From contig JAFLEF010000045.1 in NCBI GenBank assembly GCA_017309115.1, positions 1 through 63,164 on the forward strand: 63,164 bases of DNA. Direction: 5' to 3'. The notes under the pieces were generated by a model that was given only the letters and a program-made list of their open reading frames with translations, was not told the origin of the DNA and searched no databases. The DNA is from Verrucomicrobiota bacterium. Its GTDB lineage: Bacteria > Verrucomicrobiota > Verrucomicrobiia > Limisphaerales > UBA9464. Shown here in pieces: positions 1 through 63,164 of this stretch. The translations under genes and the position numbers were made by a program. Each line of letters begins with the position of its first letter. Position 1 is the stretch's first letter.

Positions 1-1
1 G

Positions 2-124
2 AAGCGCAAATCCCGCGGCTTCCGCACCGTCGAATACTTCACCACCATGATCTACCTCGTCGCCTCCCATCTTCACTTCGACCTCCCAAATCCCCTCCCA
101 GCTACCCACACAAACTCATATTGA
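2..124 (+). pseudogene. C-terminal end of a transposase (ISL3-like), cut by the window edge
   Basis: The frame starting at base 2 is open from the window edge and stops at 122-124. It encodes about 40 residues, beginning KRKSRGFRTVEYF and continuing TTMIYLVASHL. The basic, aromatic-rich RGFRTxEyF pattern followed by a hydrophobic helix resembles the extreme C-terminus of DDE transposases of the ISL3 group. The family assignment is from memory of the motif only. Whether the element is complete cannot be judged because the rest lies upstream. It fits the accessory, rearranged character of the following 10 kb. Confidence 0.5.
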
Positions 125-609
125 GGCTGAAATAGGAACCCCGCCTGTGTCCCTTCAAAGCGGTGTGTAAAGATCAGTGGCACTTACCAGCTCTGGCCGC
201 GCGGAGGATGCCAGCTATCGCGCCGTCTGACTTCCGGCATTGCCGCTGGCCCTGGCTGTGGGCAGACTGGGCAGACTAGGGGTGCAATGGCCGCTGGTGT
301 GCATTGCGCTGCTCTGCACAGGAGACTTCCAATCACCCGAAGGGAAGTCCAGTGGCATTTGACCGCGATGCTCACCGCAATTTCTCTCATCTCAGAAACT
401 GCGAGGCAAGAAAGCCACTGGAACAGGATCGATCTTTCCCTAAGTTCTGGTGAGTTCACCAGTGCCCTTGTCCGAATGAGTGTTTGGGTGGGAAGCCACG
501 GACCTACGGACGGCAGCAAGCGAACGATTCACCAGGAATACTTTAATCCTCTCGATACAACCTCTCCTCGAATTGACTTGGAGAACGTGCGCGGGGTCAA
601 CTTGCTCCA
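125..609. other. Gene-free gap
   Basis: No convincing gene is seen. Short frames on both strands have unnatural composition. A 9-bp direct tandem repeat (GGGCAGACT twice) lies at about 260-277. If the transposase upstream belongs to a complete insertion sequence, its terminal inverted repeat should fall in the first part of this gap, but I cannot identify it without the other end. Confidence 0.4.
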
Positions 610-1128
610 ATGATTCCCGCCCTAGAAAAACTCATTCGAGATCTACGTTCTGCGGAAGTTACCCAGAAACGGGAATCGCTTTGCACAATCTCGCTGTTAT
701 GGGAATGGAAGATTCTCGATCGCCGTGACTCGGCGGACCTATTAAGTGACGCAGCCCTTTTGGAGATCGAGATTGCCCGTGATGAGTTGGAAGCTGCATT
801 AAACGTCATCGAAGAAGTCGCTGCAGATGGAACAGAAGATATTTCGATCCGACTTTCTGCATTGAGCGCCCTAGGCAGCGCGCCGCGGTTCAAGTGCGTC
901 GAAATCGGAGTTCAGTTGCTGAACGATGCTCATGCAGCACTTTCGCATGATGATCTCACCGAGATCATCTTTTACATCTCTCCATTCGCGGGAAGTAGCC
1001 AGTTTCGCAGTCAGATTCTAGCCCTTCCAAGTGCGTCGGACTTGATACGCACTTTGGGAAACCTCCAGCAGAGTGAAGATAGCCGATTAGCTCAAGCAGC
1101 TAGACGCCTACTGAATAGTCTGATGTGA
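610..1128 (+). CDS. Hypothetical alpha-helical (HEAT-like) protein
   Basis: This 172-residue protein begins MIPALEKLIRDLR. It is rich in helices with the spacing of HEAT/ARM-type repeats, for example EIARDELEAALNVIEEV followed by ISIRLSALSALGS. It has no signal peptide or membrane segment and ends in a helical tail, RLAQAARRLLNSLM. Small cytosolic HEAT-like proteins next to transposase and antitoxin debris are often immunity proteins of polymorphic toxins, but no toxin gene is visible here, so that is only a possibility. Its base composition is less GC-rich than the core genes to the right, which fits acquired DNA. Function unknown. Confidence 0.7.
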   Translation: MIPALEKLIRDLRSAEVTQKRESLCTISLLWEWKILDRRDSADLLSDAALLEIEIARDELEAALNVIEEVAADGTEDISIRLSALSALGSAPRFKCVEIGVQLLNDAHAALSHDDLTEIIFYISPFAGSSQFRSQILALPSASDLIRTLGNLQQSEDSRLAQAARRLLNSLM

Positions 1129-1284
1129 CCGGTGACATAATTGGCTGTGGTGGCGTGGAATTAGACTGCCCTCGGGCCGCGCCCAATATTCCCCTTTGAT
1201 ATAATACGTGATTGAAGATCGAAGTGTCATTCGGCGGGCGTGAATGTTCGGAGGAGGAGGAAGCCGTCATGAGACAAATAGAAT

Positions 1285-1312
1285 ATAGACCATAGACCGT
1301 CGTTCGTCGTTC
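1285..1312. repeat. Heptamer tandem array: ATAGACC x2 then GTCGTTC x2
   Basis: Four consecutive 7-bp blocks: ATAGACC at 1285-1291 and 1292-1298, then GTCGTTC at 1299-1305 and 1306-1312. Two different units abut each other, each perfectly duplicated. The array lies in a gap between a hypothetical gene and a broken antitoxin. Confidence 0.8.
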
Positions 1313-1449
1313 TAAAATTGCCTGATAAGAAAACTTAGCAGGCAAAAGCGGGAACGGTTCTTTGTTCTTTGTAAGCGTCCGGGGAAACCCATCTGGTAGG
1401 GTTGTGGAGTGGAAGGTTAGAGTTGGGGATGGACGATGTGGAGCGAGTG

Positions 1450-1470
1450 GTGTGGGGTGTGGGGTGTGGC
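1450..1470. repeat. Heptamer tandem array: GTGTGGG x3 (last unit one mismatch)
   Basis: Units at 1450-1456, 1457-1463 and 1464-1470; the third reads GTGTGGC. On the minus strand this lies at the 3' end of the antitoxin fragment, where it encodes the unnatural HTPHPTP tail. Confidence 0.75.
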
Positions 1471-1552
1471 GGATGATGATTTCGACTTCCTGATTGAGAG
1501 CGTTGATGAAGCGAAAGAGGCGGTCGGAGGAGAATCCTTCCACACCGAGGTA
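1456..1552 (-). pseudogene. C-terminal fragment of a HigA-type (XRE) antitoxin
   Basis: On the minus strand this stretch encodes GFSSDRLFRFINALNQEVEIIIR. That is the signature C-terminal segment of HigA/XRE antitoxins of the FSTDRLxRFLNALxxDVEIxIR type. The DNA-binding helix-turn-helix that should precede it is absent: upstream on the minus strand the reading enters the duplicated segment starting at 1540. No partner toxin is next to it. It is a relic truncated by the duplication boundary. Confidence 0.6.
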
Positions 1553-2250
1553 AAGTTGAGGGTGGGTTGATCCTGACCAATGGCTTGTATTGGGGGGTTC
1601 CAGGAGGGGCATGTCTTCTATTTTCTATTTCGAACGTCCCGGTACATTTTTCACCCTGCAGGATCCGGGGGCGATTTTGCGCTACTACGACCCGGCGCGG
1701 ATGTCGCGGGAGGAAATGGTCGAACTGGCCCGGGGCACCATCGGCAAGCTAGGCGTGGCGTTGGAAGACGTGCTGGCGGAGCAGGAACCGGTGGTGGTTC
1801 GTCCGGAGGAGATCGCCGGCCTGCCCTCGATTCCGCGTCTGCAACTGGAGTGGGCCTGGCCGAACCGCGCGGAGCGCTCGCAGTGGATCCAGGTGGAAGT
1901 GGATGCGGAACGGGGCACGGTGGAATCGATCCTGGTCGATGACACGAGGCTGTGGGGAAAACCTCCCTTGATCCTTGATCGACGTTCCGATCGCCGACCC
2001 TTCCCTCCGCCGCAATTGAAGGAAGGACCCAACCGGGTCGCCCATTAGCTTTTTTGGGCTGAGCGATCGTTCCAAGGAGGAGGTTTCTTTGGTGGAGTCA
2101 CCCTCCCGGCGCACCGCGACACTTCCCCGCGTGAAATCCTAAAAGCACGCCTGGGCGGGAAAGGAACGCTCAAGCGAGGAACGGAAGCGGCGAGCTTCTG
2201 CCAAGCCGACCCGTAGATCCTTGAACGTTCCGTACCCGCCCCACCATCGG
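1540..2250 (+). repeat. Duplicated segment, copy 1 (deleted and frameshifted)
   Basis: This stretch matches 4761-6112 almost base for base. Copy 1 lacks about 612 bp (an in-frame loss of about 204 codons between EQEPVV and VRPEE) and a 37-bp block after the stop, bounded by TTAG repeats. It carries one extra G in a G run near 1592 and two 7-bp tandem duplications (1616-1629 and 1967-1980). Copy 2 carries its own 7-bp duplication at 5837-5850. Summing these differences accounts for the length difference between the copies. Confidence 0.85.
1541..2048 (+). pseudogene. Broken copy of the two-repeat hypothetical protein at 4.6-5.8 kb
   Basis: Aligned to the intact paralogue, the reading begins in one frame (ILTNGLYWGV). 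It shifts after an extra G and a 7-bp duplication into the frame that reads FERPGTFFTLQDPG. It then jumps from the first to the second internal repeat (EQEPVV to VRPEEIAG). Another 7-bp duplication changes the frame again after GKPPLI, so the C-terminus (DVPIADPSLRRN in the intact copy) is replaced by an unrelated tail. The open piece at 1590-2048 (152 residues) is unlikely to give a functional product. Confidence 0.75.
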
Positions 2251-2448
2251 TTCCGTGACACTGACGTTGACCATTGACCCAAGCGGGTGTCCCAAAGCGC
2301 CTACGAACCGTCGTTGTGCGGATGATGTCCGCAGGCCGCACTGAAAATCCGACCTCGACAAGGTGGTAGTAGGCGCCTCTATCCGTGTTTCGGAATTCCT
2401 AGATAGGATGGACTTGCCCATTTCATCACCGCTTGGTAAACAAACATC
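2251..2448. other. Gap between duplicated segment and CHAT-like gene
   Basis: No gene, repeat or terminator recognised here. It must contain the promoter of the following gene, but I cannot pick out one convincing pair of promoter boxes. Confidence 0.3.
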
Positions 2449-4590
2449 ATGAAGCCTTGGAAATGGAGCCGCTTGGTATGCATCGTGTTCATGCTGGCGT
2501 TTACTCTCGTGAAGGCCAGGGGCATAAATGACACACGCATTACGGTACAGGGTTCCGACATCATTCTGCGATGGACGAGTTATCCTGGAGAGCGATTTGT
2601 TATCCAACAGCATCCTGATCTATGGGCGCGAGGTGGCTGGATCACTTTAAATGATGGCTTTCCAGCGGAGCCTGATGGAAACACGACGACCTTCATTCAG
2701 CAGGATGCGGTACAAAATCCTGAACCGTGCGAGGGGCGCTCCGGACGGTCACCAAGGCCTAGGCAAGAACGGGCCGAGCTTAGAGTTCCGAGCATTGAAG
2801 GTGCAGTCGACGCGACTATGGAAACTGGGGCATTTTGGGTAGAAACTCGGCCAACCGCTAAGCAGAAGCTGCTACGACACGGCGAACAGCCACCTCTTCC
2901 ACCTTCTGGACATCTGTCCCCGGAAGCACGACAGCGCCTCCGTGATCATCATCGACCCCGACCATCTTCCAGACGTCCGTACCGATCGCCATGTGGTGTC
3001 TCGCAAGGCTTTTTTCGGGTCATTTTGATTCCGGACTTTGTTGCCAACTATGAAACTCCATTCGAATTCACGGAGGGAATTGAGTTCATGCCGATATCGT
3101 TCGATGTGGATCCTGAGGAGATTGCCCAAGTGGAGTTGTTTGTTAACGGCCACAGATTTCCGTATGCTGACCTACGTTACGATGAAGATAATGGCCAATT
3201 TGGGATCCTGTTCAATCACGACCGGCTAGCGAATGGTACTTACAACATTCAACTCAGAACAACTCTTCACACTGGGACTGTTCAATCAACGGACACAGGC
3301 AGTACGATTGTTGTGAGCGGACGAGAATTTGAGACTAAAATAAATAATCCGATCAGTTTTTTTGATTGGAATGAGCTAATCGTTGGCAGCGAGGTATCCT
3401 TTCAGGCCCACGTCGCCGCCTATCCAGCGGACTGGACAATTGAGGTTTTTGACGCCGATCCTGAAAATTTTGATCCGATCCGGGTCGAATCGGGATCAAC
3501 GCAGGACGGAACCATCAACTGGACGTGGGACCTGCGTGATTCCGCAGGCAATGCCAGAACGTCACTGGAGTCCGATCCTTACTTTATTCCGGTGGTCACT
3601 GTTCTACCCCGTAGTTCGGATGCGTTGGCGGCCCCGATCAGCCGGCGGGGACCGTCGACAGCCTTGGACTATCCTGCGAGCGGAAGCTGGATCTTCGGCT
3701 ACCAGGATTCCGACAAGTCTTCAGGTCCCTCCGCGCGGGAAACGATCCGCAATGCCATCTACGCTTTGCCGGGATTCATCAACAACGAGGGGCTTGGGAG
3801 GCATTTGGTTGAGCTGCCTTTTGGGAGAGATTTGAATGATGACGGAACCGATGATGATCCAGCAGAGGCTCAGCGGCTCCGGAATGTAAAGTGGCAGGAA
3901 TTGGCCAATTATTTCTTTGATGTCCCTTACGGTCGATGGAGAAACTTCTACTACATGGGACATGGCACTGAGCACTGGGTGGGTGGTGATTTTGAACCTG
4001 ACAGGAGCAATGTGCGGCAATTCTCGCTAATCAACCCCGAAAGCTACCTACGGGATGGAAAATTGATCGGTTCTAATGCGCGCCTAACCTCGGAGGCCGT
4101 TCGCCGAGGCCTGACCTTTAACACCGATTTCGGGCCACGACCCTACCGATTTGCCTTTCTCGATGGATGCGCCACTGCCGCCGGAGATTTTCCCGAGGCA
4201 TTTGGAATCGGGAAACAGCAGAATGACCTGGCGTTTTATAAGGATGCGCAACGAAACCCGCGGAGGACGCGTCCGTCGGCATTCGTGGGTTGGAGCGAGT
4301 TGATTTATTATTCCACCGTTCAAGGCCGTCCGGGTTCAGTGCAAAATCCTCAGACCGGTGGAGTGGATACTTGGGGTGACTATCAGCAATATGCCTTTTT
4401 TCGTACCCAATGGATGTTCAATTGGCAAAGCAATCCTAATTTTCGTTTGTTAGATTCTGCACTCCGCGAAGCCCAACGAACAACGACCTGGATTCAACTG
4501 CAAACCTACAATCGTGTGTTGAAGATCTACGGATTCAAAGATCTTAGCTTTAATGAATTTAATCAGAAGGCGGATTGGCCAATTCCGTGA
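2449..4590 (+). CDS. Secreted caspase/CHAT-like peptidase candidate, possibly frameshifted internally
   Basis: The 713-residue protein begins with a signal-peptide-like stretch (MKPWKWSRLVCIVFMLAF). A beta-rich middle part resembles Ig-like/FlgD-type modules (SFDVDPEEIAQVELFVNG; WTWDLRDSAGNART). The C-terminal third carries a His-Cys pair in the order expected of caspase/CHAT/gingipain-fold peptidases: YYMGHG with His505 and FLDGCATA with Cys574. Residues about 95-190 look out of frame: arginine/proline-rich and unnatural. From 2843 the +1 frame reads a plausible HLLDICPRKHD...SVIIIDPDHLPDV, and one extra T in the T6 run at 3010-3015 would rejoin it to the main frame (KAFFRVILIPDF). So either two compensating indels or a sequencing error. 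GC content is low for the window. Substrate unknown. Confidence 0.65.
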   Translation: MKPWKWSRLVCIVFMLAFTLVKARGINDTRITVQGSDIILRWTSYPGERFVIQQHPDLWARGGWITLNDGFPAEPDGNTTTFIQQDAVQNPEPCEGRSGRSPRPRQERAELRVPSIEGAVDATMETGAFWVETRPTAKQKLLRHGEQPPLPPSGHLSPEARQRLRDHHRPRPSSRRPYRSPCGVSQGFFRVILIPDFVANYETPFEFTEGIEFMPISFDVDPEEIAQVELFVNGHRFPYADLRYDEDNGQFGILFNHDRLANGTYNIQLRTTLHTGTVQSTDTGSTIVVSGREFETKINNPISFFDWNELIVGSEVSFQAHVAAYPADWTIEVFDADPENFDPIRVESGSTQDGTINWTWDLRDSAGNARTSLESDPYFIPVVTVLPRSSDALAAPISRRGPSTALDYPASGSWIFGYQDSDKSSGPSARETIRNAIYALPGFINNEGLGRHLVELPFGRDLNDDGTDDDPAEAQRLRNVKWQELANYFFDVPYGRWRNFYYMGHGTEHWVGGDFEPDRSNVRQFSLINPESYLRDGKLIGSNARLTSEAVRRGLTFNTDFGPRPYRFAFLDGCATAAGDFPEAFGIGKQQNDLAFYKDAQRNPRRTRPSAFVGWSELIYYSTVQGRPGSVQNPQTGGVDTWGDYQQYAFFRTQWMFNWQSNPNFRLLDSALREAQRTTTWIQLQTYNRVLKIYGFKDLSFNEFNQKADWPIP

Positions 4591-4595
4591 CCGTT

Positions 4596-5837
4596 ATGGA
4601 CCTCTTGTTTCATCCTGTCGAATGGATCCAAATCACTCCCAGGTATTCTAATGCAGTTGTAGCAGCCGTGCTGCCCCGTCTGGCCGAAGCCGCGATTAAG
4701 CTCGGCTCGGAAATTCCTGTTCCGAGTGACCCGTCGCAAGTAGCTCGGTTTTCCGTGGTGCCACACCGAGGTAAAGTTGAGGGAGGGTTAGTCCTGACCA
4801 ATGGCTGGTATTGGGGGTTCCAGGAGGGGCATGTCTTCTATTTCGAACGTCCCGGTACATTTTTCACCCTGCAGGATCCGGGGGCGATTCCGCGCTACTA
4901 CGGCCCGGTGCGGATGTCGCGGGTGGAGATGGTCGAACTGGCCCGAGGCACCATCCGCAAGCTCGGCGTGGCGTTGGAAGACGTCCTGGCGGAGCAAGAA
5001 CCAGTAGTGGAGCAGGCCCGCGGAATCGGCACCAACGTGGTCCCCCGTTTTCAGGTCCGGTGGCGCGACCCCCGAGGTGGTGACGCCGCCGTCCTCGAGA
5101 TCAATGCCCAGGACAAACGGGTGGAGAGCCTGCGTTTCGTCGGGCGGCGCACGCTTTACCGCCCTCCGCCGGCGGTCACGGTCCAGCCCGGACGCCTGCC
5201 GCCGGAAAGCCCCTTGCAGAAGCTCAATGAGGCCGGAGGCGTCAATCCGGCATATGCCCTCCGCCTGATCCCGCTGGTGCTGGAGGCCATCGGGGACTGG
5301 TCCGGCCGGTTGGGCTGGAGTCTAGCCCTTCCGCTCACCACCAACCACGTGGAGCGTTTCTATGTCAGCGACCAGGGCGGCTGGCCGCATGCCGAAGTCA
5401 CGCTGACCAACGGCTGGTTCTTCCGGTTCCGCAATTCCGGACTGACCCAGGCCAGCTCGCCTCGGAGTTTTTTCGAGAGTGACCGGCTCCCCTTCCGATT
5501 CCGGGATTATGTCGGTCAGTGGAAGCTCACGGAGGACCAAGCCATCGAAAGGGCTCGGCAGGCGCTGGCGCGACTCGATTTTCCGGCCGGGTTCCTGCAT
5601 ACGGCGGAGGCGCCCCGGGTGGTTCGTCCGGAGGAGATCGCCGGCCTGCCCACGATTCCGCGTCTGCAACTGGAGTGGGCCTGGCCGAACCGCGAAGAGC
5701 GCTCGCAGTGGATCCAGGTGGAAGTGGATGCGGAGCGGGGCACGGTGGAATCGATCATGGTCGATGACACGAGGCTGTGGGGAAAACCTCCCTTGATCGA
5801 CGTTCCGATCGCCGACCCTTCCCTCCGCCGCAATTGA
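4596..5837 (+). CDS. Hypothetical protein with two internal ~200-residue repeats
   Basis: The protein is about 413 residues if it starts at ATG 4596; an in-frame TTG at 4575 overlaps the upstream stop. Each half has the order: helical segment (AVVAAVLPRLAEAAIKLG / ALRLIPLVLEAIGDWSGRLG), a V-x-F...HRGxVxGGLxLTNGWYWGF / EVTLTNGWFFRF strand pair, a helix resembling PepSY-type motifs (EMVELARGTIRKLG / QAIERARQALARLD), and a closing strand with ExxAxxxxVESLxxxxxxLxRPP. No signal peptide is visible, though such proteins are often secreted, so the 5' end may have been lost at the recombination junction. The resemblance to PepSY/YcdB-like modules is only suggestive. Function unknown. A broken paralogue lies at 1.5-2.05 kb. 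Confidence 0.6.
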   Translation: MDLLFHPVEWIQITPRYSNAVVAAVLPRLAEAAIKLGSEIPVPSDPSQVARFSVVPHRGKVEGGLVLTNGWYWGFQEGHVFYFERPGTFFTLQDPGAIPRYYGPVRMSRVEMVELARGTIRKLGVALEDVLAEQEPVVEQARGIGTNVVPRFQVRWRDPRGGDAAVLEINAQDKRVESLRFVGRRTLYRPPPAVTVQPGRLPPESPLQKLNEAGGVNPAYALRLIPLVLEAIGDWSGRLGWSLALPLTTNHVERFYVSDQGGWPHAEVTLTNGWFFRFRNSGLTQASSPRSFFESDRLPFRFRDYVGQWKLTEDQAIERARQALARLDFPAGFLHTAEAPRVVRPEEIAGLPTIPRLQLEWAWPNREERSQWIQVEVDAERGTVESIMVDDTRLWGKPPLIDVPIADPSLRRN

Positions 5838-6112
5838 AGGAAGAAGGAAGGACCCAACCGGGTCGCCCATTAGGGCAGACGGTCAACCGGCAAGACACCA
5901 GCTCTCTTAGCTTTTTTGGGCTGAGCGATCGCTCCAAGGAGGACGTTTCTTTGGTGGAGTCACCCTCCCGGCGCACCGCGACACTTCCCCGCGTGAAATC
6001 CTAAAAGCACGCTTGGGCGGGAAAGGAACGCTCAAGCGAGGAACGGAAGCGGCGAGCGTCTGCCGAGCCGACCCGTAGATCCTTGAACGTTCCGTACCCG
6101 CCCCACCATCGG
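4761..6112 (+). repeat. Duplicated segment, copy 2 (full length)
   Basis: This is the longer partner of 1540-2250. The similarity covers most of the hypothetical gene and about 275 bp downstream, including a conserved non-coding stretch from TTTTTTGGGCTGAGCGATCG to CCCCACCATCGG. Copy 2 has a 7-bp duplication (AAGGAAG twice) at 5837-5850, immediately after the stop codon, that copy 1 lacks. Confidence 0.85.
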
Positions 6113-6114
6113 CG

Positions 6115-6389
6115 ACCGGATTCACGCGCCACGCGCCCTCGCCGCGGCCCGACAATCTCCCACCGGATCTCGTGGCAATAAGCCGCCACCGCCATCGCCA
6201 TCTTGCTGATCGGGAATCGGGAGACAGCGCTGCGTCAGCAACTCCGCGATGGCCCGGAAGGAGGCGCACTCCTGCCGTAGCTCGATCATGACGTCCTTCG
6301 CCGAGGAAAGTTCCTGGAATATCTGCGGACGACGCGGTGTAAACGCGGCGACCGCCTGTCGGACGCTGGTGGGATCAAAGGAGGACATG
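6115..6389 (-). pseudogene. Small conserved-looking ORF, frameshifted by a 7-bp duplication
   Basis: From ATG at 6389 the minus strand reads MSSFDPTSVRQAV, then PRRPQIFQEL and later FRAIAELLTQRCLPI, a helical, HTH-like pattern with natural composition. The frame is then disturbed at 6208-6221, where GATCGGG is followed by AATCGGG on the plus strand. Removing one 7-bp unit joins LLTQRCLPI to SKMAMAVAAYCHEI in the next frame. The resemblance to small invertase/mobilisation-associated HTH proteins is weak and unproven. No promoter is evident. Interpreted as a decayed small gene; function unknown. Confidence 0.45.
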
Positions 6390-7054
6390 GCAGGACGGGA
6401 GTTGATGGAGGGGAGACACGGACGAGGACGAGACACGGAGAAGACCATTCCTCGACGTGGGCGTGGACATGCCGCGGCATTGGTAAGTTCCCGGACAAGG
6501 ACTGCCTTGGGATTGGCTACGGACTGACCGCGGTAAGTCGCGGGACTCGGACTGCACTGGGACAAACCGTTCCGCTGGAAGTGGACGGGTCGTGGACACG
6601 GATCTGCCAGCGGACTTGCCGTGGTCACGGCTTGATCAAGACCTTTGCGAAATCGCGGACGCGGCTTGGCCGATGCCAGGTCACGCACGAGTGCGCAGCC
6701 GCGGTTTCGTCCATCGGCACATCTATCGCACGACTGTTCCGCGTCTCTGGCGCGGCGACTCCGCGGACACCAAAACCTAACGGAGATTAGGGGTAACGCG
6801 TGCCCTCTAGAAGAGAGACTCCAAGTCGAGTCCGTTCGACGTCCCAGACCTGAACCAACCTCTCGGCCGTGGAATGGCAACGGTGAGCCGACTGGCGACC
6901 CTTTTCGAACATTCAGCCACCCTCGATGGATAGGGTCGATTCGGGAATACCAGCCCCCATTGCGGGACTCAGTGACAGTCCCCACTCGATCAAACTGGAT
7001 TGGTAATCCATCGCCCAGGGTGCTGTTCCAAACTGAATCAGAACGGTCTCACCG
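6390..7054. other. Gene-free tract rich in reiterated GTCC (minus strand)
   Basis: No gene is recognised in this 665-bp stretch. On the minus strand a long open frame runs through it but its composition (Arg, Pro, Ser, Cys) is that of a shadow frame. Between about 6420 and 6640 the tetramer GGAC/GTCC recurs at short, irregular spacing on one strand, and CCGCGG palindromes appear near 6472, 6528 and 6698. This is more regular than ordinary spacer. Confidence 0.4.
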
Positions 7055-7489
7055 TCACCGGCGCTTGCTGCCCCCGAGCCACCCAGCAGCGCGCCGGCTT
7101 TCAAGAAATTCGTATGGGAGCAGAATTGGCAGCCCGTAGAATTGTCCACCGAGCACACCCATGAAATCCTCGCGGTCGAGCGTGAGAAGGACTTGCGCCG
7201 AGGCGAGCGCCGTCAGAAGCACCGGTCGGTCTTTGCTCACTGGGAAAACGAGCACACGATTGAGACTCACCACGTCATCCACAATCACGAGTTGACGCCG
7301 TAGTGGTAGCCAATCGGAAGTCGCAACAGTGGGGAACTTCACCAGATTCCGAGTCACCTCCCCAACGACCCATGGGCTCGCCATCAGTTCCCAGCCCTGC
7401 GCTGGCGCGTATTGAAAAACCGCCCGAGACGAACCCTTCGCCGAACCGCACGCCGCGAGGAGCACGCTGGTGTCGAGAAACAACTTCAC
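7055..7489 (-). CDS. PIN-domain toxin of a VapBC-type pair
   Basis: The 144-residue protein begins with the PIN hallmark MKLFLDTSVLLAA. The first conserved acidic residue is in FLDTSV, and acidic residues of the central (GEVTRN) and C-terminal (LLTLDREDF) parts are in the expected order for a Mg-dependent ribonuclease. PIN toxins cleave RNA, often initiator tRNA or rRNA. The GTG start overlaps the antitoxin stop in a GTGA arrangement, so translation is probably coupled. Length is typical of the family (about 130-150). The C-terminal tail is basic (GWLGGSKRR). Confidence 0.8.
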   Translation of the reverse strand: MKLFLDTSVLLAACGSAKGSSRAVFQYAPAQGWELMASPWVVGEVTRNLVKFPTVATSDWLPLRRQLVIVDDVVSLNRVLVFPVSKDRPVLLTALASAQVLLTLDREDFMGVLGGQFYGLPILLPYEFLESRRAAGWLGGSKRR

Positions 7490-7686
7490 GCCTCGGCTAG
7501 AAAACGGCGGTAGCCAGCCTCATCGTCCGCGATCCATTTATCTATTTGCACCTTCGGAAGGTCGCGTGGCGGTGGCAAAACCCCGCCCGCCGCGTGCAAC
7601 CGCGTGGCGAGAAACAGCAGCAACTTCTGTTGATCCTGGGGCGCCAGCGATTCAGCGGCAGCTTCAATTTCGGACAGCGTGCTCAT
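7486..7686 (-). CDS. Antitoxin partner of the PIN toxin
   Basis: This short 66-residue protein starts at ATG 7686 (MSTLSEIEAAAESL). It has an N-terminal helix-rich segment (PQDQQKLLLFLATRL) and a C-terminal DKWIADDEAGYRRFLAEA that could wrap the toxin. The pattern of small acidic proteins with LSPxDQQxLLxFLAxRL is common for antitoxins preceding PIN genes. A longer in-frame reading to 7863 has no natural start and poor composition, so the shorter start is preferred. The stop codon overlaps the toxin start. Expected to bind and neutralise the toxin and to autoregulate the promoter. Confidence 0.75.
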   Translation of the reverse strand: MSTLSEIEAAAESLAPQDQQKLLLFLATRLHAAGGVLPPPRDLPKVQIDKWIADDEAGYRRFLAEA

Positions 7687-8249
7687 GATCAAAACGTGCC
7701 CGGACCTGACGATTTCGGCAACGTTGAACTCCCGAACCGCACCTGCATTACCAGCTCCCGGGCGACAACGAAAAATGGATTCGCGGAGTTCAACGACGGG
7801 TCCATAGCCTCGTCTCCATCGGTCGAAATCACAGGGTTTACCCGCCTGAGGTATCCGCCTCAAAGATGGAGTTCGTTTGTGTGGATTTGTGAAAATGCGC
7901 GTCGCAAATCATCGCAAATTCAGCTCATGGGTTAAATTCAGTACAGGGACGATCGACCTCATTAAACACCTGTTTTCAAGATATTTAGCGCATGGAAACG
8001 CACATTCGCGAAGTGGCCTGGAATGGTTTCGAGCCCCGCCACTCCCGCCACTTTTCCCGCGAAAACCGAGGTGGTCTTCGGTTCACACGACAGATCTCTG
8101 AGGAATCCGTCTGGTGAATGGCGGAAAACCATCGGTGGTTAGGTGTGGTCAATCCCGCGCGACCATTCGGTCTCCTTCCCTAGGCTGCCCAGCCTTCACC
8201 GCCTGCTTCCCACACTGCGGACGCTTCCCCGGTTGTCGCCTCTCCTCGC
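7687..8249. other. Gene-free gap with a tRNA 3'-end-like stretch
   Basis: No coding region recognised. Around 8025-8050 the plus strand reads GGTTTCGAGCCCCGCC followed by ACTCCCGCCA, resembling the T-arm and CCA end of a tRNA, but no anticodon arm or D arm is present upstream. It could be an att-site remnant of an integrated element or chance. The AT-rich part at 7905-7990 has no gene. Confidence 0.3.
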
Positions 8250-8909
8250 TCAGCGATCGATGTCCCGCCGCACCCAGGACGCGTGGAAATCGAGGTAGAG
8301 CTGGTTTCTTCCTCCGTGGTGGGCAGACCAGCCTCCCGAGGGGGGTTCGCTGGTGCCCACTGACCAGGCGGCCCGATACGCCCACCAGGGTTTCTCGAAG
8401 AACGGAGTCATCAACCATTCTTCATCGGACACGCTGGTACCGCGCAAGGCGGCGCACTCTTCGGGGGTCCGATCGCGAAGATAGCGGGCCTTTTGCGGAT
8501 CGGTCTCACCCAGCTTGTCGCTGATGTAATTGGCAGTGCCCCGCAAGGGATCCTCGCCGCGGGCTTCGAGCCAGGGACCCACGAAGTTCGACTGCCAGGC
8601 GTTGGTGGCGGTCTTGCGGACGGGTGGCGACTGCCAGACCCGGACGTCTGACAGGTAGGGGTGCAGGACCGGCATGAAGCCACCCGTGCGGGCGTAGCGC
8701 TTGCCGGCCGAATCCACCGGAGGGGTCCGTTGCAGGTACTCATCGGGAATCCAGGGCATTCGACCCCGAAAATCTCCGGTGTACATCGATGCGCCCAGAC
8801 CGATCTGGTGCAGGTTCGAAAGGCAGGCGCTTCGGAGCGAGAGCCGCTTGGCCCGACCCAGGGCCGGCGACATCAGCCCAGCCAGCACCGCGATGATCGC
8901 GACCACCAC
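8250..8909 (-). pseudogene. Pseudopilin-like protein lacking its N-terminal processing site
   Basis: The minus-strand frame reads VVVAIIAVLAGLMSPALGRAKR, the hydrophobic helix of H-X9-DG-type pseudopilins common in Verrucomicrobiota and Planctomycetes. It ends with the family-typical HHGGRNQLYLDFHASW. The preceding G-F-T-L-I-E processing motif is disrupted. Upstream one finds IEPPELL, with a 9-bp insertion that is nearly the reverse complement of the bases just after it. Further upstream the frame runs straight into the stop codon of the Sel1-repeat gene, with no ATG. The first usable start (GTG 8909) gives a 219-residue protein that cannot be cleaved by prepilin peptidase. Probably a 5'-truncated gene. 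Confidence 0.65.
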
Positions 8910-8954
8910 CAGAAGCTCCGGTGGTTCAATTGCCGCGCGGCCGATGGATCCGGG

Positions 8955-9974
8955 TTACTTGGTATCCTCGAGGAATTGAAAGCGCTCGGCGATGATGTGG
9001 CTCTGATCGAGAATCAGGAGCTTCAATTGAAGGGGAGGCCTAAAAACTTCTCCATCTCCGCCCGGCACCAATTGCAGATGGGGCGAATTCAACAAGGGGT
9101 GCTCATCGTAAAACTCCAACTCAGGGCCCCCTTCAATGATCAGCGGGTTGCGGGGACGAATGGAATAATCCACGGCATTAACGCCGACGATTTCGGAAAC
9201 CACCATTTCCTCAAAAGGACGTTTAAGCCAGACAGTCAAGCGGAGATCTGAGCCACGGGCGTCGACGATTTGAATGCCGAATACCCGAAAACGATGTCTC
9301 GCCTTGCTAACGGCTTCCAAGTCTTGCTCCCGTGGGAGGTCATGAGCGGTCGCTAGGGGCCAGCGCTGAAGTTTGACGTATGCCGCCTCATACCCTTGAG
9401 CTGCTGCTTTCCGAAACCACTCCAAGGCAAGGGCGTCGTCCCGTTCCACACCGCGCCCTTCGGCGTACATGCCGCCCAGTGAATACTGGGCCGCGGCATG
9501 CCCCTGCTCGGCCGCCAAACGGAACCACTTCACCGCCTCAGCGTCGTCTTGGTTGGGACCTTGTGGATCAGTATACAAGTTACCGAGGTTGTATTGCGCG
9601 GGGCTGCTGCCTTGTTCTGCTGCCTTGCCAAACCACCTGATCGCCTCGGCAAAGTTTTTCGCGATGTCCTGACCATCCAAATACAGGAAGCCAAGTTGGA
9701 TTCCAGCTGCCGTATGCCCTCGCTCTGCCGCCCGGCGTAACCATTTGATCGCCTCGCCACAGTCCTTTTCAACGCCCATGCCGAGTTGGAACATCAAGCC
9801 CAGCTTGTAGGAGGCTTCGTCCAATCCTCGATCCGCCGCCTTGCGAAACCATTCCAAAGCCATGGCCTGGGTTGAGCCCGGGACCAACGAGTCATAGTAC
9901 GCGTTAGCCAAAGCCAATTGGGCCGACGAATCTCCGCTTTCTGCCCGGATTCGAAGTTCTTCAAAAGGGTTCAT
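8955..9974 (-). CDS. Sel1-like repeat (TPR-type) protein
   Basis: About 339 residues from ATG 9974 (MNPFEELRIRAESGD). Five Sel1-type repeats of about 36 residues follow, for example AMALEWFRKAADRGLDEASY, EAIKWLRRAAERGHTAA and EAVKWFRLAAEQGHAAAQYS. A C-terminal region of about 120 residues (HRFRVFGIQIVDARGSDLRL) is beta-rich and unlike the repeats. Sel1 proteins are scaffolds for protein-protein contacts. No signal peptide is seen, so it is probably cytosolic. A longer start at 10010 adds residues of poor quality. Its stop sits at the truncated 5' end of the pseudopilin remnant, a junction that looks recombined. Confidence 0.8.
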   Translation of the reverse strand: MNPFEELRIRAESGDSSAQLALANAYYDSLVPGSTQAMALEWFRKAADRGLDEASYKLGLMFQLGMGVEKDCGEAIKWLRRAAERGHTAAGIQLGFLYLDGQDIAKNFAEAIRWFGKAAEQGSSPAQYNLGNLYTDPQGPNQDDAEAVKWFRLAAEQGHAAAQYSLGGMYAEGRGVERDDALALEWFRKAAAQGYEAAYVKLQRWPLATAHDLPREQDLEAVSKARHRFRVFGIQIVDARGSDLRLTVWLKRPFEEMVVSEIVGVNAVDYSIRPRNPLIIEGGPELEFYDEHPLLNSPHLQLVPGGDGEVFRPPLQLKLLILDQSHIIAERFQFLEDTK

Positions 9975-10054
9975 ATGGTTCGACCGATGGTGTCCGTTTC
10001 CGCTAAACAATGCACGCGGGCATCACAGGTTGGAATTTACAGCAATGTGGAGAC

Positions 10055-10250
10055 ATGAAGACCACCACCGACATACCCGAAGCGCTTTATCGCGAAGCAA
10101 AGATCCGGGCTGTCGAAGAAAGCTCATCCCTCAAAGACATCGTCATCCAGGAATCGGAGCGGGAACTGCAACGAAAGGCTGGCTCCCCAGGTTCCCTACT
10201 TCGCCCGGCGCAAACTCCTTCCCTCTTTTGCCCGTCCGGGCGGGAAGTAG
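10055..10250 (+). pseudogene. Orphan, frameshifted VapB-like antitoxin
   Basis: ATG 10055 starts MKTTTDIPEALYREAKIRAV, the classic ribbon-helix-helix-like start of VapB antitoxins in this phylum. The reading then loses natural composition. In another frame from 10191 it continues VPYFARRKLLPSFAR and stops at 10248-10250. That C-terminal pattern (PYFARRKLLPEFA) is typical of the same antitoxins, so a single-base indel probably split the gene between about 10170 and 10190. No PIN toxin follows. Relic. Confidence 0.55.
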
Positions 10251-10413
10251 GCGCAGCCCGACGGCCTCCCGTCGCTGCACCGAAAGTTCTAGTACCAAAG
10301 ACGGATACCCCCGGCGCCGCGCTTCGGGTCACCGTGTTTGCACTCCCGCGACCCACGGTTCCAGAAAAGGAATCCTCGGTTCGCGGCTCCAGTTCGCCGG
10401 ATACTAGAAAGCC

Positions 10414-10830
10414 ATGTCCACTCCTCAACTTCTCGACGCTCCCGCCAACGTTCCGGGATGCGCCCAGTATCAACAGCTCGCCTACCTGGACGCCTACGAC
10501 GCTGTTCTCAACTGCGACTACGCCTTCGTCGCGTACTTGGAAACCGACAGCTTCGGCCGGCGTGTGCGCATCAAGTCCTCGCAGACCGCTGGTGCGGTGT
10601 TCGAACCCGACGCCATGCGCAGCCAGGCCCGCTCCACCAGCGCCCAAGGCAAACCCTGGTTTCAGTGGGGCTACAGCTTCGATCCCAGTCCGAGTGATCC
10701 CCGGAACATCCAGTTCCGCGTTCACGTCGCCGACGGCCAACCGCGCGAACTCGAGATTTTCGTTCAGCTCCGCCAAGCCGACGGAACCGCCGCCGCGCCG
10801 AAGTCCGTGAAGTTCCCTTGGCCGGCCTGA
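10414..10830 (+). CDS. Hypothetical protein, first gene of a four-gene operon
   Basis: The 138-residue protein starts MSTPQLLDAPANV. It is soluble with no signal peptide and a beta-rich composition (YAFVAYLETDSFGRRVRIKS; IQFRVHVADGQPRELEIFVQL). I do not recognise a family. The gene ends 31 bp before the DcrB-like gene, and the next three genes follow with overlap or short gaps, so they are almost certainly co-transcribed. Codon use matches the GC-rich core of the genome, unlike the accessory region to the left. Confidence 0.75.
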   Translation: MSTPQLLDAPANVPGCAQYQQLAYLDAYDAVLNCDYAFVAYLETDSFGRRVRIKSSQTAGAVFEPDAMRSQARSTSAQGKPWFQWGYSFDPSPSDPRNIQFRVHVADGQPRELEIFVQLRQADGTAAAPKSVKFPWPA

Positions 10831-10861
10831 TCCCCATCCCCCTCGGCGACGCGTTCCCCTG

Positions 10862-12523
10862 ATGAATTCCTCTCTTCACCTCCAGCCACGCACCTTCCCC
10901 GCGCGCGTCGCCGAACTCGGGTTCACCACCCAGCTGCCGGCGGACTGGATCAGCCACGATCTACCCCAAGAGGACGTGGACTTCTCGGATCCGACAAACC
11001 TGCTGCCGCTGGGTGTCGTGACCGCCCCGCACGCGGCGATCATCTTCGCCTTCGCCGCCCGGCCCGCGTACGACGACGGCACCTTGCTCGATTGGGCCTG
11101 GTTTCATCTGAAGCATCATCAACTCGAACCCCGTGCCGTGGGCCGGGACGTCGTGGCCGGCGTTCCTGCCGTGTCAGGCGAGGCCGTCCAATCGTCGGAA
11201 CTCGGTCCCATGATCGTGCGCTTCGCGTTCCTTGAGGACGGGAATCGCCTGCTGAATCTCTCGCTGACCGCCCCGGAACTCCTGGCCGACTCGGCTCGCG
11301 ATGCGTGGTTCGCGATGCTCAAGTCCTTCACGCTGGAAACGCCGCGGGGTTCCCGCTTCCCGCTGGAGGAACATCCCGACCTCACCCCCGCGGCGCCGAT
11401 TCCCGACCCGTGGCTGGATGCTCAGGTCAACACGACCGAGCCCGAGCCAGAGACCGAACCCGCCGAATCCATCCCCACGAACACTCCGGACGCGAAGGAG
11501 GCCGGCGAATCGGTCGTGCCGGTGCGCGACCTTGGGATGAACGTGCCGGAAGAAGTCACACCCAAGAAATGCCGCTTCTCCGACTTTGCCCTCGAAGACG
11601 ACACGACCTCGCTCGACCCCGCCACGAGCATCAATGACAACCTGATCCATCGCGGAGTGGGCCTCGTGCCCAACATTGTGGAAGTGAGTGAGGAGGCCCG
11701 ACGCGCCCGGGTCGCCTGCGGAGCGATTCTGGGGAGCCTCGACGTTCCGTATGGCTGGCACGTGCTGGACGACGGTCGGCGCGTGCTGGTGTTCGAGCCC
11801 ACCGGACAGGTGCAGATCAGCCTTAATCTGATTCCCACCGAAGGTCGCACCACCCCCGAGATCCTCGATGCCCTGGAGGCCGAGATGCGACGCGATTATC
11901 CCGAACCGGAGTTCTTCCGCGCCCAGCAGGGACGCGTTCATGCCTTGGGCGCCCGCAACCTGTCGGATGGCGGGCAACCGCTGGAGCAGTATCATCTGCT
12001 CCTTCCCTATCGCGATGAGTCCATGGTCCTGCGCGCCCGCATCACCACCACTCCGGAACGATCCACCGATGCCTGTACTCTGGGGGAACTGATCGCCGAC
12101 AGCGTTGTCTTCCCGTCCGACCCGGAGTTCGACGAAGCCCAGACCCTCGCCGCAAGCCAGGAACCTGAGCCAAAATCTACCCCAACCGTTCAATCCACCG
12201 AGAAGCCCGAGTGGTGGCTGAAGGCGTTGGCCTTGGAAGCGGACAATCAATTCGAGGCGGCCGAGCAGACCATTCGGGACGGATGCCCTTACATCGGCTT
12301 CGCCGCTTCAACCGCCGAAATGTATCGACGGCGCATGTTGCGACTCAAGGCGGCGGGCGATGAGGCCGGCGCCCGGGAGGCGTTTATCAAGGCCAGCGAC
12401 TTCATCTGGCGCTACGCCAGTATGGCCACCAGTGGCGGCGAGGGCGCGGCACTCTCGCTGGAACGGGATGAGTTTCGCGCTCAACTGGTGCGAGAGTTCG
12501 GCAGTGATCCGGAGAATTCATGA
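10862..12523 (+). CDS. Two-domain DcrB/PsbP-like hypothetical protein with helical C-terminus
   Basis: A 553-residue protein. Residues about 5-160 (GFTTQLPADW... to AWFAMLKSFTLE) and about 240-425 (PYGWHVLDDGRRVLVFEPTG...) both have the strand-helix order of Mog1/PsbP/DcrB-fold domains. They are separated by an acidic, proline-rich linker (EPEPETEPAESIP). Residues about 445-553 form a helical TPR-like tail with the pattern TAEMYRRRMLRLKAAGDEAGA and YASMATSGGEGAALSLERD. DcrB-fold (DUF1795/EagR-like) proteins can act as chaperones of type VI effectors with transmembrane helices, but no secretion genes are nearby, so this remains a fold-level inference. Its stop overlaps the next gene's start (ATGA). 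Confidence 0.75.
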   Translation: MNSSLHLQPRTFPARVAELGFTTQLPADWISHDLPQEDVDFSDPTNLLPLGVVTAPHAAIIFAFAARPAYDDGTLLDWAWFHLKHHQLEPRAVGRDVVAGVPAVSGEAVQSSELGPMIVRFAFLEDGNRLLNLSLTAPELLADSARDAWFAMLKSFTLETPRGSRFPLEEHPDLTPAAPIPDPWLDAQVNTTEPEPETEPAESIPTNTPDAKEAGESVVPVRDLGMNVPEEVTPKKCRFSDFALEDDTTSLDPATSINDNLIHRGVGLVPNIVEVSEEARRARVACGAILGSLDVPYGWHVLDDGRRVLVFEPTGQVQISLNLIPTEGRTTPEILDALEAEMRRDYPEPEFFRAQQGRVHALGARNLSDGGQPLEQYHLLLPYRDESMVLRARITTTPERSTDACTLGELIADSVVFPSDPEFDEAQTLAASQEPEPKSTPTVQSTEKPEWWLKALALEADNQFEAAEQTIRDGCPYIGFAASTAEMYRRRMLRLKAAGDEAGAREAFIKASDFIWRYASMATSGGEGAALSLERDEFRAQLVREFGSDPENS

Positions 12524-12876
12524 TGCTCGCCTTACGCTGGGTTTTGGGAATCACCCTCGGGCTGCTGGCCGGAAGTTTTCTCACCCTGTTTCTACTCGCG
12601 AACGTGTTTCGCCGCAGCTTCGGAGCTTCGGACATCAACCCGGTGCTCGCCCTGGTTCCCCTGCTCGCGGGCGGGGTTTTGTTTGCTTCCCTACTGTTCC
12701 CGGGAATGCGGCCCCTGCTTCACCTCGCCGCCCTGGCCGCCATCGGCCTCACCGGCTTCTGCCTGTGGCAACTCCTCGCCGAGTCCGCTCCCGTCATGGT
12801 GTTCGGCCTGATCTATCTGGCGGCCTGGTTCCTCTATTACTGGATGGTCGCCTGGCGAACCCCGAACCTGACTTAA
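12520..12876 (+). CDS. Small integral membrane protein
   Basis: 118 residues with four hydrophobic segments: LRWVLGITLGLLAGSFLTLF, ALVPLLAGGVLFASLLF, LLHLAALAAIGLTGFCLWQL and PVMVFGLIYLAAWFLYYW. Translation probably couples to the upstream gene through the ATGA overlap; a second ATG at 12523 is an alternative start. No family recognised. Its position between a soluble DcrB-like protein and a second membrane-anchored protein suggests a small membrane complex. Confidence 0.75.
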   Translation: MMLALRWVLGITLGLLAGSFLTLFLLANVFRRSFGASDINPVLALVPLLAGGVLFASLLFPGMRPLLHLAALAAIGLTGFCLWQLLAESAPVMVFGLIYLAAWFLYYWMVAWRTPNLT

Positions 12877-12905
12877 CCCTCTTAACCCCCGTCTCCCCTC
12901 CCACG

Positions 12906-14225
12906 ATGTCCTGGCTCGCCTCTCTCGTCGCCGCGCTGCTCGCCGGAGTCGCCGGACTGTTTCTGGCGGGCTTCATCGCGAACGCCTGCGTCTCCTGGTA
13001 CTCCGTCTCCAGCCGCGAAGGCGCCTCGGGATATTTTGTGATCTTTACCGCCTTGGGCGGCGGGATCGCCGCACTCATTGTCGGACTCATCACCGCCCGA
13101 CTCGTGGCCGCGCAATTCGGTCCGGGCTTTCTCCGGGAAGCAGGCGCCGCCCTGACGGTGGTACTGGTGATCGCCGGTGTGTCGGCTTTGCTCTGCCGCC
13201 AACTCGCGGATGTGCCTCCTGAAATCGACGGTCAGGAACTAACGCTGGAAGTGGAATTCCGATTCCCCAACACCGAGTCGGGCCGAACGCCCCCCACCGC
13301 CGACGGCGACTGGCAATTCACCTTCGCCTCGCTCGCCGGTCAGACCGCCCGCAAACGTGACACCGGCAAACTCCACACCGAGTCGGCGCGCTTCGAGAAC
13401 GGTCAATGGATCGTGCCGGCTTCCGTGTCCTTGTTCACCGACCGCGGGCAGCGCAGCGTCAGTGTGGCCCGCAAGGACGCCCAGACCGCGTCCGGTTTCC
13501 TACTGCCCCTGCCCCGACGCCCGGGCCCGGAGTTTCTGGAATGGAGCGCCTGGATTCCCCGGCAACAACCGGACGGTCAACCCTGGCCCGCCGACCGGAT
13601 GTCCTGCCGTTTCCGCGTGCAAAAGGTCCCGCTGCCACCTCCCCCCAAAACGCAGACTGAGTTGGAGGCCGAAGAGAACGCGCAACTTGAGGCCGAGTGG
13701 GCCGCCATTCCCGCCAACTCCCCCATCGAAACTTGGTTCCCGTATTTGTCCTACGAACAACCCCACACCCAACGGGCCCTCAAGCTCATCGCCGGGCGAC
13801 CCGGGATGGTGGCGGAACTGAGCGCGCTGGTCGTGGACGATAACCCCGAGAAGGCTCACGCAGCGCTGAACTGCATCAGCCGCCTGCCCGCGCCTCCTCC
13901 GGAACTAATTCCCGCCGTCCAAGCCGCGGCGCAACGGATTGCCGAACGGATCACGCGGTTCAATCAGACGCCCAAGGAACAGGATCCGGACTTCGCCACC
14001 GCCGTGGATCCCGCCACGCGCTTCTACGGTTGGGTTCCGGCCGCCGAAGCCCTGCGGACAAAGTGCGGGGCCGATCTCACACCCGAGCTGAAGACCATTC
14101 TCGAACTGTCGCGCGTGCGCCCGGAAAGCCACTGCATGCGCTCCGACATCTGCCGCGTCGCCAGCTACTATCTACACCAATGGGCCGGCATCGAGCCGCT
14201 ACCCACTGATCCCAAGCCCAAATGA
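12906..14225 (+). CDS. Membrane-anchored hypothetical protein, last gene of the operon
   Basis: About 439 residues from ATG 12906 (MSWLASLVAALLAGVAGL). Three N-terminal transmembrane segments (to about residue 100, ending LTVVLVIAGVSALLC) are followed by a large domain (ADVPPEIDGQELTLEVEFRFP; ADRMSCRFRVQKV) and a helical end with Cys-rich CMRSDICRVASYY. The open frame extends upstream to 12360 but overlaps two genes there, so the internal ATG is preferred. The beta-domain placement after the membrane helices points to a periplasmic or cytosolic sensor-like part. No family recognised. Confidence 0.75.
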   Translation: MSWLASLVAALLAGVAGLFLAGFIANACVSWYSVSSREGASGYFVIFTALGGGIAALIVGLITARLVAAQFGPGFLREAGAALTVVLVIAGVSALLCRQLADVPPEIDGQELTLEVEFRFPNTESGRTPPTADGDWQFTFASLAGQTARKRDTGKLHTESARFENGQWIVPASVSLFTDRGQRSVSVARKDAQTASGFLLPLPRRPGPEFLEWSAWIPRQQPDGQPWPADRMSCRFRVQKVPLPPPPKTQTELEAEENAQLEAEWAAIPANSPIETWFPYLSYEQPHTQRALKLIAGRPGMVAELSALVVDDNPEKAHAALNCISRLPAPPPELIPAVQAAAQRIAERITRFNQTPKEQDPDFATAVDPATRFYGWVPAAEALRTKCGADLTPELKTILELSRVRPESHCMRSDICRVASYYLHQWAGIEPLPTDPKPK

Positions 14226-14451
14226 CGCCGGCTTTGGCCTCGCTCTTATGGGCGCGTCACCGGCGACCCCGGTCCGGTTCCCAATAACCCCACAAAGGTT
14301 TTCACGGCGAGTTTGGCCTTGCTTCAGGTCCCTCACTTGACGGACCAACTGCCGTCCACATTCCCGCGTCGGCTCGAGGTTCTAGATTCCGTTCTGGGTC
14401 GGCACTTCCCGTGGACTGACATTATTCCCCGACCTCTCATCTCCTCTCTCC
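14226..14451. other. Intergenic spacer upstream of the acyltransferase
   Basis: 226 bp with no gene seen. No strong hairpin-plus-T-run terminator for the upstream operon is recognised. Confidence 0.3.
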
Positions 14452-16128
14452 ATGAGTCAGGTTGCCTCCTCCCACCAGCGACTTCATGACCTCGATGCGT
14501 TGCGCGCCACGGCGATGCTGATTGGCATATTCTATCACGTTTCCCTGTCCTTTGCGCTCGGGTTTCCCTGGATGGTTCAGGATGCCAGTCAGAGCACCGG
14601 GGCATTCGTCTTCCAAGCCTGGGTCCACGGGTTCCGCATGCAGTTGTTCATGTTGGTCAGCGGATTTTTCACCGCGATGCTGTGGCGACAGAAGGGCCTC
14701 AAGGCTCTGCTCTGGCACCGGTGCCGGAGGGTGCTGTTCCCGTGCCTCCTGGCCTTGGTCACGGTGGTTCCCGCCGTAAACTGGTCGGCTCAATGGGCAA
14801 TTCAATCAACGGCCGCCAAACGATTGAAACTGGCTCCCCAAAAAGAGGCCGCCGCGGACCTGTGGAGCGTTCTGAAAAAGGGTGATCTGGGAGGAGTTCG
14901 GAGTCAGCTCGCCTCCGGGGCCAGTCTCACTAACCTCCATCCCCTCTTCGCCGTAACTCCGCTTCAGTGGGCCGCGCTCAATGGTCAGACCACAACGTGC
15001 CAACTGCTCTTGGATCAAGGGTCGCCGGTGGATGTCCGCGGTCGGGATGGCCACACCGCCCTGCACGGAGCCGCCTTTATGGGACATCCCGAGATCGTGA
15101 AACTCCTGTTGCAACGCGGGGCGGATCCCAACGCCACCTCTCTCGACGGAGAGACTCCGCTCCGCAGTGCGGAACAGGACTGGGGAGTCGTCCAATACAT
15201 CTCCGGCCTGCTGGGAATTTCCGTGGATGAAGCCCGCTGGAAGGCAGGCCGGGAACAGGTGGTCAAAACCCTGCGCGAGCGAGGGGCCAAGTCTGCAAGT
15301 GAATCGCCCACCGGTCTGCGGGCGGTCTGGCAGGGCCTCACCAACGTCCCCGTGTTTGGTGTGATCTGGTTCCTGTGGTTCCTAGTTTGGTTGGTGGGCC
15401 TCTTCGCGATCTACGCCGCCCTCGCCGATCGCTTCGGGTGGACTAAACGTCCCCGGGCCTGGGTGCTTTCCGGGGCGCGACTACTGTGGCTGGTTCCGCT
15501 GACCCTGGCACCGACGTGGCGGATGCAGTCCGAGTTTGGGCCGGACACGTCCATGGGCCTCATCCCCATGCCCCATGTCCTGCTGTACTACATCCTCTTT
15601 TTCTTTTTCGGCGTGTTTTACTTTGATTGCGATGACCGGGTGTCGCAGGTCGGCGGATCGTGGCGCTGGTCCCTGCCGCTCACGATGCTGGCAATCTTTC
15701 CGCTCGCGCTCGAGTTTGCGCACGGGACCTTCGGATTTCGCGACGCCTGGCTGCCGAAACCGTATCAGCGGTGGGCGTCAGTGTTCCTGCAATCCGTCTT
15801 CGCCTGGGGAATGTGCTTTGGAGGCATGGGCCTGTTTCGTGCCCTCCTGACCCGGGAAAACCACACCATTCGTTATCTGTCAGACTCCTCTTATTGGCTC
15901 TATCTGGCTCATCTGCCGCTGTGCATCGCCGGCCAGGCGGTGGTCTCCCACTGGCCGTTGCCCGTATGGGTCAAGCTGCCCTTGCTCTCCCTCGTGCTGA
16001 TCGCATTCCTGCTGCTCACCTACCATTTCCTGGTGCGATATACATGGCTGGGCCGACTGCTGAATGGTCCGAGAAAACGGCCTAGCGCATCCGCTTCCGG
16101 ACCCGGGTCGATCGCAGCGGCAGCTTAA
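14452..16128 (+). CDS. Acyltransferase-3 family membrane protein with inserted ankyrin repeats
   Basis: A 558-residue protein. The N-terminus (RLHDLDALRATAMLIGIFYH) carries the catalytic-type His and the Arg typical of Acyl_transf_3/OPGC-like integral membrane acyltransferases. After three membrane helices, residues about 137-280 form a soluble insertion with ankyrin repeats: TPLQWAALNGQTTTCQLLLD, HTALHGAAFMGHPEIVKLLL and ETPLRSAEQDWGVVQYI. The membrane part then resumes (FGVIWFLWFLVWLVGLF) with about seven more helices to the C-terminus. Family members acylate glycans or lipids at the membrane. An ankyrin module between helices 3 and 4 is unusual. Flanks are divergent or spaced, so it is probably monocistronic. 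Confidence 0.85.
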   Translation: MSQVASSHQRLHDLDALRATAMLIGIFYHVSLSFALGFPWMVQDASQSTGAFVFQAWVHGFRMQLFMLVSGFFTAMLWRQKGLKALLWHRCRRVLFPCLLALVTVVPAVNWSAQWAIQSTAAKRLKLAPQKEAAADLWSVLKKGDLGGVRSQLASGASLTNLHPLFAVTPLQWAALNGQTTTCQLLLDQGSPVDVRGRDGHTALHGAAFMGHPEIVKLLLQRGADPNATSLDGETPLRSAEQDWGVVQYISGLLGISVDEARWKAGREQVVKTLRERGAKSASESPTGLRAVWQGLTNVPVFGVIWFLWFLVWLVGLFAIYAALADRFGWTKRPRAWVLSGARLLWLVPLTLAPTWRMQSEFGPDTSMGLIPMPHVLLYYILFFFFGVFYFDCDDRVSQVGGSWRWSLPLTMLAIFPLALEFAHGTFGFRDAWLPKPYQRWASVFLQSVFAWGMCFGGMGLFRALLTRENHTIRYLSDSSYWLYLAHLPLCIAGQAVVSHWPLPVWVKLPLLSLVLIAFLLLTYHFLVRYTWLGRLLNGPRKRPSASASGPGSIAAAA

Positions 16129-16329
16129 GCCGTACGATTCCACTTCGGTCCGAAACTCGTCCCAATGTTCTGTGATTCACCGTCCGGCGACACGCCGGGT
16201 CAAACCGGCCCGCCGTGTCCGTGAATCGGCGGTTCTGGGGCGTCTGTGGACTCATGGCATTTTCCAGAATTTCCCGCTGTTGTCTGGAGTTCGACCGCTT
16301 TATTAAACCCCACAACCTCCAGAGTCCCT

Positions 16330-16680
16330 ATGTCGCCCATTCGCTTTGGTCAGATTGTCGTTACCGTCACCATTCTCGCCACCCTCGGATGCACCACCCC
16401 CAAGGGACTTCCCTCCGGCGCCCAGCTGGTTGGGGGCGGATTGCAAATCGACTACGAAGCCCCCACCGACGGCACCGTCATTCTGGTAGAGAAGGTCACC
16501 GGCCGAATGGTCGCCACGGAGTCGCTCTCCTCCGGGAGCGACTTCACCTTCGGCCCCAGTTCCGGCGTTTGGGCGGAACTCCTGCTCACACTGTTCGGAA
16601 CGCCCTCCGCGGATGGCGAACTGACGCTGCAGATGCCGACCAACGCGGTGTTTCAGCTCTACTTCGTCCCCACGAAGTAA
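16330..16680 (+). CDS. Small lipoprotein
   Basis: 116 residues from ATG 16330. The signal sequence IRFGQIVVTVTILATLGC has a lipobox (ATLGC), so lipidation at that Cys is predicted. The mature part has a short beta-rich domain (LQIDYEAPTDGTVILVEKVTG) ending FQLYFVPTK. An upstream frame extension to 16246 has no natural start. An imperfect inverted repeat (GATTCAC ... GTGAATC) lies upstream at about 16174-16227. Function unknown; probably outer- or inner-membrane anchored. Confidence 0.7.
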   Translation: MSPIRFGQIVVTVTILATLGCTTPKGLPSGAQLVGGGLQIDYEAPTDGTVILVEKVTGRMVATESLSSGSDFTFGPSSGVWAELLLTLFGTPSADGELTLQMPTNAVFQLYFVPTK

Positions 16681-16719
16681 GCGCTACTGCAGAATTGGGG
16701 CGGCCCCCAAAATCCGGAA

Positions 16720-18336
16720 TCAACGCCGGACAAATCCGACGTTCGCCCAGTCGGCAAAATCCTCGCGGGATCCATCGCCGGCATCCTGGGCCACCACGGT
16801 CAGCAACTTGGCGCCTTCCGGGATGGCTACGTCGAATCGCCAGGCCGGGAACAGAACCTTCATGACCGGGCTCGCGGCCACCTCGCGGCCATCGATGAAC
16901 ACTTTGAAGTTCACGCTGGGATACTTCGCCAGATTGGACCCGTTGCTGACCGCCACCACGTGTTCGTCCACTCCAGCAAGTCCGACGAAGCGACCATACT
17001 CCGGTTTCAGCTCGTAGCTCAGCGCACACGGCGCGTGCACGCCCAGGCCGCGCTCGTACTTCTGACGGTTGATCCGTAGTTCGTGCGCCAAATTGGAACG
17101 ATCCTTTTGCGGCGCCTGGGTGTTACCGGAGTATCGGACCGTGCCGCCATAGGTGTGACCGAATCCCACACTGCGAACGGGCTTCAGGTCGCCGAGCTGA
17201 ATCTCCGGCAGAGGCGGAAGCGCACCCAACCGATAGAACGCGCCTTCCGACTCCAGGGCGACCCGCTGATTCCCCCGGAACGCCGCGGTCCGCACCCGGG
17301 TTGTATTCGCCACTTCAAAAGGTCCGGCGTAGAGCGGGGACGACGGCGTCGGCTCGGAGCCGTCCAAGGTGTAGCGAATCTGGGCGCCCGGCTGACGCGG
17401 AGCCGTGAGGGTCACGATGACCGGCTGCTCGAACAGATGCGGGCGAGCCAGCGTTCCCCACGGCGTGATGCGCACCGGATCCAGAACCCAGGAAGGATCC
17501 CACTTGCCCCACCGCGTGAGGTCGCGCTCGAAGTCGATGGTCGGCGACAAGTGCTTTTCGAAATGCTCCACCACCTGCTCGGTGTTCAGATCCGGAGTGA
17601 AGCCCCGGGCCGGATCGTATCCCGGGTGGGCATCGGTCAGATCCCGCGCGAGCACGCACTTCAGTCCCGCCGACTTCATGGCCCGCAATCCCATGGGTTT
17701 TCCGAGCAGACACACCTGCGTGTGAAATCCCACGTAGATCAGGTGGGTCAACTGACGTTGCTGGCACACCGCGTACACCTCCTGCTGCGTGTCGGGCATG
17801 TAGTCATCGGCGCCAATTCGGAGTCCGGGATGCATCCCGTCCCAACCATAGTTGACCGCGCACCGTTCCCGACCGCAGGCGCAGCCACCGGCATCCGGCA
17901 CTGGCGGACAGGTCACCTCTTCGACTTTGGGGACCGTCGTTGAGGGCAATGAAAAAATGCGCTCTCGCTGCGGGAAGCCGGCGTAGTTCTCCACCACATC
18001 ACTCGGGCAAAGCATCACGGTCATGCCCAATTCCCGGGCACCTTCGAGCGCCCGATTGATCCGGGGCACCAAGGCATCCACCCGCATCGTGGCCGTTTTG
18101 CACCAATGGAAATTCCAGACGTCCACGGCGATCACGCCGACCCGGCGCGGATCGACCTTTTCCCGCGTGATCCGAATCTCACCGGACACCGGATCCCGCG
18201 ATTGGAGCGTCAACTCTACTTCGGCCGCCGCCGCGCCCACCATCAGGAGCCCCCAAGCGAGCCACCCCCAAGCGAAGGACCCAATTAAATCACACCCACG
18301 ACGCCTGTGCGAACGTTCGGCACCCATGCCGTGCAT
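16720..18336 (-). CDS. Secreted isochorismatase-like hydrolase with chitobiase-C-like and NPCBM domains
   Basis: A 538-residue protein with a signal segment (WGWLAWGLLMVGAAAAEV). Residues about 60-270 form a cysteine-hydrolase (isochorismatase-like) domain with VIAVDVWNFHWC and nucleophile candidate Cys in YVGFHTQVCLLG. Next is a chitobiase/hexosaminidase-C-like segment (IRYTLDGSEPTPSSPLYAGP). The C-terminal about 150 residues match NPCBM-type carbohydrate binding (GLGVHAPCALSYEL; FVGLAGVDEHV; VNFKVFIDGREV; DAGDGSREDFADWANVGF). This order, hydrolase plus glycan-binding modules, occurs in Planctomycetes/Verrucomicrobia secretomes. Substrate not predictable; a glycan-linked amide is possible. 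Convergent with the lipoprotein gene. Confidence 0.85.
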   Translation of the reverse strand: MHGMGAERSHRRRGCDLIGSFAWGWLAWGLLMVGAAAAEVELTLQSRDPVSGEIRITREKVDPRRVGVIAVDVWNFHWCKTATMRVDALVPRINRALEGARELGMTVMLCPSDVVENYAGFPQRERIFSLPSTTVPKVEEVTCPPVPDAGGCACGRERCAVNYGWDGMHPGLRIGADDYMPDTQQEVYAVCQQRQLTHLIYVGFHTQVCLLGKPMGLRAMKSAGLKCVLARDLTDAHPGYDPARGFTPDLNTEQVVEHFEKHLSPTIDFERDLTRWGKWDPSWVLDPVRITPWGTLARPHLFEQPVIVTLTAPRQPGAQIRYTLDGSEPTPSSPLYAGPFEVANTTRVRTAAFRGNQRVALESEGAFYRLGALPPLPEIQLGDLKPVRSVGFGHTYGGTVRYSGNTQAPQKDRSNLAHELRINRQKYERGLGVHAPCALSYELKPEYGRFVGLAGVDEHVVAVSNGSNLAKYPSVNFKVFIDGREVAASPVMKVLFPAWRFDVAIPEGAKLLTVVAQDAGDGSREDFADWANVGFVRR

Positions 18337-18466
18337 CGTAGAATCCCCCGCCCAGAAAGAACCGAAAAATCCTGCTTCTTCCCGCTACGGCTATTTTTCT
18401 GAATGAAACCGGGTAACCAAAAGGTGGCAACTCCTGCGTTTGACGAAGCTCTCCCAGCTGACCGAG

Positions 18467-19690
18467 ATGACCGATCCGAACTCCTGGTCTCCAAACCAAA
18501 CGGGGAACAGAAAATCTCCTGCCGCCGCGAGAGAATGGGGCTATGGTCTGTACGTGTCGTTTCTGCTTCAGCACAGCGAACTGGCGCCTCTCGCCAGCAA
18601 GGTGATCGCCGGGGAACGCCTCTCGGAATCGGAGGCTCTCCAGTTGTTCGAGACCCGGGATCTCAACGCGCTGGGATCCCTCGCCGATCTCGCCAATCAA
18701 CGGCGCAATGGCAACCGGGCCTCGTACATCATCAACCGGTACCTCAACTACTCCAACTACTGCATTTTGAGCTGCCAGTTCTGCGCCTTCAGCCGCAAAC
18801 GACGCGACGCCGACGGATTCGAACTCACGGCCGAACAAATGGTGGTCAAAGCCCGGGAAGCCCTGGCCCTCGGCATCACGGAACTCCACATCGTCGGCGG
18901 ACTCCATCCTACCCTGCCCTTCAGCTACTACACCGGCTTTCTGAAGTCCCTGAAGGCCCTCGACTCACGCCTTCAACTGAAGTGCTTCACCGCCATTGAA
19001 ATCCTGCACCTGGCGTGGCTCGCCAAGAAATCCGTCCGCGACACCCTGAGCGAACTCCGCGACGCCGGTCTCGAATCCCTCACGGGTGGCGGAGCCGAAA
19101 TCTTCCGCAAGGAAGTCCGCTCCCAGATCGCTCGCGGCAAGGAGTCCGCCGAGGAATATCTGGACGTGCACCGGACCTGGCATTCCCTCGGCGGCCGCAG
19201 CACCTGCACCATGTTGTATGGCCACGTGGAATCTCTCGCCGACCGGGTTCATCACCTGAGCCTGCTTCGGAAGCTACAGGACGAAACCCACGGCTTCACC
19301 GGGTTCATTCCCCTGCCCTACCAACCCGACAACAACGGCATCCCAGTGGAACACGCTCCCACCGGATTCGATCAGCTGCGGACCCTGGCGGTGGCCCGGT
19401 TGTTCTTGGACAACTTCGATCATCTCACCGCCTACTGGGTCGGCATGGGTCTGAAGATGGCCCAAGTCGCCTTGAGCTACGGCGCCGATGACCTGCACGG
19501 CACCATTGTGGAAGAACACATTTTCCACATGGCCGGCGCCCAATCGCCCCAACTGCAAACCGAACGGGACTTGGTGAAGGCGATTCGCGAGGCCGGCCGG
19601 ATTCCCGTTCAACGCAACACCTTCTACGAACCCATTCGCATTTGGGGCGATTCCGAGACCGTGGGATCCGGCGCTCCCGTACCGGCCTAG
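18467..19690 (+). CDS. mqnE: Aminofutalosine synthase MqnE (radical SAM, menaquinone pathway)
   Basis: About 407 residues from ATG 18467; a TTG at 18440 is an alternative. The radical-SAM cluster motif is CILSCQFC (C-x3-C-x2-C). Family hallmarks include ELHIVGGLHP, the GGGAEIF segment and FIPLPYQPDNN. MqnE joins 3-enolpyruvylbenzoate carbon to SAM-derived adenosine in the futalosine route to menaquinone. The sister enzyme MqnC shares the fold, but GGLHP and GGGAEIF favour MqnE. Other mqn genes are not in this window, so the pathway is dispersed. The gene is followed by a small ORF and mnmE on the same strand. Confidence 0.85.
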   Translation: MTDPNSWSPNQTGNRKSPAAAREWGYGLYVSFLLQHSELAPLASKVIAGERLSESEALQLFETRDLNALGSLADLANQRRNGNRASYIINRYLNYSNYCILSCQFCAFSRKRRDADGFELTAEQMVVKAREALALGITELHIVGGLHPTLPFSYYTGFLKSLKALDSRLQLKCFTAIEILHLAWLAKKSVRDTLSELRDAGLESLTGGGAEIFRKEVRSQIARGKESAEEYLDVHRTWHSLGGRSTCTMLYGHVESLADRVHHLSLLRKLQDETHGFTGFIPLPYQPDNNGIPVEHAPTGFDQLRTLAVARLFLDNFDHLTAYWVGMGLKMAQVALSYGADDLHGTIVEEHIFHMAGAQSPQLQTERDLVKAIREAGRIPVQRNTFYEPIRIWGDSETVGSGAPVPA

Positions 19691-19750
19691 CTCCGGGCCG
19701 CGTTCCTCCGCTCGCTTGGTTTTTGAGCCGGTTCCCGCTATGCCTCCCAC

Positions 19751-20017
19751 GTGACTGAAACGGAGCAACGCCTTTTGGAACAGCTGCGGGAATTGGAGGC
19801 CGACGTGGCGCGTCAGCCCCGGCCCGATCTGCGGCCGCGCTTGGTGGAATTGGATCGGCTCACCCGCGCGCTGCCCACGGAAGCCGATCCGGAATTGCGC
19901 CACTTCCTGCAGCGCCGGAGTTACGAAAAAGCCCGGTTGTTTCTGGAGAATCGGGCGAACGAGATTCCGCGGGTCGGTTGCACTCGCACTCAGGATTCAC
20001 CCCCCGCCAGCCGGTGA
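19751..20017 (+). CDS. Small hypothetical protein coupled to mnmE
   Basis: 88 residues from a GTG start at 19751 (VTETEQRLLEQLRELEADVAR). Charged, helical, without membrane segment. Residues such as LRHFLQRRSYEKARLFLEN look like a coiled-coil or helical hairpin. Its TGA overlaps a GTG start of mnmE (GTGA at 20014-20017), which suggests translational coupling. Not recognised; similar short helical proteins precede other genes in this phylum, but no function is inferred. Confidence 0.6.
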   Translation: MTETEQRLLEQLRELEADVARQPRPDLRPRLVELDRLTRALPTEADPELRHFLQRRSYEKARLFLENRANEIPRVGCTRTQDSPPASR

Positions 20018-21393
20018 ATCTCGGACCGTCACCAGAAGACACCATCGCCGCCGTGGCCACTCCGCTGGGTGAAGGCGGGCTCGCCGTGGTGCGTATCTCC
20101 GGCCGCCAGGCACTGGCGATTGCCGATCAGGTGTTCCGACCGGCCGGATCGCGCTCGGTGGTTCCCTCCGCCGCGCCCAGTCACACCGTTCACTACGGCT
20201 TCCTGGCGCCCCAGGGAGTTCGGGTGGACGAAGTTCTGCTGACCGTTCTGCGGGCGCCCCGGACCTACACCCGGGAGGACACCGTGGAAATCTCCTGCCA
20301 CGGCGGCGTGGTCGTCACCCGCCAAGTCCTCGAAGCGGTGTTGGCCGCCGGTGCCCGGTTGGCTGAACCCGGGGAATTCACCCAACGGGCCTTTCTCAAT
20401 GGTCGGATTGATCTGACCCAAGCCGAAGCGGTGGCCGACCTCATTCATGCTCGCACCCGCTTGGCCGCCTCGGCCGCCCTCGAACAACTGGGGGGACGTC
20501 TGTCGCAACGGGTGCGGGCCATCCGAGAAGACCTGGTCAACCTGCTCGCACATCTGGAAGCCCACATCGATTTCCCGGACGAGGACATTGCCCCCGACAC
20601 CCACGACCGGATGCTGCATCGGCTGGAGGCTGCCGCCACGTCCCTCCAATCCCTCCGCGCCACAGCCCGGGACGGACGCATCCTGCGCCGAGGCATCCGG
20701 GTGGCTATCCTAGGCCGACCCAACGCCGGCAAATCGTCGTTGCTCAACCTCCTGTTGGGCCACGAACGCGCCATTGTTTCCGCCCAACCCGGCACCACTC
20801 GCGACACCTTGGAGGAAACGGCGGACATTCGGGGAATCCCGGTGGTGTTTGTGGATACGGCCGGATTGCGGGAAACAGTGGACGACATTGAAGCCGAGGG
20901 AGTCCGCCGCAGTCGCTTGGCCGGGGAGTCCGCCGAACTGATCCTTCACGTGGTCGACGGCTCGGAGCCGATGCATCCCGACGACGCCGCCTTGCGGGAC
21001 GAATGGGCGCAACGTCCCGTGCTCCGGGTGCGGAACAAATGTGATTTGCCGCCGCAACTGAAACCCGCGGACTTCCCCGACGCGATTTCTCTCAGCACCA
21101 CCACCGGCGAAGGCTTGGAGGCCCTCAAGGATTCCCTCGAACGGCTGGTTTGGTCTGGCGGCGTGGTGGCGGAGAATCTCCCGGTCGCGGTGAACGCCCG
21201 TCAGGCCGATGCATTGGCGCGCGGCGAAGCGGGCGTGCGGCGGGCGGAAGCCGCGCTGCGGTCTCAGGCGTCACTGGAGTGGGTCGCCCTCGACCTGCGC
21301 ATCGCCCTGGGAGCCATCGGCGAGATTGTCGGCCAAACCACCACCGACGACCTGTTGGACTCCATTTTCCGGCAGTTCTGTCTGGGGAAGTGA
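20014..21393 (+). CDS. mnmE: tRNA modification GTPase MnmE
   Basis: 459 residues from GTG 20014; a TTG at 19978 would add twelve residues. The N-terminal tetrahydrofolate-binding domain begins EDTIAAVATPLGEGGLAVVR, and SCHGGVVVTRQVLEAVLAAGAR is typical. The G domain shows G1 GRPNAGKSS, G3 DTAGLRE and G4 NKCDL. The C-terminal CLGK equals the conserved C-[ILV]-G-K end whose Cys is catalytic. With MnmG it installs the 5-carboxymethylaminomethyl group on U34 of certain tRNAs. MnmG is not in this window. Length fits the family. Confidence 0.97.
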   Translation: MNLGPSPEDTIAAVATPLGEGGLAVVRISGRQALAIADQVFRPAGSRSVVPSAAPSHTVHYGFLAPQGVRVDEVLLTVLRAPRTYTREDTVEISCHGGVVVTRQVLEAVLAAGARLAEPGEFTQRAFLNGRIDLTQAEAVADLIHARTRLAASAALEQLGGRLSQRVRAIREDLVNLLAHLEAHIDFPDEDIAPDTHDRMLHRLEAAATSLQSLRATARDGRILRRGIRVAILGRPNAGKSSLLNLLLGHERAIVSAQPGTTRDTLEETADIRGIPVVFVDTAGLRETVDDIEAEGVRRSRLAGESAELILHVVDGSEPMHPDDAALRDEWAQRPVLRVRNKCDLPPQLKPADFPDAISLSTTTGEGLEALKDSLERLVWSGGVVAENLPVAVNARQADALARGEAGVRRAEAALRSQASLEWVALDLRIALGAIGEIVGQTTTDDLLDSIFRQFCLGK

Positions 21394-21422
21394 CCGGAGC
21401 AGGCTGAAGTCGTTCGGGCAGC

Positions 21423-21458
21423 AAAAAGCCCGAATCACTCTTCCGAGGGATCCGGGCT
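21423..21458 (-). terminator. Intrinsic terminator after the ferredoxin gene
   Basis: On the minus strand AGCCCGGATC pairs with GATTCGGGCT (one G-T pair) and is followed by TTTTT. It lies 22 bp past the ferredoxin stop and, being symmetrical, may also end mnmE transcription from the other side. Confidence 0.75.
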
Positions 21459-21479
21459 GAAATTGGAAGCCGGGAGCGA

Positions 21480-21713
21480 CTAGGCGCCGCCGTTGCCGAT
21501 CGCCTCGACCGGGCAGCCTTCCATGGCTTCCTTGCAGGCGGATTCTTCTTCCGGCGTTTCCGGCTGCTTTTTAACGTAGCTGTAGCCGCCGTCTTCCCAG
21601 CGAGTGAAATTGTTGGGAGCCGTTTCGCGGCACAGGTCGCAATCGATGCACTGGTTGTCGACGAAGTAACGACCAGTGACGTTTTCAGGATACTTATTGG
21701 CGATGTCGGCCAT
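21480..21713 (-). CDS. Single-cluster [4Fe-4S] ferredoxin
   Basis: 77 residues from ATG 21713 (MADIANKYPENV). The cluster ligands are in CIDCDLC (C-x2-C-x2-C) plus the fourth Cys in EGCPVEAIG. Residues FTRWEDGGYSYVKKQP match the small acidic ferredoxins that are widespread in Verrucomicrobiota and related phyla. Soluble electron carrier. An open frame continues to 21809 but lacks natural sequence. Convergent with mnmE, divergent from the FG-GAP gene. Confidence 0.9.
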   Translation of the reverse strand: MADIANKYPENVTGRYFVDNQCIDCDLCRETAPNNFTRWEDGGYSYVKKQPETPEEESACKEAMEGCPVEAIGNGGA

Positions 21714-21868
21714 GGAGCGAGTCAGTTGAGATTCAAAAACCGAGCGAATCTTTGGTCCGGTCGGCTCAAGCGGCAAGCGGCATTTTCGGAAACGTGCTTT
21801 GGAAACCACTTTTCACGACTTGAGATTGACCCTCGGGCTCAACTTTCGTTGTCTGTGGTGTCCCCTGC

Positions 21869-24800
21869 ATGCGCTCTGCTCTCCCGCTGGCACTGCTGGT
21901 CTCTATTAGCCTGCTTGAATCGCCACTTCAGGCACTTAACTGGTCATCCCATCCCGGATTCCGCCAGGCTCCCCTGTCGGTGCCACCCGGAAATCGGGTT
22001 GGCTTCACCTCGCTGTCGGCCGCGTCCCTGGGAATTGATTTCCAAAATTCCCTGTCCCCGGAACGCGCCCGCCTGTTCCAGAACCTGATGAACGGATCCG
22101 GCGTGGCCGCCGCCGACGTGGATGGTGATGGCCTCGTGGACCTCTATTTCTGCCACAAACAAGCCCCCAATCAGCTGTATCGCAATCTGGGAGGCGGCCA
22201 GTTCACCAACATCACGGTCCAAGCCGGTGTCGGCTGCACCAACCAAACGTCCGTTGGGGCCGTGTTTGCCGACGTCAATGGCGATGGCTCCCAAGACTTG
22301 TTGGTCTCGGCCTTCGGCGGTCCCAACGCCCTGCTGCTCAACAACGGCCAAGGTCGGTTCACCGATGTGACAGTAGCGTCAGGAATCAGTGGCAAATCGG
22401 GAGCAACCTCCCTCGCGCTGGGGGATGTGGACAGCGATGGCGACCTGGATCTCTACCTCTGCAACTTCGCTGTTCAGGCCGTCCTGCGCGACGGCGGCGT
22501 CATCTCCACCCGCATGGTCAACGGCCAACCCCAGGTCACTGGACGCTTCGCCAATCGCCTCAAAATCATTGATGGCATCCTCTTCGAGTTCGGTGATCCG
22601 GACACGTTCCTGCTGAACGACGGAACCGGACGCTTCACCCAGGTGACTTGGGAAAAGGCGTTCCTTGATCGGGAGGGTAAGCCTCATCCCGCCCCGTGGG
22701 ACCTCGGCCTCGCCGTGCAACTCCGGGACGTCAATGGCGACGGCTTCCAGGACCTGTACGTCTGCAATGATTTCCAAACCCCGGACCGGCTGTGGTTGGG
22801 AAATGGCCGGGGACAGTTTCAAGAGACCGCGCAGTTTTCGCTCCGGAACATGAGCCTCGCCTCGATGGGGGTGGACTTTGCCGACCTCGATCGCGACGGC
22901 CGCTACGACTTCTGCACGGTCGAGATGTTGAATCGTGACCTGCGTCAGCACCTCCGCACCTCCAGCGGCCGAGCCCCGCTCCAACGTCATCCCGGGCTGG
23001 GCGAAGAACGGGAGGAATTCCCCCGCAATTGTCTCTACTGGAACCGCGGTGATGGAACCTACGCCGAGATTGCCTCTTTCGCCGGTGTAGCGGCTACCGG
23101 CTGGTCCTGGGTGCCCTTGTTTCTGGATGTCGATCTCGACGGCTGGGAAGACCTGTTGGTTTCCAATGGCCACGCCCACGACGTCAACGACCGCGACATC
23201 AACGAGCGAATCAAATCCCGACCCAACCAGAATGTTCAGGCCACCAAATCGGTCTTGAGCGAGTATCCCCGTCTGGACCCGCCTAAGTTCGCCTTCCGCA
23301 ATCGGCGCGACCTGACCTTTGAGGACGTCAGCCAGTCCTGGGGATTCAACTCCACGCGCATCGCCCACGGGATGATCTCGGCCGACTTGGACGACGATGG
23401 AGATTTGGACATCGTCGCCAATGCGATGGAGGGACCTCCGCTGATCTATCGCAACGACTCCTCCCAACCGCGGGTGGCGGTTCGACTCAAAGGGCGGTCG
23501 CCGAACACCGCCGGAATTGGCGCCGAGATCCGACTGCTCGGTGGTCCGGTGGAACAGCGTCAGATGATTCTCGCCGGGGGCCAGTATCTGTCCCACAGCC
23601 AGACGCAAAGAACCTTCGCCGCCAGCCCGGGAGACCAGACCCTCGAAGTCCGATGGGCCTCCGGTCGGATCAGTCGGATTCCCGGCGTCCAAGCGAACTA
23701 CCTATACGAAGTGGACGAAGCCGGCGCGACCGAACCGACCGCGCCGCCGGTCCCGGCCGCGAAGAAAACCTGGTTCACCGACGTCAGTTCGCGGCTGCGC
23801 CATGAACATCTCGAGAACGGTTTCGAGGACGCCGTGGTGCAACCACTGCTCCCGCGTCGCCAGAGTCAGTGGGGACCCGGAACGACTTGGTTCGACTTCA
23901 ATGGCGACCGGCACGACGACTTGATCGTGGGTTCCGGACGCGGCGGCCTTCCCTCGGTGTATTTGGGCGACGGGCGCGGCGGCTTTGCGGCGGCACCGGT
24001 GGCTGGCCCGAAACTTCCGGATGACCTGGGAGCCGTCGTCGGCTGGGTGGGACCTTCGGGGCGCGCCCTGATTGGTGCAGTGGCCAACTATGAAACGGGC
24101 GGCTTGGCCTCGGCTCCGGCGGCGCTGCAATGGACGTGGCAACCGCCGGAAGTAGTTCCCGGCAGTCCGTTGCCGGGAGGTGCAGCCAGCAGCGGTCCGC
24201 TGGCCTTGGGCGACGTGGACGGTGACGGAGACTTGGACCTGTTCGTCGGCGCCCGGGTCACGGTTCGCCGCTGGCCGGAGCCCGGTGGCTCGCGCTTCTT
24301 CCGCAACGAAAAAGGTACCTGGGTGCCTGAATCTACCGACCCGTGGAAGACGGTTGGCCCGGTCAGCGATGCCCTGATGGCGGATCTCGTGGGTGACGCT
24401 AAGCCGGAGCTGATCGTGGCCACGGAATTGGGCCCGATTCGGATCTTTTCCCGCACGGCTGAACGCTGGACCGAGCGAACCCAGGAGTTGGGTCTTGCCT
24501 CGCTCCTGGGCTGGTGGAACAGCGTGGCGGTTGGCGACTTTGATGGCGACGGACAGCTCGATCTGTTGGCCGGCAATCTGGGGCGCAACTCGGCCGCGGA
24601 AATCTGGGGTTCCGGTCAGGCCCGAATCCTCTTTGGTGAATTCGACGGCACCGGAACGGTGGGAGTGGTGGAAAGCGCCCAGCAGGGAGGCGTCCTGCAT
24701 CCGCTGCGGGATCGCAAGCTGTTGACGGCCGCCCTACCCGACCTCCCGAGCCGGTTCCCGCTACATTCGGCCTTCGCGACCAATGACGTCCGCACCTTGA

Positions 24801-25489
24801 TCGGCACTCCGGCAAAGCCCGTTCGCGAACTTCAGACGACTACCTTGGAATCGGTCCTTCTCCAACAACGACAGGGGGTCTTTGAATCCCACCCCCTTCC
24901 CCGCGAAGCCCAGTGGGCGCCGGCGTTCGGATTGGCTGTGGCCGACTATGATGGCGATGGATTTCAGGATGTGGTGCTGGCTCAGAATCTCTTCGCCGTT
25001 CATGCCGAGGACACCCGGCTCGACGCCGGACGCGGCCTACTGCTGCGCGGCGACGGACGCGGGGGTCTTGAGCCCATTCCCGGTCAAGACAGCGGTATCC
25101 GGATCTATGGCGAGCAACGAGGAGCAGCCGCCGGGGACTTCGATCAAGACGGCCGAGTCGATCTGGTCGTCAGCCAAAACGGCGCCGGCACCGTGCTTCT
25201 GCACAACGAACGAGCCACTCCCGGGCTCCGAGTCCGACTGATTGGGTCCCCGGGAAATCCGGAGGGCGTGGGCGCGGTGCTTCGTCCGCGGAGAGAAACC
25301 GGATTGGGTCCGGCCCAAACCGTGACCGCCGGGGGAGGTTACTGGTCGCAACCCAGCTCGGTACTGGTCATTGGCGGAAACCGGCCCACGGAAGTTGAGG
25401 TGCGCTGGCCGGATGGTCGGACGTCGCGAACTGCGGTTCCGTCGACCGGAATCGAACTCGAGATTCGGTGGTCTGACGGCCAGCCTTAA
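21869..25489 (+). CDS. Secreted FG-GAP/VCBS repeat protein with two ASPIC/UnbV domains
   Basis: 1206 residues. Signal peptide MRSALPLALLVSISLLESPLQA. Two similar halves follow. Each has beta-propeller FG-GAP/VCBS repeats with calcium-loop motifs (DVDGDGLVDLYF, DVDSDGDLDLYL, DVDGDGDLDLFV, DFDGDGQLDLLA) and ends with an ASPIC/UnbV module, at about residues 533-615 (GIGAEIRLLGG; AGGQYLSHSQ; VRWASGRISRIPG) and about 1116-1206 (GVGAVLRPR; AGGGYWSQPS; VRWPDGRTS). Such proteins are abundant in this phylum and likely bind glycans or calcium outside the cell. The doubled architecture suggests an old internal duplication. Convergent with the TPR gene, 19 bp apart. Confidence 0.9.
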   Translation: MRSALPLALLVSISLLESPLQALNWSSHPGFRQAPLSVPPGNRVGFTSLSAASLGIDFQNSLSPERARLFQNLMNGSGVAAADVDGDGLVDLYFCHKQAPNQLYRNLGGGQFTNITVQAGVGCTNQTSVGAVFADVNGDGSQDLLVSAFGGPNALLLNNGQGRFTDVTVASGISGKSGATSLALGDVDSDGDLDLYLCNFAVQAVLRDGGVISTRMVNGQPQVTGRFANRLKIIDGILFEFGDPDTFLLNDGTGRFTQVTWEKAFLDREGKPHPAPWDLGLAVQLRDVNGDGFQDLYVCNDFQTPDRLWLGNGRGQFQETAQFSLRNMSLASMGVDFADLDRDGRYDFCTVEMLNRDLRQHLRTSSGRAPLQRHPGLGEEREEFPRNCLYWNRGDGTYAEIASFAGVAATGWSWVPLFLDVDLDGWEDLLVSNGHAHDVNDRDINERIKSRPNQNVQATKSVLSEYPRLDPPKFAFRNRRDLTFEDVSQSWGFNSTRIAHGMISADLDDDGDLDIVANAMEGPPLIYRNDSSQPRVAVRLKGRSPNTAGIGAEIRLLGGPVEQRQMILAGGQYLSHSQTQRTFAASPGDQTLEVRWASGRISRIPGVQANYLYEVDEAGATEPTAPPVPAAKKTWFTDVSSRLRHEHLENGFEDAVVQPLLPRRQSQWGPGTTWFDFNGDRHDDLIVGSGRGGLPSVYLGDGRGGFAAAPVAGPKLPDDLGAVVGWVGPSGRALIGAVANYETGGLASAPAALQWTWQPPEVVPGSPLPGGAASSGPLALGDVDGDGDLDLFVGARVTVRRWPEPGGSRFFRNEKGTWVPESTDPWKTVGPVSDALMADLVGDAKPELIVATELGPIRIFSRTAERWTERTQELGLASLLGWWNSVAVGDFDGDGQLDLLAGNLGRNSAAEIWGSGQARILFGEFDGTGTVGVVESAQQGGVLHPLRDRKLLTAALPDLPSRFPLHSAFATNDVRTLIGTPAKPVRELQTTTLESVLLQQRQGVFESHPLPREAQWAPAFGLAVADYDGDGFQDVVLAQNLFAVHAEDTRLDAGRGLLLRGDGRGGLEPIPGQDSGIRIYGEQRGAAAGDFDQDGRVDLVVSQNGAGTVLLHNERATPGLRVRLIGSPGNPEGVGAVLRPRRETGLGPAQTVTAGGGYWSQPSSVLVIGGNRPTEVEVRWPDGRTSRTAVPSTGIELEIRWSDGQP

Positions 25490-25508
25490 GCCCATCGGGC
25501 TGGGGGGA

Positions 25509-26294
25509 TCAAAAGCCGCGGGCTTGGCGGATTTGCCGGGCTTTCTGCAGTTGCGCCTGGGCGGGCGCCAGATTGGGCGACAATCGAACCGCCGCTTCCA
25601 ACGCCAGAATCGCTTCGTCCAAACGTCCGGCCACCAGTTGGGACCGACCCAAATTGAACCAGGCTTCGGCGAAGTCCGGATTCAACTGCACCGCCCGGGC
25701 GAAATAAGGAATCGCATTGGTCACCTGCCCGGCGCTCGCCAAGGCGGTTCCCAGATTATTCTGACTGCGACTGTTGGCGGGATCGGCGGCGATGGCGGCT
25801 TCCAGATGCCGGAGCGCGTCGTCGAACCGTTTCATCCGGACATACAGATTCCCGAGGTTGCTATGCGCTTCGGCGTACGTCGGCAACAGCTTCAGCGCAG
25901 CCTCGTACTGCGCGATGGCCTCATTGGTGCGACCGGTTCGGCCGTACAGGAAGCCCAGATTGAAGTGCACTTCCTCGTTGTCAGGAGACTTTTTCAAAAG
26001 GGCCAGATAGGCCGCCTCCGCCTCCTGTGTTCGACCGCTGCCGGCGAGTTCGTCTGCCGCCAGGAGTTCCTCGGCGCGCGCCCCTTCTTCGTCGGCGCTC
26101 ATGGGTAGCGGGGTCACGCCATCGCCCGACGAAGGCGTCAGGGAAACGGAAGAGGACGGACTCTTTTCCGTCGGGGTCGCTGGGGAACGAGACTCCGTTG
26201 GCGGAACCGATTCCTGACGACAGCCCCACGCCGACCCGACCAAGATCAGGAGTAGGAGCCAAAAACGTCCGGGAAGATGCACGGAGCGGACCAT
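25509..26294 (-). CDS. TPR-repeat lipoprotein
   Basis: About 261 residues from ATG 26294. The signal peptide FWLLLLILVGSAWGC ends in a probable lipobox Cys. A Ser/Pro/Thr linker follows, then at least five tetratricopeptide repeats (EAEAAYLALLKKSPDNEEVH, EAIAQYEAALKLLPTYAEAH, DALRHLEAAIAADPANSR, NAIPYFARAVQLNPDFAE, EAILALEAAVRLSPNLAP). Probably a periplasmic scaffold. The gene is divergent from thiD, with a candidate structured RNA in between. Confidence 0.85.
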   Translation of the reverse strand: MVRSVHLPGRFWLLLLILVGSAWGCRQESVPPTESRSPATPTEKSPSSSVSLTPSSGDGVTPLPMSADEEGARAEELLAADELAGSGRTQEAEAAYLALLKKSPDNEEVHFNLGFLYGRTGRTNEAIAQYEAALKLLPTYAEAHSNLGNLYVRMKRFDDALRHLEAAIAADPANSRSQNNLGTALASAGQVTNAIPYFARAVQLNPDFAEAWFNLGRSQLVAGRLDEAILALEAAVRLSPNLAPAQAQLQKARQIRQARGF

Positions 26295-26344
26295 AGCGGG
26301 TAAAACCAGGAGTTGACCAGTGGTCACCGACAGCGGGTTAGATC

Positions 26345-26557
26345 GGCGCAAACTTTTCAAAAATGGGGGTTGAACTCCCCCAGGAATCGAGTCGGTTCCG
26401 GCTGTTCCACCGGGCTTCAAACCTTCGGTTCAAGGGGCGTCGCAGTCCCTCCGCGATGAGCGCGGGCGACGTTTGGCAGAGGGCGAAGGCGGGCAAGCCC
26501 GGGTGGAACTCGGGTGGTGTTCCCCCCTCGATGGCTCCGGCTGTCGAGGGGGTTTTT
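26345..26557 (+). ncRNA. Candidate structured RNA with intrinsic terminator upstream of thiD
   Basis: Between divergent TPR and thiD genes there is a GC-rich, hairpin-prone stretch: GGGGGTTGAACTCCCCC at its start, then CCTTCGG loops, then CGGGTGGAAC with a later GTTCC that can pair with GGAAC. It ends in a strong 13-bp hairpin with T run at 26523-26557, 57 bp before thiD. Such an arrangement fits either a small RNA or a cis-regulatory leader with alternative pairing: the CCCCCTCG side of the terminator could pair with upstream GGG segments. A GGGTGGAAC box recalls the T-box antiterminator, but other T-box signatures are absent. No TPP riboswitch motif is seen despite the thiamin gene. Confidence 0.4.
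26523..26557 (+). terminator. Strong intrinsic terminator
   Basis: CCCCCTCGATGGC, loop TCCG, GCTGTCGAGGGGG, then TTTTT: 13 consecutive pairs, three of them G-T, with a stable UCCG loop. It lies before thiD, not after a coding gene, so it ends or attenuates the leader transcript. Confidence 0.85.
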
Positions 26558-26613
26558 CGTTTCCTTAGGTTCCCTTGCTGCCCGGAAGCCGGCGTTGAGG
26601 TACCATCCCTCCC

Positions 26614-27414
26614 ATGTCACGGCTGAAAGCCCAACCAATCGCCCTCACCATCGCCGGATCCGACTCCGGCGGCGGCGCGGGAATCCAAGCCGACCTCAAG
26701 ACCTTTGCCGCGATTGGCGCGTTTGGCACCAGCGCCATCACCTGTCTGACGGCCCAAAATCCCCGGGGCGTTCTGGCGATTCAAGGAGCGTCTCCCCAGC
26801 TGGTCGAAAAGCAGTTGGAAGCCATTTTCAGCGAATTGCGCCCGGGAGCCGCCAAAACCGGCATGCTGTATCAAAGCTCCCTGATTTCCGCGGTCGTTAA
26901 TGCCTGGCCGAAGCGCCAAGCTCCTCCACTCGTTGTCGACCCCGTTATGGTGGCCACCAGTGGGGCCACCTTGCTCCAGCCGTCCGCCATTCGCCGACTG
27001 GTTCGCGATCTATTTCCGCTCGCCACGTTAATCACCCCGAACCTGGACGAAGCCGCTCTCTTGCTCGATAGCGCCATCACCACTCCCGAGCAGGTGCGCC
27101 AGGCCGCCCTGGAACTTCACCTGCGCTATGGCTGTGCGGTCCTGCTCAAGGGTGGGCACCTGAAACGGCAAACCACCGCGCAAGACGTGTTCTTCGACGG
27201 ACAGACCGAGCTGATTCTATCCGCACCGTTTATTCGCGGCGTCTCCACCCACGGAACAGGTTGCACTTACTCCGCGGCCATTACCGCTTATCTGGCCCTG
27301 GGATTGGACCTCATTCAGTCCGTCGAACTCGCCAAAAATCACATCACCCAGTCCATCGCCCAGAGCGTCCAAGTCAAAAAGCATACGGCGCTCAATCCGT
27401 TTTGGACGGAATGA
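26614..27414 (+). CDS. thiD: Hydroxymethylpyrimidine/phosphomethylpyrimidine kinase ThiD
   Basis: 266 residues, typical length. Substrate-binding [16 protein letters not shown] at residues about 14-29, [13 protein letters not shown] in the middle, [12 protein letters not shown], and the C-terminal anion hole [10 protein letters not shown] with the catalytic Cys region. ThiD phosphorylates HMP and HMP-P to give HMP-PP for thiamin synthesis. A candidate attenuator-like RNA precedes it. No other thiamin genes are nearby. Convergent with ndk; a heptamer array lies between the two stops. Confidence 0.95.
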
Positions 27415-27471
27415 GCGCCGCAGGTTGAACGAGTCCGAGAATCGAGAAACCGACCAGGGCTGAGTTCCTTC

Positions 27472-27499
27472 TCTCAACTCTCAACCTTCAACTCTCAAC
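27472..27499. repeat. Heptamer tandem array: TCTCAAC x4 (third unit diverged)
   Basis: Units TCTCAAC (27472-27478), TCTCAAC (27479-27485), CTTCAAC (27486-27492) and TCTCAAC (27493-27499), between the converging ends of thiD and ndk. The reverse complement of the same unit recurs at 60652-60665. Confidence 0.85.
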
Positions 27500-27503
27500 T
27501 ACT

Positions 27504-27920
27504 TCACGCCGGAATCTCATCCGGCCGGAAGAACCGCCGCACTTCGATTTCGGCATTCTCTACGGAGTCCGAGGCGTGAGCGATGTTCCGCATGTTGTCG
27601 GTGCCCAAATCGCCGCGAATCGTACCGGGAGCCGCTTTCTTGGAATCCGTGGGACCCAGCAGATCGCGCACCTTGGTCACGGCTTGATCCCCGGTCAGAA
27701 TGACCGCGAGCACGGGCTGGGAGGACATGAAGGTCACGATTTCCGGGAAAAACGGCCGGTCCTTCAGATGGGAGTAGTGCTCGGTCAGAATGGCTGGAGT
27801 CAGCCGCATCATCTTGGCGGCTTGCAACCGCAGGCCCGCGCGGGCAAAGCGCGCCAGAACTTCTCCGGCGAGGTTCTTTTCGATGCAGTCCGGTTTGCAG
27901 AGGATCAGTGTGCGTTCCAT
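27504..27920 (-). CDS. ndk: Nucleoside diphosphate kinase
   Basis: 138 residues from ATG 27920 (MERTLILCKPDCIEKNLAGE), standard length. The phospho-acceptor His lies in RNIAHASDS (usually RNIIHGSDS). Nucleotide-binding residues appear in KPD and in GTIRGDLG. It transfers gamma-phosphate from ATP to other NDPs. A longer frame to 27965 is not expected. Divergent from the Gfo/Idh/MocA gene. Confidence 0.95.
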   Translation of the reverse strand: MERTLILCKPDCIEKNLAGEVLARFARAGLRLQAAKMMRLTPAILTEHYSHLKDRPFFPEIVTFMSSQPVLAVILTGDQAVTKVRDLLGPTDSKKAAPGTIRGDLGTDNMRNIAHASDSVENAEIEVRRFFRPDEIPA

Positions 27921-28095
27921 TAGAGCGGGTCGTTGTGCCGGAATTCGGGACGTTGGTAAAGCCACGAAACCACGTCGACTCTTCCCGGTTCTCTCGTTCC
28001 CTCGTTCGCCCAGGCATCCGCCATGGTCTTACGTTGACCTCGAATCCCGACTCAGTAGTTTCCGTCCATCACCTCACAGTTTCACTCGCACTACC

Positions 28096-29493
28096 ATGTC
28101 CTCTGAACTTCCTCCTTTGCCTTCTTCCCGTCGGCTGTTCCTCAAACGTTCGACCGGCGCCCTCGCCATGGCCGGGGCTGCCAAATCGCTGATCACCCCG
28201 ATCTACGGCCAAAACCAAGCCCCTTCGGCCAACGTTAACGGAGCGAACGAAAAGATCGTCTGCGCGTACGTGGGTGTGGGCGGCCAGGGTGCCGGAGCCC
28301 ACGTCGGTCAGGACCTCGCCCACTTCAAGGAAAACAACACCGCCTTCGCCGCCGTCTGCGACGTGTCCAAGACCCGGGTGAACGCGGCCAAGAAACAAAT
28401 CGCCAACGGCGGTGGCGGTGACGTTGAAGGTTTCGAGGACTACCGGAAACTGCTCGAGCGAAAGGATATCGACGCCATCTTCTGTGCCACCGTCGACCAT
28501 TGGCACACCCCGGTTTCCTGCGATTCCATGGAAGCCGGCAAACACGTGTACGTGGAAAAGCCGATGACCCGTTACCTCGACGAGGCCTTCCGCATTCACG
28601 ACGTGGCCAAGAAGACCGGGAAGCTGCTCCAGGTTGGTTCCCAGGGCTGCTCCGACCAGAAATGGCACCAGGCCGCCGAGTGGATCAAGGCGGGCAAGAT
28701 TGGTCCGATCGTCATGACCCAGGGCAGCTACATGCGGAACAATCCGTGGGGCGAGTGGAACTACACGATCCAGCCGTGGGGCAAACCCGATGACATCAAT
28801 TGGGATCTGTGGATGGGTTCGCAGATCAAGCGAATCCGCCCGTTCACGGCCGATCACTATTTCCGCTGGCGCAAGTACTACCCCTATTGCTCCGGACTTT
28901 TGGGCGATCTGTTCCCGCACAAGCTGCATCCGTACATGCTGGCCACCGGCAATCCGGAATTCCCGGTCCGCGTTGCCGCCGTTGGCAGCCGCGCGTTCAA
29001 GACCGACTTGAACAACGAAGGTCGCAAGCCCGAACAGGCCACCGAGTTTGTGCGCGACGTTCCGGAGATCATTCAGTTGATCGCCGAGTTCCCGAGCGGC
29101 TACGTGATGCACATCACGTCGAGCACGGTGAATGAGCAGGGCACGCAGGAACTCATCCGGGGCCAGAAGGCCAGCCTCACGATGGCCGGCAACAAAGTGG
29201 AACTGCGGCCGGAACGCCCCTTCGCCGAGGAAATCGATCCGGAAACCAGTCAGGCGTTCCCATCGGAAAGCGTCGCGGCGCATCACGCCAACTTCTTCGC
29301 CGGCATCCGCGGTCAGCAGAAACTCAACGCCGGCATCGACCTCGCGGTGAAGGTTCAGACCGTCATCTCGTTGGCCGAAGCGTCCGATCGCATGGGCGTC
29401 GTTTGCTACTTCGACGAGAAGACCCGGAAGATCAAGGACGGCATGGGCCGCGAAGTTCCGGCGCCGACCTACGGCTGGCACGAGTTGTCCTAA
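28096..29493 (+). CDS. Tat-exported Gfo/Idh/MocA-family oxidoreductase
   Basis: 465 residues from ATG 28096. A twin-arginine signal SRRLFLKRS is followed by a hydrophobic stretch and an Ala-rich cleavage region, so folded export with bound NAD(P) is expected. The Rossmann segment is VCAYVGVGGQGAGAHV. The catalytic-type EKPMTR and substrate-domain residues (HKLHPYMLATGN) fit the family. Members act on sugars and cyclitols, and exported versions are numerous in Planctomycetes/Verrucomicrobiota; substrate unknown. The open frame upstream overlaps ndk on the other strand and is not coding. A perfect terminator follows. Confidence 0.92.
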   Translation: MSSELPPLPSSRRLFLKRSTGALAMAGAAKSLITPIYGQNQAPSANVNGANEKIVCAYVGVGGQGAGAHVGQDLAHFKENNTAFAAVCDVSKTRVNAAKKQIANGGGGDVEGFEDYRKLLERKDIDAIFCATVDHWHTPVSCDSMEAGKHVYVEKPMTRYLDEAFRIHDVAKKTGKLLQVGSQGCSDQKWHQAAEWIKAGKIGPIVMTQGSYMRNNPWGEWNYTIQPWGKPDDINWDLWMGSQIKRIRPFTADHYFRWRKYYPYCSGLLGDLFPHKLHPYMLATGNPEFPVRVAAVGSRAFKTDLNNEGRKPEQATEFVRDVPEIIQLIAEFPSGYVMHITSSTVNEQGTQELIRGQKASLTMAGNKVELRPERPFAEEIDPETSQAFPSESVAAHHANFFAGIRGQQKLNAGIDLAVKVQTVISLAEASDRMGVVCYFDEKTRKIKDGMGREVPAPTYGWHELS

Positions 29494-29509
29494 GCGTTTG
29501 CTCCAAGCA

Positions 29510-29540
29510 GCCGGCGAGCGATTCCGCTCGCCGGCTTTTT
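29510..29540 (+). terminator. Intrinsic terminator after the Gfo/Idh/MocA gene
   Basis: GCCGGCGAGCG, loop ATTC, CGCTCGCCGGC, then TTTTT: 11 perfect pairs. It ends 9 bp before the apbE start, which separates the two genes transcriptionally. Confidence 0.92.
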
Positions 29541-29549
29541 CATGTGTCC

Positions 29550-30476
29550 ATGGCCTTTCTCCGCTTTGCCCGCCACGCGATGGCGACCCGGTTCGAACTG
29601 GTGTTGCCAGGGGCGGATGAGGTCCGCCTCCGGGCGATCGCGGAGGAGGCCCTGGACGAAATCGAGCGGTTGGAGAATCTCCTGAGCCGTTATCGCCCGC
29701 ACACGGATATTGCTCGGATCAATCGGGGAGCCGCCTTCGCCCCCGTGCCCATTTCCCCGGAAACGTTTCGACTGCTGGAGCGCGCCCGGAAACTCACGGA
29801 GTTCACCGAGGGTGCTTTTGATCCCACGGTCGGCGCTTTGCTGGAGGTTTGGGGATTCACCTCAGGTGCCGGTCGAACGCCTGAGCCCGACCTTTTGGAA
29901 GCGGCCCGAACCCGAATCGGCTGGAATCAGGTCGAGCTGGACGATTCCCACAGCACCGTTCGGTTTCTTCAGCCCGGAGTTTCGCTCGATTTGGGCGCCA
30001 TCGGAAAAGGATACGCCCTCGACGTGGCTGTGGAGCGGTTGCGCGAAGCGGGTGTGAAATCGGCGCTGATCCATGGGGGCACTAGTTCCATGGTGGCGAT
30101 AGGGCCTCGACCAGACGGTTCTCCGTGGTTCGTGAGCGTTGTGAACTCCCCGGAGTCGAGCCAAACGATCCCCCTTCAGAATGAGTCGCTCTCAGTCTCG
30201 GCGCCGACCGGCAAATGGTTTCGCGATGAAGCCGGCCTGCTGCAGGGACATGTGCTGGACCCTGTACTCGGAAAGCCGGTCGCAGTGTCACACCCGGCCG
30301 CCGTCGTGTCTCCGTTCGCTACCGATTCGGATGCCCTGAGTACGGCCCTTTTGGTTCGTGGGCCTCAGTTCACGGGAAAACTGGCCGAGTGGCCCAAAAC
30401 TCGGGGTTGGCTCGAGGCGCCTGGGAATGCGGTCGCGGAGCGCAGCGAAGCTACTGCTTGGCGTCCGGGTGGGTGA
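29550..30476 (+). CDS. apbE: FAD:protein FMN transferase (ApbE family)
   Basis: About 308 residues from ATG 29550 (MAFLRFARHAMATRFEL). Family motifs: MATRFEL, LSRYRPHTDIARIN, EGAFDPTVGALL, the DLGAIGKGYALD flavin-site motif and GHVLDPVLGKP near the C-terminus. ApbE covalently attaches FMN to Thr in target flavoproteins using FAD. No signal peptide is obvious. The last about 20 residues (AVAERSEATAWRPGG) read into the repeat-rich DNA downstream, so the original stop may have been altered. No Rnf or Nqr genes are nearby to indicate its client. Confidence 0.9.
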   Translation: MAFLRFARHAMATRFELVLPGADEVRLRAIAEEALDEIERLENLLSRYRPHTDIARINRGAAFAPVPISPETFRLLERARKLTEFTEGAFDPTVGALLEVWGFTSGAGRTPEPDLLEAARTRIGWNQVELDDSHSTVRFLQPGVSLDLGAIGKGYALDVAVERLREAGVKSALIHGGTSSMVAIGPRPDGSPWFVSVVNSPESSQTIPLQNESLSVSAPTGKWFRDEAGLLQGHVLDPVLGKPVAVSHPAAVVSPFATDSDALSTALLVRGPQFTGKLAEWPKTRGWLEAPGNAVAERSEATAWRPGG

Positions 30477-30735
30477 TGCGTTGGGGTATTCCTGACTCCC
30501 AACGTCCCTCGACGCGCCCCAAAGCGGCAGAGGGCTGCCGCACTCCAAACGCTTCGCGCCAGCCCCGCTTGCCGCTTCCCGCTTGCCGCTTTTCCCCTCC
30601 GCGTCCTCTGCGGGTGCCCCCTTCCCCTGGGGTCGTCGTCGAAGCGAGTGTCCATTCGACGCTGACCAGCAAAGGCCGCGTTCCTTCGCTGCGCTCGGAA
30701 ACGCGGGGACGGCCCAGCGGTCCATCCCTACCAAC
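30420..30735. repeat. Repeat-rich intergenic island with REP-like palindrome
   Basis: This stretch from the end of apbE to the PEP-CTERM terminator holds no gene. It contains a palindrome GCGGCAG-AGGG-CTGCCGC at 30524-30541 followed by CACTCCAAACGCTTCGCGCC, a heptamer array at 30565-30592, and a GC-rich segment with CGCGGGGACGGCCCAGCGG. Sequences of this style look like dispersed intergenic elements, but copy number cannot be measured from one window. Confidence 0.55.
30565..30592. repeat. Heptamer tandem array: CCGCTTN x4
   Basis: Units CCGCTTG (30565-30571), CCGCTTC (30572-30578), CCGCTTG (30579-30585) and CCGCTTT (30586-30592). Only the seventh base varies. Confidence 0.85.
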
Positions 30736-30764
30736 AAAAAAGCCGCTCTGAGGTCAGAGCGGCT
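30735..30764 (-). terminator. Intrinsic terminator of the first PEP-CTERM gene
   Basis: Minus strand: AGCCGCTCTGA, loop CC, TCAGAGCGGCT, then a T6 run. Related hairpins follow the other array members, showing that gene and terminator were duplicated together. Confidence 0.9.
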
Positions 30765-30782
30765 CTTTGTGTCGATGTCAGC

Positions 30783-31319
30783 TTAGTTCTTGCGGCGAGC
30801 CACGAAGAATAGGCCCGCAACACCCAGAGCGGCCAGAACAACCGTGGAGGGTTCAGGAACGCCAACAATCAAGCCAGTCCAGTTCGAGTTCGCCGCAAAC
30901 GTAGCGGCCGGGGTAGGTCCACCACCGAGGTTGTTGATCGTGATCAGGCCCGAAAACATTGGGCTACCGATAAGCGCGTCCGCCCATGTGGCCCCAGTGG
31001 AGGCGTCCCAAGCGCGAACGAGGATGTTGGCGGACCCACCAGGCGCCACTCCCGGAACAACCAACCCGTTGATGAAGAAGAGACCATCGAGGGTCAGCGG
31101 GACTCCTGCCGCACCATTGGGTGACAGGAAGGAACCATCGAAGGCGTTCTGGATGGACACCTTGCCGTTAGCCTTGGGCAGCGGAGTGATTCCATCGAAA
31201 CCAAAAATGTAGGCCTTGGTCGAAGCACCAGGCACGGTGTAGTTGTTACTGGCGTTGAACGTCCCTTGGGCAAGGGCCGACAGGGTTGAGAGCAAGCCAA
31301 ACGCTATCAGGGTTTTCAT
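30783..31319 (-). CDS. PEP-CTERM protein, array member A
   Basis: 178 residues from ATG 31319 (MKTLIAFGLLSTLSALAQGTF). Signal peptide, a beta-rich body (NNYTVPGASTKAYIFGFDG; SFLSPNGAAGVPLTLDGLFFINGL), then the sorting tail VPEPSTVVLAALGVAGLFFVARRKN: the PEP motif, a hydrophobic helix and a basic end. PEP-CTERM proteins are processed by exosortase EpsH and attached or released at the cell surface, often with exopolysaccharide; no exosortase gene is in this window. It is the most downstream member of a tandem array and has its own terminator. Confidence 0.9.
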   Translation of the reverse strand: MKTLIAFGLLSTLSALAQGTFNASNNYTVPGASTKAYIFGFDGITPLPKANGKVSIQNAFDGSFLSPNGAAGVPLTLDGLFFINGLVVPGVAPGGSANILVRAWDASTGATWADALIGSPMFSGLITINNLGGGPTPAATFAANSNWTGLIVGVPEPSTVVLAALGVAGLFFVARRKN

Positions 31320-31408
31320 AACACGGAGATCAGAATTGCAGGGTTTCCGCAGGTTCGGGTTCTCGCCCAACAAACGAAATCAGAGCGGCACTTGGTGGAG
31401 AAGTCAGC

Positions 31409-31942
31409 TTAGTTCTTGCGGCGAGCCACGAAGAAAATGCCCGCAACACCCAGTGCGGTCAGCGCGACCGTGGAGGGTTCGGGTACGAAAAACGTCAAGC
31501 CTGTAAAGTTTGAGTCTGCCGCAAACGAAGCAGCAGGGGTAAGTCCTCCGCCGAGGTTGTTTACCGTCACCAGCCCTGAACCGGGGTTACTTCGCACCAG
31601 GGCATCGAACCAATTTGGCCCAGTACTGGCATCCCAAGCGCGAACGATGACGTGGGCGGTTCCACCAGGCGCCACATCCGGAACGGTCAAACCGTTGATG
31701 AAGAAGAGGCCGTCAAGGGTCAGAGCCACACCAGCAGCGCCATTCGGCGACAAGAACGAACCATCAGTAGCGTTTTGGACGGCGACCCTACCAACGGACT
31801 TGGCCAGTGGGATACCTTCGACTACGAAGATCAACGCTTTGGTCGAGGCGCCAGGGACCGTGTAATTGTTACTGGCGTTGAACGTCCCTTGGGCAAGGGC
31901 CGACACGGTTGAGAGCAAGCCAAACGCAATCAGGGTTTTCAT
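31409..31942 (-). CDS. PEP-CTERM protein, array member B
   Basis: 177 residues from ATG 31942, closely similar to member A throughout: the same signal peptide MKTLIAFGLLSTVSALAQGTF and the same tail VPEPSTVALTALGVAGIFFVARRKN. It differs in the middle (ALIFVVEGIPLAKSVGRVAV). The 5' leader is also shared with member A (ACAGGGTTTC, then GGTTCGGGTTCTC). Its terminator region (about 31362-31385) is degenerate: only half of the hairpin remains, so read-through into member A is likely. Confidence 0.9.
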   Translation of the reverse strand: MKTLIAFGLLSTVSALAQGTFNASNNYTVPGASTKALIFVVEGIPLAKSVGRVAVQNATDGSFLSPNGAAGVALTLDGLFFINGLTVPDVAPGGTAHVIVRAWDASTGPNWFDALVRSNPGSGLVTVNNLGGGLTPAASFAADSNFTGLTFFVPEPSTVALTALGVAGIFFVARRKN

Positions 31943-31997
31943 GATAGAAAGATCAGATTTACAGGGTTTCAGGAGGTTCGGGTTCTCACCCGACAAA

Positions 31998-32027
31998 TGA
32001 AAAAGCCGCGCTGAAATCAGAGCGGCT
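31998..32027 (-). terminator. Terminator of the relic array member
   Basis: Minus strand: AGCCGCTCTGA, loop TT, TCAGCGCGGCT with one mismatch, then TTTT. Homologous to the other array terminators. Confidence 0.75.
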
Positions 32028-32045
32028 CTTTGTGAAGATTTCAGC

Positions 32046-32140
32046 TTAGTTCTTGCAGCGAGCCACGAAGAACCGGCCAGCAACACCCAGAGCGCCCAGA
32101 ACAACTGTGGCCTGACTGGTGTTGCTGAATTGAGCTTCCC
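32046..32140 (-). pseudogene. Relic C-terminus of a fourth PEP-CTERM paralogue
   Basis: Minus strand reads SNTSQATVVLGALGVAGRFFVARCKN and stops at 32046, matching the sorting tail of its neighbours. The VPEP motif and the whole body are gone. It is flanked by two copies of the array terminator, so it is the remnant of a complete gene-plus-terminator unit lost by recombination between repeats. Confidence 0.8.
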
Positions 32141-32153
32141 GCAAAACAAAAAA

Positions 32154-32180
32154 GAGCCGCTCTGAAAATCAGAGCGGCTC
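32154..32180 (-). terminator. Terminator of PEP-CTERM member C
   Basis: GAGCCGCTCTGA, three-base loop, TCAGAGCGGCTC, flanked by A and T runs on both sides so that it can work in either direction. Confidence 0.9.
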
Positions 32181-32197
32181 TTTGTGAAGAAGTTTGC

Positions 32198-32743
32198 TTA
32201 GTTCTTGCGGCGAGCCACGAAGAACAGACCAGCAACACCCAGAGCGGCCAGAGCGACCGTGGAGGGCTCAGGAACCACGTTGACCGTGAGGCCAGCCCAG
32301 TTCGAGTTCGCCGCGAAGGTCGCAGCCGGGGTCGGTCCACCACCGAGGTTGCTCACCGTGATCAGGCCGGACGCAGCGTCGCTGCGGACCAACGCGTCAG
32401 CCCAGGTGGCTCCGGAGGCGGAGTCCCAAGCGCGAACGATGATATTGGCCGAGCTGCCAGTCGCCGCTCCAGGAACGGTCAAGCCGTTGATGAAGAAGAT
32501 ACCGTCGAGCGTCAGAGCCACACCAGCGGCACCGTTGGGGGACAGGAACGATCCATCAGCAGCGTTCTGGATGGAAACCTTGCCAGTGGCCTTGGCCAAC
32601 GGAGTAGTTCCACCGGGAGCGAAGACGAACGCCTTGGTCGAAGCACCAGGGACGGTGTAGTTGTTGCTAGCGTTGAAGGTACCCTGAGCGAACGCCGAAA
32701 GAGCGGCGAACATCCCGAGAGTTGTGAGGAGCAACTTATTCAT
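32198..32743 (-). CDS. PEP-CTERM protein, array member C
   Basis: 181 residues from ATG 32743 (MNKLLLTTLGMFAALSAFAQGTF). The body and tail match members A and B (NNYTVPGASTKAFVFAPGG; LSPNGAAGVALTLDGIFFINGL; VPEPSTVALAALGVAGLFFVARRKN), while the signal peptide differs. It is the first unit of the array and has a complete terminator, so it is probably the ancestral or best-maintained copy. Predicted surface-associated structural or matrix protein; role unknown. Confidence 0.92.
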   Translation of the reverse strand: MNKLLLTTLGMFAALSAFAQGTFNASNNYTVPGASTKAFVFAPGGTTPLAKATGKVSIQNAADGSFLSPNGAAGVALTLDGIFFINGLTVPGAATGSSANIIVRAWDSASGATWADALVRSDAASGLITVSNLGGGPTPAATFAANSNWAGLTVNVVPEPSTVALAALGVAGLFFVARRKN

Positions 32744-32787
32744 GGTTGGTATAATTTAGGCAGAGAGAAGTTTGTGGCTCGAAAGGA

Positions 32788-33408
32788 TCAAGGAGCCGGA
32801 GTGAAGGTCTTGGACCAGGTGAACGGCGCGAGGGCGTTCACAACCAGGCCTTGACCCACCGCGATGGTCGGGAGGGGAGTTTGGATATAGCCCACACCTT
32901 CGACATAGTCATAGGTGGTGTAGCCAGCGCCATTCCAGGTAGAAACCGTGCCGCCGTCGCCAGGATTCAGGCCGAGGTCATCGAAGTTTCCAGACAGGGG
33001 AATCTTGGAAGCAACGAAGTTATTGCCCTTAGCACCAGCAACCGTCTGGGTGCCAACCAACGCCTCGCCGACCGTGGTGACGGAGGCGGGATCATTGACG
33101 AACACGAAGACCGCTTCACCGGGAGCGAGGGTGAAGTTATCACCGCTCACCACACCAGCGCCCGCCACGATGTCGGAGGTCGCAAAACCAGTTCCCGTCC
33201 ACTTGGAAACCGCGCAATCAATGGAACCGAACAACGCCCCGATGGTGTTACCCGACGGATTGGTGTTGTTCAACGGATTGGAAACGAGGTTGTACCCCTT
33301 GGCGAGGGACAACTTGACGTACCCAACGATGTTAGAGCTGGCCGCAGATGCCGAGAAGGCCATCGCGGAAGCCGCCGCCACAGTGAGGGCGAGGAGGTTT
33401 TTGTTCAT
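32788..33408 (-). CDS. Secreted beta-rich hypothetical protein
   Basis: 206 residues from ATG 33408 (MNKNLLALTVAAASAMAFSASAASS), a clear signal peptide. The mature protein starts NIVGYVKLSLAKGYNLVSNPLNN, followed by KWTGTGFATSD and a second similar KxW unit (STWNGAGYTTYDYVEGVGY). This pattern of surface proteins is common in the phylum but no function is known. It lacks a PEP-CTERM tail. It lies 44 bp upstream of array member C on the same strand, with no obvious terminator between them, so they may be co-transcribed. Confidence 0.85.
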   Translation of the reverse strand: MNKNLLALTVAAASAMAFSASAASSNIVGYVKLSLAKGYNLVSNPLNNTNPSGNTIGALFGSIDCAVSKWTGTGFATSDIVAGAGVVSGDNFTLAPGEAVFVFVNDPASVTTVGEALVGTQTVAGAKGNNFVASKIPLSGNFDDLGLNPGDGGTVSTWNGAGYTTYDYVEGVGYIQTPLPTIAVGQGLVVNALAPFTWSKTFTPAP

Positions 33409-33814
33409 GAGAGACCAGATAGTTTCCGTGTGTGACGACAAGCTGCCACGAGGCAAAGAGGTCCGTCAAACACTTTTTCATTTTCCACTTGGAATCCAAG
33501 TCCCCGCATTTGCAGGTGCTTTCGCCGACCGGATTCCCTCAAAAAACGGCTGCCATCTAACAGAAATTACCAACTAAACCGGCCCGAGAGCGAACTCGAA
33601 TTTACCCAAAATGGGGTCCAGTCGGGACTCGCAGGGCAATTTTCCGCAGCTCGCGAGCCCTTCTTCCACACGAAGCCAGACCGCCGGTGACCCGCGGCCC
33701 ACCTTCGCTGGCGACGGTTCCACCGCCAAAGGCGGGACTCCAAACCCATGACAAATCGTCGCTCAAACCGTCCCACGGCTTGAAGGTGCTCCCAAGTCAG
33801 GCGATGAATCTCAA
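33409..33814. other. Divergent intergenic region
   Basis: About 400 bp between the secreted protein gene (minus) and the large operon (plus). No gene, repeat or hairpin-terminator is recognised. It must contain both promoters. Its 33430-33590 part is AT-richer than the surroundings. Confidence 0.35.
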
Positions 33815-36421
33815 GTGAACATTCCCCTCAGACGCGCGGCGGCCCGACGGTGGCTTTCCAACTCAACCGTTGGATTCGCGCTGCTTCTGGGCTCGATTCT
33901 CGCGTCTCCCGCTCACGGTGCCGAACCCGCCGCGGCCCAATCCCAACTCCGCACCGGCGAATACGAGCAGGCCATCGCCGCCGCGCAGAAAGCCGTGGCC
34001 GCCGGGGAACGGGGCGATGAGTGGCATTTGATCCTCCTCGAAGGTTTGCTCGCCGTGGGTCGCTATCCCGAAGCCTATTCCGCGTGGACCAATGCTCTCG
34101 CCAAAGAAGGTCGAAGCGTGCGGGTCCGCTGGCTGGGCCGGGAAGCCCTCCTCGCCAATGGGGAGGTGGCGGATGCCCGAAGTCAGCTCCGGGAAATAGC
34201 TCAACTCGTGAGTTCGCGGCCCGGCAACTACCGGGATGTGCCGAGCCTCGTCATCTTCGGGCAATCTGCACTGGCTTCCGGCGCCGATCCCAAAGTCGTT
34301 CTCGAACGGATCTACGAAATGGCCCGCAAAGCCGATCCAAAGGCCCGAGAAGTCTATCTGGCCAGTGGAGGTCTCGCGCTCGAGAAGGGGGACTTTGCTT
34401 TGGCCGCGCGCCGGTTTGATGAAGGCTTGAAGCAGTCCACCAACGACGCGGATCTCCATTTCGGTCGGGCGAAGGCCTTTGCTGAAAGCGACCGCGAGGA
34501 AGCTGCGAAATCGCTCGCCGCTGCGCTGCAAATTAATCCCCGCCACACTCCCAGTCTGCTGCTGATGGCGGATCATCGGATCGACGCCGAAGACTACTCC
34601 GGAGCCAGCGAACTGCTCGGCGAAATCCAGAAATACAACCCGAACCATCCTGAAGCCGCCGCCTATCGAGCGGTCATCGCCCATCTCCGCAATCAGCCGG
34701 AAGCTGAAAAAGACGCGGTTGCCCTGGCGCTTCGTTACTGGACCAACAATCCTCGGGTTCCTTATCTAATCGGCACAAAACTCTCCCGGAAGTATCGCTT
34801 CGCCGAAGGCGCTAAAGCCCAACGGGACGCACTCCGATTCGATCCAGAATACCTTCCGGCCAAGGCGGCTCTGGCGAATGATCTGCTCCGCTTGGGCGAC
34901 GAGGCGGAAGGCTGGCAACTCGCGCAGGAGGTTCACGCCAAGGATGGTTATGACGTGACCATGTTTAATCTGGTCACCCTCCACGACACGCTCACCAACT
35001 ACACCACGCTCTCCAACGATCATTTCACCGTTCGAATGCACTCCCAGGAAGCGGCCATCTACGGGCCGCGCGTCCTTGCCCTGTTGGAGCGGGCGCGGCA
35101 GACGCTGGTTCCCAAGTACGGGGTGACGCTAAAGGAGCCCACCGTGGTCGAAATCTTCGCCTCTTCGAAAGATTTCGGGGTGCGCACCTTCGGAATTCCC
35201 GATAATCCGGGGTACTTGGGCGTCTGCTTTGGTCGAGTCGTCACGGCCAACAGTCCGGCGACCAATCCCGGCGGCACCGTGAATTGGGAAGCCGTGCTCT
35301 GGCACGAGTTCTGTCACGTGGTGACCCTCCAACTCACCCGCAACAAAATGCCCCGCTGGCTGTCAGAGGGCATTTCCGTGCACGAAGAGCGTCAGGCCAA
35401 TCCCGCCTGGGGCGAGCAACTCACGCCGAAGTACCGCGAAATGATTCTCGGAGAGGACCTCACACCCGTCAGTCGCCTGAGCGCAGCCTTCCTCATGCCG
35501 AAATCCTCCCTGCATTTACAATTCGCCTACTACGAATCCTCGCTGGTGGTGGAGTTCCTGATCGAACGGTTCGGCGTGGATGGACTCAAGGCCGTTCTAC
35601 TCGACCTCCGGGATGGAGTATTCATCAACGATTCCCTCGAGAAACACACGTTGCCGATGGACGCCCTGGAACGGGAGTTCGCCGCCTATGCGCGGAAAAA
35701 GGCCGAATCCCTGGCTCCAGGGCTGGATTGGACCAAGCCCGAGTTCGCCAAAGCCAGCCAACGGTCGGTGGTGGATCTGGAGAAGTTCGATGCGGCCATG
35801 ATGGACTGGTCGGCCACCCGTCCGACCAATTTTTGGGCACTGGATTTTCGCGCGCAGACGTTGTTGACCGAGAAGAACTGGACGGACGCCAAGGTCCCGC
35901 TGCAAACGTTGATCGACCTCTATCCGTCCCAAACAGGAGCCGGTTCGGCGCGGGAACGGATGGCCCGGGTACATCGGGAACTCGATGAAACCAACGCGGA
36001 ATGGTCCACGCTCCTGGCCCTGTCCGAACGCGAAGCCGCCGCGCCCGAGGCGTTCCTCCGCTTGATGGAATTGGCCGCCGCCCGGCAGGACTGGCCCGTC
36101 CTGCGCCAAACGGCCGAACGTTATCTAGCCGTCAATCCGCTCATCGCCCCGCCCTATCGGTATCTGGCCGAAGCCTCGGAGAAAACGGGAGCCCAACCGG
36201 AAGCCGTTGCCGCGTACCAAACCCTCTTGCGCCTGGATCCGCTCAATCCAAGCACCCTGCACACCCAGATCGCCCGATTGCTTCAGAAGTCGGATCGAAC
36301 GGCGGCCCGAAAGCACACCTTGGCGGCTTTGGAAGAAACTCCCCGAAACCGGGAGGCCCTCCAGTTGCTCTTACAGCTATCCGAGGCGTCAACTCAACCA
36401 GCCTCGACGCCTAATCCGTGA
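33815..36421 (+). CDS. TPR protein with HExxH peptidase domain, first gene of a nine-gene operon
   Basis: 868 residues from GTG 33815, with a signal-like segment (VGFALLLGSILASPAHGAE). The N-terminal half is tetratricopeptide-rich (EYEQAIAAAQKAVAAGERGD; ALQINPRHTPSLLLMADHRI). The middle carries a gluzincin-type zinc motif HEFCHV (His497-Glu498, His501) followed by WLSEGISVHEE, which supplies the third ligand Glu, as in peptidase MA-like families. TPR repeats return at the C-terminus. Predicted periplasmic zinc peptidase or a scaffold with a peptidase fold. Its stop overlaps the next start (GTGA). Confidence 0.88.
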   Translation: MNIPLRRAAARRWLSNSTVGFALLLGSILASPAHGAEPAAAQSQLRTGEYEQAIAAAQKAVAAGERGDEWHLILLEGLLAVGRYPEAYSAWTNALAKEGRSVRVRWLGREALLANGEVADARSQLREIAQLVSSRPGNYRDVPSLVIFGQSALASGADPKVVLERIYEMARKADPKAREVYLASGGLALEKGDFALAARRFDEGLKQSTNDADLHFGRAKAFAESDREEAAKSLAAALQINPRHTPSLLLMADHRIDAEDYSGASELLGEIQKYNPNHPEAAAYRAVIAHLRNQPEAEKDAVALALRYWTNNPRVPYLIGTKLSRKYRFAEGAKAQRDALRFDPEYLPAKAALANDLLRLGDEAEGWQLAQEVHAKDGYDVTMFNLVTLHDTLTNYTTLSNDHFTVRMHSQEAAIYGPRVLALLERARQTLVPKYGVTLKEPTVVEIFASSKDFGVRTFGIPDNPGYLGVCFGRVVTANSPATNPGGTVNWEAVLWHEFCHVVTLQLTRNKMPRWLSEGISVHEERQANPAWGEQLTPKYREMILGEDLTPVSRLSAAFLMPKSSLHLQFAYYESSLVVEFLIERFGVDGLKAVLLDLRDGVFINDSLEKHTLPMDALEREFAAYARKKAESLAPGLDWTKPEFAKASQRSVVDLEKFDAAMMDWSATRPTNFWALDFRAQTLLTEKNWTDAKVPLQTLIDLYPSQTGAGSARERMARVHRELDETNAEWSTLLALSEREAAAPEAFLRLMELAAARQDWPVLRQTAERYLAVNPLIAPPYRYLAEASEKTGAQPEAVAAYQTLLRLDPLNPSTLHTQIARLLQKSDRTAARKHTLAALEETPRNREALQLLLQLSEASTQPASTPNP

Positions 36422-37290
36422 AATTCCCCCTGGTCATCCTGACAGCCCTCGTGGTCTTGGTCGGCGCGGTCTTCGCTCAGCGGGGAGGCTTCGGCTTCGG
36501 GGGTGGCGGGGAAATCATCGTCCCGGAAGGCACCCGCACCGCTCGGGAGGTGGATTCCCGCAGCACCGGCACTCCGCAATGGACCAATGCCGTCGGCTTC
36601 GAGACCGATGTCTTCACCTTTGCCCGCGTCCGCTACGACAAGGATCCCAACCGCGGCTGGCGCCGAGGCGGCGGCGGATACACCACGGATTTTCCTGATA
36701 GCGATCTCAACCTTTCGTTTCGCCTGCAGCAGATGACCTCGTTGAAGGTCGATCCGGATGCCCGTCTGATCCGTCTGAACGATCCAGAACTCTTCAACTA
36801 TCCCTTCCTGTTTGTCTCCGCTCCCGGTGCGCTGCACCTGACCGATCCCGAGGTGGAAGCCCTGCGGGCCTATCTTCTCCATGGCGGATTTGTCCTGATG
36901 GACGACTTTTGGGGCGAAGAGGAATGGGAGAACTGCGAAGACGTCATGAAACAAGTGCTGCCCGAGCATCGATTCACTGAACTTCCGCTGAGCCATCCCG
37001 TCTATCACTGCGTGTTCGAGATCAAAGCCAAGAGTCAGGTCGCCAACGTGCGGCTGGGAATCGAAAGCGAGCACACCGGCGTCACCTGGGAGCGGGAGGA
37101 CGGCAAGGTCGTGCATCATCGGGCGATTCTGGACGACAAGGGTCGCATCATGGTCCTGACCTTGCATAACACCGACACCGCCGACGGCTGGGAACGCGAG
37201 GGCGAAAGCGACTACTACTTCCACAATTTCTCGGAAAAAATCGCCTATCCCCTCGGGATCAACATCATCTTTTACGCCATGACCCACTGA
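36418..37290 (+). CDS. DUF4159-type secreted protein, copy 1
   Basis: 290 residues with signal peptide KFPLVILTALVVLVGAVFAQ and a Gly-rich start. The body matches DUF4159-like proteins, which have a GATase/flavodoxin-like fold: FTFARVRYD, DSDLNLSFRLQQMTSLKVDP, FNYPFLFVSAPGAL, LRAYLLHGGFVLMDDFWG, HPVYHCVFEI, and the C-terminal FSEKIAYPLGINIIFYAMTH. DUF4159 proteins are usual companions of MoxR/DUF58/VWA operons. Starts at GTG 36418 inside the upstream stop. A close paralogue follows after 10 bp. Confidence 0.88.
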   Translation: MKFPLVILTALVVLVGAVFAQRGGFGFGGGGEIIVPEGTRTAREVDSRSTGTPQWTNAVGFETDVFTFARVRYDKDPNRGWRRGGGGYTTDFPDSDLNLSFRLQQMTSLKVDPDARLIRLNDPELFNYPFLFVSAPGALHLTDPEVEALRAYLLHGGFVLMDDFWGEEEWENCEDVMKQVLPEHRFTELPLSHPVYHCVFEIKAKSQVANVRLGIESEHTGVTWEREDGKVVHHRAILDDKGRIMVLTLHNTDTADGWEREGESDYYFHNFSEKIAYPLGINIIFYAMTH

Positions 37291-37300
37291 CCCCAGCGGC

Positions 37301-38209
37301 ATGAACCGACCGCCCTCCAAGTCGTTTTCCTTTAGCGCCCGCAGCCGCTCCCCTGCGGCTCGGTTGCTGTTGGTTCTGCTGCTGATGAGTTCGGTCTTCC
37401 TGGCGTTGGCCCAGCGACGCTCCTTTCGTCGGTGGTCGGAAGGTGGTGGAGCCGACGAATCCAGCCGAACCGCCCGGGAAGTGGAATCCCACAGCACTGG
37501 AACGCCAGTTTGGACCAATGCCCCCGGCTTCGAACGGGATGTCTTTACCTTCGCCCGGGTTCGTTACGATCGCGGAGGTAACTGGGGCCGGGGCGGTTGG
37601 GCCACGGATCTGCCCGACAGCGATCTCAACCTGTCGTTTCGGTTGCAGCAGATGACCTCGATGAAGGTGGATCCCGACGGGAGAATCCTGCGCCTGACCG
37701 ATCCCGACCTCTTCAACTACCCCTTCATCTATGCCGTCGAGCCCGGCGGATTTTCGTTGCGGGAAGAAGAGATCACGGCGTTGCGAAACTATCTGCTCAA
37801 TGGCGGATTCCTGATGTTCGACGATTTCTGGGGCGAGTACGACTGGGCGAACGTCGAAGAAGTCATGGCCCAGGTATTCCCCGGTCGACCCTGGGTGGAA
37901 CTCAAGATGGACCACCCCATCTACCACTGCGTCTTCGAAATCAAATCGAAGGGCCAAGTCCCCAACGTCGGCCTGGGGATTGAGAGTCAGTATGACGGCA
38001 TCACCTACGAACGGCCCGACGCTCAGGAAGTGCACCATCGCGTTCTGCTCGACGATCAGGGGCGCATCATGGTGTTTGCCGCGCACAACACCGACAATGG
38101 CGACGGCTGGGAACGCGAGGGCGAGAATGACTATTACTTCCACACCTTTTCCGAAAAGATCGCGTATCCACTCGGCATCAACCTGATCTTCTACGTGATG
38201 ACGCACTGA
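37301..38209 (+). CDS. DUF4159-type secreted protein, copy 2
   Basis: 302 residues, paralogue of the preceding gene along its whole length (REVESHSTGTPVWTNA; DSDLNLSFRLQQMTSMKVDP; LLNGGFLMFDDFWGEYDW; HPIYHCVFEI; IAYPLGINLIFYVMTH). The signal segment follows a longer basic N-terminus (LLLVLLLMSSVFLALAQRR). Tandem duplication within the operon suggests either dosage or hetero-oligomer formation. ATG 37301. Confidence 0.88.
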   Translation: MNRPPSKSFSFSARSRSPAARLLLVLLLMSSVFLALAQRRSFRRWSEGGGADESSRTAREVESHSTGTPVWTNAPGFERDVFTFARVRYDRGGNWGRGGWATDLPDSDLNLSFRLQQMTSMKVDPDGRILRLTDPDLFNYPFIYAVEPGGFSLREEEITALRNYLLNGGFLMFDDFWGEYDWANVEEVMAQVFPGRPWVELKMDHPIYHCVFEIKSKGQVPNVGLGIESQYDGITYERPDAQEVHHRVLLDDQGRIMVFAAHNTDNGDGWEREGENDYYFHTFSEKIAYPLGINLIFYVMTH

Positions 38210-38257
38210 ACTTCCTGACCCCACCCACCCGCAATCCCGCCGCCGAACTCTGTTTCC

Positions 38258-39274
38258 ATGTCTTCCCTCACTACCGACACGTTTCAACGCGACCGCGAAA
38301 CCTTCGAACGTCTGGCCTCCAGCCGGCAACGAATCGATCAGGAACTCGGCAAGGCCATCGTCGGCCAGCGCGAGGTCATTGAGCAAATCCTGACCGCCCT
38401 GCTGGCTGGCGGGCATTGCCTGATCACCGGTGCGCCCGGTCTGGCCAAAACGCTGTTGGTGAAATCGATTGCCCAGATTTTCCACCTGCGCTTCCAACGC
38501 ATCCAATTCACGCCTGATCTCATGCCGGCCGACATCACCGGCACTGAAATCCTGCAGGAAGCCGCCGGGGAACGGCGCATGACGTTTGTTCGCGGTCCGA
38601 TCTTCGCCAACATGGTGCTGGCCGACGAAATCAACCGTACGCCGCCCAAAACCCAGGCCGCGTTGCTCGAAGCCATGCAGGAGCATCAGGTGACGGCCGC
38701 CGGAGTGCGGCATCCGCTGGAGGAACCGTTTTTCGTCTTGGCCACGCAGAATCCCATCGAAATGGAAGGAACCTATCCGCTGCCCGAAGCCCAGTTGGAT
38801 CGGTTCATGTTCAACGTGGTCATGGATTATCTGCCGGAAGCCGACGAAGTGCAGGTCATCCTGCGAACCACCGCCGGCCGACCCCAGCCGATTGAACCGC
38901 TGTTCCACGGCGAAGATGTCCTGCGTTTCCACGAATTGGTGCGGCAAGTGCCCATCTCGGAGGACCTCGTGCGCTACGCCGTCAAGCTGGCCGCCCAGTC
39001 CCGCCCCCGACAACCCGGCGTGCCCGACTTCATCAACGACTGGGTCACCTGGGGTGCCGGCACTCGCGCGGCGCAGTTCCTCGTGTTGGGGGCCAAGGCC
39101 CGCGCTTTGATGCATGGTCGCTCGCACGTCACCGTCGCGGACATTCAGGCCCTGGCGTTGCCCACCTTGCGCCACCGTCTCTTGCTCAATTACCGGGCGG
39201 AAGCCGAAGGGGTCCGGGTCGAAAGCGTAATCGAACGTCTGGTGAACTCGGTCGCCGCTCCTGTCGCCCGATGA
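38258..39274 (+). CDS. MoxR-family AAA+ ATPase
   Basis: 338 residues. Walker A GAPGLAKT at residues 58-65, Walker B in MVLADEINRTPPKTQAALLE, sensor-1 segment ATQNPIEMEGTYPLPEAQLDRF and a C-terminal lid (LALPTLRHRLLLNY). MoxR ATPases act as chaperones that insert cofactors or remodel VWA-domain partners, and here the partners are encoded downstream. Cytosolic. Its stop overlaps the DUF58 start (ATGA). Confidence 0.95.
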   Translation: MSSLTTDTFQRDRETFERLASSRQRIDQELGKAIVGQREVIEQILTALLAGGHCLITGAPGLAKTLLVKSIAQIFHLRFQRIQFTPDLMPADITGTEILQEAAGERRMTFVRGPIFANMVLADEINRTPPKTQAALLEAMQEHQVTAAGVRHPLEEPFFVLATQNPIEMEGTYPLPEAQLDRFMFNVVMDYLPEADEVQVILRTTAGRPQPIEPLFHGEDVLRFHELVRQVPISEDLVRYAVKLAAQSRPRQPGVPDFINDWVTWGAGTRAAQFLVLGAKARALMHGRSHVTVADIQALALPTLRHRLLLNYRAEAEGVRVESVIERLVNSVAAPVAR

Positions 39275-40200
39275 CGTCGGCCGCCCCAAATTCCGGGTCA
39301 CTGGTGTCCCCGGCCGCCCTGATGCGCATTCGCAACCTGGAGTTGCGAGCGCGCGTCGTGGTGGAGGGCTTTTGGGCGGGTCTGCATCGAAGTCCCTTCC
39401 ACGGGTTCTCCGTCGAATTCACCGAATACCGTCAATACACCCCCGGCGACGATCCCCGATACGTGGACTGGCGGGTGTACGGACGAAGCGATCGGTACTA
39501 CATCAAGAAATTCGAGGACGAAACCAACCTGCGCTGCCTGCTGCTGGTGGATCAGAGCCGGTCCATGTCCTTCGGTTCCCAGGGTTACACCAAAGCCCAA
39601 TACGCCGCGACGCTGGCAGCCACTCTGGCCCGGTTTCTGGATCAGCAGGGAGACGCCGTGGGCCTGCTATCGTTCGATCAAAGGGTTAGGGACTATCTTC
39701 CCGCCCGGCATCGCCCCGGGCATCTTCGGCAATTGATGCTGGCGCTGGAGAAACCGGCCGGAGGCACCGCCACGGACTTGGTTCAACCGCTGGAACACGT
39801 CAGCGAACTCGTTCGCAAGCGGGGCATGATGGTTCTGATCTCGGACTTCCTGCTGCCCCTGGACCGTGTGGAGCAGACCTTGTCCCGACTGCTGGCGATC
39901 GGCCATGAACTGACCGTGTTTCAGGTGCTGGATCCCCGGGAAATCGACTTCAAGTTCGATCAGGCGTCTTTGTTCCAGGACGTCGAGACCGGGCAGACGC
40001 TCTACGTCGATCCCGCCCTTGCCCGGCAGGAATACCTCCGCCGCTTTGAAGCCCACCGGGAAGCGTTCGCGGCGGTGTGTCGTCGGCTCGGAGCCCGTCT
40101 TCGGCCGGTTGTAACGGATCAACCGCTCGAACTCGTGTTGTTCGACTTCCTGCGCGAGCGCTCCCGACCCAGCGCCCGAGTCCGGGGAGGCCGGACATGA
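39271..40200 (+). CDS. DUF58 domain protein (VWA-like partner of MoxR)
   Basis: 309 residues. Hallmark DUF58 segment YTPGDDPRYVDWRVYGRSDRY with KKFEDE, then a VWA-like fold with the MIDAS start LLLVDQSRSMSFG (D-x-S-x-S) and GGTATDLVQPLEHVS. No membrane segment. The gene overlaps moxR by four bases and is followed 13 bp later by the BatA-like gene, the usual order of these operons. Confidence 0.93.
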   Translation: MTSAAPNSGSLVSPAALMRIRNLELRARVVVEGFWAGLHRSPFHGFSVEFTEYRQYTPGDDPRYVDWRVYGRSDRYYIKKFEDETNLRCLLLVDQSRSMSFGSQGYTKAQYAATLAATLARFLDQQGDAVGLLSFDQRVRDYLPARHRPGHLRQLMLALEKPAGGTATDLVQPLEHVSELVRKRGMMVLISDFLLPLDRVEQTLSRLLAIGHELTVFQVLDPREIDFKFDQASLFQDVETGQTLYVDPALARQEYLRRFEAHREAFAAVCRRLGARLRPVVTDQPLELVLFDFLRERSRPSARVRGGRT

Positions 40201-40213
40201 ACCTCGCCCCGGC

Positions 40214-42319
40214 ATGAGTTTCCTAACCCCCTTGTTTTTGCTGGGTGGACTCGCCATCGCGGGGCCGATCCTGTTCCACCTGATCCGGCGGGCGACCAAG
40301 GATCGCACGGCCTTCAGTTCGTTGTTGTTTCTCAAGCCCACGCCGCCCCGGTTGAATCGCCGGAGCCGGATCGAGAATTGGCTTCTGCTCGCCCTGCGCT
40401 GTCTCGCCTTGGGACTCCTCGCCCTGGGATTTGCCCGCCCCTTTCTTCCGAAGGCCAAGGCGATCCTCCCTTCCAGTAAGCAATCCCAACGAATCGTTTT
40501 GCTGCTGGACGGCAGTGCCAGCTTGCAGCGGCCGGGGGCGACGGAAGCTGCCCGCTCGCAAACGCTGGCCCAGGTGCGCCAGTTTTCCGACGCTCAGGAA
40601 TTGGCCGTCCTGACCTTTGATCGTTCTTCCCGAACGTTGGTGAGCTATGCCGATTGGAAAGCCACGCCGCCGTCGGATCGCGCGGCCTTGGTGGAAGGTC
40701 GGCTGAACGACTGGAAACCTGGCTGGAGCGGGACCCAGATGGCGACGGCTCTGATGGGTGCCGCGGAAACGCTGATGGAAACGGGAACCGGCGCCGAACC
40801 GCAGATCCGCCAGTTGGTGCTGATCAGCGATTTTCAGGAAGGCAGCCACTTGGAGTCCCTGCAATCGTACGAATGGCCGAAGGGTGTGGAACTCGTGCTG
40901 AATCCGGTGGTGGTCCGGCCGCCCGGAAATGCCGGACTGCAACTGATCACCGAGGAAAATTCTGCCACGCCCGCCTCCAACGCGGTGGTCCGAGTACGGG
41001 TGAGTAACACCGCAGACCACACGCGGGATCAGTTTGAAGTGGGTTGGCTGCGTCCGGACGGCAACGGATTCCAAGGTGCACCAACCAAGGCCTATGTCCC
41101 GGCTGGCCAAAGCCGCACTCTCGTTCTGCCTCTACCGGAAGTCCCGGGAGTTCAGCGACTCCAACTGACCGGTGATCCGGCCCTTTTCGACAACACGGTC
41201 TATGTGGCCCCGGTTCCCGTGACGCGGGCACGCGTCTTGTACGTGGGCGCGGACGACACCGCGACGCCCCGCCAGCCGCAATTCTTCCTCCGCCGCGCCT
41301 TTCCGGAAGGCACCCGACCGGTGATCGATTGGACGGCACGGAAACCGGACGAACTGACCCCTGCCGAAGCCGCGGCGGCCAACGGACTCACCGTCGTCAC
41401 TGCTCCCCTTCCCGCGACCACCACGCGCGCCCTACGAACCGGAGTGGACGCAGGCGGAACTGTGCTCTTTCTGGCGGGTTCGCCGGAAGCCGTCGCCAGT
41501 GTAGGGGAACTCGTAGGAACGCCCACGCTCGCCAGCCAAAAAGCTTCGGCCGCGGGAGGCGCCCTCCTGGGGGAGATCGACTTCCGACATCCGCTGTTCG
41601 CGCCCTTCGCCGATCCAAGGTTCAGCGACTTCACAAAGATCCGGCTCTGGAAGCATCAGCAAGTCGACTTCACCAGCCTGACCAACGCCCGGGTGCTCGC
41701 CCGACTCGACTCGGGGGATCCCGGACTGGTGGAAATCCCCCTCGGCCGCGGACGGGTGATTGTCATGCCCTGGGGATGGACTCCGGAAGACAGCCAGTGG
41801 GTGCTCTCTACAAAGTTCGTACCTTTCCTTTACGCTTTGTTGGAATACAGCGGAGCAGTTCCCACTGCGACGGTAGGTTCGTATCAGGTGGGCGATGACC
41901 TGCCTTTGCCCGACCTCTTGGGGAATAACCTTCGAATGCAACTTCCAGACGGCACCGAAGTCGCTCTGACTCCAGGCGCGACCAATTTTTCCGGAACCAG
42001 TCTGCCGGGCAGTTATCGGCTTCTGGGATCCTCCAGCCCAGTTCTGTGGGCGGTCAATTTGGAACCCTCCGAGAGCCGGACCCTGCCGACGGCGGCCGAT
42101 GATCTGGAGCGCCTAGGAGCACCGCTGGCCCGCGACATTCCGGCGACCGCGGACACCCAGGCCCGAAATGAACACTTGAAGGCCGCCGAAGCGGAGGGGC
42201 AGCAGAAGTTGTGGCGTTGGATTTTGGGCGCCACGTTTCTGATCCTGATCTTGGAATCAGTGGCAGCGGGATGGTCCGCCCGTAAGAATCAAAGCAAGCT
42301 GCAGGAGGCAACCGCATGA
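40214..42319 (+). CDS. BatA/VWA membrane protein
   Basis: 701 residues. The N-terminus MSFLTPLFLLGGLAIAGPILFHLI with TAFSSLLFL matches the BatA N-terminal domain, followed by a second helix (ALRCLALGLLALGFARPF). A VWA domain has MIDAS residues LLLDGSASLQ (D-x-S-x-S). The large middle part has adhesion-like beta domains and a GATase-like segment (ILYVG.. type ARVLYVGADD). A C-terminal helix (WILGATFLILILESVAAGW) anchors the other end. Related to Bacteroides aerotolerance proteins. Stop overlaps next start (ATGA). Confidence 0.9.
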   Translation: MSFLTPLFLLGGLAIAGPILFHLIRRATKDRTAFSSLLFLKPTPPRLNRRSRIENWLLLALRCLALGLLALGFARPFLPKAKAILPSSKQSQRIVLLLDGSASLQRPGATEAARSQTLAQVRQFSDAQELAVLTFDRSSRTLVSYADWKATPPSDRAALVEGRLNDWKPGWSGTQMATALMGAAETLMETGTGAEPQIRQLVLISDFQEGSHLESLQSYEWPKGVELVLNPVVVRPPGNAGLQLITEENSATPASNAVVRVRVSNTADHTRDQFEVGWLRPDGNGFQGAPTKAYVPAGQSRTLVLPLPEVPGVQRLQLTGDPALFDNTVYVAPVPVTRARVLYVGADDTATPRQPQFFLRRAFPEGTRPVIDWTARKPDELTPAEAAAANGLTVVTAPLPATTTRALRTGVDAGGTVLFLAGSPEAVASVGELVGTPTLASQKASAAGGALLGEIDFRHPLFAPFADPRFSDFTKIRLWKHQQVDFTSLTNARVLARLDSGDPGLVEIPLGRGRVIVMPWGWTPEDSQWVLSTKFVPFLYALLEYSGAVPTATVGSYQVGDDLPLPDLLGNNLRMQLPDGTEVALTPGATNFSGTSLPGSYRLLGSSSPVLWAVNLEPSESRTLPTAADDLERLGAPLARDIPATADTQARNEHLKAAEAEGQQKLWRWILGATFLILILESVAAGWSARKNQSKLQEATA

Positions 42320-45300
42320 TCGAACAACTCCTCGAAGCGCGTCTGCGCCCAGTCTGGCAACGACGGTGGTGGCTCGACTTGGGCTGGCGCCTCGCCGGCT
42401 GCTGGGCCGGCGCCGCAGTCATCTCCGCCGCTGTGCTACTCCTGTCGCGCGCGCTTCGCCTGACTTCGCCGCTCACTTTGCCCCTGCTCGCGTTGGCCAC
42501 CTTGGTCGCCACGGCCTTCGTCATTGTCCGCCAGCGACGACGCCGACCCGATCTGCTTCGGATCGCCCGAGAATTGGAATCCCGGGACGCTCAACTCGAC
42601 GGTCGGCTGACCACCGCTCTGGAACAACGGCCCGGCAGCGAAGGTTCCCTGAACTTCCTGCAACATCGACTGATCGTCGAAGCCGTCGAAACCAGCTTCC
42701 GGCAAAACTGGCCGCAGGAGATCTCCTGGGCGCGCCTGGCCGGCGCCGGCGCCACCAGCGCGGCCGCGCTAATCCTCTGGCTGATCATCCTGGCCACTTT
42801 GCATGTCCCCCGCCCCGCCGGCGCCGTGGGACTCGTCGTTCGCGTGGCCGACCTCGAAGTCACTCCGGGAAATGTCGAGCTAGAGCGGGGTAATAGTCTG
42901 GTCGTTCTGGCCCGCTTTGGCGGATCGGTTCCGGCCGATGCCCGAATGATCGTCACGCCTCGTACTGGAACGCCGCAGACGATTCCCCTGACCCGGAGTC
43001 TGGGCGATCCAGTCTTCGGCGGAACCCTGCCGGAAGTGACGGATGACTTTACGTATCGGGTGGAGGCGGGTTCCCGGAAGTCCGAGGAATTCACGGTGAA
43101 GGTTTTTGAATTCCCCCGCCTGCAACGGGCCGATGCCGATCTCGAATATCCGCCCTACACCCGACTGGCGAACAAGCGCATCGAAGACACCCGGCGGGTC
43201 AGCGCGGTAGAAGGCACCACACTGGATCTAGGTTTGCAGCTCAACAAACCCGTCGTGAGCGCCCGGCTTAAACCCCGCGGAACGGCCAACGGCGTCTTGG
43301 ACCTGAGCGGCTCCCCCGCGCAAGCCAGCGTGGCGTTGACCAACTTCGTGCTGGTGCAAGGCGGCACCTACGATCTGGAACTCATCGACAGCGACGGCCG
43401 AACCAACAAAACACCCGCGCAGTTTGTGTTCGATGTCGTGGTGAATCGGACTCCCGAACTTAAGTTCATTCAACCCCGCGGCGATCAACGCCCCTCAGCT
43501 CTGGAGGAACTCACCTTCGAAGGCTCCGTCTGGGATGACTTCGGAGTGCTCGCCTACGGATTCGCCTATGCCAACGGACCCGGCGAAGCGGTGGTGGTGA
43601 CCCTCGGCACCAATGCGCCCGCCCAGGAGAAACGCACCTTCCGACACCCGCTGGCCCTCGAGAATCTCGGCGTGGCGCCAGATGACTTGATCTCCTGGTA
43701 CCTGTGGGCCGATGACCTCGGACCCGATGGCCAGATTCGGCGAACGCAGAGCGACCTCTTCTTCGGGGAAGTTCGGCCCTTTGACGAAATCTTCCGCGAG
43801 AGTCAAAGCGGTGGTGGTGGCGGCGGGGGCGAACAGGGCAATCAGGATGGAAGTCCGACGTCCAAATTGGCCGAACTGCAGAAGAAAATTCTCAATGCCA
43901 CCTGGAAGCTGGAACGGGAACGGTTGCGCGCCACTCCCGCAACGCACCTCAAGGATATCGAGGTGGTGAGGGATTCCCAGTCCGATGCGCTCGACCAAGC
44001 CAAGGAACAGGGCAACGGTGCTGCCGACCCTCGGGCAGAGGTCATGTGGGGTTCGGTACTCACTTCCATGGAGAAGGCGCTGACCCAACTGGTCGCCGCC
44101 ACCAACAAGACCGTTTCCCTGCAAGCCTCCCTCATCGCGGAAACCGCCGCGTATCAGGCCCTGCTCAAACTGCGGGAACGGGAATTCCAAGTTTCCCGGA
44201 ATCAGCGTCAGCAGGGCGGCGGCGGGGGCGGCGGTGAACAACAACGTCAGCGTCAACTCAGCGAACTCGACCTCACCGACGAAGCCAAACGCTACGAAAC
44301 CCAACGCGAAGCCCAAACGCCCCAAGGTGCCGAGCGTCAGGAACAACTCCAGGTGCTCAGCCGCTTGAGCGAACTCGCGCGCCGCCAGGAGGATCTCAAC
44401 GAACGGCTCAAGGAATTGCAGGCCCAGTTGCAGGAAGCCGACACCGAGAAGGAGCGCGAAGAGATTCGACGTCAACTCAAGCGCCTCCAGGAAGAACAAC
44501 AGGAGATGCTGGCCGATGCCGACGAGTTGCAGCAACGACTCGATCGACCTGAAAACCAGTCCCGTTTCGCCGAGCAACGCAAACAACTGGAACAGACCCG
44601 GGACGAACTTCAGAAGGCTTCCGAAGCCGCCGCTCAAGGTGCCACCTCCCAAGCCCTGGCCTCCGGCACCCGCGCCCAGGAACAACTCCAGCAAATGCGC
44701 GAACAGGTGAAGCAGGAAAGCTCCAGTCAGTTTGCCGAAGATTTGCGCCAGATGCGCCAGGAAGCCCGCGAACTGACCCGTCAGCAGGAGCAAGTGCGTC
44801 AGGAGCTTGATGCCCTGCAGAACGAACAGAAACGTTCACTCTCCAATTCGTCCGCCCGCGAAGCCCTGGTGAAGCAATTGGAATCCCAGCAGTCACGTCT
44901 CACTAACTTGCTGGCCGATGTCACCCAGGTGTCCCAAGCCGCCGAAGCCAGCGAACCGATCGTGTCCCGCCAGTTGTACGACACGCTGCGCCAGATGAAT
45001 CAGGCCGATGCCGGTCTGGTGAAACAGTTGCAGGAGGAACTCATCAACAAAGGCCAGATGACCCGCTCGCTCTATGATCGGCTCGAGGAATCGCAAGCCG
45101 CAGGCGAGGGACAGGCGCTCAGCGTGTTGCAGGATCTTGTTCAGGAGGGATTGCTGCCCCAGGCCGAAGCCGTTGACGAAAAAGCGCGCAAGACTCTGGC
45201 GCAACTCCAGCGCGGGGTGGAGAAGGCCGCCGAAAGTGTGCTCGGCGACGACACCCAAGCCTTGCAGCGCGCCCAACAGGAACTGGCTGAACTGACTTCA

Positions 45301-46143
45301 CAGTTGGAGCGTGAACTGGCCCAAGCCGGCGGCCCAGGTTCCCGTCCCGGGACGGCGCCGGGCGGCCAACCCGGATCCACCAACGCCCCGACCGCCGGTG
45401 CGCCCTCCGGCCCAGAAGACCCGCAGACGCCCGGAGCGCCCGGCGCTCCGCAAACCGCCCAGACTTCCCCGACTCCCGGTTCCCCGGGCAATCCCTCCGA
45501 CGGCGCTCCGGGACAAACTCCCGGGCAGTCTCCGGGACAAACGCCCGGCCAAGGCCAGAGCGGTCAGCCTGGTCAGGGTCAGCAACGCGGAGCCAGCGGC
45601 GCCGGTGGCGACACGGCCCAAGCATCCCAACCCGGCCGCTCCCCCGGCCAATCAGCTCAGCGGGGGCAACAAGTTCAGTCCGGTCAGAGAGGGCAATCCA
45701 GTCAGACCGGCGGACGCGGCACCGGCCCCGGCGACTTCGATCTGTCCGCCCTCGAATCGTTGGCGGGAAACAATACGAGTGGAGGCGGCGGCGGACGGGG
45801 AGGCTCCGGAGTTTTGACCAGCGAAGAATATGGTCCCTGGACCGATCGGCTGCGCGAGGTGGAGGACATGATTGACGATCCCGGGTTGCGCAGTCAGGTG
45901 GCCAATGCCCGGGAACGTGCCCGACTCGCCCGCCTGGAAGTGCGGCGTGATTTGAAGAAGCCGGACTGGGCCGTGGTGCGTCTCCAAGTGCTGCAACCGT
46001 TGGTGGAAGTCCAGCAGCAGATTAGTGAGGAACTGCGCCGCCGGGATCCAGGTGAATCCCTGGTGCCCATTGACCGCGATCCGGTGCCGTCGCGGTATGC
46101 CGAACTGGTGCGCCGGTACTACGAACAACTGGGCAAAGAATGA
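42316..46143 (+). CDS. Giant coiled-coil membrane protein (DUF4175-like)
   Basis: 1275 residues. Two to three N-terminal membrane helices (CWAGAAVISAAVLLLSRALR; LLALATLVATAFVIV; AAALILWLIILATLHV), then Ig/VWA-associated beta region with ELKFIQPRGDQRPSALEEL. From about residue 590 it becomes strongly helical: Gln/Glu/Arg-rich coiled coil (QRQLSELDLTDEAKRYE; LKELQAQLQEADTEKERE; RLQEEQQEMLADADELQQ) to about 985. About 150 residues of low-complexity Gly/Pro/Gln/Ser repeats (PGQTPGQSPGQTPGQ) follow, ending in a short folded segment (WTDRLREVEDMIDDPGLRSQ). Architecture resembles DUF4175 proteins of MoxR/Bat operons. Probably a periplasmic-spanning structural component. Confidence 0.85.
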   Translation: MIEQLLEARLRPVWQRRWWLDLGWRLAGCWAGAAVISAAVLLLSRALRLTSPLTLPLLALATLVATAFVIVRQRRRRPDLLRIARELESRDAQLDGRLTTALEQRPGSEGSLNFLQHRLIVEAVETSFRQNWPQEISWARLAGAGATSAAALILWLIILATLHVPRPAGAVGLVVRVADLEVTPGNVELERGNSLVVLARFGGSVPADARMIVTPRTGTPQTIPLTRSLGDPVFGGTLPEVTDDFTYRVEAGSRKSEEFTVKVFEFPRLQRADADLEYPPYTRLANKRIEDTRRVSAVEGTTLDLGLQLNKPVVSARLKPRGTANGVLDLSGSPAQASVALTNFVLVQGGTYDLELIDSDGRTNKTPAQFVFDVVVNRTPELKFIQPRGDQRPSALEELTFEGSVWDDFGVLAYGFAYANGPGEAVVVTLGTNAPAQEKRTFRHPLALENLGVAPDDLISWYLWADDLGPDGQIRRTQSDLFFGEVRPFDEIFRESQSGGGGGGGEQGNQDGSPTSKLAELQKKILNATWKLERERLRATPATHLKDIEVVRDSQSDALDQAKEQGNGAADPRAEVMWGSVLTSMEKALTQLVAATNKTVSLQASLIAETAAYQALLKLREREFQVSRNQRQQGGGGGGGEQQRQRQLSELDLTDEAKRYETQREAQTPQGAERQEQLQVLSRLSELARRQEDLNERLKELQAQLQEADTEKEREEIRRQLKRLQEEQQEMLADADELQQRLDRPENQSRFAEQRKQLEQTRDELQKASEAAAQGATSQALASGTRAQEQLQQMREQVKQESSSQFAEDLRQMRQEARELTRQQEQVRQELDALQNEQKRSLSNSSAREALVKQLESQQSRLTNLLADVTQVSQAAEASEPIVSRQLYDTLRQMNQADAGLVKQLQEELINKGQMTRSLYDRLEESQAAGEGQALSVLQDLVQEGLLPQAEAVDEKARKTLAQLQRGVEKAAESVLGDDTQALQRAQQELAELTSQLERELAQAGGPGSRPGTAPGGQPGSTNAPTAGAPSGPEDPQTPGAPGAPQTAQTSPTPGSPGNPSDGAPGQTPGQSPGQTPGQGQSGQPGQGQQRGASGAGGDTAQASQPGRSPGQSAQRGQQVQSGQRGQSSQTGGRGTGPGDFDLSALESLAGNNTSGGGGGRGGSGVLTSEEYGPWTDRLREVEDMIDDPGLRSQVANARERARLARLEVRRDLKKPDWAVVRLQVLQPLVEVQQQISEELRRRDPGESLVPIDRDPVPSRYAELVRRYYEQLGKE

Positions 46144-46192
46144 GTCCCCGCCGATCATTGCCCGACTCCGTTGAGCCGTCCCCCCTTCCGGC

Positions 46193-48553
46193 ATGAGTTT
46201 CGCCTCCCTGACCTTTTCCACGAACCATCCCTACTGGCTGCTGGCCGGAGCGGCGCTGGTGGTCCTGGGAATCCTCTTCTGGGCCTATCGACCTGCACCC
46301 TCCCGGGGCATCGGCACTCTCTGCCTCGCCCTCAAGACCATTGCCCTGCTGGCCCTGGCGTTTTGCCTATTGGAACCCCTGTGGTCCGGTCAGCGGGCCG
46401 TCCCAGGTGCCAATCTGTTCGCGATCGTCGCCGACAATAGTCAGGGATTGCAGATTAAGGATACCGGGGAAACCACCAGCCGAGGTGAGCAACTGCGCGA
46501 ACTACTAACCGTCCAACCCCGCAACTGGCAGGCCCGGCTGACCGACGATTTCGAACTTCGAAGGCATCAATTCGACCGCCGCCTCCAAGGGGTCCGCGAC
46601 TTCGCCGGACTGAACTTCGAAGGCCGTTCCTCCGCGCTCGGCGAAACGCTCAAATCCCTGGAAGAACGCTACCGCGATCGTCCGCTGGCCGGGGTGCTCC
46701 TGTTCACCGATGGCAATGCCACCGACCTGCCCCGGGGTCTCACCGATCTGAAGAGACTCCCGCCGATTTACCCAGTGGTCGTCGGCAGTGCGAATGCGCC
46801 CGCCGACGTGGCGCTCCGGCAGGTTTCGGTTAGCCAATCCGCCTTCGAAGATGCGCCGGTGAACATCCAGGCCGAAGTCGCGGCGACGGGCGACACCTCC
46901 CGACGGCTGTTCGCCCGCTTGACCGATGAAGCCGGAAAGACCGTGAAGGAACAGGCCGTCGACGCGCCCCGGAATGGCCAATCAGCCAACACCCAATTGA
47001 CCGTCCGTCCGGAAAAACCCGGCGTTTCGTTCTATCGGTTGGAGGTGGAACCCACCGGCGGCACGAATGCGCCGGAAGCCACCCTAGCGAACAACCGTCG
47101 GGTGATCGTGGCCGACCGGGGCCGGGAAATGTATCGCATCCTCTACGTGGCTGGCCGGCCCAATTGGGAATTCAAGTTCCTGAACCGTTCCGCGCAGGGC
47201 GATCCCCAGGTTCAACTGGTCGCCTTGATTCGCGTCGCCAAACGCGAGCCTAAGTTCGAGTTCCTCGGCCGGGTGGGCGAATCCAGCAATCCGCTCTTCC
47301 GCGGCTTCGGCGAACAGGCGCCAGAAGAGGTCGAACGATACGACCAACCCGTGCTCGTCCGTCTCAACACCCGGGATGAACTGGAACTGCGTTCCGGATT
47401 TCCCCGCACACCGGAGGAGTTGTACGGCTATGACGCCGTGATCGTGGACGACCTGGAAGCCGCCTTCTTCTCGCCCGATCAGGCGCTGCTGCTTCAGAAG
47501 TTCGTCTCCGAACGCGGCGGCGGATTCCTGATGCTGGGGGGCGCCGAGTCCTTTCAACAAGGCGGCTACCTCCGCACGCCCATCGGCGACATGTTGCCCG
47601 TCTACCTCGACCGGGCTCCTGCGCCGACCCCGGGAACCGAACGTACCTTCACGCTGGATCGCGAGGGTTGGCTCCAATCCTGGGCCCGGCTCCGCGACAA
47701 TGAATCAGCCGAGAAATCCCGACTCGGCCAGATGCCACCGTTCGTCGTCTACAACCCCGTGCGGGAACCCAAGCCCGGCGCCAGCGTGATTGCCACCGTG
47801 ACTTCCACCAACACGCCCACCGAAGCGCAACCAGCGCTGGTGACGCAACGCTTCGGACGCGGCCGAACCGGAGCGCTGCTGGTGGGCGACTTCTGGCGTT
47901 GGGGCATGAAGGGCGCGGAGGAGAAGACCGACATGGAGAAAGCCTGGCGCCAAATGCTCCGCTGGCTGGTCAGCGATGTTCCCAACCGCGTGGACCTGAC
48001 CGTGGAACCCATTTCCGGAGACCCCAACGGCGCGGTGGAACTCCAAGTCCGCGTTCGCGACGCCAAGTTCCAGCCCGTGGACAACGCCACCGTCTCGGTC
48101 GTGGTGGAACCGGTCCTGACCGACGCCACCGCCGGTTCCGTCACCAACGCCCTTCGCCTCACCGCCGAGCCGGCGCTCAACGAAGCCGGACTCTACAAGC
48201 TCAGCTACGTCCCGCGGCTCACCGGCGGCTTTCGCGCGACGGCTTGGGCTACCAATGCCACGGGCGCGCTCGAGGGACGGGCGGAGGCCGGTTGGAGTAC
48301 CGATCTCGCCGCCGAGGAATTCCGCTCTTTGACGCCCAACGTCGCGCTGCTGGAGAAACTCGCCCAGGACACCGGCGGCGAACTGGTCCGACCGGATCAA
48401 TTGGATGCCCTGGTGAATCGGCTTCCGCAGAAAGCAGCGCCCGTCATGGAACCTTGGACGCGTCCCGCTTGGCAGACTCCCTGGCTGTTCGCCCTCGCCC
48501 TTGGCTGTCTGCTGGGGGAATGGGGCGTACGCCGTTGGAAAGGAATGCCATGA
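46193..48553 (+). CDS. VWA/GATase-like membrane protein of the Bat-type operon
   Basis: 786 residues. Two N-terminal helices (YWLLAGAALVVLGILFWAY; LCLALKTIALLALAFCLLEP), a VWA-like region (FAIVADNSQGLQIKD; AGVLLFTDGNATDLP), a beta domain, then a GATase-1-like segment (VAGRPNWEFKFLNR; YGYDAVIVDDLEAAFF; FVSERGGGFLMLGGAESF). A final helix (PWLFALALGCLLGEWGVRRW) anchors the C-terminus. Fits the class of large VWA/GATase proteins that pair with BatA. Its stop overlaps the next start (ATGA). Confidence 0.88.
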   Translation: MSFASLTFSTNHPYWLLAGAALVVLGILFWAYRPAPSRGIGTLCLALKTIALLALAFCLLEPLWSGQRAVPGANLFAIVADNSQGLQIKDTGETTSRGEQLRELLTVQPRNWQARLTDDFELRRHQFDRRLQGVRDFAGLNFEGRSSALGETLKSLEERYRDRPLAGVLLFTDGNATDLPRGLTDLKRLPPIYPVVVGSANAPADVALRQVSVSQSAFEDAPVNIQAEVAATGDTSRRLFARLTDEAGKTVKEQAVDAPRNGQSANTQLTVRPEKPGVSFYRLEVEPTGGTNAPEATLANNRRVIVADRGREMYRILYVAGRPNWEFKFLNRSAQGDPQVQLVALIRVAKREPKFEFLGRVGESSNPLFRGFGEQAPEEVERYDQPVLVRLNTRDELELRSGFPRTPEELYGYDAVIVDDLEAAFFSPDQALLLQKFVSERGGGFLMLGGAESFQQGGYLRTPIGDMLPVYLDRAPAPTPGTERTFTLDREGWLQSWARLRDNESAEKSRLGQMPPFVVYNPVREPKPGASVIATVTSTNTPTEAQPALVTQRFGRGRTGALLVGDFWRWGMKGAEEKTDMEKAWRQMLRWLVSDVPNRVDLTVEPISGDPNGAVELQVRVRDAKFQPVDNATVSVVVEPVLTDATAGSVTNALRLTAEPALNEAGLYKLSYVPRLTGGFRATAWATNATGALEGRAEAGWSTDLAAEEFRSLTPNVALLEKLAQDTGGELVRPDQLDALVNRLPQKAAPVMEPWTRPAWQTPWLFALALGCLLGEWGVRRWKGMP

Positions 48554-49539
48554 GGTGGATCGCTCCGTGTTTCGTCCGGGTTTGTCTCGGGGTTTGGCTG
48601 CTGACCAGCGCTGCCCTCGCCAGCACCAATCGCAGCGAACCACCCACCCTGCTCCTCGTCATCGGAGCCCCCGGGGAACCGCAGTACCAGACGAACTTCC
48701 TCGACCAAGCCGCAGGTTGGACTGCCGCCGCTCAGCGTCAGGGAGCCCGAGTCCTCTCCGTCGGACTCACTCCGGAATCAGGTCGAGAAGATCGAACCCA
48801 GCTGGAACAACTGCTAACCGCGGAAACCAACCAAGTTTCGCCTCTGTGGCTCGTTCTCATTGGCCACGGCACGTTCGATGGCAAGGAAGCCCGCTTCAAC
48901 GCCCGGGGCCCCGACTTCAGCGCCTCGGAACTGGCCAGCTGGCTCGCTCCGCTGAGCCGGCCGCTGATCATCATTAACACCACCTCCAGCAGCGCTCCCT
49001 TCCTCCAAAAATTGTCGCGCACCAATCGGATCGTCCTCACCGCCACACGCAGTGGAAATGAGCAGAATGTCACCCGCCTCGGTTCCGCCTTGAGTCAGGC
49101 TTTGGTGGATCCTGAAGCAGACTTGGATTCCGATCAGCAAACCTCCCTGTTGGAAGCCTTCCTCGCCGCCTCCCAACGCGTGGCGGAGTCTTACAAGGCG
49201 GAGGGGCGCTTGCTGACCGAACATGCCCTACTGGATGACAACGGGGACGGTCTGGGAACCCCGCCCGAATGGTACCGCGGCCTGCGCCCGATCAAGCAAC
49301 CCAAGGCCGGGAAAACCATCGACGGACGCCAGGCGCATCAGGTGTATCTCCTACCCAGCCCGGCGGAACTGGCGCTTCCGACCGAAGTCCGCGCCCAACG
49401 CGACGCCCTGGAACGCGAGATTAACCGCTTGCGCGATCGGAAGACCACCCTGAGCGAGACCGCGTACTACGCCGAACTGGAAGCGCTGCTTTTGAAGCTG
49501 GCGATCCTCTATCGCGACGCGGAATCCGCCAGCCGCTGA
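48550..49539 (+). CDS. C13/caspase-like secreted protein, possibly inactive
   Basis: About 329 residues from ATG 48550, with signal peptide FVRVCLGVWLLTSAALAST. It has a peptidase-like fold order: LLLVIGAPGEPQYQTNF, then the His box PLWLVLIGHGTFDG, then the position of the nucleophile in PLIIINTTSSSAPFLQKL. Where C13-type peptidases have Cys, serine and threonine residues stand. It ends with a helical segment (ALEREINRLRDRKTTLSE). As last gene of the operon it may be a scaffold or a regulated protease; loss of the Cys suggests non-proteolytic use. The open frame upstream of 48550 is a shadow. Confidence 0.8.
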   Translation: MRWIAPCFVRVCLGVWLLTSAALASTNRSEPPTLLLVIGAPGEPQYQTNFLDQAAGWTAAAQRQGARVLSVGLTPESGREDRTQLEQLLTAETNQVSPLWLVLIGHGTFDGKEARFNARGPDFSASELASWLAPLSRPLIIINTTSSSAPFLQKLSRTNRIVLTATRSGNEQNVTRLGSALSQALVDPEADLDSDQQTSLLEAFLAASQRVAESYKAEGRLLTEHALLDDNGDGLGTPPEWYRGLRPIKQPKAGKTIDGRQAHQVYLLPSPAELALPTEVRAQRDALEREINRLRDRKTTLSETAYYAELEALLLKLAILYRDAESASR

Positions 49540-49688
49540 GTCACCGTCTCCCGTTTCCACGGCGGGATTCCCCCAGCGGGACCCGAGTGGGCGGAGGATC
49601 CTCCAAACTCTTTAGTTTAACCCAAGGATCGTGGCCGCCTTTTTGCTGTGCGGAAGGCAAGTACGCATTTGCCTTCGACTGCCGGCTC

Positions 49689-50951
49689 ATGGATCGACCC
49701 AATCCAACCGAACGACTCACTGCGGCGTCTGCTTTCGATCAGCCTCCAGCTGATTTTAGCCAACACGCACATTCCTGCACAGACGAGCTCTGCCGGGGTT
49801 GCGGTCTTGGGCTGCCCCAAGAGCAACGAGGATCGGCAATCCAACCCGCGGTTGCCGGGGATCCCGTCAACCTGGGTCGGTCATGGCCGACCAGTCGGGA
49901 GTCTGACTCTTCTTCAGAGGCCACCGACCGCATCACCACTCCCTTACTCCGGCAGGTTCCCCAAAACCGGTGGGAGACCGTTTCCTGGGTTCGGGCGATT
50001 CATGAGTTTGTCAGCCGGATGAAGTCCCTTCAGGCCCGCTACGGTCCCGACAGCATTGCCGTGCTCAACCCCGGCCGGATCTTCACCGAGGAACTGGCGC
50101 TACTCGGATCACTCTTCAAGTTCGGCATGGGAGGACGCCACGGGGATATCGTGGCTGGCCCCTGCCCGGAGACCGGGAGCCATTCCGTCTCCCGATCGTG
50201 TACCGCCAACCGGTCGCACCCGTTTGCCAACACCACCTCCCTCCTTGGCGGACGGGATTTCGCGCGGCCCGAACATCGGGAAGCCGTGGCGCGTATTCTC
50301 GGGATTCCGGTTCAACGAATTCCCCAAGAGAACTCCTGGGCGCAGGACCGGATCCTGGAAGGAATCGGCAACGGCACCATTCGCGGCCTGTGGATCGTGG
50401 CCACCAATACCTTCTCCTCATGGATCCGGCACTGGGCCTTGAATTTAGGGGCTGAAAAGCTGGACTTCCTGGTGGTGCAGGACCGTTACGCTGCCCCGGA
50501 TCTCACGCGTCGGGCACATTTGGTTTTGCCCTCGGCCGGTTGGGGGGAAAAGGAAGGGACTCTGATCAGCTCCCCGCACCATATCGCCGTGGTCAAAAAG
50601 GTTCGGCGCGCTCCTGGCGACTCCCTGAGTGACTTCGACATCTTCAAACTCATTGCCTCCGGTTGGGGCTGTAGCGATCTGTTTCGAAAGTGGCAGTCAC
50701 CCGAATCCGTTTTTCAGATTCTCAAACGTCTCAGTGCCGGACAGACCTGCGATCTGACGGGCATTCGCGACTATCGCCACTTGGACGAAGCGGGCGGAAT
50801 TCAATGGCCCTACTCCAGTGCCGATGCCGAGGCGGAGGACCAGCGAGCCGACCGGACCTTGACCCCATCCTCAACGACGCGGCGACCCGCAGAGACCGGC
50901 GAACCCAAGAATTTTTGGTTTTCCCCGGTAAATTCACCTTCCGGCTTTTGA
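49689..50951 (+). pseudogene. Degenerate molybdopterin oxidoreductase (nitrate-reductase-like)
   Basis: About 420 residues from ATG 49689. Recognisable segments of assimilatory nitrate-reductase-like oxidoreductases occur in order: RITTPLLRQVPQNRWETVSWVR, LQARYGPDSIAVLNPGRI, GLWIVATNTFSSW, LDFLVVQDRYAAPDL, AHLVLPSAGWGEKEGTLISS, SLSDFDIFKLIASGWGC and GIRDYRHLDEAGGIQWP. The N-terminal iron-sulfur motif (C-x2-C-x3-C) is not preserved: only CRGCGLGL remains. The molybdopterin-guanine-dinucleotide-binding C-terminal domain is missing, with the frame ending in an unnatural Ser/Thr/Pro tail. Probably a truncated paralogue or relic. The gap to the preceding operon has no terminator that I can see. 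Confidence 0.65.
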
Positions 50952-51018
50952 CAGACAACCGGTGCCGGAGCGACAGTCAAAGACTGGACCGGACGGTTCC
51001 AGCGCAAGTTCTCGACGT

Positions 51019-53499
51019 ATGAAATCACTCTCTCTCTGCACCCTGGCGCTCGGCCTCGCGGCGGCGCTTACGCAATTGGCTGCCGACAGCTTGACCGAAC
51101 TGTGGAAGATCGCGCCTGACGAGCGGGCGTATGTCACCACCGGCAATACGGAACGCGGCATCGCCCTCAATCCCGCCAACGGCAACGTCCTGTTGCTGGG
51201 CCGGGCCGGAGGGCCGCAGATCTATGTGTTGAACGGAGAGGACGGCAATGACGGGTCCGCCGAACTGGGGATTCCCAAAACCCTGCTGCAGACCGATCTC
51301 AACGGCGAATCGATCATTTCGGGCGGAACCTTCCCGCTGAACTTGGTCGGCGCGGCCGCCGATGGAGCCGTCTACGCCGCGAATCTTCAAACCGCCACGC
51401 CGCCGAACTTCCGAGTCTATCGTTGGGCCAATGATGGCCTGGAGACTCCGGTGTCGCTCGCCTTCGGTGGGGATCTCTTGGAAGGCATCACCGATCCGGG
51501 AACGGCTCAGGACATCCGGTTTGGCGACAACTTCGCGGTTCGCGGATCCGGAGTGGGCACACAGTTCATCGTATCCTCCCGCAACGGCAAGTATCTGGTT
51601 CTCTTCACCACCACTGACGGCGAGACCTTTACCCCAACGGCCTTTACGACGGACGCCCTTGGCAAGATTGGAACGGGCATCACGTTCGGCGACGGGAACA
51701 CCGTCTGGGCCAAGGTGAATGGCCAACCCTTGGTCCAACTCGAATGGAACCTCACCACCAAGCAGGCGCGCATCATTCGCACTGTCGCTGGAACTCTGAT
51801 CCCGCTGAACGTCGTGGGAATCTCCTACGATCCGACCACCAAACGTCTGGCTACGGTTGACTACACGACCCATTCGCTGGCCGTGTATGACCTGAGTGAC
51901 CCGGCCAATCCGCTTCGACTGGGCGACCCGCTGCCCTTCGCCACCGCCAACGCCAATGCCAATGGCACCGCCGCCGCCGGACTGTTGGGAGACCGTGCGG
52001 TCGGACTCGATACCAACAACGGACCGCTGGCAGCCAAGGTGGAGAAATCGGTAGTCGCCGACCCTCCGGTCATCGGAACCGAACCGGCCTCCGCCACCGT
52101 TTACGCGACCGCCAACTTCACGTTCGCCGTGGCGGTTCAGGGAACCCCGCCTCTGTCGTTTCAATGGTTCTTCCAGGACGCACCGATTTCCGGCCAAACA
52201 TCGGCGCAGCTCACGTTGAATTCAGTCACCGCCGCGAACGGCGGGGGCTATTCGGTGGTCGTCACCAATTCGGCGGGCGCAGTCACCAGCCGGGTAGCCA
52301 CCCTCACCGTGAAGCTTCCGGTATCCTCCACCATCCTGACGCCGCTTTGGACTCTGCCACCCGGTAGCCGACCCTATCTGGGCGAGGACAACAGTCAGCG
52401 AGGTCTGGCCGCCAATCCCGTGAACGGCAATGTGCTTTTGGTCTCGCGGACCGGCTCCAACCAAGTCGTGGTTTTGGACGGAGTAACCGGAGCCGAGAAA
52501 CACAAGTTGCGGATGACCCTGGAAGACGAGACCGCCATCAGCGGCGGCACCTTTGCCGTCAACTTGGTCGGCGTCGCCGACGACGGAGCAGTTTACGTGG
52601 GCAACCTCACCACTGACGGCAGCACCAGTCCGTTCCGACTTTATCGCTGGGCCAACGATTCCGCCGAAGCCATTCCGACGATGATCACCGACATCCCGGA
52701 ACTGGCGATTCCCGAGCGCTGGGGTGACACCTTGTCCGTCCGTGGCTCCGGCAACGCGACCCAGGTAGCTCTGGCTTCCCGCAACGGATCCGTCTTCGCC
52801 CTGCTCAACCTGACTGAAAACGGTACTGGGGTGACCGCCAAAGTGTTCACTCCGACCGACGTGGCCGCCGGCGACCTCGGTTTGGGATTGGCCTTTGGAT
52901 CTGGCAACACGCTTTGGGCCACCGCCAATGGCCGGCCCCTGAATCACCTCAGCTTCGACTTCGACGCCGGCACGGCCGCCTTGGTGAAGGCCTATCCCAA
53001 CGCCCAGGTCACTACTGCCGTGGGTCCGCTGGGAGTCTCCGTGGCCGACAATTTCCTGGCGGGAATCGCCTTTGAGATTCCCGACAACGTACAACTCTTC
53101 AACGTGGCGGACCTCGAGAATCTGCCGCTGGTGGATCAGGAACTGATTCCGCTCGACCGGGCCAACATCAATGGCACCGGCGCCGCGAGCTTCGGGACTG
53201 GCCGGTTGTTTGTGTTGAACACCAACAATGGGATCAACGCCTACACGGTGAACTCCACTCCCGTGGGCCCGGCCACCTTGGGAATCCCCGCCGTGGACGG
53301 CAACCAAGTCATCCTGCCGCTTTCCGGCACGCCTGGAGCCACCTATTCGGTGCGCCGCTCCTCGGCCTTGGGCGGCCCATTCACCAGCGTTCAATCGGTC
53401 ACCATTCCGGCCAGCGGAAACACCTCTCTGACGCTTCCCGTCACCGAGTCGACCAGCTTCTTCCAAGCTGAACCGGCCACCGCCGGCAGCCAGCCTTAA
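51019..53499 (+). CDS. Secreted double DUF4623-like propeller protein with an Ig-like linker
   Basis: 826 residues from ATG 51019, with signal peptide MKSLSLCTLALGLAAALTQLAA. Two homologous propeller-like halves (TERGIALNPANGNVLLLGRAGG and QRGLAANPVNGNVLLVSRTGS; ISGGTFPLNLVGAAADGAVYA and ISGGTFAVNLVGVADDGAVYV; FRLYRWAND) flank an Ig-like domain (PLSFQWFFQDAPISGQTSAQL; GGGYSVVVTNSAGAVTS). The repeated unit resembles DUF4623. A short C-terminal fibronectin-like segment follows. A single-unit relative with a PEP-CTERM tail lies at 54.5 kb. Likely extracellular glycan- or surface-associated protein. Confidence 0.85.
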   Translation: MKSLSLCTLALGLAAALTQLAADSLTELWKIAPDERAYVTTGNTERGIALNPANGNVLLLGRAGGPQIYVLNGEDGNDGSAELGIPKTLLQTDLNGESIISGGTFPLNLVGAAADGAVYAANLQTATPPNFRVYRWANDGLETPVSLAFGGDLLEGITDPGTAQDIRFGDNFAVRGSGVGTQFIVSSRNGKYLVLFTTTDGETFTPTAFTTDALGKIGTGITFGDGNTVWAKVNGQPLVQLEWNLTTKQARIIRTVAGTLIPLNVVGISYDPTTKRLATVDYTTHSLAVYDLSDPANPLRLGDPLPFATANANANGTAAAGLLGDRAVGLDTNNGPLAAKVEKSVVADPPVIGTEPASATVYATANFTFAVAVQGTPPLSFQWFFQDAPISGQTSAQLTLNSVTAANGGGYSVVVTNSAGAVTSRVATLTVKLPVSSTILTPLWTLPPGSRPYLGEDNSQRGLAANPVNGNVLLVSRTGSNQVVVLDGVTGAEKHKLRMTLEDETAISGGTFAVNLVGVADDGAVYVGNLTTDGSTSPFRLYRWANDSAEAIPTMITDIPELAIPERWGDTLSVRGSGNATQVALASRNGSVFALLNLTENGTGVTAKVFTPTDVAAGDLGLGLAFGSGNTLWATANGRPLNHLSFDFDAGTAALVKAYPNAQVTTAVGPLGVSVADNFLAGIAFEIPDNVQLFNVADLENLPLVDQELIPLDRANINGTGAASFGTGRLFVLNTNNGINAYTVNSTPVGPATLGIPAVDGNQVILPLSGTPGATYSVRRSSALGGPFTSVQSVTIPASGNTSLTLPVTESTSFFQAEPATAGSQP

Positions 53500-53505
53500 A
53501 CGCGG

Positions 53506-54360
53506 ATGGACCAGAGCCTGTACTCCCCTCGGAACACGGATCGGCGGGCGAGCGCGTCTCACCGCCGGTCCGGCTCGTCCGGGGGCTTCACCCTGATTGA
53601 ACTGCTGGTCGTTATCGCCATCATCGCGATCCTGGCGGGCATGCTCTTACCCGCCCTCTCCAACGCCAAGACCAAGGCCCAGGGCATCGCCTGCCTGAAC
53701 AACCTCAAACAGCTCACCTTGGCGTGGCAGATGTATGCCGAGGACAACCGGGGAGTGCTCGCGCCAAACGAAGCCAGTGGCGAAAACAGTCTGCCTGGGT
53801 CCTGGATCCAAGGGGATGCCAAGACCGAAACCACGCCTCGCAATCTGGAGCTCGGTTGCCTGTATCCCTACAACAAGTCCATCGGCATTTATCATTGCCC
53901 GGCCGATCGTTCCAAAGTTCGCGGCAAGCCCAACCTGACCCGCTTTCGTAGCGTCTCGATGGGAACCGGACTGGCGCACTACAACCCCGAAAAGATTCCG
54001 CGCCCCATCTATCGGCAGGATCAAATTCTGGATCCAGCGCCGTCCTTGGCGTCCGTATTTTTGGATGAAGATCCCTGGAGCATTCAGAACGGGGCTCTGG
54101 GAATTGAGCCGCGGGGCACGGGTGTCGCCCAATTCTGGAATCTACCTGCTGTTCGCCACAACCGGGGAGGCGTCTTGTCGTTTGCTGATGGCCATGCCGA
54201 GCTTTGGAAATGGGTCGGTCCGCGAATTTTCGAAGCCTCCCGGGAAATCGAGAAGAACTACAAGGCCTCTCCGGATAGCTACAGCGCCGCCGCCCGCACC
54301 ACCGCCGCCGACCGGGATCTGATTCGCCTCCAAGAGACTGTGCCGGCCCGAAGCCGCTGA
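53506..54360 (+). CDS. Pseudopilin-like protein (prepilin cleavage motif)
   Basis: 284 residues. The prepilin signal [20 protein letters not shown], cleaved after Gly and N-methylated in the class, is followed by [25 protein letters not shown]. The periplasmic domain ends in the usual [11 protein letters not shown]. Such type II-secretion-like major pseudopilins are expanded in this phylum. It lies six bases after the propeller protein and is probably co-transcribed with it. Confidence 0.9.
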
Positions 54361-54523
54361 GGAGCGGGTCCGTGGGGCAATTCCCCCATTCGAGGACCAG
54401 GCCAAGGCGAAACTAGGCTCCGCCGGGGGACCAGGTTAAATCCGCGTTCGCCGCCGGAAACCACTTGACCAGGTCCGCCTCGCCCGACGGAAATGTGGAG
54501 AGTCGTTTTCCCGCCGCCCACCT

Positions 54524-55567
54524 ATGAAATTAACTTCGCTCGCTCTGTTGGCCGCTCTCTCCGCCCCCGCTGTCACCCTGGCCCAAGTGACGTTGGCTCC
54601 CTTGTCCACCTTCGGTGGCGGGGACGGCTGGCTCTCTCCCGGCGAAGGGGGATACACCTTCCTGGGAACCGGTAATCTCGAGCGCGGACTGGCCTTCGGT
54701 AACAACCATCTCTACCTCGTTTCCCGAGCCGGAGGTAACAACGTTCGCATCCTCGACTCGGCCACCGGATCCGACTTGGGCGGCCTCAACGTGACCGGTA
54801 TCACGGGTGGAACGTTTGCCGTTAACATGGCGGGAGTCGGAGGCGACGGAGCTATCTATGTCGGCAATCTCACCACCTCCGCTGCCACCGCCTTCAAGGT
54901 CTATCGTTGGGCTGATGAATCCGCCGCACCCACGGTGGCCTACGAGTTAAACCCCGGTCTGCCCCGGATCGGCGACTCGTTCGCCGTGACCGGCAGTGGT
55001 GCCGGTACCGTCATTGCCGCCAGCGGTACCGGATCCTCCGGATTCGCCACCTACAGCAACGGCACGGGGACCGCCGTGGCGGTTCCTGGGACCGCCGCCG
55101 GCGACTACCGACTCTCCCTGAGCCTCATTGATTCCGATTCCCTCGTCGGCACCCAGGGGGGGACCTGGAAGTTTACCGACTTTAGTGGCGCAACGGGCAC
55201 TTTGCTGAACAGCGTCGCCACTACGTCGGCCAGCGAACGACTTCTCGCCTACTCCGTCGTGGGTGGTTTCCCGCTCCTGGCCACCACTGACACTGTCTCT
55301 TCGTTGGTTCGAATTTATGACGTGAGCAATCCCGCCAGTCCGCAACTGCTGGCTTCCGCCAACAACACCTCGGGAACCCTAGCCGCCAATGGCAACGGTG
55401 TCGGTTCCATGGCTTGGGGGAACATCAGCGGCAATTCGGCCACTCTTTACGCGATGAGCGCCAATCAGGGCATTCAGGCGTTTACCGTAACGGTCGTTCC
55501 CGAGCCTCAGGTTTATGCCCTCGCGGCTCTTGGCCTCGGCGCGCTCTGGTTCTTCCGCCGCCGCTGA
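54524..55567 (+). CDS. DUF4623-like protein with PEP-CTERM sorting tail
   Basis: 347 residues. Signal peptide MKLTSLALLAALSAPAVTLAQ. One propeller unit like those in the 826-residue neighbour (ERGLAFGNNHLYLVSRAGG; GGTFAVNMAGVGGDGAIYVG; FKVYRWADESA). C-terminal sorting tail VPEPQVYALAALGLGALWFFRRR (PEP motif, helix, Arg end). Probably attached at the cell surface by exosortase. A perfect terminator follows. Confidence 0.92.
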   Translation: MKLTSLALLAALSAPAVTLAQVTLAPLSTFGGGDGWLSPGEGGYTFLGTGNLERGLAFGNNHLYLVSRAGGNNVRILDSATGSDLGGLNVTGITGGTFAVNMAGVGGDGAIYVGNLTTSAATAFKVYRWADESAAPTVAYELNPGLPRIGDSFAVTGSGAGTVIAASGTGSSGFATYSNGTGTAVAVPGTAAGDYRLSLSLIDSDSLVGTQGGTWKFTDFSGATGTLLNSVATTSASERLLAYSVVGGFPLLATTDTVSSLVRIYDVSNPASPQLLASANNTSGTLAANGNGVGSMAWGNISGNSATLYAMSANQGIQAFTVTVVPEPQVYALAALGLGALWFFRRR

Positions 55568-55587
55568 TCAACCAGGGTTCCGATTCA

Positions 55588-55616
55588 CCCGATCCGGTTT
55601 ACCGGATCGGGTTTTT
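55588..55616 (+). terminator. Intrinsic terminator
   Basis: CCCGATCCGG, loop TTTA, CCGGATCGGG, then TTTTT: 10 perfect pairs directly after the DUF4623/PEP-CTERM gene. Confidence 0.93.
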
Positions 55617-55642
55617 CTTTGTTCATCCATGGGTTGGCTCGG

Positions 55643-56821
55643 TTACTCCCCGGCTCGCCGCGTCTGCCACTTCCTATTCAGCTCCGCCGCGGCTTCCAAC
55701 TGCCCACTTCGCGCATTGGTCACGGTAACACTCCAGTCGGAAGCCTGACCTTCAAAGTCAAAGACCCACAACGCCGCCAGATCGACCTGTTCCCGCGTCA
55801 ACTGATCGACCAACGCCGCCCACTTCCGCTGATTCTCCGGTCCCCAATCCCCCGGCACGCCAAACTCACCGACAAAGAGTGGCTTCTTCAGTCGCCGGGC
55901 CGTGGTCACCGCCCAGGGAAGGACCTGGGAGTCCGACTCTGCGTACAACCGACCGCTGAGGGTATTCACCGGGTCCGGATTGTCCCCGGCCAGCATCGCC
56001 GACCATTGCTCCTCGGAGTCCCGCTTCCAGGACCGCTCCGACTGTTGATGCCAAGCCGTTGGCCGGGGAAAGGCGTGACCGCTCAAGATGGCCCGGTCCG
56101 GATCGTGCCGGCGCACTTCCCGGGCGAATTCCCGAACCGCCGTGCGCATGTGCTCGTGGGTGATCTCATCGCGGGCGGTTCGGATCGCAGGCGTTCCCAA
56201 CGCCGGCACCACGGGCGGACGATGGTCAGCGGCGTTGGGAAGGTCCGCCGGAAGATTGTGCTCATTACCAAACTCCCAGGCCCAGACTGCGGGCGACGCT
56301 CGATATCGTAGAACCACTTCACGGGTGTACTGCCGCATCAAGTCGCAGGTCCGGCTGCGGGGATCTCCCCAAGCGCTGTGGGGTTCGCCCACCAGGTCCG
56401 GAATCGTCGGACCATGCCAGAACAGCGAAGGAATCAGCCCGATCCGCAGCCGTTCGGCCGCCTGCACCACCCGATCCAACCGCGCGAAGTAATCTGTCCG
56501 ATTGGTCTGATACAACCCCCAATGGATCGGCCAATAGCCTCCGGCCGAAAAACGGGCAAACGGAATGCCCTTTTCCGCGAGCTGCGCCAGTCCAACCTCC
56601 GGCGGAACTGCCGTCGAGGCCTCGAGGCTGCGGACAAACAAGTCGTAGTAGTTGACGCCCACGCCGCGAAACGGCCGGCCAGCCAAGACCCAACGGCCGT
56701 CAGCACTCACCCGCAGTCCGGGAGCATCGGCCGCCCCAAGGCGCGCCATAAATGCAGTCAGCATCAGGCCAATCACCCAGGCGAACCGGGGAAGAATTCT
56801 TTGGGGTGAGACGTGATTCAT
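55643..56821 (-). CDS. Secreted GH5-like glycoside hydrolase
   Basis: 392 residues from ATG 56821. Signal segment FAWVIGLMLTAFMARLGAAD. TIM-barrel features of clan GH-A: FRGVGVNYYDLFVR, acid/base in WAWEFGNEHNLP and nucleophile in LFVGEFGVPGDWG, about 150 residues apart as in cellulases/mannanases. Likely exported polysaccharide endo-hydrolase; substrate not predictable. The frame continues upstream to 57067 but overlaps the divergent YaeQ-like gene there. Confidence 0.85.
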   Translation of the reverse strand: MNHVSPQRILPRFAWVIGLMLTAFMARLGAADAPGLRVSADGRWVLAGRPFRGVGVNYYDLFVRSLEASTAVPPEVGLAQLAEKGIPFARFSAGGYWPIHWGLYQTNRTDYFARLDRVVQAAERLRIGLIPSLFWHGPTIPDLVGEPHSAWGDPRSRTCDLMRQYTREVVLRYRASPAVWAWEFGNEHNLPADLPNAADHRPPVVPALGTPAIRTARDEITHEHMRTAVREFAREVRRHDPDRAILSGHAFPRPTAWHQQSERSWKRDSEEQWSAMLAGDNPDPVNTLSGRLYAESDSQVLPWAVTTARRLKKPLFVGEFGVPGDWGPENQRKWAALVDQLTREQVDLAALWVFDFEGQASDWSVTVTNARSGQLEAAAELNRKWQTRRAGE

Positions 56822-56954
56822 GATTGGATCGCCGATCCATCCTACGGCGGCCCCGACTGGGCAAGGTTGAACTCGGATTCGACGCCGGGAGTTCACCTGG
56901 CCGATCATCTTGCGACTGGTCGCTGACGACCCTGCGTCGCATGCTGCCGCCGCC

Positions 56955-57503
56955 TTGGCCGCAAAGTTCACCTTCCAGTGCACCAGCGATGACCGTCGGC
57001 GTCCCCTTCCGCACAAAATCTTGTTCGGGCTGGGCGTCAATGAGACGGCCCGGCACATCATGCTCAAATTTCTGGGCTGGGTGCTGTTCTACCGGTACCG
57101 TTTGGCGGTGGAAACGGACGTGCAGAACGATGCCATCCCGTTTGTGCCCGACTTATGTCAGCTCGGCTACGACATGCGACCTCTCCTGTGGGTCGAGTGC
57201 GGGGAATGCAGCGTCGGCAAATTGCACAAACTCGCCGTCAAATGTCCCGAAGCGGAACTCTGGGTCATCAAGGGCTCGCCCGGGGAAGTCCAAACCCTTC
57301 TCCGCGGCATGGCGAAGGAGGAGTTACGGCGGGACCGCTACTCCCTACTCGCCCTGGACCCCGAAGTTTTTGAGGAACTGGTGTCTCTGTGCCGCGAACG
57401 CAATCAGTTCCACCTCCACCGGGCCGACTTCGAGGAACGCCACCTGCAATTTGAATTCAACGAGCTCTGGTTCGATACCACCTTTGAGGTGTACCGTTTC
57501 TGA
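56955..57503 (+). CDS. YaeQ-family protein
   Basis: About 182 residues. No ATG is available: TTG 56955 gives MAAKFTFQCTSDDRRRPLPH, while TTG 56910 is an upstream alternative. Body: KILFGLGVNETARHIMLKFLGWVLFY, VPDLCQLGYDMRPLLWVECGE, CPEAELWVIKG and HLQFEFNELWFDTTFEVYRF. The pattern agrees with YaeQ-like nuclease-fold proteins (PD-(D/E)XK-related) of unknown role. Start region overlaps the divergent GH5-like gene's leader. Confidence 0.7.
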   Translation: MAAKFTFQCTSDDRRRPLPHKILFGLGVNETARHIMLKFLGWVLFYRYRLAVETDVQNDAIPFVPDLCQLGYDMRPLLWVECGECSVGKLHKLAVKCPEAELWVIKGSPGEVQTLLRGMAKEELRRDRYSLLALDPEVFEELVSLCRERNQFHLHRADFEERHLQFEFNELWFDTTFEVYRF

Positions 57504-57663
57504 CGTCGGAAGCAGGTCTCCGGAACCGGCGGGAGGCGGGAAAAATCCTCACCAACCGCCCCGAATTGAAAACAGGGCTTGCACTCATTGGCCGGCCTCG
57601 TCACTTTCCGCGTTCCTTTTCAGGGAAAACGCCGGTGTTTGACCGGCCCGAAATCATACGCTT

Positions 57664-57927
57664 ATGGCAGTCAAAATTCGATTGAAGCGCGTTGGCGCCA
57701 AGAACAGCCCGGTCTTCCGGGTGGTCGTGGCCGACGGCCGCAGTCCGCGCGACGGCAAGTTCCTCGAAGAAATCGGGACCTATCAGCCGCTCAAGAAGGG
57801 CGAAAACGTCCAATTGAACCTCGACCGGGTGAATTACTGGGTCGGCGTCGGCGCCCAGCCGAGCGACACCGTCGCGAGCATGATTCGCAAGGCGGTCCGC
57901 AATGCCCCGGCTCCGGTCACCGCCTAA
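57664..57927 (+). CDS. rpsP: 30S ribosomal protein S16
   Basis: 87 residues with the classic [20 protein letters not shown] start, [21 protein letters not shown] and [14 protein letters not shown]. First gene of a conserved translation cluster with khpA, trmD and rplS. Confidence 0.98.
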
Positions 57928-57944
57928 ACACTTTTCGCACGGGT

Positions 57945-58178
57945 ATGCAGGCCTTCATCGAGTTCGTGGCGAAGCGCCTAGTCAACCATCCCGAAGAAGT
58001 CCGGGTGGATTCCGATGACCGCAATGGGTTGACCGCCTACCGACTTCATCTCGCCCCTGGCGAAGCCGGCAAGATTATCGGCCGCCGCGGGACCACCATT
58101 CAGGCCATCCGGTCGGTGATGCAGGTGGGCGCTCAGAAAAAGGGCGTCCGCTGCACCCTCGATCTGGCGGATGAATGA
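57945..58178 (+). CDS. khpA: KH-domain RNA-binding protein KhpA
   Basis: 77 residues from ATG 57945, 17 bp after rpsP. One type II KH domain with GKIIGRRG (G-x-x-G motif) followed by [16 protein letters not shown]. The start [18 protein letters not shown] is typical. KhpA with KhpB binds many RNAs and links to cell division in Gram-positive bacteria. Its stop overlaps an ATG at 58171 that opens the trmD frame. Confidence 0.92.
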
Positions 58179-58218
58179 AACCACGGCCCGCGCGGGCAGA
58201 CAGGACCGCGCCTTGCCG

Positions 58219-58929
58219 ATGAAGATTGATGTACTGACCCTGTTTCCCGGGATGTTTTCGGGGCCGCTGGATGAAAGCATCCTCAAGCGCGCCCGACAGT
58301 CCGGGATTCTGGACTTAAAGATCCACGATTTGCGGGATTGGACCCATGACCGTCATCGGACGGTGGACGATTCCCCCTACGGCGGGGGACCCGGTATGGT
58401 CCTGAAGCCCGAACCGCTCTTTGAAGCCGTCGAAGCCCTTAAGGCGCGCGAACAGGAGACCCGAGTCATCCTGACCGCTCCCAGTGGTCGTCTGTTCAGT
58501 CAGGCGATCGCCCGGGAGTTGGCCGCCGTCCCGAATCTGCTGCTCATCTGCGGCAGTTACGAAGGCTACGACGAACGGGTGCGGGAACATCTGGTGGATG
58601 ATGTGCTGAGTATCGGGGACTATGTCCTCACCAACGGCAATCTGCCGGCGATGGTGATCATCGACACCGTCACGCGGTTGCTCCCGGGAGCGCTGGGTGA
58701 CGAATCCAGTCCGCTGGATGAATCGTTCAGCCACGGGCTGCTCGAGTATCCGCACTACACCCGTCCGGCCGAGTTTCGCGGCTGGAAGGTGCCTGACGTG
58801 CTGTTGTCAGGAAACCACGCCGCCATTGAACACTGGCGGAAGGCGCAGGCGGTCAAACGGACCGTGGAGCGCCGACCCGATTTATGGGACGAGCTGCGGT
58901 GGGCTCGACCCAAGCGAAAAGTTTCTTAG
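58219..58929 (+). CDS. trmD: tRNA (guanine-37-N1)-methyltransferase TrmD
   Basis: 236 residues from ATG 58219 ([13 protein letters not shown]); an in-frame ATG at 58171 overlapping khpA is an alternative translational start. SAM-binding trefoil-knot motifs: [27 protein letters not shown] and [23 protein letters not shown]. It methylates G37 of tRNAs reading CNN codons. RimM, which normally lies directly upstream, is missing from this cluster. Confidence 0.97.
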
Positions 58930-58944
58930 GAAGAGGAGTCTGCC

Positions 58945-59316
58945 ATGAACAAAGGTGCATTGTTTGACAAGATTGAGGCCGAGCAATTCCGCAAGGAGCC
59001 GGCTAAGTTTAACGTGGGCGACAGCGTCCGCGTTCACTCGAAAGTCGTCGAAGGAGACAAAGAGCGAATCCAGGTGTTCGCCGGCGTCGTTATTGGTGTC
59101 AAAGGCCGCGGCCTGAACCAAACCTTCACCGTCCGCCGCATCAGCTACGGCGAAGGTGTGGAACGAGTTTTTCCGACCCACTCTCCCCGCGTGGAGAAGG
59201 TCGAAGTCGAACGCGCTGGCAAGGTCCGCCGGGCCAAGTTGACCTACCTGCGCGGCCGTATTGGCAAGGGCGCCATGGCGGTCAAAGACAAAGACATTTC
59301 GGGATCCGGCAAGTAA
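58945..59316 (+). CDS. rplS: 50S ribosomal protein L19
   Basis: 123 residues. [45 protein letters not shown] and [13 protein letters not shown] are standard. A clear Shine-Dalgarno (AGGAAGAGGAG) lies upstream. Followed by a strong terminator. Confidence 0.98.
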
Positions 59317-59338
59317 TTGCCGGGCGCCGAGGAGGAAA

Positions 59339-59371
59339 ACGGGGCGGGGAGAGCACCCTGCCCCGTTTTTT
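59339..59371 (+). terminator. Intrinsic terminator after rplS
   Basis: ACGGGGCGGGG pairs with CCCTGCCCCGT with one mismatch, then a T6 run. Ends the rpsP-khpA-trmD-rplS transcript. Confidence 0.9.
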
Positions 59372-59402
59372 CATGCTCACCTGCTCCGACTCACCCGGGC
59401 GA

Positions 59403-60431
59403 TCAGCGCTTCCACGCCATCACCCCTCCCCGAGCCGCTCCGCCCGGAAACTCGCGGAAGTCCCCGAAACCCGCCTCGGTCAGCAGTTCTTCCATTTCCC
59501 CAACTCCGTAGCAGCGACCTTGGGTCGCATGCATCAGCATCACGGAATACTCCGCCACGTGCAGCGGACCGGCCTTGTCCCGATCTAGGAAGGCATCATG
59601 GATCAACACCGCCCCACCCGCCGGTAACGCCGCCCACGACCGCGCCAACAGTTCCCGCACGATCGGAACGTCCCAGTCGTGCAGGACGTTGGAAAACAGG
59701 TGCAGATCCGACCCCTCCGGAAATTCCCCCTGCAACATGTCCCCGGCCACCACCGTTACCCGATCGGAAAAGCCCCGCTGCTGAATGGCCGCCGCACAGA
59801 TCCGGTCCACCGGTGGCTTCTCCAGGACCGTTGCCTTCAGCTGCGGAAAGTGCGCACAGAGCGAACAGGCATAAATCCCGGAGCCGCCGGCGATATCCAA
59901 CAAGGATCGAAATGACTCCAGCGGCAGGTGCGACGCCAGCGCCTGAGCCAGGAATACTCCCCGACAATCCATCGCGGCGGTAAACGACTGGGCAAAGCCC
60001 GGCTGTTCCATCGCCCGATGCCAATCCAGTTGATCCGTCTGGCTACCCCAGTTGGCCGGTCGATCCGTCCGCAAGACCCGCAGCAGATCCGCCGCCACCG
60101 GCCGATCCTTGAGCGACGCATAGTACGGCCCAAGGTACCACGGCGAGCCCTGCACCAAGTGTTCCCGAGCCACCGGCGTCACCCCATACCGCCCCTCCTT
60201 CAGCTCGAGCAATCCCATCGCGCGAAACAACGTGAGCATCACATCCGTCGGCCGGGCGGTCAGACCATGCCGCCGGGCTATCCCAGCGGCGTCGGTTGGC
60301 TCCGCCGCCAGACCGCTGAACAAGTCCAGTTGGATCAGCCCAACGATCAGCAGGTCTTCCGCATACAACGCGTCGCGATAACGGTAGAGTGTGGTGGGAT
60401 CGGTCGCCGGCGCCTGCGTCAGGGGAGTCAT
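59403..60431 (-). CDS. SAM-dependent O-methyltransferase-like protein
   Basis: 342 residues from ATG 60431 (MTPLTQAPATDPTTLY). N-terminal dimerisation-like helices (LLIVGLIQLDLFSGLA; GIARRHGLTARPTDVML) precede a class I methyltransferase domain with SAM motif LLDIAGGSGIYACSL, VVAGDMLQGEFPEGSDLHLFSN and the HDW motif in VLHDWD. Layout is that of plant/actinobacterial hydroxyneurosporene- or phenol-type O-methyltransferases. Substrate unknown. Convergent with rplS; the rplS terminator lies between them. Confidence 0.88.
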   Translation of the reverse strand: MTPLTQAPATDPTTLYRYRDALYAEDLLIVGLIQLDLFSGLAAEPTDAAGIARRHGLTARPTDVMLTLFRAMGLLELKEGRYGVTPVAREHLVQGSPWYLGPYYASLKDRPVAADLLRVLRTDRPANWGSQTDQLDWHRAMEQPGFAQSFTAAMDCRGVFLAQALASHLPLESFRSLLDIAGGSGIYACSLCAHFPQLKATVLEKPPVDRICAAAIQQRGFSDRVTVVAGDMLQGEFPEGSDLHLFSNVLHDWDVPIVRELLARSWAALPAGGAVLIHDAFLDRDKAGPLHVAEYSVMLMHATQGRCYGVGEMEELLTEAGFGDFREFPGGAARGGVMAWKR

Positions 60432-60651
60432 GCCGGACAACGTACCGGAGGAACCGAACTCCTAGCAACGATCCCGCTCAGCTCTCCATGAACCGCCGTA
60501 GCCGCGGACGGAAGGACGCGCCATCTGAATTCCCACCGCCCAACCCGCAAACTCGGCATGGAGTCCTGGTGACCGGACAGCGCCTCATTCCCGCGTCGGT
60601 TCATGGCGTTAACTCGCGTCCGTTTTGGAGGTTTTCCCTACCCACAAACCA

Positions 60652-60665
60652 GTTGAGAGTTGAAA
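60652..60665. repeat. Two heptamer units, GTTGAGA + GTTGAAA
   Basis: Reverse complements of TCTCAAC and TTTCAAC, the same unit as the array at 27472-27499. Only two copies, so the smallest example. Confidence 0.6.
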
Positions 60666-60836
60666 GGAGCCAAAACCGAGGAAACGGATGTGCCTTGGGG
60701 CCAAGAACCGGGTAGGGCTAGTAGTGCGGGATTCATCCCGTCCCCCCAGCGCCGATTCACCCCCAGGGGCCGCCTGAAGGCGGTACTACGAACAAGGGGC
60801 GGTTCATGGGTATTTGAGAAACAAGCAGGCTCCCGC

Positions 60837-60857
60837 GCTTACCGCTTACCGCTTCCC
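60837..60857. repeat. Heptamer tandem array: GCTTACC x3 (third unit diverged)
   Basis: GCTTACC at 60837-60843 and 60844-60850, then GCTTCCC at 60851-60857. The unit is close to the CCGCTTN unit at 30565-30592 in another phase. Confidence 0.85.
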
Positions 60858-60866
60858 CCTTCCGAC

Positions 60867-60894
60867 CTCTCAGCTCTCAGCTCTCAGCTCTCAG
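60867..60894. repeat. Heptamer tandem array: CTCTCAG x4
   Basis: Four perfect copies at 60867-60873, 60874-60880, 60881-60887 and 60888-60894, nine bases after the previous array and eleven bases before the stop of the pseudopilin gene. Confidence 0.92.
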
Positions 60895-60904
60895 CTTTCC
60901 GCAA

Positions 60905-61831
60905 TCACAGCCCCTCCGGCCAGGGACCGGCGGTACGCTCCCACAGCCAGCGGTAATCGGGATTGTCCCAAGCCATCCAACCCACCACTTCGGCCTCCGC
61001 CCAGGTCCGCACCGAGGGACCCGTCCGGGGGTCCTTCCATCGATGCAGCTCCCCATGACCATCGGCAAAACTGAGCGCGCCCGTTCCCCCGTGCCGCCGA
61101 GCGGGCCAGTGCGCCGGCCAGTACGACTTCGGTCCATCGGTCCAGCGAAACTGAAACGCACTGTTCTTGATCGTCAGCTCATGCTCATCAATGAACACGT
61201 AGGTCTCCGCGGGAGACTTCCGGGCGAAATCTCCCCACTTCACGAAGGCATTCGGATCATACTGGTCCACCACCCCGTTTCGCATGCCCACCCCGTTTCC
61301 GCACACAATCGACTGGTTCATGGTGTAACTCCGCACCCGCCGCGGCCCGCGCCGTTTCTCCAGGAAATACCGGCTGTCATCCCCGGGACAATGAAAGATC
61401 TCGGCTGCCTTCAGGTACGGACCCAGATGCCCCGGCCCCGGCGCCAACAACAAGGCACTATTGGTCAAATCGGAAAGCTCCCTAGCGTACCACGGAGACA
61501 TGATGCCGTTCACCCAGCGGGCCTGCTCCGGCATGATGATGTTGATCTCCGACGGGGTCAGCCAGCCCTCGTGGTCATCGGCGTACAAATGGAAGGCAAT
61601 CTGCAACTGTCGGAGATTATTGAGACAGCCAATCCCCCACGCCTTCTGACGCGCCCGAGTCAGCGCGGGCAACAGCAGACCCGCCAGAATCGCAATCACC
61701 GCGATGACCACCAGCAGCTCAATCAAGGAAAAGCCCCGCCTGGAGCGGACCGCGCACCCGTAGTCCCGGCCAGACGTTCGGCCGGAAGGATTTCTCTCCG
61801 GCTGCTCCCCGACTGGTGTTTCCCGATTCAT
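60905..61831 (-). CDS. Pseudopilin-like protein
   Basis: 308 residues. A long basic N-terminus precedes the prepilin motif [21 protein letters not shown], followed by [25 protein letters not shown] and the C-terminal [14 protein letters not shown] typical of the class. Start at ATG 61831 is the first in frame. It lies 9 bp downstream of the secreted protein gene on the same strand, so probably co-transcribed. Confidence 0.9.
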
Positions 61832-61840
61832 GGAAGGTGG

Positions 61841-62686
61841 CTACGGCTTACGGAGCCGGAAGTAACGCTGCGGCTCGCCCTCGGCCGGCAGGGGGACATC
61901 CACTCCGGCTCCACCGGTGGGGTAGTACTCCCACTGAATCGGAGGAGCCAGGTTTGTGGAGCTTTCCAGAGTCCAGGCGCTCACCGCCTGGGGCCAACTC
62001 AGCCGAAGCACCGGCTGGTCCGACTCATTCTTCACCACTGCTCCCGCCAGCGGAATCGCCGGCGGCAGTCCTGCCTGGATCGGTTGGTCAGGGACCGGAT
62101 TCCAATCCCACGCATCCAACGTGAAGGGCCGAGGAAACAAGGTGTCGGGCCGACTGAACTTCAACCAACCGTAGTGCCGTCCATCCTCCAAATCGGCCCG
62201 AAAGCCGATCAGAAATGATGTTTTGTTGGTGAAAAACGGCTCCGGCAAGAAACCGCTAAAGTCCTTGTAAAACCAAACGGGAAACACCTCTTGTTGCGTG
62301 AACGTATTCAGCTGCAAAATGTCACTCCACGTCTGGTAGACTGGACTCTGCACCCCCACGTTCTCCGCCATTTTAAACGGCGTAACTGATCCACTTGCTC
62401 GAACAAGCTTCGCGCCAAGACTTGGCCGGATCTGATAGTTGACATCGTATATGACATCGTATATCCCAATAGATACCTGAGACACATTAACCCGATATTC
62501 CAGTTTAACCTCCGATTCCAAGTCGAACTTCACTGATCCTAGCAACGCCGATTGAACAACCGGAGGAACAGGAAGATCGATGGGTTCTGCGGCCCAACTC
62601 GAGCCGGGTAGCGCTACGAGAAAACATGCCCCTAAAGATGCCAGCGCCCATTGGCGCACAAACCCATGCTTTCGTCGGGTTGCCAT
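61841..62686 (-). CDS. Secreted hypothetical protein, tandem paralogue 1
   Basis: 281 residues with signal segment WALASLGACFLVALPGSSWA. Body: VNVSQVSIGIYDVIYDVNYQI, GFRADLEDGRHYGWLKFSRP, LDAWDWNPVPDQPI. It ends in a strand-rich module LRLSWPQAVSAWTLESSTNL with FRLRKP, which is a recurrent C-terminal module of secreted Verrucomicrobiota proteins. Function unknown. A paralogue lies directly upstream. Confidence 0.85.
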   Translation of the reverse strand: MATRRKHGFVRQWALASLGACFLVALPGSSWAAEPIDLPVPPVVQSALLGSVKFDLESEVKLEYRVNVSQVSIGIYDVIYDVNYQIRPSLGAKLVRASGSVTPFKMAENVGVQSPVYQTWSDILQLNTFTQQEVFPVWFYKDFSGFLPEPFFTNKTSFLIGFRADLEDGRHYGWLKFSRPDTLFPRPFTLDAWDWNPVPDQPIQAGLPPAIPLAGAVVKNESDQPVLRLSWPQAVSAWTLESSTNLAPPIQWEYYPTGGAGVDVPLPAEGEPQRYFRLRKP

Positions 62687-62697
62687 GATGTTTGAGG

Positions 62698-63164
62698 CTA
62701 CGGCTTACGGAGCCGGAAATAGCGCTGGGGCTCGCCTTCCGAGGTGAGCGGCACATCCACTCCAGGTCCACCGGTGGGGTAGTACTCCCATTGGATGGGA
62801 GGAGCGAGGTTCGTGGTGCTTTCCAGCGTCCAAGCACTCACCGCTTGGGGCCAGCTCAGCCGAAGCACCGGCTGTTCCGACTCGTTCTTCGCCACTACTC
62901 CCGACAGCGGAATCTGCGGCGGCAGTCCCGCCGGGATGGGTTGGTCCGGCACCGGATTCCAATCCCACGCATCCAACGTGAAGGGCCGGGCAAATAGCGT
63001 ATCGGGCCGACTAAACTTAAGCCATCCGTAGTGCCGTCCGTCTTCCAGATCGGAACGGAAACCGATGAGCATGGAAGTCCTGTTCGTGAAAAAGCGGTGC
63101 GGAAGAGCGAATGCCAGATCGCGGTAGAACCAAGTTGGAAAGACCTCTTGTTGGCGGAAGGTTA
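62698..63164 (-). CDS. Secreted hypothetical protein, tandem paralogue 2 (5' end beyond window)
   Basis: The stop is at 62698 and the frame is open to the window edge (about 155 codons). It matches the C-terminal half of the neighbouring gene nearly residue by residue (QQEVFPTWFYRDLAF; GFRSDLEDGRHYGWLKFSRP; LRLSWPQAVSAWTLESTTNL; FRLRKP). A recent tandem duplication; the signal peptide lies outside. Confidence 0.85.
   Translation of the reverse strand, partial: TFRQQEVFPTWFYRDLAFALPHRFFTNRTSMLIGFRSDLEDGRHYGWLKFSRPDTLFARPFTLDAWDWNPVPDQPIPAGLPPQIPLSGVVAKNESEQPVLRLSWPQAVSAWTLESTTNLAPPIQWEYYPTGGPGVDVPLTSEGEPQRYFRLRKP

Follow-up and report, generated by a model that had tools for sequence, protein, structure and literature searches.

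Tandem 7-bp arrays recur across the window, i.e., the whole stretch of 63,164 nucleotides that was analyzed, namely contig C52 from the 7.53 Mb draft genome of a Verrucomicrobiota bacterium. We hold with moderate confidence that these arrays are, for the most part, edge modules of small, mosaic, MITE- or REP-like repeats that were dispersed among the intergenic regions and multiplied in this lineage, a reading drawn from sequence comparisons. A module would mostly consist of two to five copies of a purine-rich heptamer with a consensus near GNYRARV, and modules would often stand as an inverted pair around a core, with the purine arm first and the pyrimidine arm after it. Spread would have occurred mainly through copying of the element sequence, as supported by recurring flanks and by the dispersed element E1 described below, and elements would have landed beside genes or within their last codons.

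In the 10.3 kb of noncoding DNA of the window, 11 exact 7-bp tandems were found, compared with 0.86 ± 1.0 in simulated sequence, and none of 200 simulations reached this number. Unit lengths of 4, 5, 6 and 8 occurred at or below expectation, and lengths 9 (n = 2) and 12 (n = 1) were also above it, by a small excess. A 12-bp tandem, TGACATCGTATA, is present in 2.1 exact copies at 62440-62464. A preliminary description of the window had listed seven places with tandem heptamers. Such tandems were present at all seven, but some details of unit and copy number needed correction. The supposed single ATAGACC array at 1285-1312 resolved into two neighboring two-copy arrays, ATAGACC then CGTCGTT; the tandem at 27472-27499 has four copies, one of them imperfect; the 7-bp period at 30565-30592 is produced by two variants, CCGCTTG and CCGCTTC, in alternation; and 60652-60665 holds two copies only, which are inexact (GTTGAGA, GTTGAAA). 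The two arrays in 60836-60896 were clean, with 2.7 and 4.3 copies. Weaker arrays had been overlooked, e.g., at 1357-1372, 21767-21782 and 57528-57541. The statement that all arrays lie in gaps or dead sequence agreed with gene calls from a simple in-house program, as distinct from a curated annotation, but 1449-1469, 30564-30591 and 60652-60665 fall within mechanically defined ORFs.

The array at 27471-27500 starts 3 nt beyond the stop codon of the nucleoside diphosphate kinase gene, and its purine strand is directed out of the 3' end of that neighbor. An exact match to the E1 terminus lies at 60638-60659. The oddest units of the window (ATAGACC, GTCGTTC and GTGTGGG) formed one array each in the first 462 kb. 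Rfam gave no match on the window at gathering scores. The protein encoded at 30783-31373 carries a PEP-CTERM sorting motif.

Table 1. Heptamer arrays of the window and the genes beside them.
Feature	Position	Strand	Remark
ATAGACC + CGTCGTT, adjacent two-copy 7-bp tandems	1285..1312	.	singleton units in first 462 kb
GTTCTTT x2.3	1357..1372	.	singleton unit (first 462 kb); absent from preliminary description
GGTGTGG x3.0	1449..1469	.	singleton unit (first 462 kb)
CAAGCGG x2.3, GGCAAGC family	21767..21782	.	
GTTGAGA-family array; plus strand CTCTCAA x4.3, one variant unit	27471..27500	-	
Nucleoside diphosphate kinase gene	27504..27965	-	Pfam NDK, E 3e-48
AAGCGGG/AAGCGGC-type array; plus strand CCGCTTG/CCGCTTC alternating	30564..30591	-	
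GGCGGGA x2.0	57528..57541	.	
E1-family element end: CTACCCACAAACC, GTTGAGAGTTGAAA-type units, GGAGCCAAAACCGAGGAAACGGATGTG	60638..60692	+	contains array 60652-60665
GGTAAGC array; plus strand CGCTTAC x2.7	60836..60854	-	
GCTGAGA array; plus strand CTCTCAG x4.3	60867..60896	-	8 nt from next gene's stop
Gene with N-terminal methylation (pilin-like) motif	60905..61831	-	Pfam N_methyl, E 6.5e-8; 3' end toward array 60867..60896

Unit lengths were then counted in a sample of 1.247 Mb of the 7.53 Mb genome, window included, which held 187 kb of noncoding DNA and whose contigs were picked partly from a list of array matches. Sequence generated by Markov models of order 1, 3 and 5 served as controls. 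Genes were called with in-house scripts (in other genomes, as the longest ORFs), and arrays lying more than half inside called genes were excluded from the noncoding counts. Length 7 yielded 340 exact noncoding tandems, compared with 17.8, 12.8 and 36.2 in the controls of order 1, 3 and 5, respectively; 80 tandems of this length were found in the coding DNA of the sample. The corresponding noncoding counts were 64 at length 6 (48-54 in controls), 26 at length 8 (2.6-8), 20 at length 9 (1.2-1.4), 11 at length 10 (0.2-0.6) and 10 at length 14 (0). The excess at exactly 7 that the preliminary description implied was thus large in both the sample and the window, but the peak was not unique, with lengths 8, 9, 10 and 14 also above controls. 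By number, nearly all surplus arrays have a 7-nt unit; in ratio, lengths 9 and 10 were raised about as much, and 7 is therefore not the sole favored length, even though the arrays at 9 and 10 are few. Among the ten sampled contigs, heptamer density per 100 kb was lowest at 7.6 and highest at 168; the maximum was that of contig C42 (loci L022-L025) and amounted to approximately 4 to 22 times the densities of the remaining nine. Pfam matches were obtained for six of ten scanned C42 proteins, including an epimerase, a SIS protein and a DUF3485 protein. DUF3485 goes with exosortase.

For the analysis of units, 308 of the 340 noncoding arrays were kept, and the 32 that could not be placed in a gap between two called genes were left out. 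Seven related units accounted for 261 of the 308 (GCTGAGA 89, GTTGAGA 67, GGTAAGC 44, GGTAAGG 32, GGGAAGC 16, GTTGAAA 7 and GGCAAGC 6). The remaining 47 arrays represented 42 other units, and 14 of the 47 differed by one base from a family unit. Once all heptamer runs had been masked, 195 of the 261 family arrays (102/146 when C42 was omitted) had flanks that recurred elsewhere in the sample, compared with 19/47 for the other-unit arrays and 141/400 for random noncoding positions, a background of 35% which indicates that noncoding DNA here is generally repeat-rich. Given this concentration in seven units with recurring flanks, the earlier proposal that length is constant and sequence free, and that no one element was copied, is not supported for this genome. 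Copy numbers of 2.3, 3.3, 4.3 or 5.3 were found in 119/261 family arrays, 91 of 113 GCTGAGA arrays share a single starting phase, and the inner flanks group into recurring modules; the gene-side flank of GCTGAGA arrays has no consensus. Purine skew was 5.33 versus 4.60 ± 0.22 for the 12 units of this genome with at least 2.5 copies, and an unconvincing 4.73 versus 4.60 ± 0.11 for unit sequences across phyla. At many intergenic places in locus L024 (C42:40001-60000), e.g., at about L024:240-265 and 1522-1550, GC-rich palindromic repeats that begin with GGTAGGGCGA(G/C)GCTCC and have GAGCC ends adjoin heptamers; in these we see a resemblance to GTAG-headed REP sequences.

E1 spans about 160 bp and is made up of a heptamer arm, an 80-bp core, a second heptamer arm and GGTTTGTGGGTAG. 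Its core had 44 matches in this genome and none in four relatives of the genus, and seven copies, the query included, were 99-100% identical. When 30 copies were compared with their flanks, the flanking sequence was found to diverge beside the heptamer arms. These properties are those of a multicopy, short, non-coding element that was dispersed recently. MITE and REP-type intergenic repeats are likewise short, multicopy and non-coding, and have inverted ends, a trait that E1 may share; in E1, by contrast, the ends are heptamer arrays, and the left ends are ragged and mostly truncated, unlike those of a classical MITE. A symmetric arrangement of CTACCCACAAACC and heptamers on both sides was present in few copies only. 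No target-site duplication was recognized by eye around the 30 copies, and among 43 terminus matches no inverted pair was seen to flank a gene of 1-2 kb, as an autonomous partner might; because neither a duplication nor a longer, transposase-bearing element was seen, the mobility of E1 is deduced from the distribution of its copies. The terminus had no match in viral contigs. That the arrays themselves are target-site duplications left by a transposase with a 7-bp stagger was rejected, given that this predicts direct repeats and the arms are inverted.

The right arm of E1 was 30 nt long in 22 of 28 measurable copies, 29 nt in two, 16 nt in two and 37 nt in two, the 29-nt arms being one-base offsets of the core or motif. 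Arms of 16, 30 or 37 nt therefore point to a change by whole heptamers, and these whole-unit differences lie between copies inside one genome. In one copy (L313), GCTGAGA units stand in place of the GTTGAGA units of the others, as if a variant unit can replace an arm. The likeliest cause of such changes in unit number would be slipped-strand replication with 7 nt as a favored step, for which contact with the polymerase may be responsible. The earlier suggestion of a mechanism that sets length thus gains from the stepwise arm of one element, but the idea was already published: PMC4679880 cites Mrazek (2007) both for a proposed 7-nt polymerase contact and for the finding that heptanucleotides outnumber every other class in the majority of genomes.

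These published points also underlie a different reading, in which a general 7-nt slippage bias affects intergenic sequence of every kind and the unit families are merely its oldest winners. We regard this as possible, at well under even chances. Several non-family arrays occur in the window, where about 0.9 arrays in all would be expected, and heptamer-rich genomes of other groups likewise had too many length-7 arrays, built of different units. In a genome collection, at least 119 stretches contained (GTTGAGA)3G, and the record titles of the 80 matches listed included Bacteroidales, Fibrimonas, Planctomycetota, Anaerolineae, cyanobacterial and other records. At these 80 loci, which were selected for GTTGAGA and form no census, 276 tandems of length 7 were counted with coding DNA and the loci-selecting arrays included, compared with 33 of length 8, and many other units were represented. 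Among seven of those genomes, a strong noncoding peak at length 7 was found in three, i.e., G438, G442 and G440, with 22, 30 and 15 tandems, respectively (6, 5 and 1 at length 6; 7, 2 and 0 at length 8); the small samples from G444, G437, G443 and G439 gave 4, 3, 1 and 0. About half of the further genome stretches were chosen near GTTGAGA matches. Two counts speak against a general bias. When stretches from 19 other genomes of this phylum were examined, about 31 kb of noncoding DNA held four length-7 tandems, approximately the rate of the control for our genome, and in our genome the share of non-family arrays is small (47/308).

Distribution among relatives was patchy. Doubled GTTGAGA was found in three of five genomes of the genus (our genome included) and elsewhere in the family in 5/46 genomes, with one match each, and tripled GCTGAGA in eight of the phylum's 387 genomes, again including ours. 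A family relative that has no doubled GTTGAGA (G026; L239, contig C1) contains a long AGGCATC array of 11.4 copies. In viral contigs, (GTTGAGA)3G occurred in 42 stretches, compared with 3, 2 and 6 for three scrambles of the same composition. Sporadic presence among relatives, and identical length with different sequences across genomes in the listed loci and chosen stretches, would suit a dedicated enzyme (a transposase, HUH nuclease or reverse transcriptase) that writes or amplifies heptamers, with 7 as its product length. Five matches to the Y1-transposase family (PF01797) were obtained in our genome, but this family also matched in 5 of 14 control genomes, Escherichia coli included, and copying accounts for most of what is seen in the present unit families. 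We therefore consider such an enzyme improbable.

In our genome, family arrays that lie no more than 60 nt from a gene edge followed a strand rule. The purine-rich strand was directed outward in 88 of 100 such arrays at 3' ends and in 32 of 33 at 5' ends (120:13 in total), and in 55/67 and 17/18 cases, respectively, when C42 was omitted. Divergent intergenic regions obeyed the rule in 26/30 cases, and in mixed intergenic regions a purine array preceded a pyrimidine array in 212 of 219 ordered pairs. In the outer arms, units matched in 14 of 34 cases versus 9.96 expected, which was not significant (418 of 5000 shuffles).

The strongly kept purine-then-pyrimidine order might mean that the arrays are functional hairpins or 3' UTR elements, involved in RNA processing, transcript ends or gene insulation, and that selection maintains their inverted arms. 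Five of seven natural pieces folded into strong RNA hairpins (z -8.2 to -11.9), and in an Anaerolineae record (L086:7208-7279) the gap from a stop to an apparent start is essentially one heptamer hairpin. Against this stand the many single arrays, which were found in 48 of the 105 intergenic regions where family arrays occur. A single arm gave no strong hairpin, and neither did the window array beside the nucleoside diphosphate kinase gene when folded by itself (z -0.49). Moreover, 20 scanned proteins, mostly encoded beside arrays, had no common function. On balance, we estimate the chance that this functional reading is correct at about one in four, and continue to favor dispersed elements.

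The arrays also reach into coding sequence. Among 880 closed genes of the sample, the stop codon lay inside an array in 21 and an array started within 20 nt of the stop in 52 further genes, and eight of the encoded proteins had the C-terminal motif L(R/K/S)(A/V)ES. Repeat-encoded tails, i.e., common LRAES-type ends on otherwise unlike proteins, were observed on contigs C42, C35, C31, C33, C30 and C26. At one locus, the upstream protein in our genome ends in array-encoded KLRVES; in the relative G048, a 35-nt spacer that lacks any array separates two of the flanking genes, and the tail of the upstream protein is a different one. This one comparison fits insertion in our genome rather than loss in G048. 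Such insertions may be tolerable because several units hold TGA or TAA and a 7-nt period does not preserve the reading frame, so that translation running from a gene into an array would soon stop.

Stop codons were also considered as a cause in their own right. Stops were present in 40 of 48 units, slightly above the 34.5 ± 2.4 of letter-permuted units. As the main driver of unit choice, a stop-codon fence was rejected: the raw value of 40/48 contrasts with about 48% of local 7-mers, but permuted units reach 34.5 ± 2.4, and units with uninformative stops still follow the strand rule at 3' ends. In the cross-phyla pool described below, non-GTTGAGA units of this kind did so in 28/35 cases, and units with no stop on either strand in only 7/11. 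Stop codons account for at most part of the strand rule.

In other phyla, 86 arrays lay no more than 60 nt from a gene 3' end, and for 73 of them the transcript carried the purine strand, compared with a background of 0.546 (610/1118) in neighboring noncoding windows (p 3e-9). This pool combined the listed (GTTGAGA)3G loci, the further genome stretches and the viral-contig loci; for several of the cross-phyla counts, arrays below 2.25 or 2.5 units and near-identical duplicate contexts were left out. At 5' ends in other phyla no overall polarity was found (50/88). When viral contigs were omitted, the rule held at 5' ends in 18 of 44 single arrays and in 17 of 19 partnered ones. Inverted pairs in other phyla were purine-first in 58/63 cases, and in 7/7 in viral contigs.

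Much of this polarity has a precedent. In the available part of PMC4692102, Rehm and colleagues describe Xanthomonas GGGAATC arrays that lie near starts on the antisense strand and near stops on the sense strand, with stop-codon overlap and with inverted pairs that number 70 in one species and 75 in another. The Xanthomonas and Nostoc repeats (GGGAATC/GGGGATT) thus have in common with ours the heptameric unit, a position within 50 bp of a stop (sense) or start (antisense) and the stop overlap, and those of Xanthomonas also the inverted pairs. G-quadruplex formation was proposed as the reason for the Xanthomonas arrangement, and location and polarity here are similar. However, the commonest units in our genome, GTTGAGA and GCTGAGA (156 of 308 arrays), contain no GG and lack the four runs of at least three G expected of the Xanthomonas and Nostoc heptamers, which form G-quadruplexes, and yet follow the rule in gene position and polarity; only some units, e.g., GGTAAGG, yield G-runs. 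Because these two units have no GG, the strand rule cannot rest on G-quadruplexes generally. This explanation is largely refuted for both units, and we judge it very improbable.

Other known heptamers are more distant. The long 7-nt simple sequence repeats of Mrazek (2007), as represented in the available parts of PMC4679880 and PMC4692102, show the same excess at 7 and sporadic occurrence among genomes; here, unlike in that account, there are few families, recurring repeat contexts, a strand rule and array-made protein tails. MacGregor describes TAACTGA arrays across phyla in the available part of PMC4679880. Like ours, these direct repeats of Beggiatoaceae are intergenic heptamers with a patchy distribution, but they lie mostly upstream of start codons, the sets in the main genome being direct in 169 cases and indirect in one, and the unit differs; TAACTGA was absent from the 20 commonest of 49 units in our genome. 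The multicopy paired sites of Geobacter metallireducens (PMC2700814, available part) are also tandem heptamers with some opposite-strand pairs, but have other units and were read as regulator sites. STRR repeats of heterocystous cyanobacteria, to which the preliminary description pointed, are tandem heptanucleotides too. In open-licence full text, one rice paper was listed for doubled GTTGAGA and GCTGAGA units, and no paper joined heptanucleotide intergenic repeats with Verrucomicrobi. Judging from the available parts of the papers cited, the class and much of the strand rule are already known, and a Xanthomonas-like polarity is extended here. What is added is the rule in non-quadruplex units and in other phyla, a dispersed-element carrier and protein tails made from arrays.

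The purine strand on the transcript past stops in other phyla suggests a transcription-linked bias, for which naked purine-rich RNA that re-anneals to its template once ribosomes leave may be responsible; this is the weakest step of the main reading. We tentatively put forward, at odds of roughly one to four, that a multi-phylum process linked to transcription lets heptamers grow in ribosome-free RNA/DNA past stops, with the purine strand on the transcript, mirroring into hairpin partners and a preference for units such as GTTGAGA. If this were true, quadruplexes, single elements and stop codons would all be side effects of transcription-linked heptamer growth.

The preference for seven in bacterial tandem repeats thus belongs to a known class whose explanation is wanting in the works cited. 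Hundreds of arrays in few families, together with a strand rule in units that have no G-runs, make the question testable; since quadruplexes are not the general cause, transcription or hairpin formation is pointed to. The arrays also demonstrate a route by which proteins gain new C-terminal tails, of the LRAES type, from repeats.
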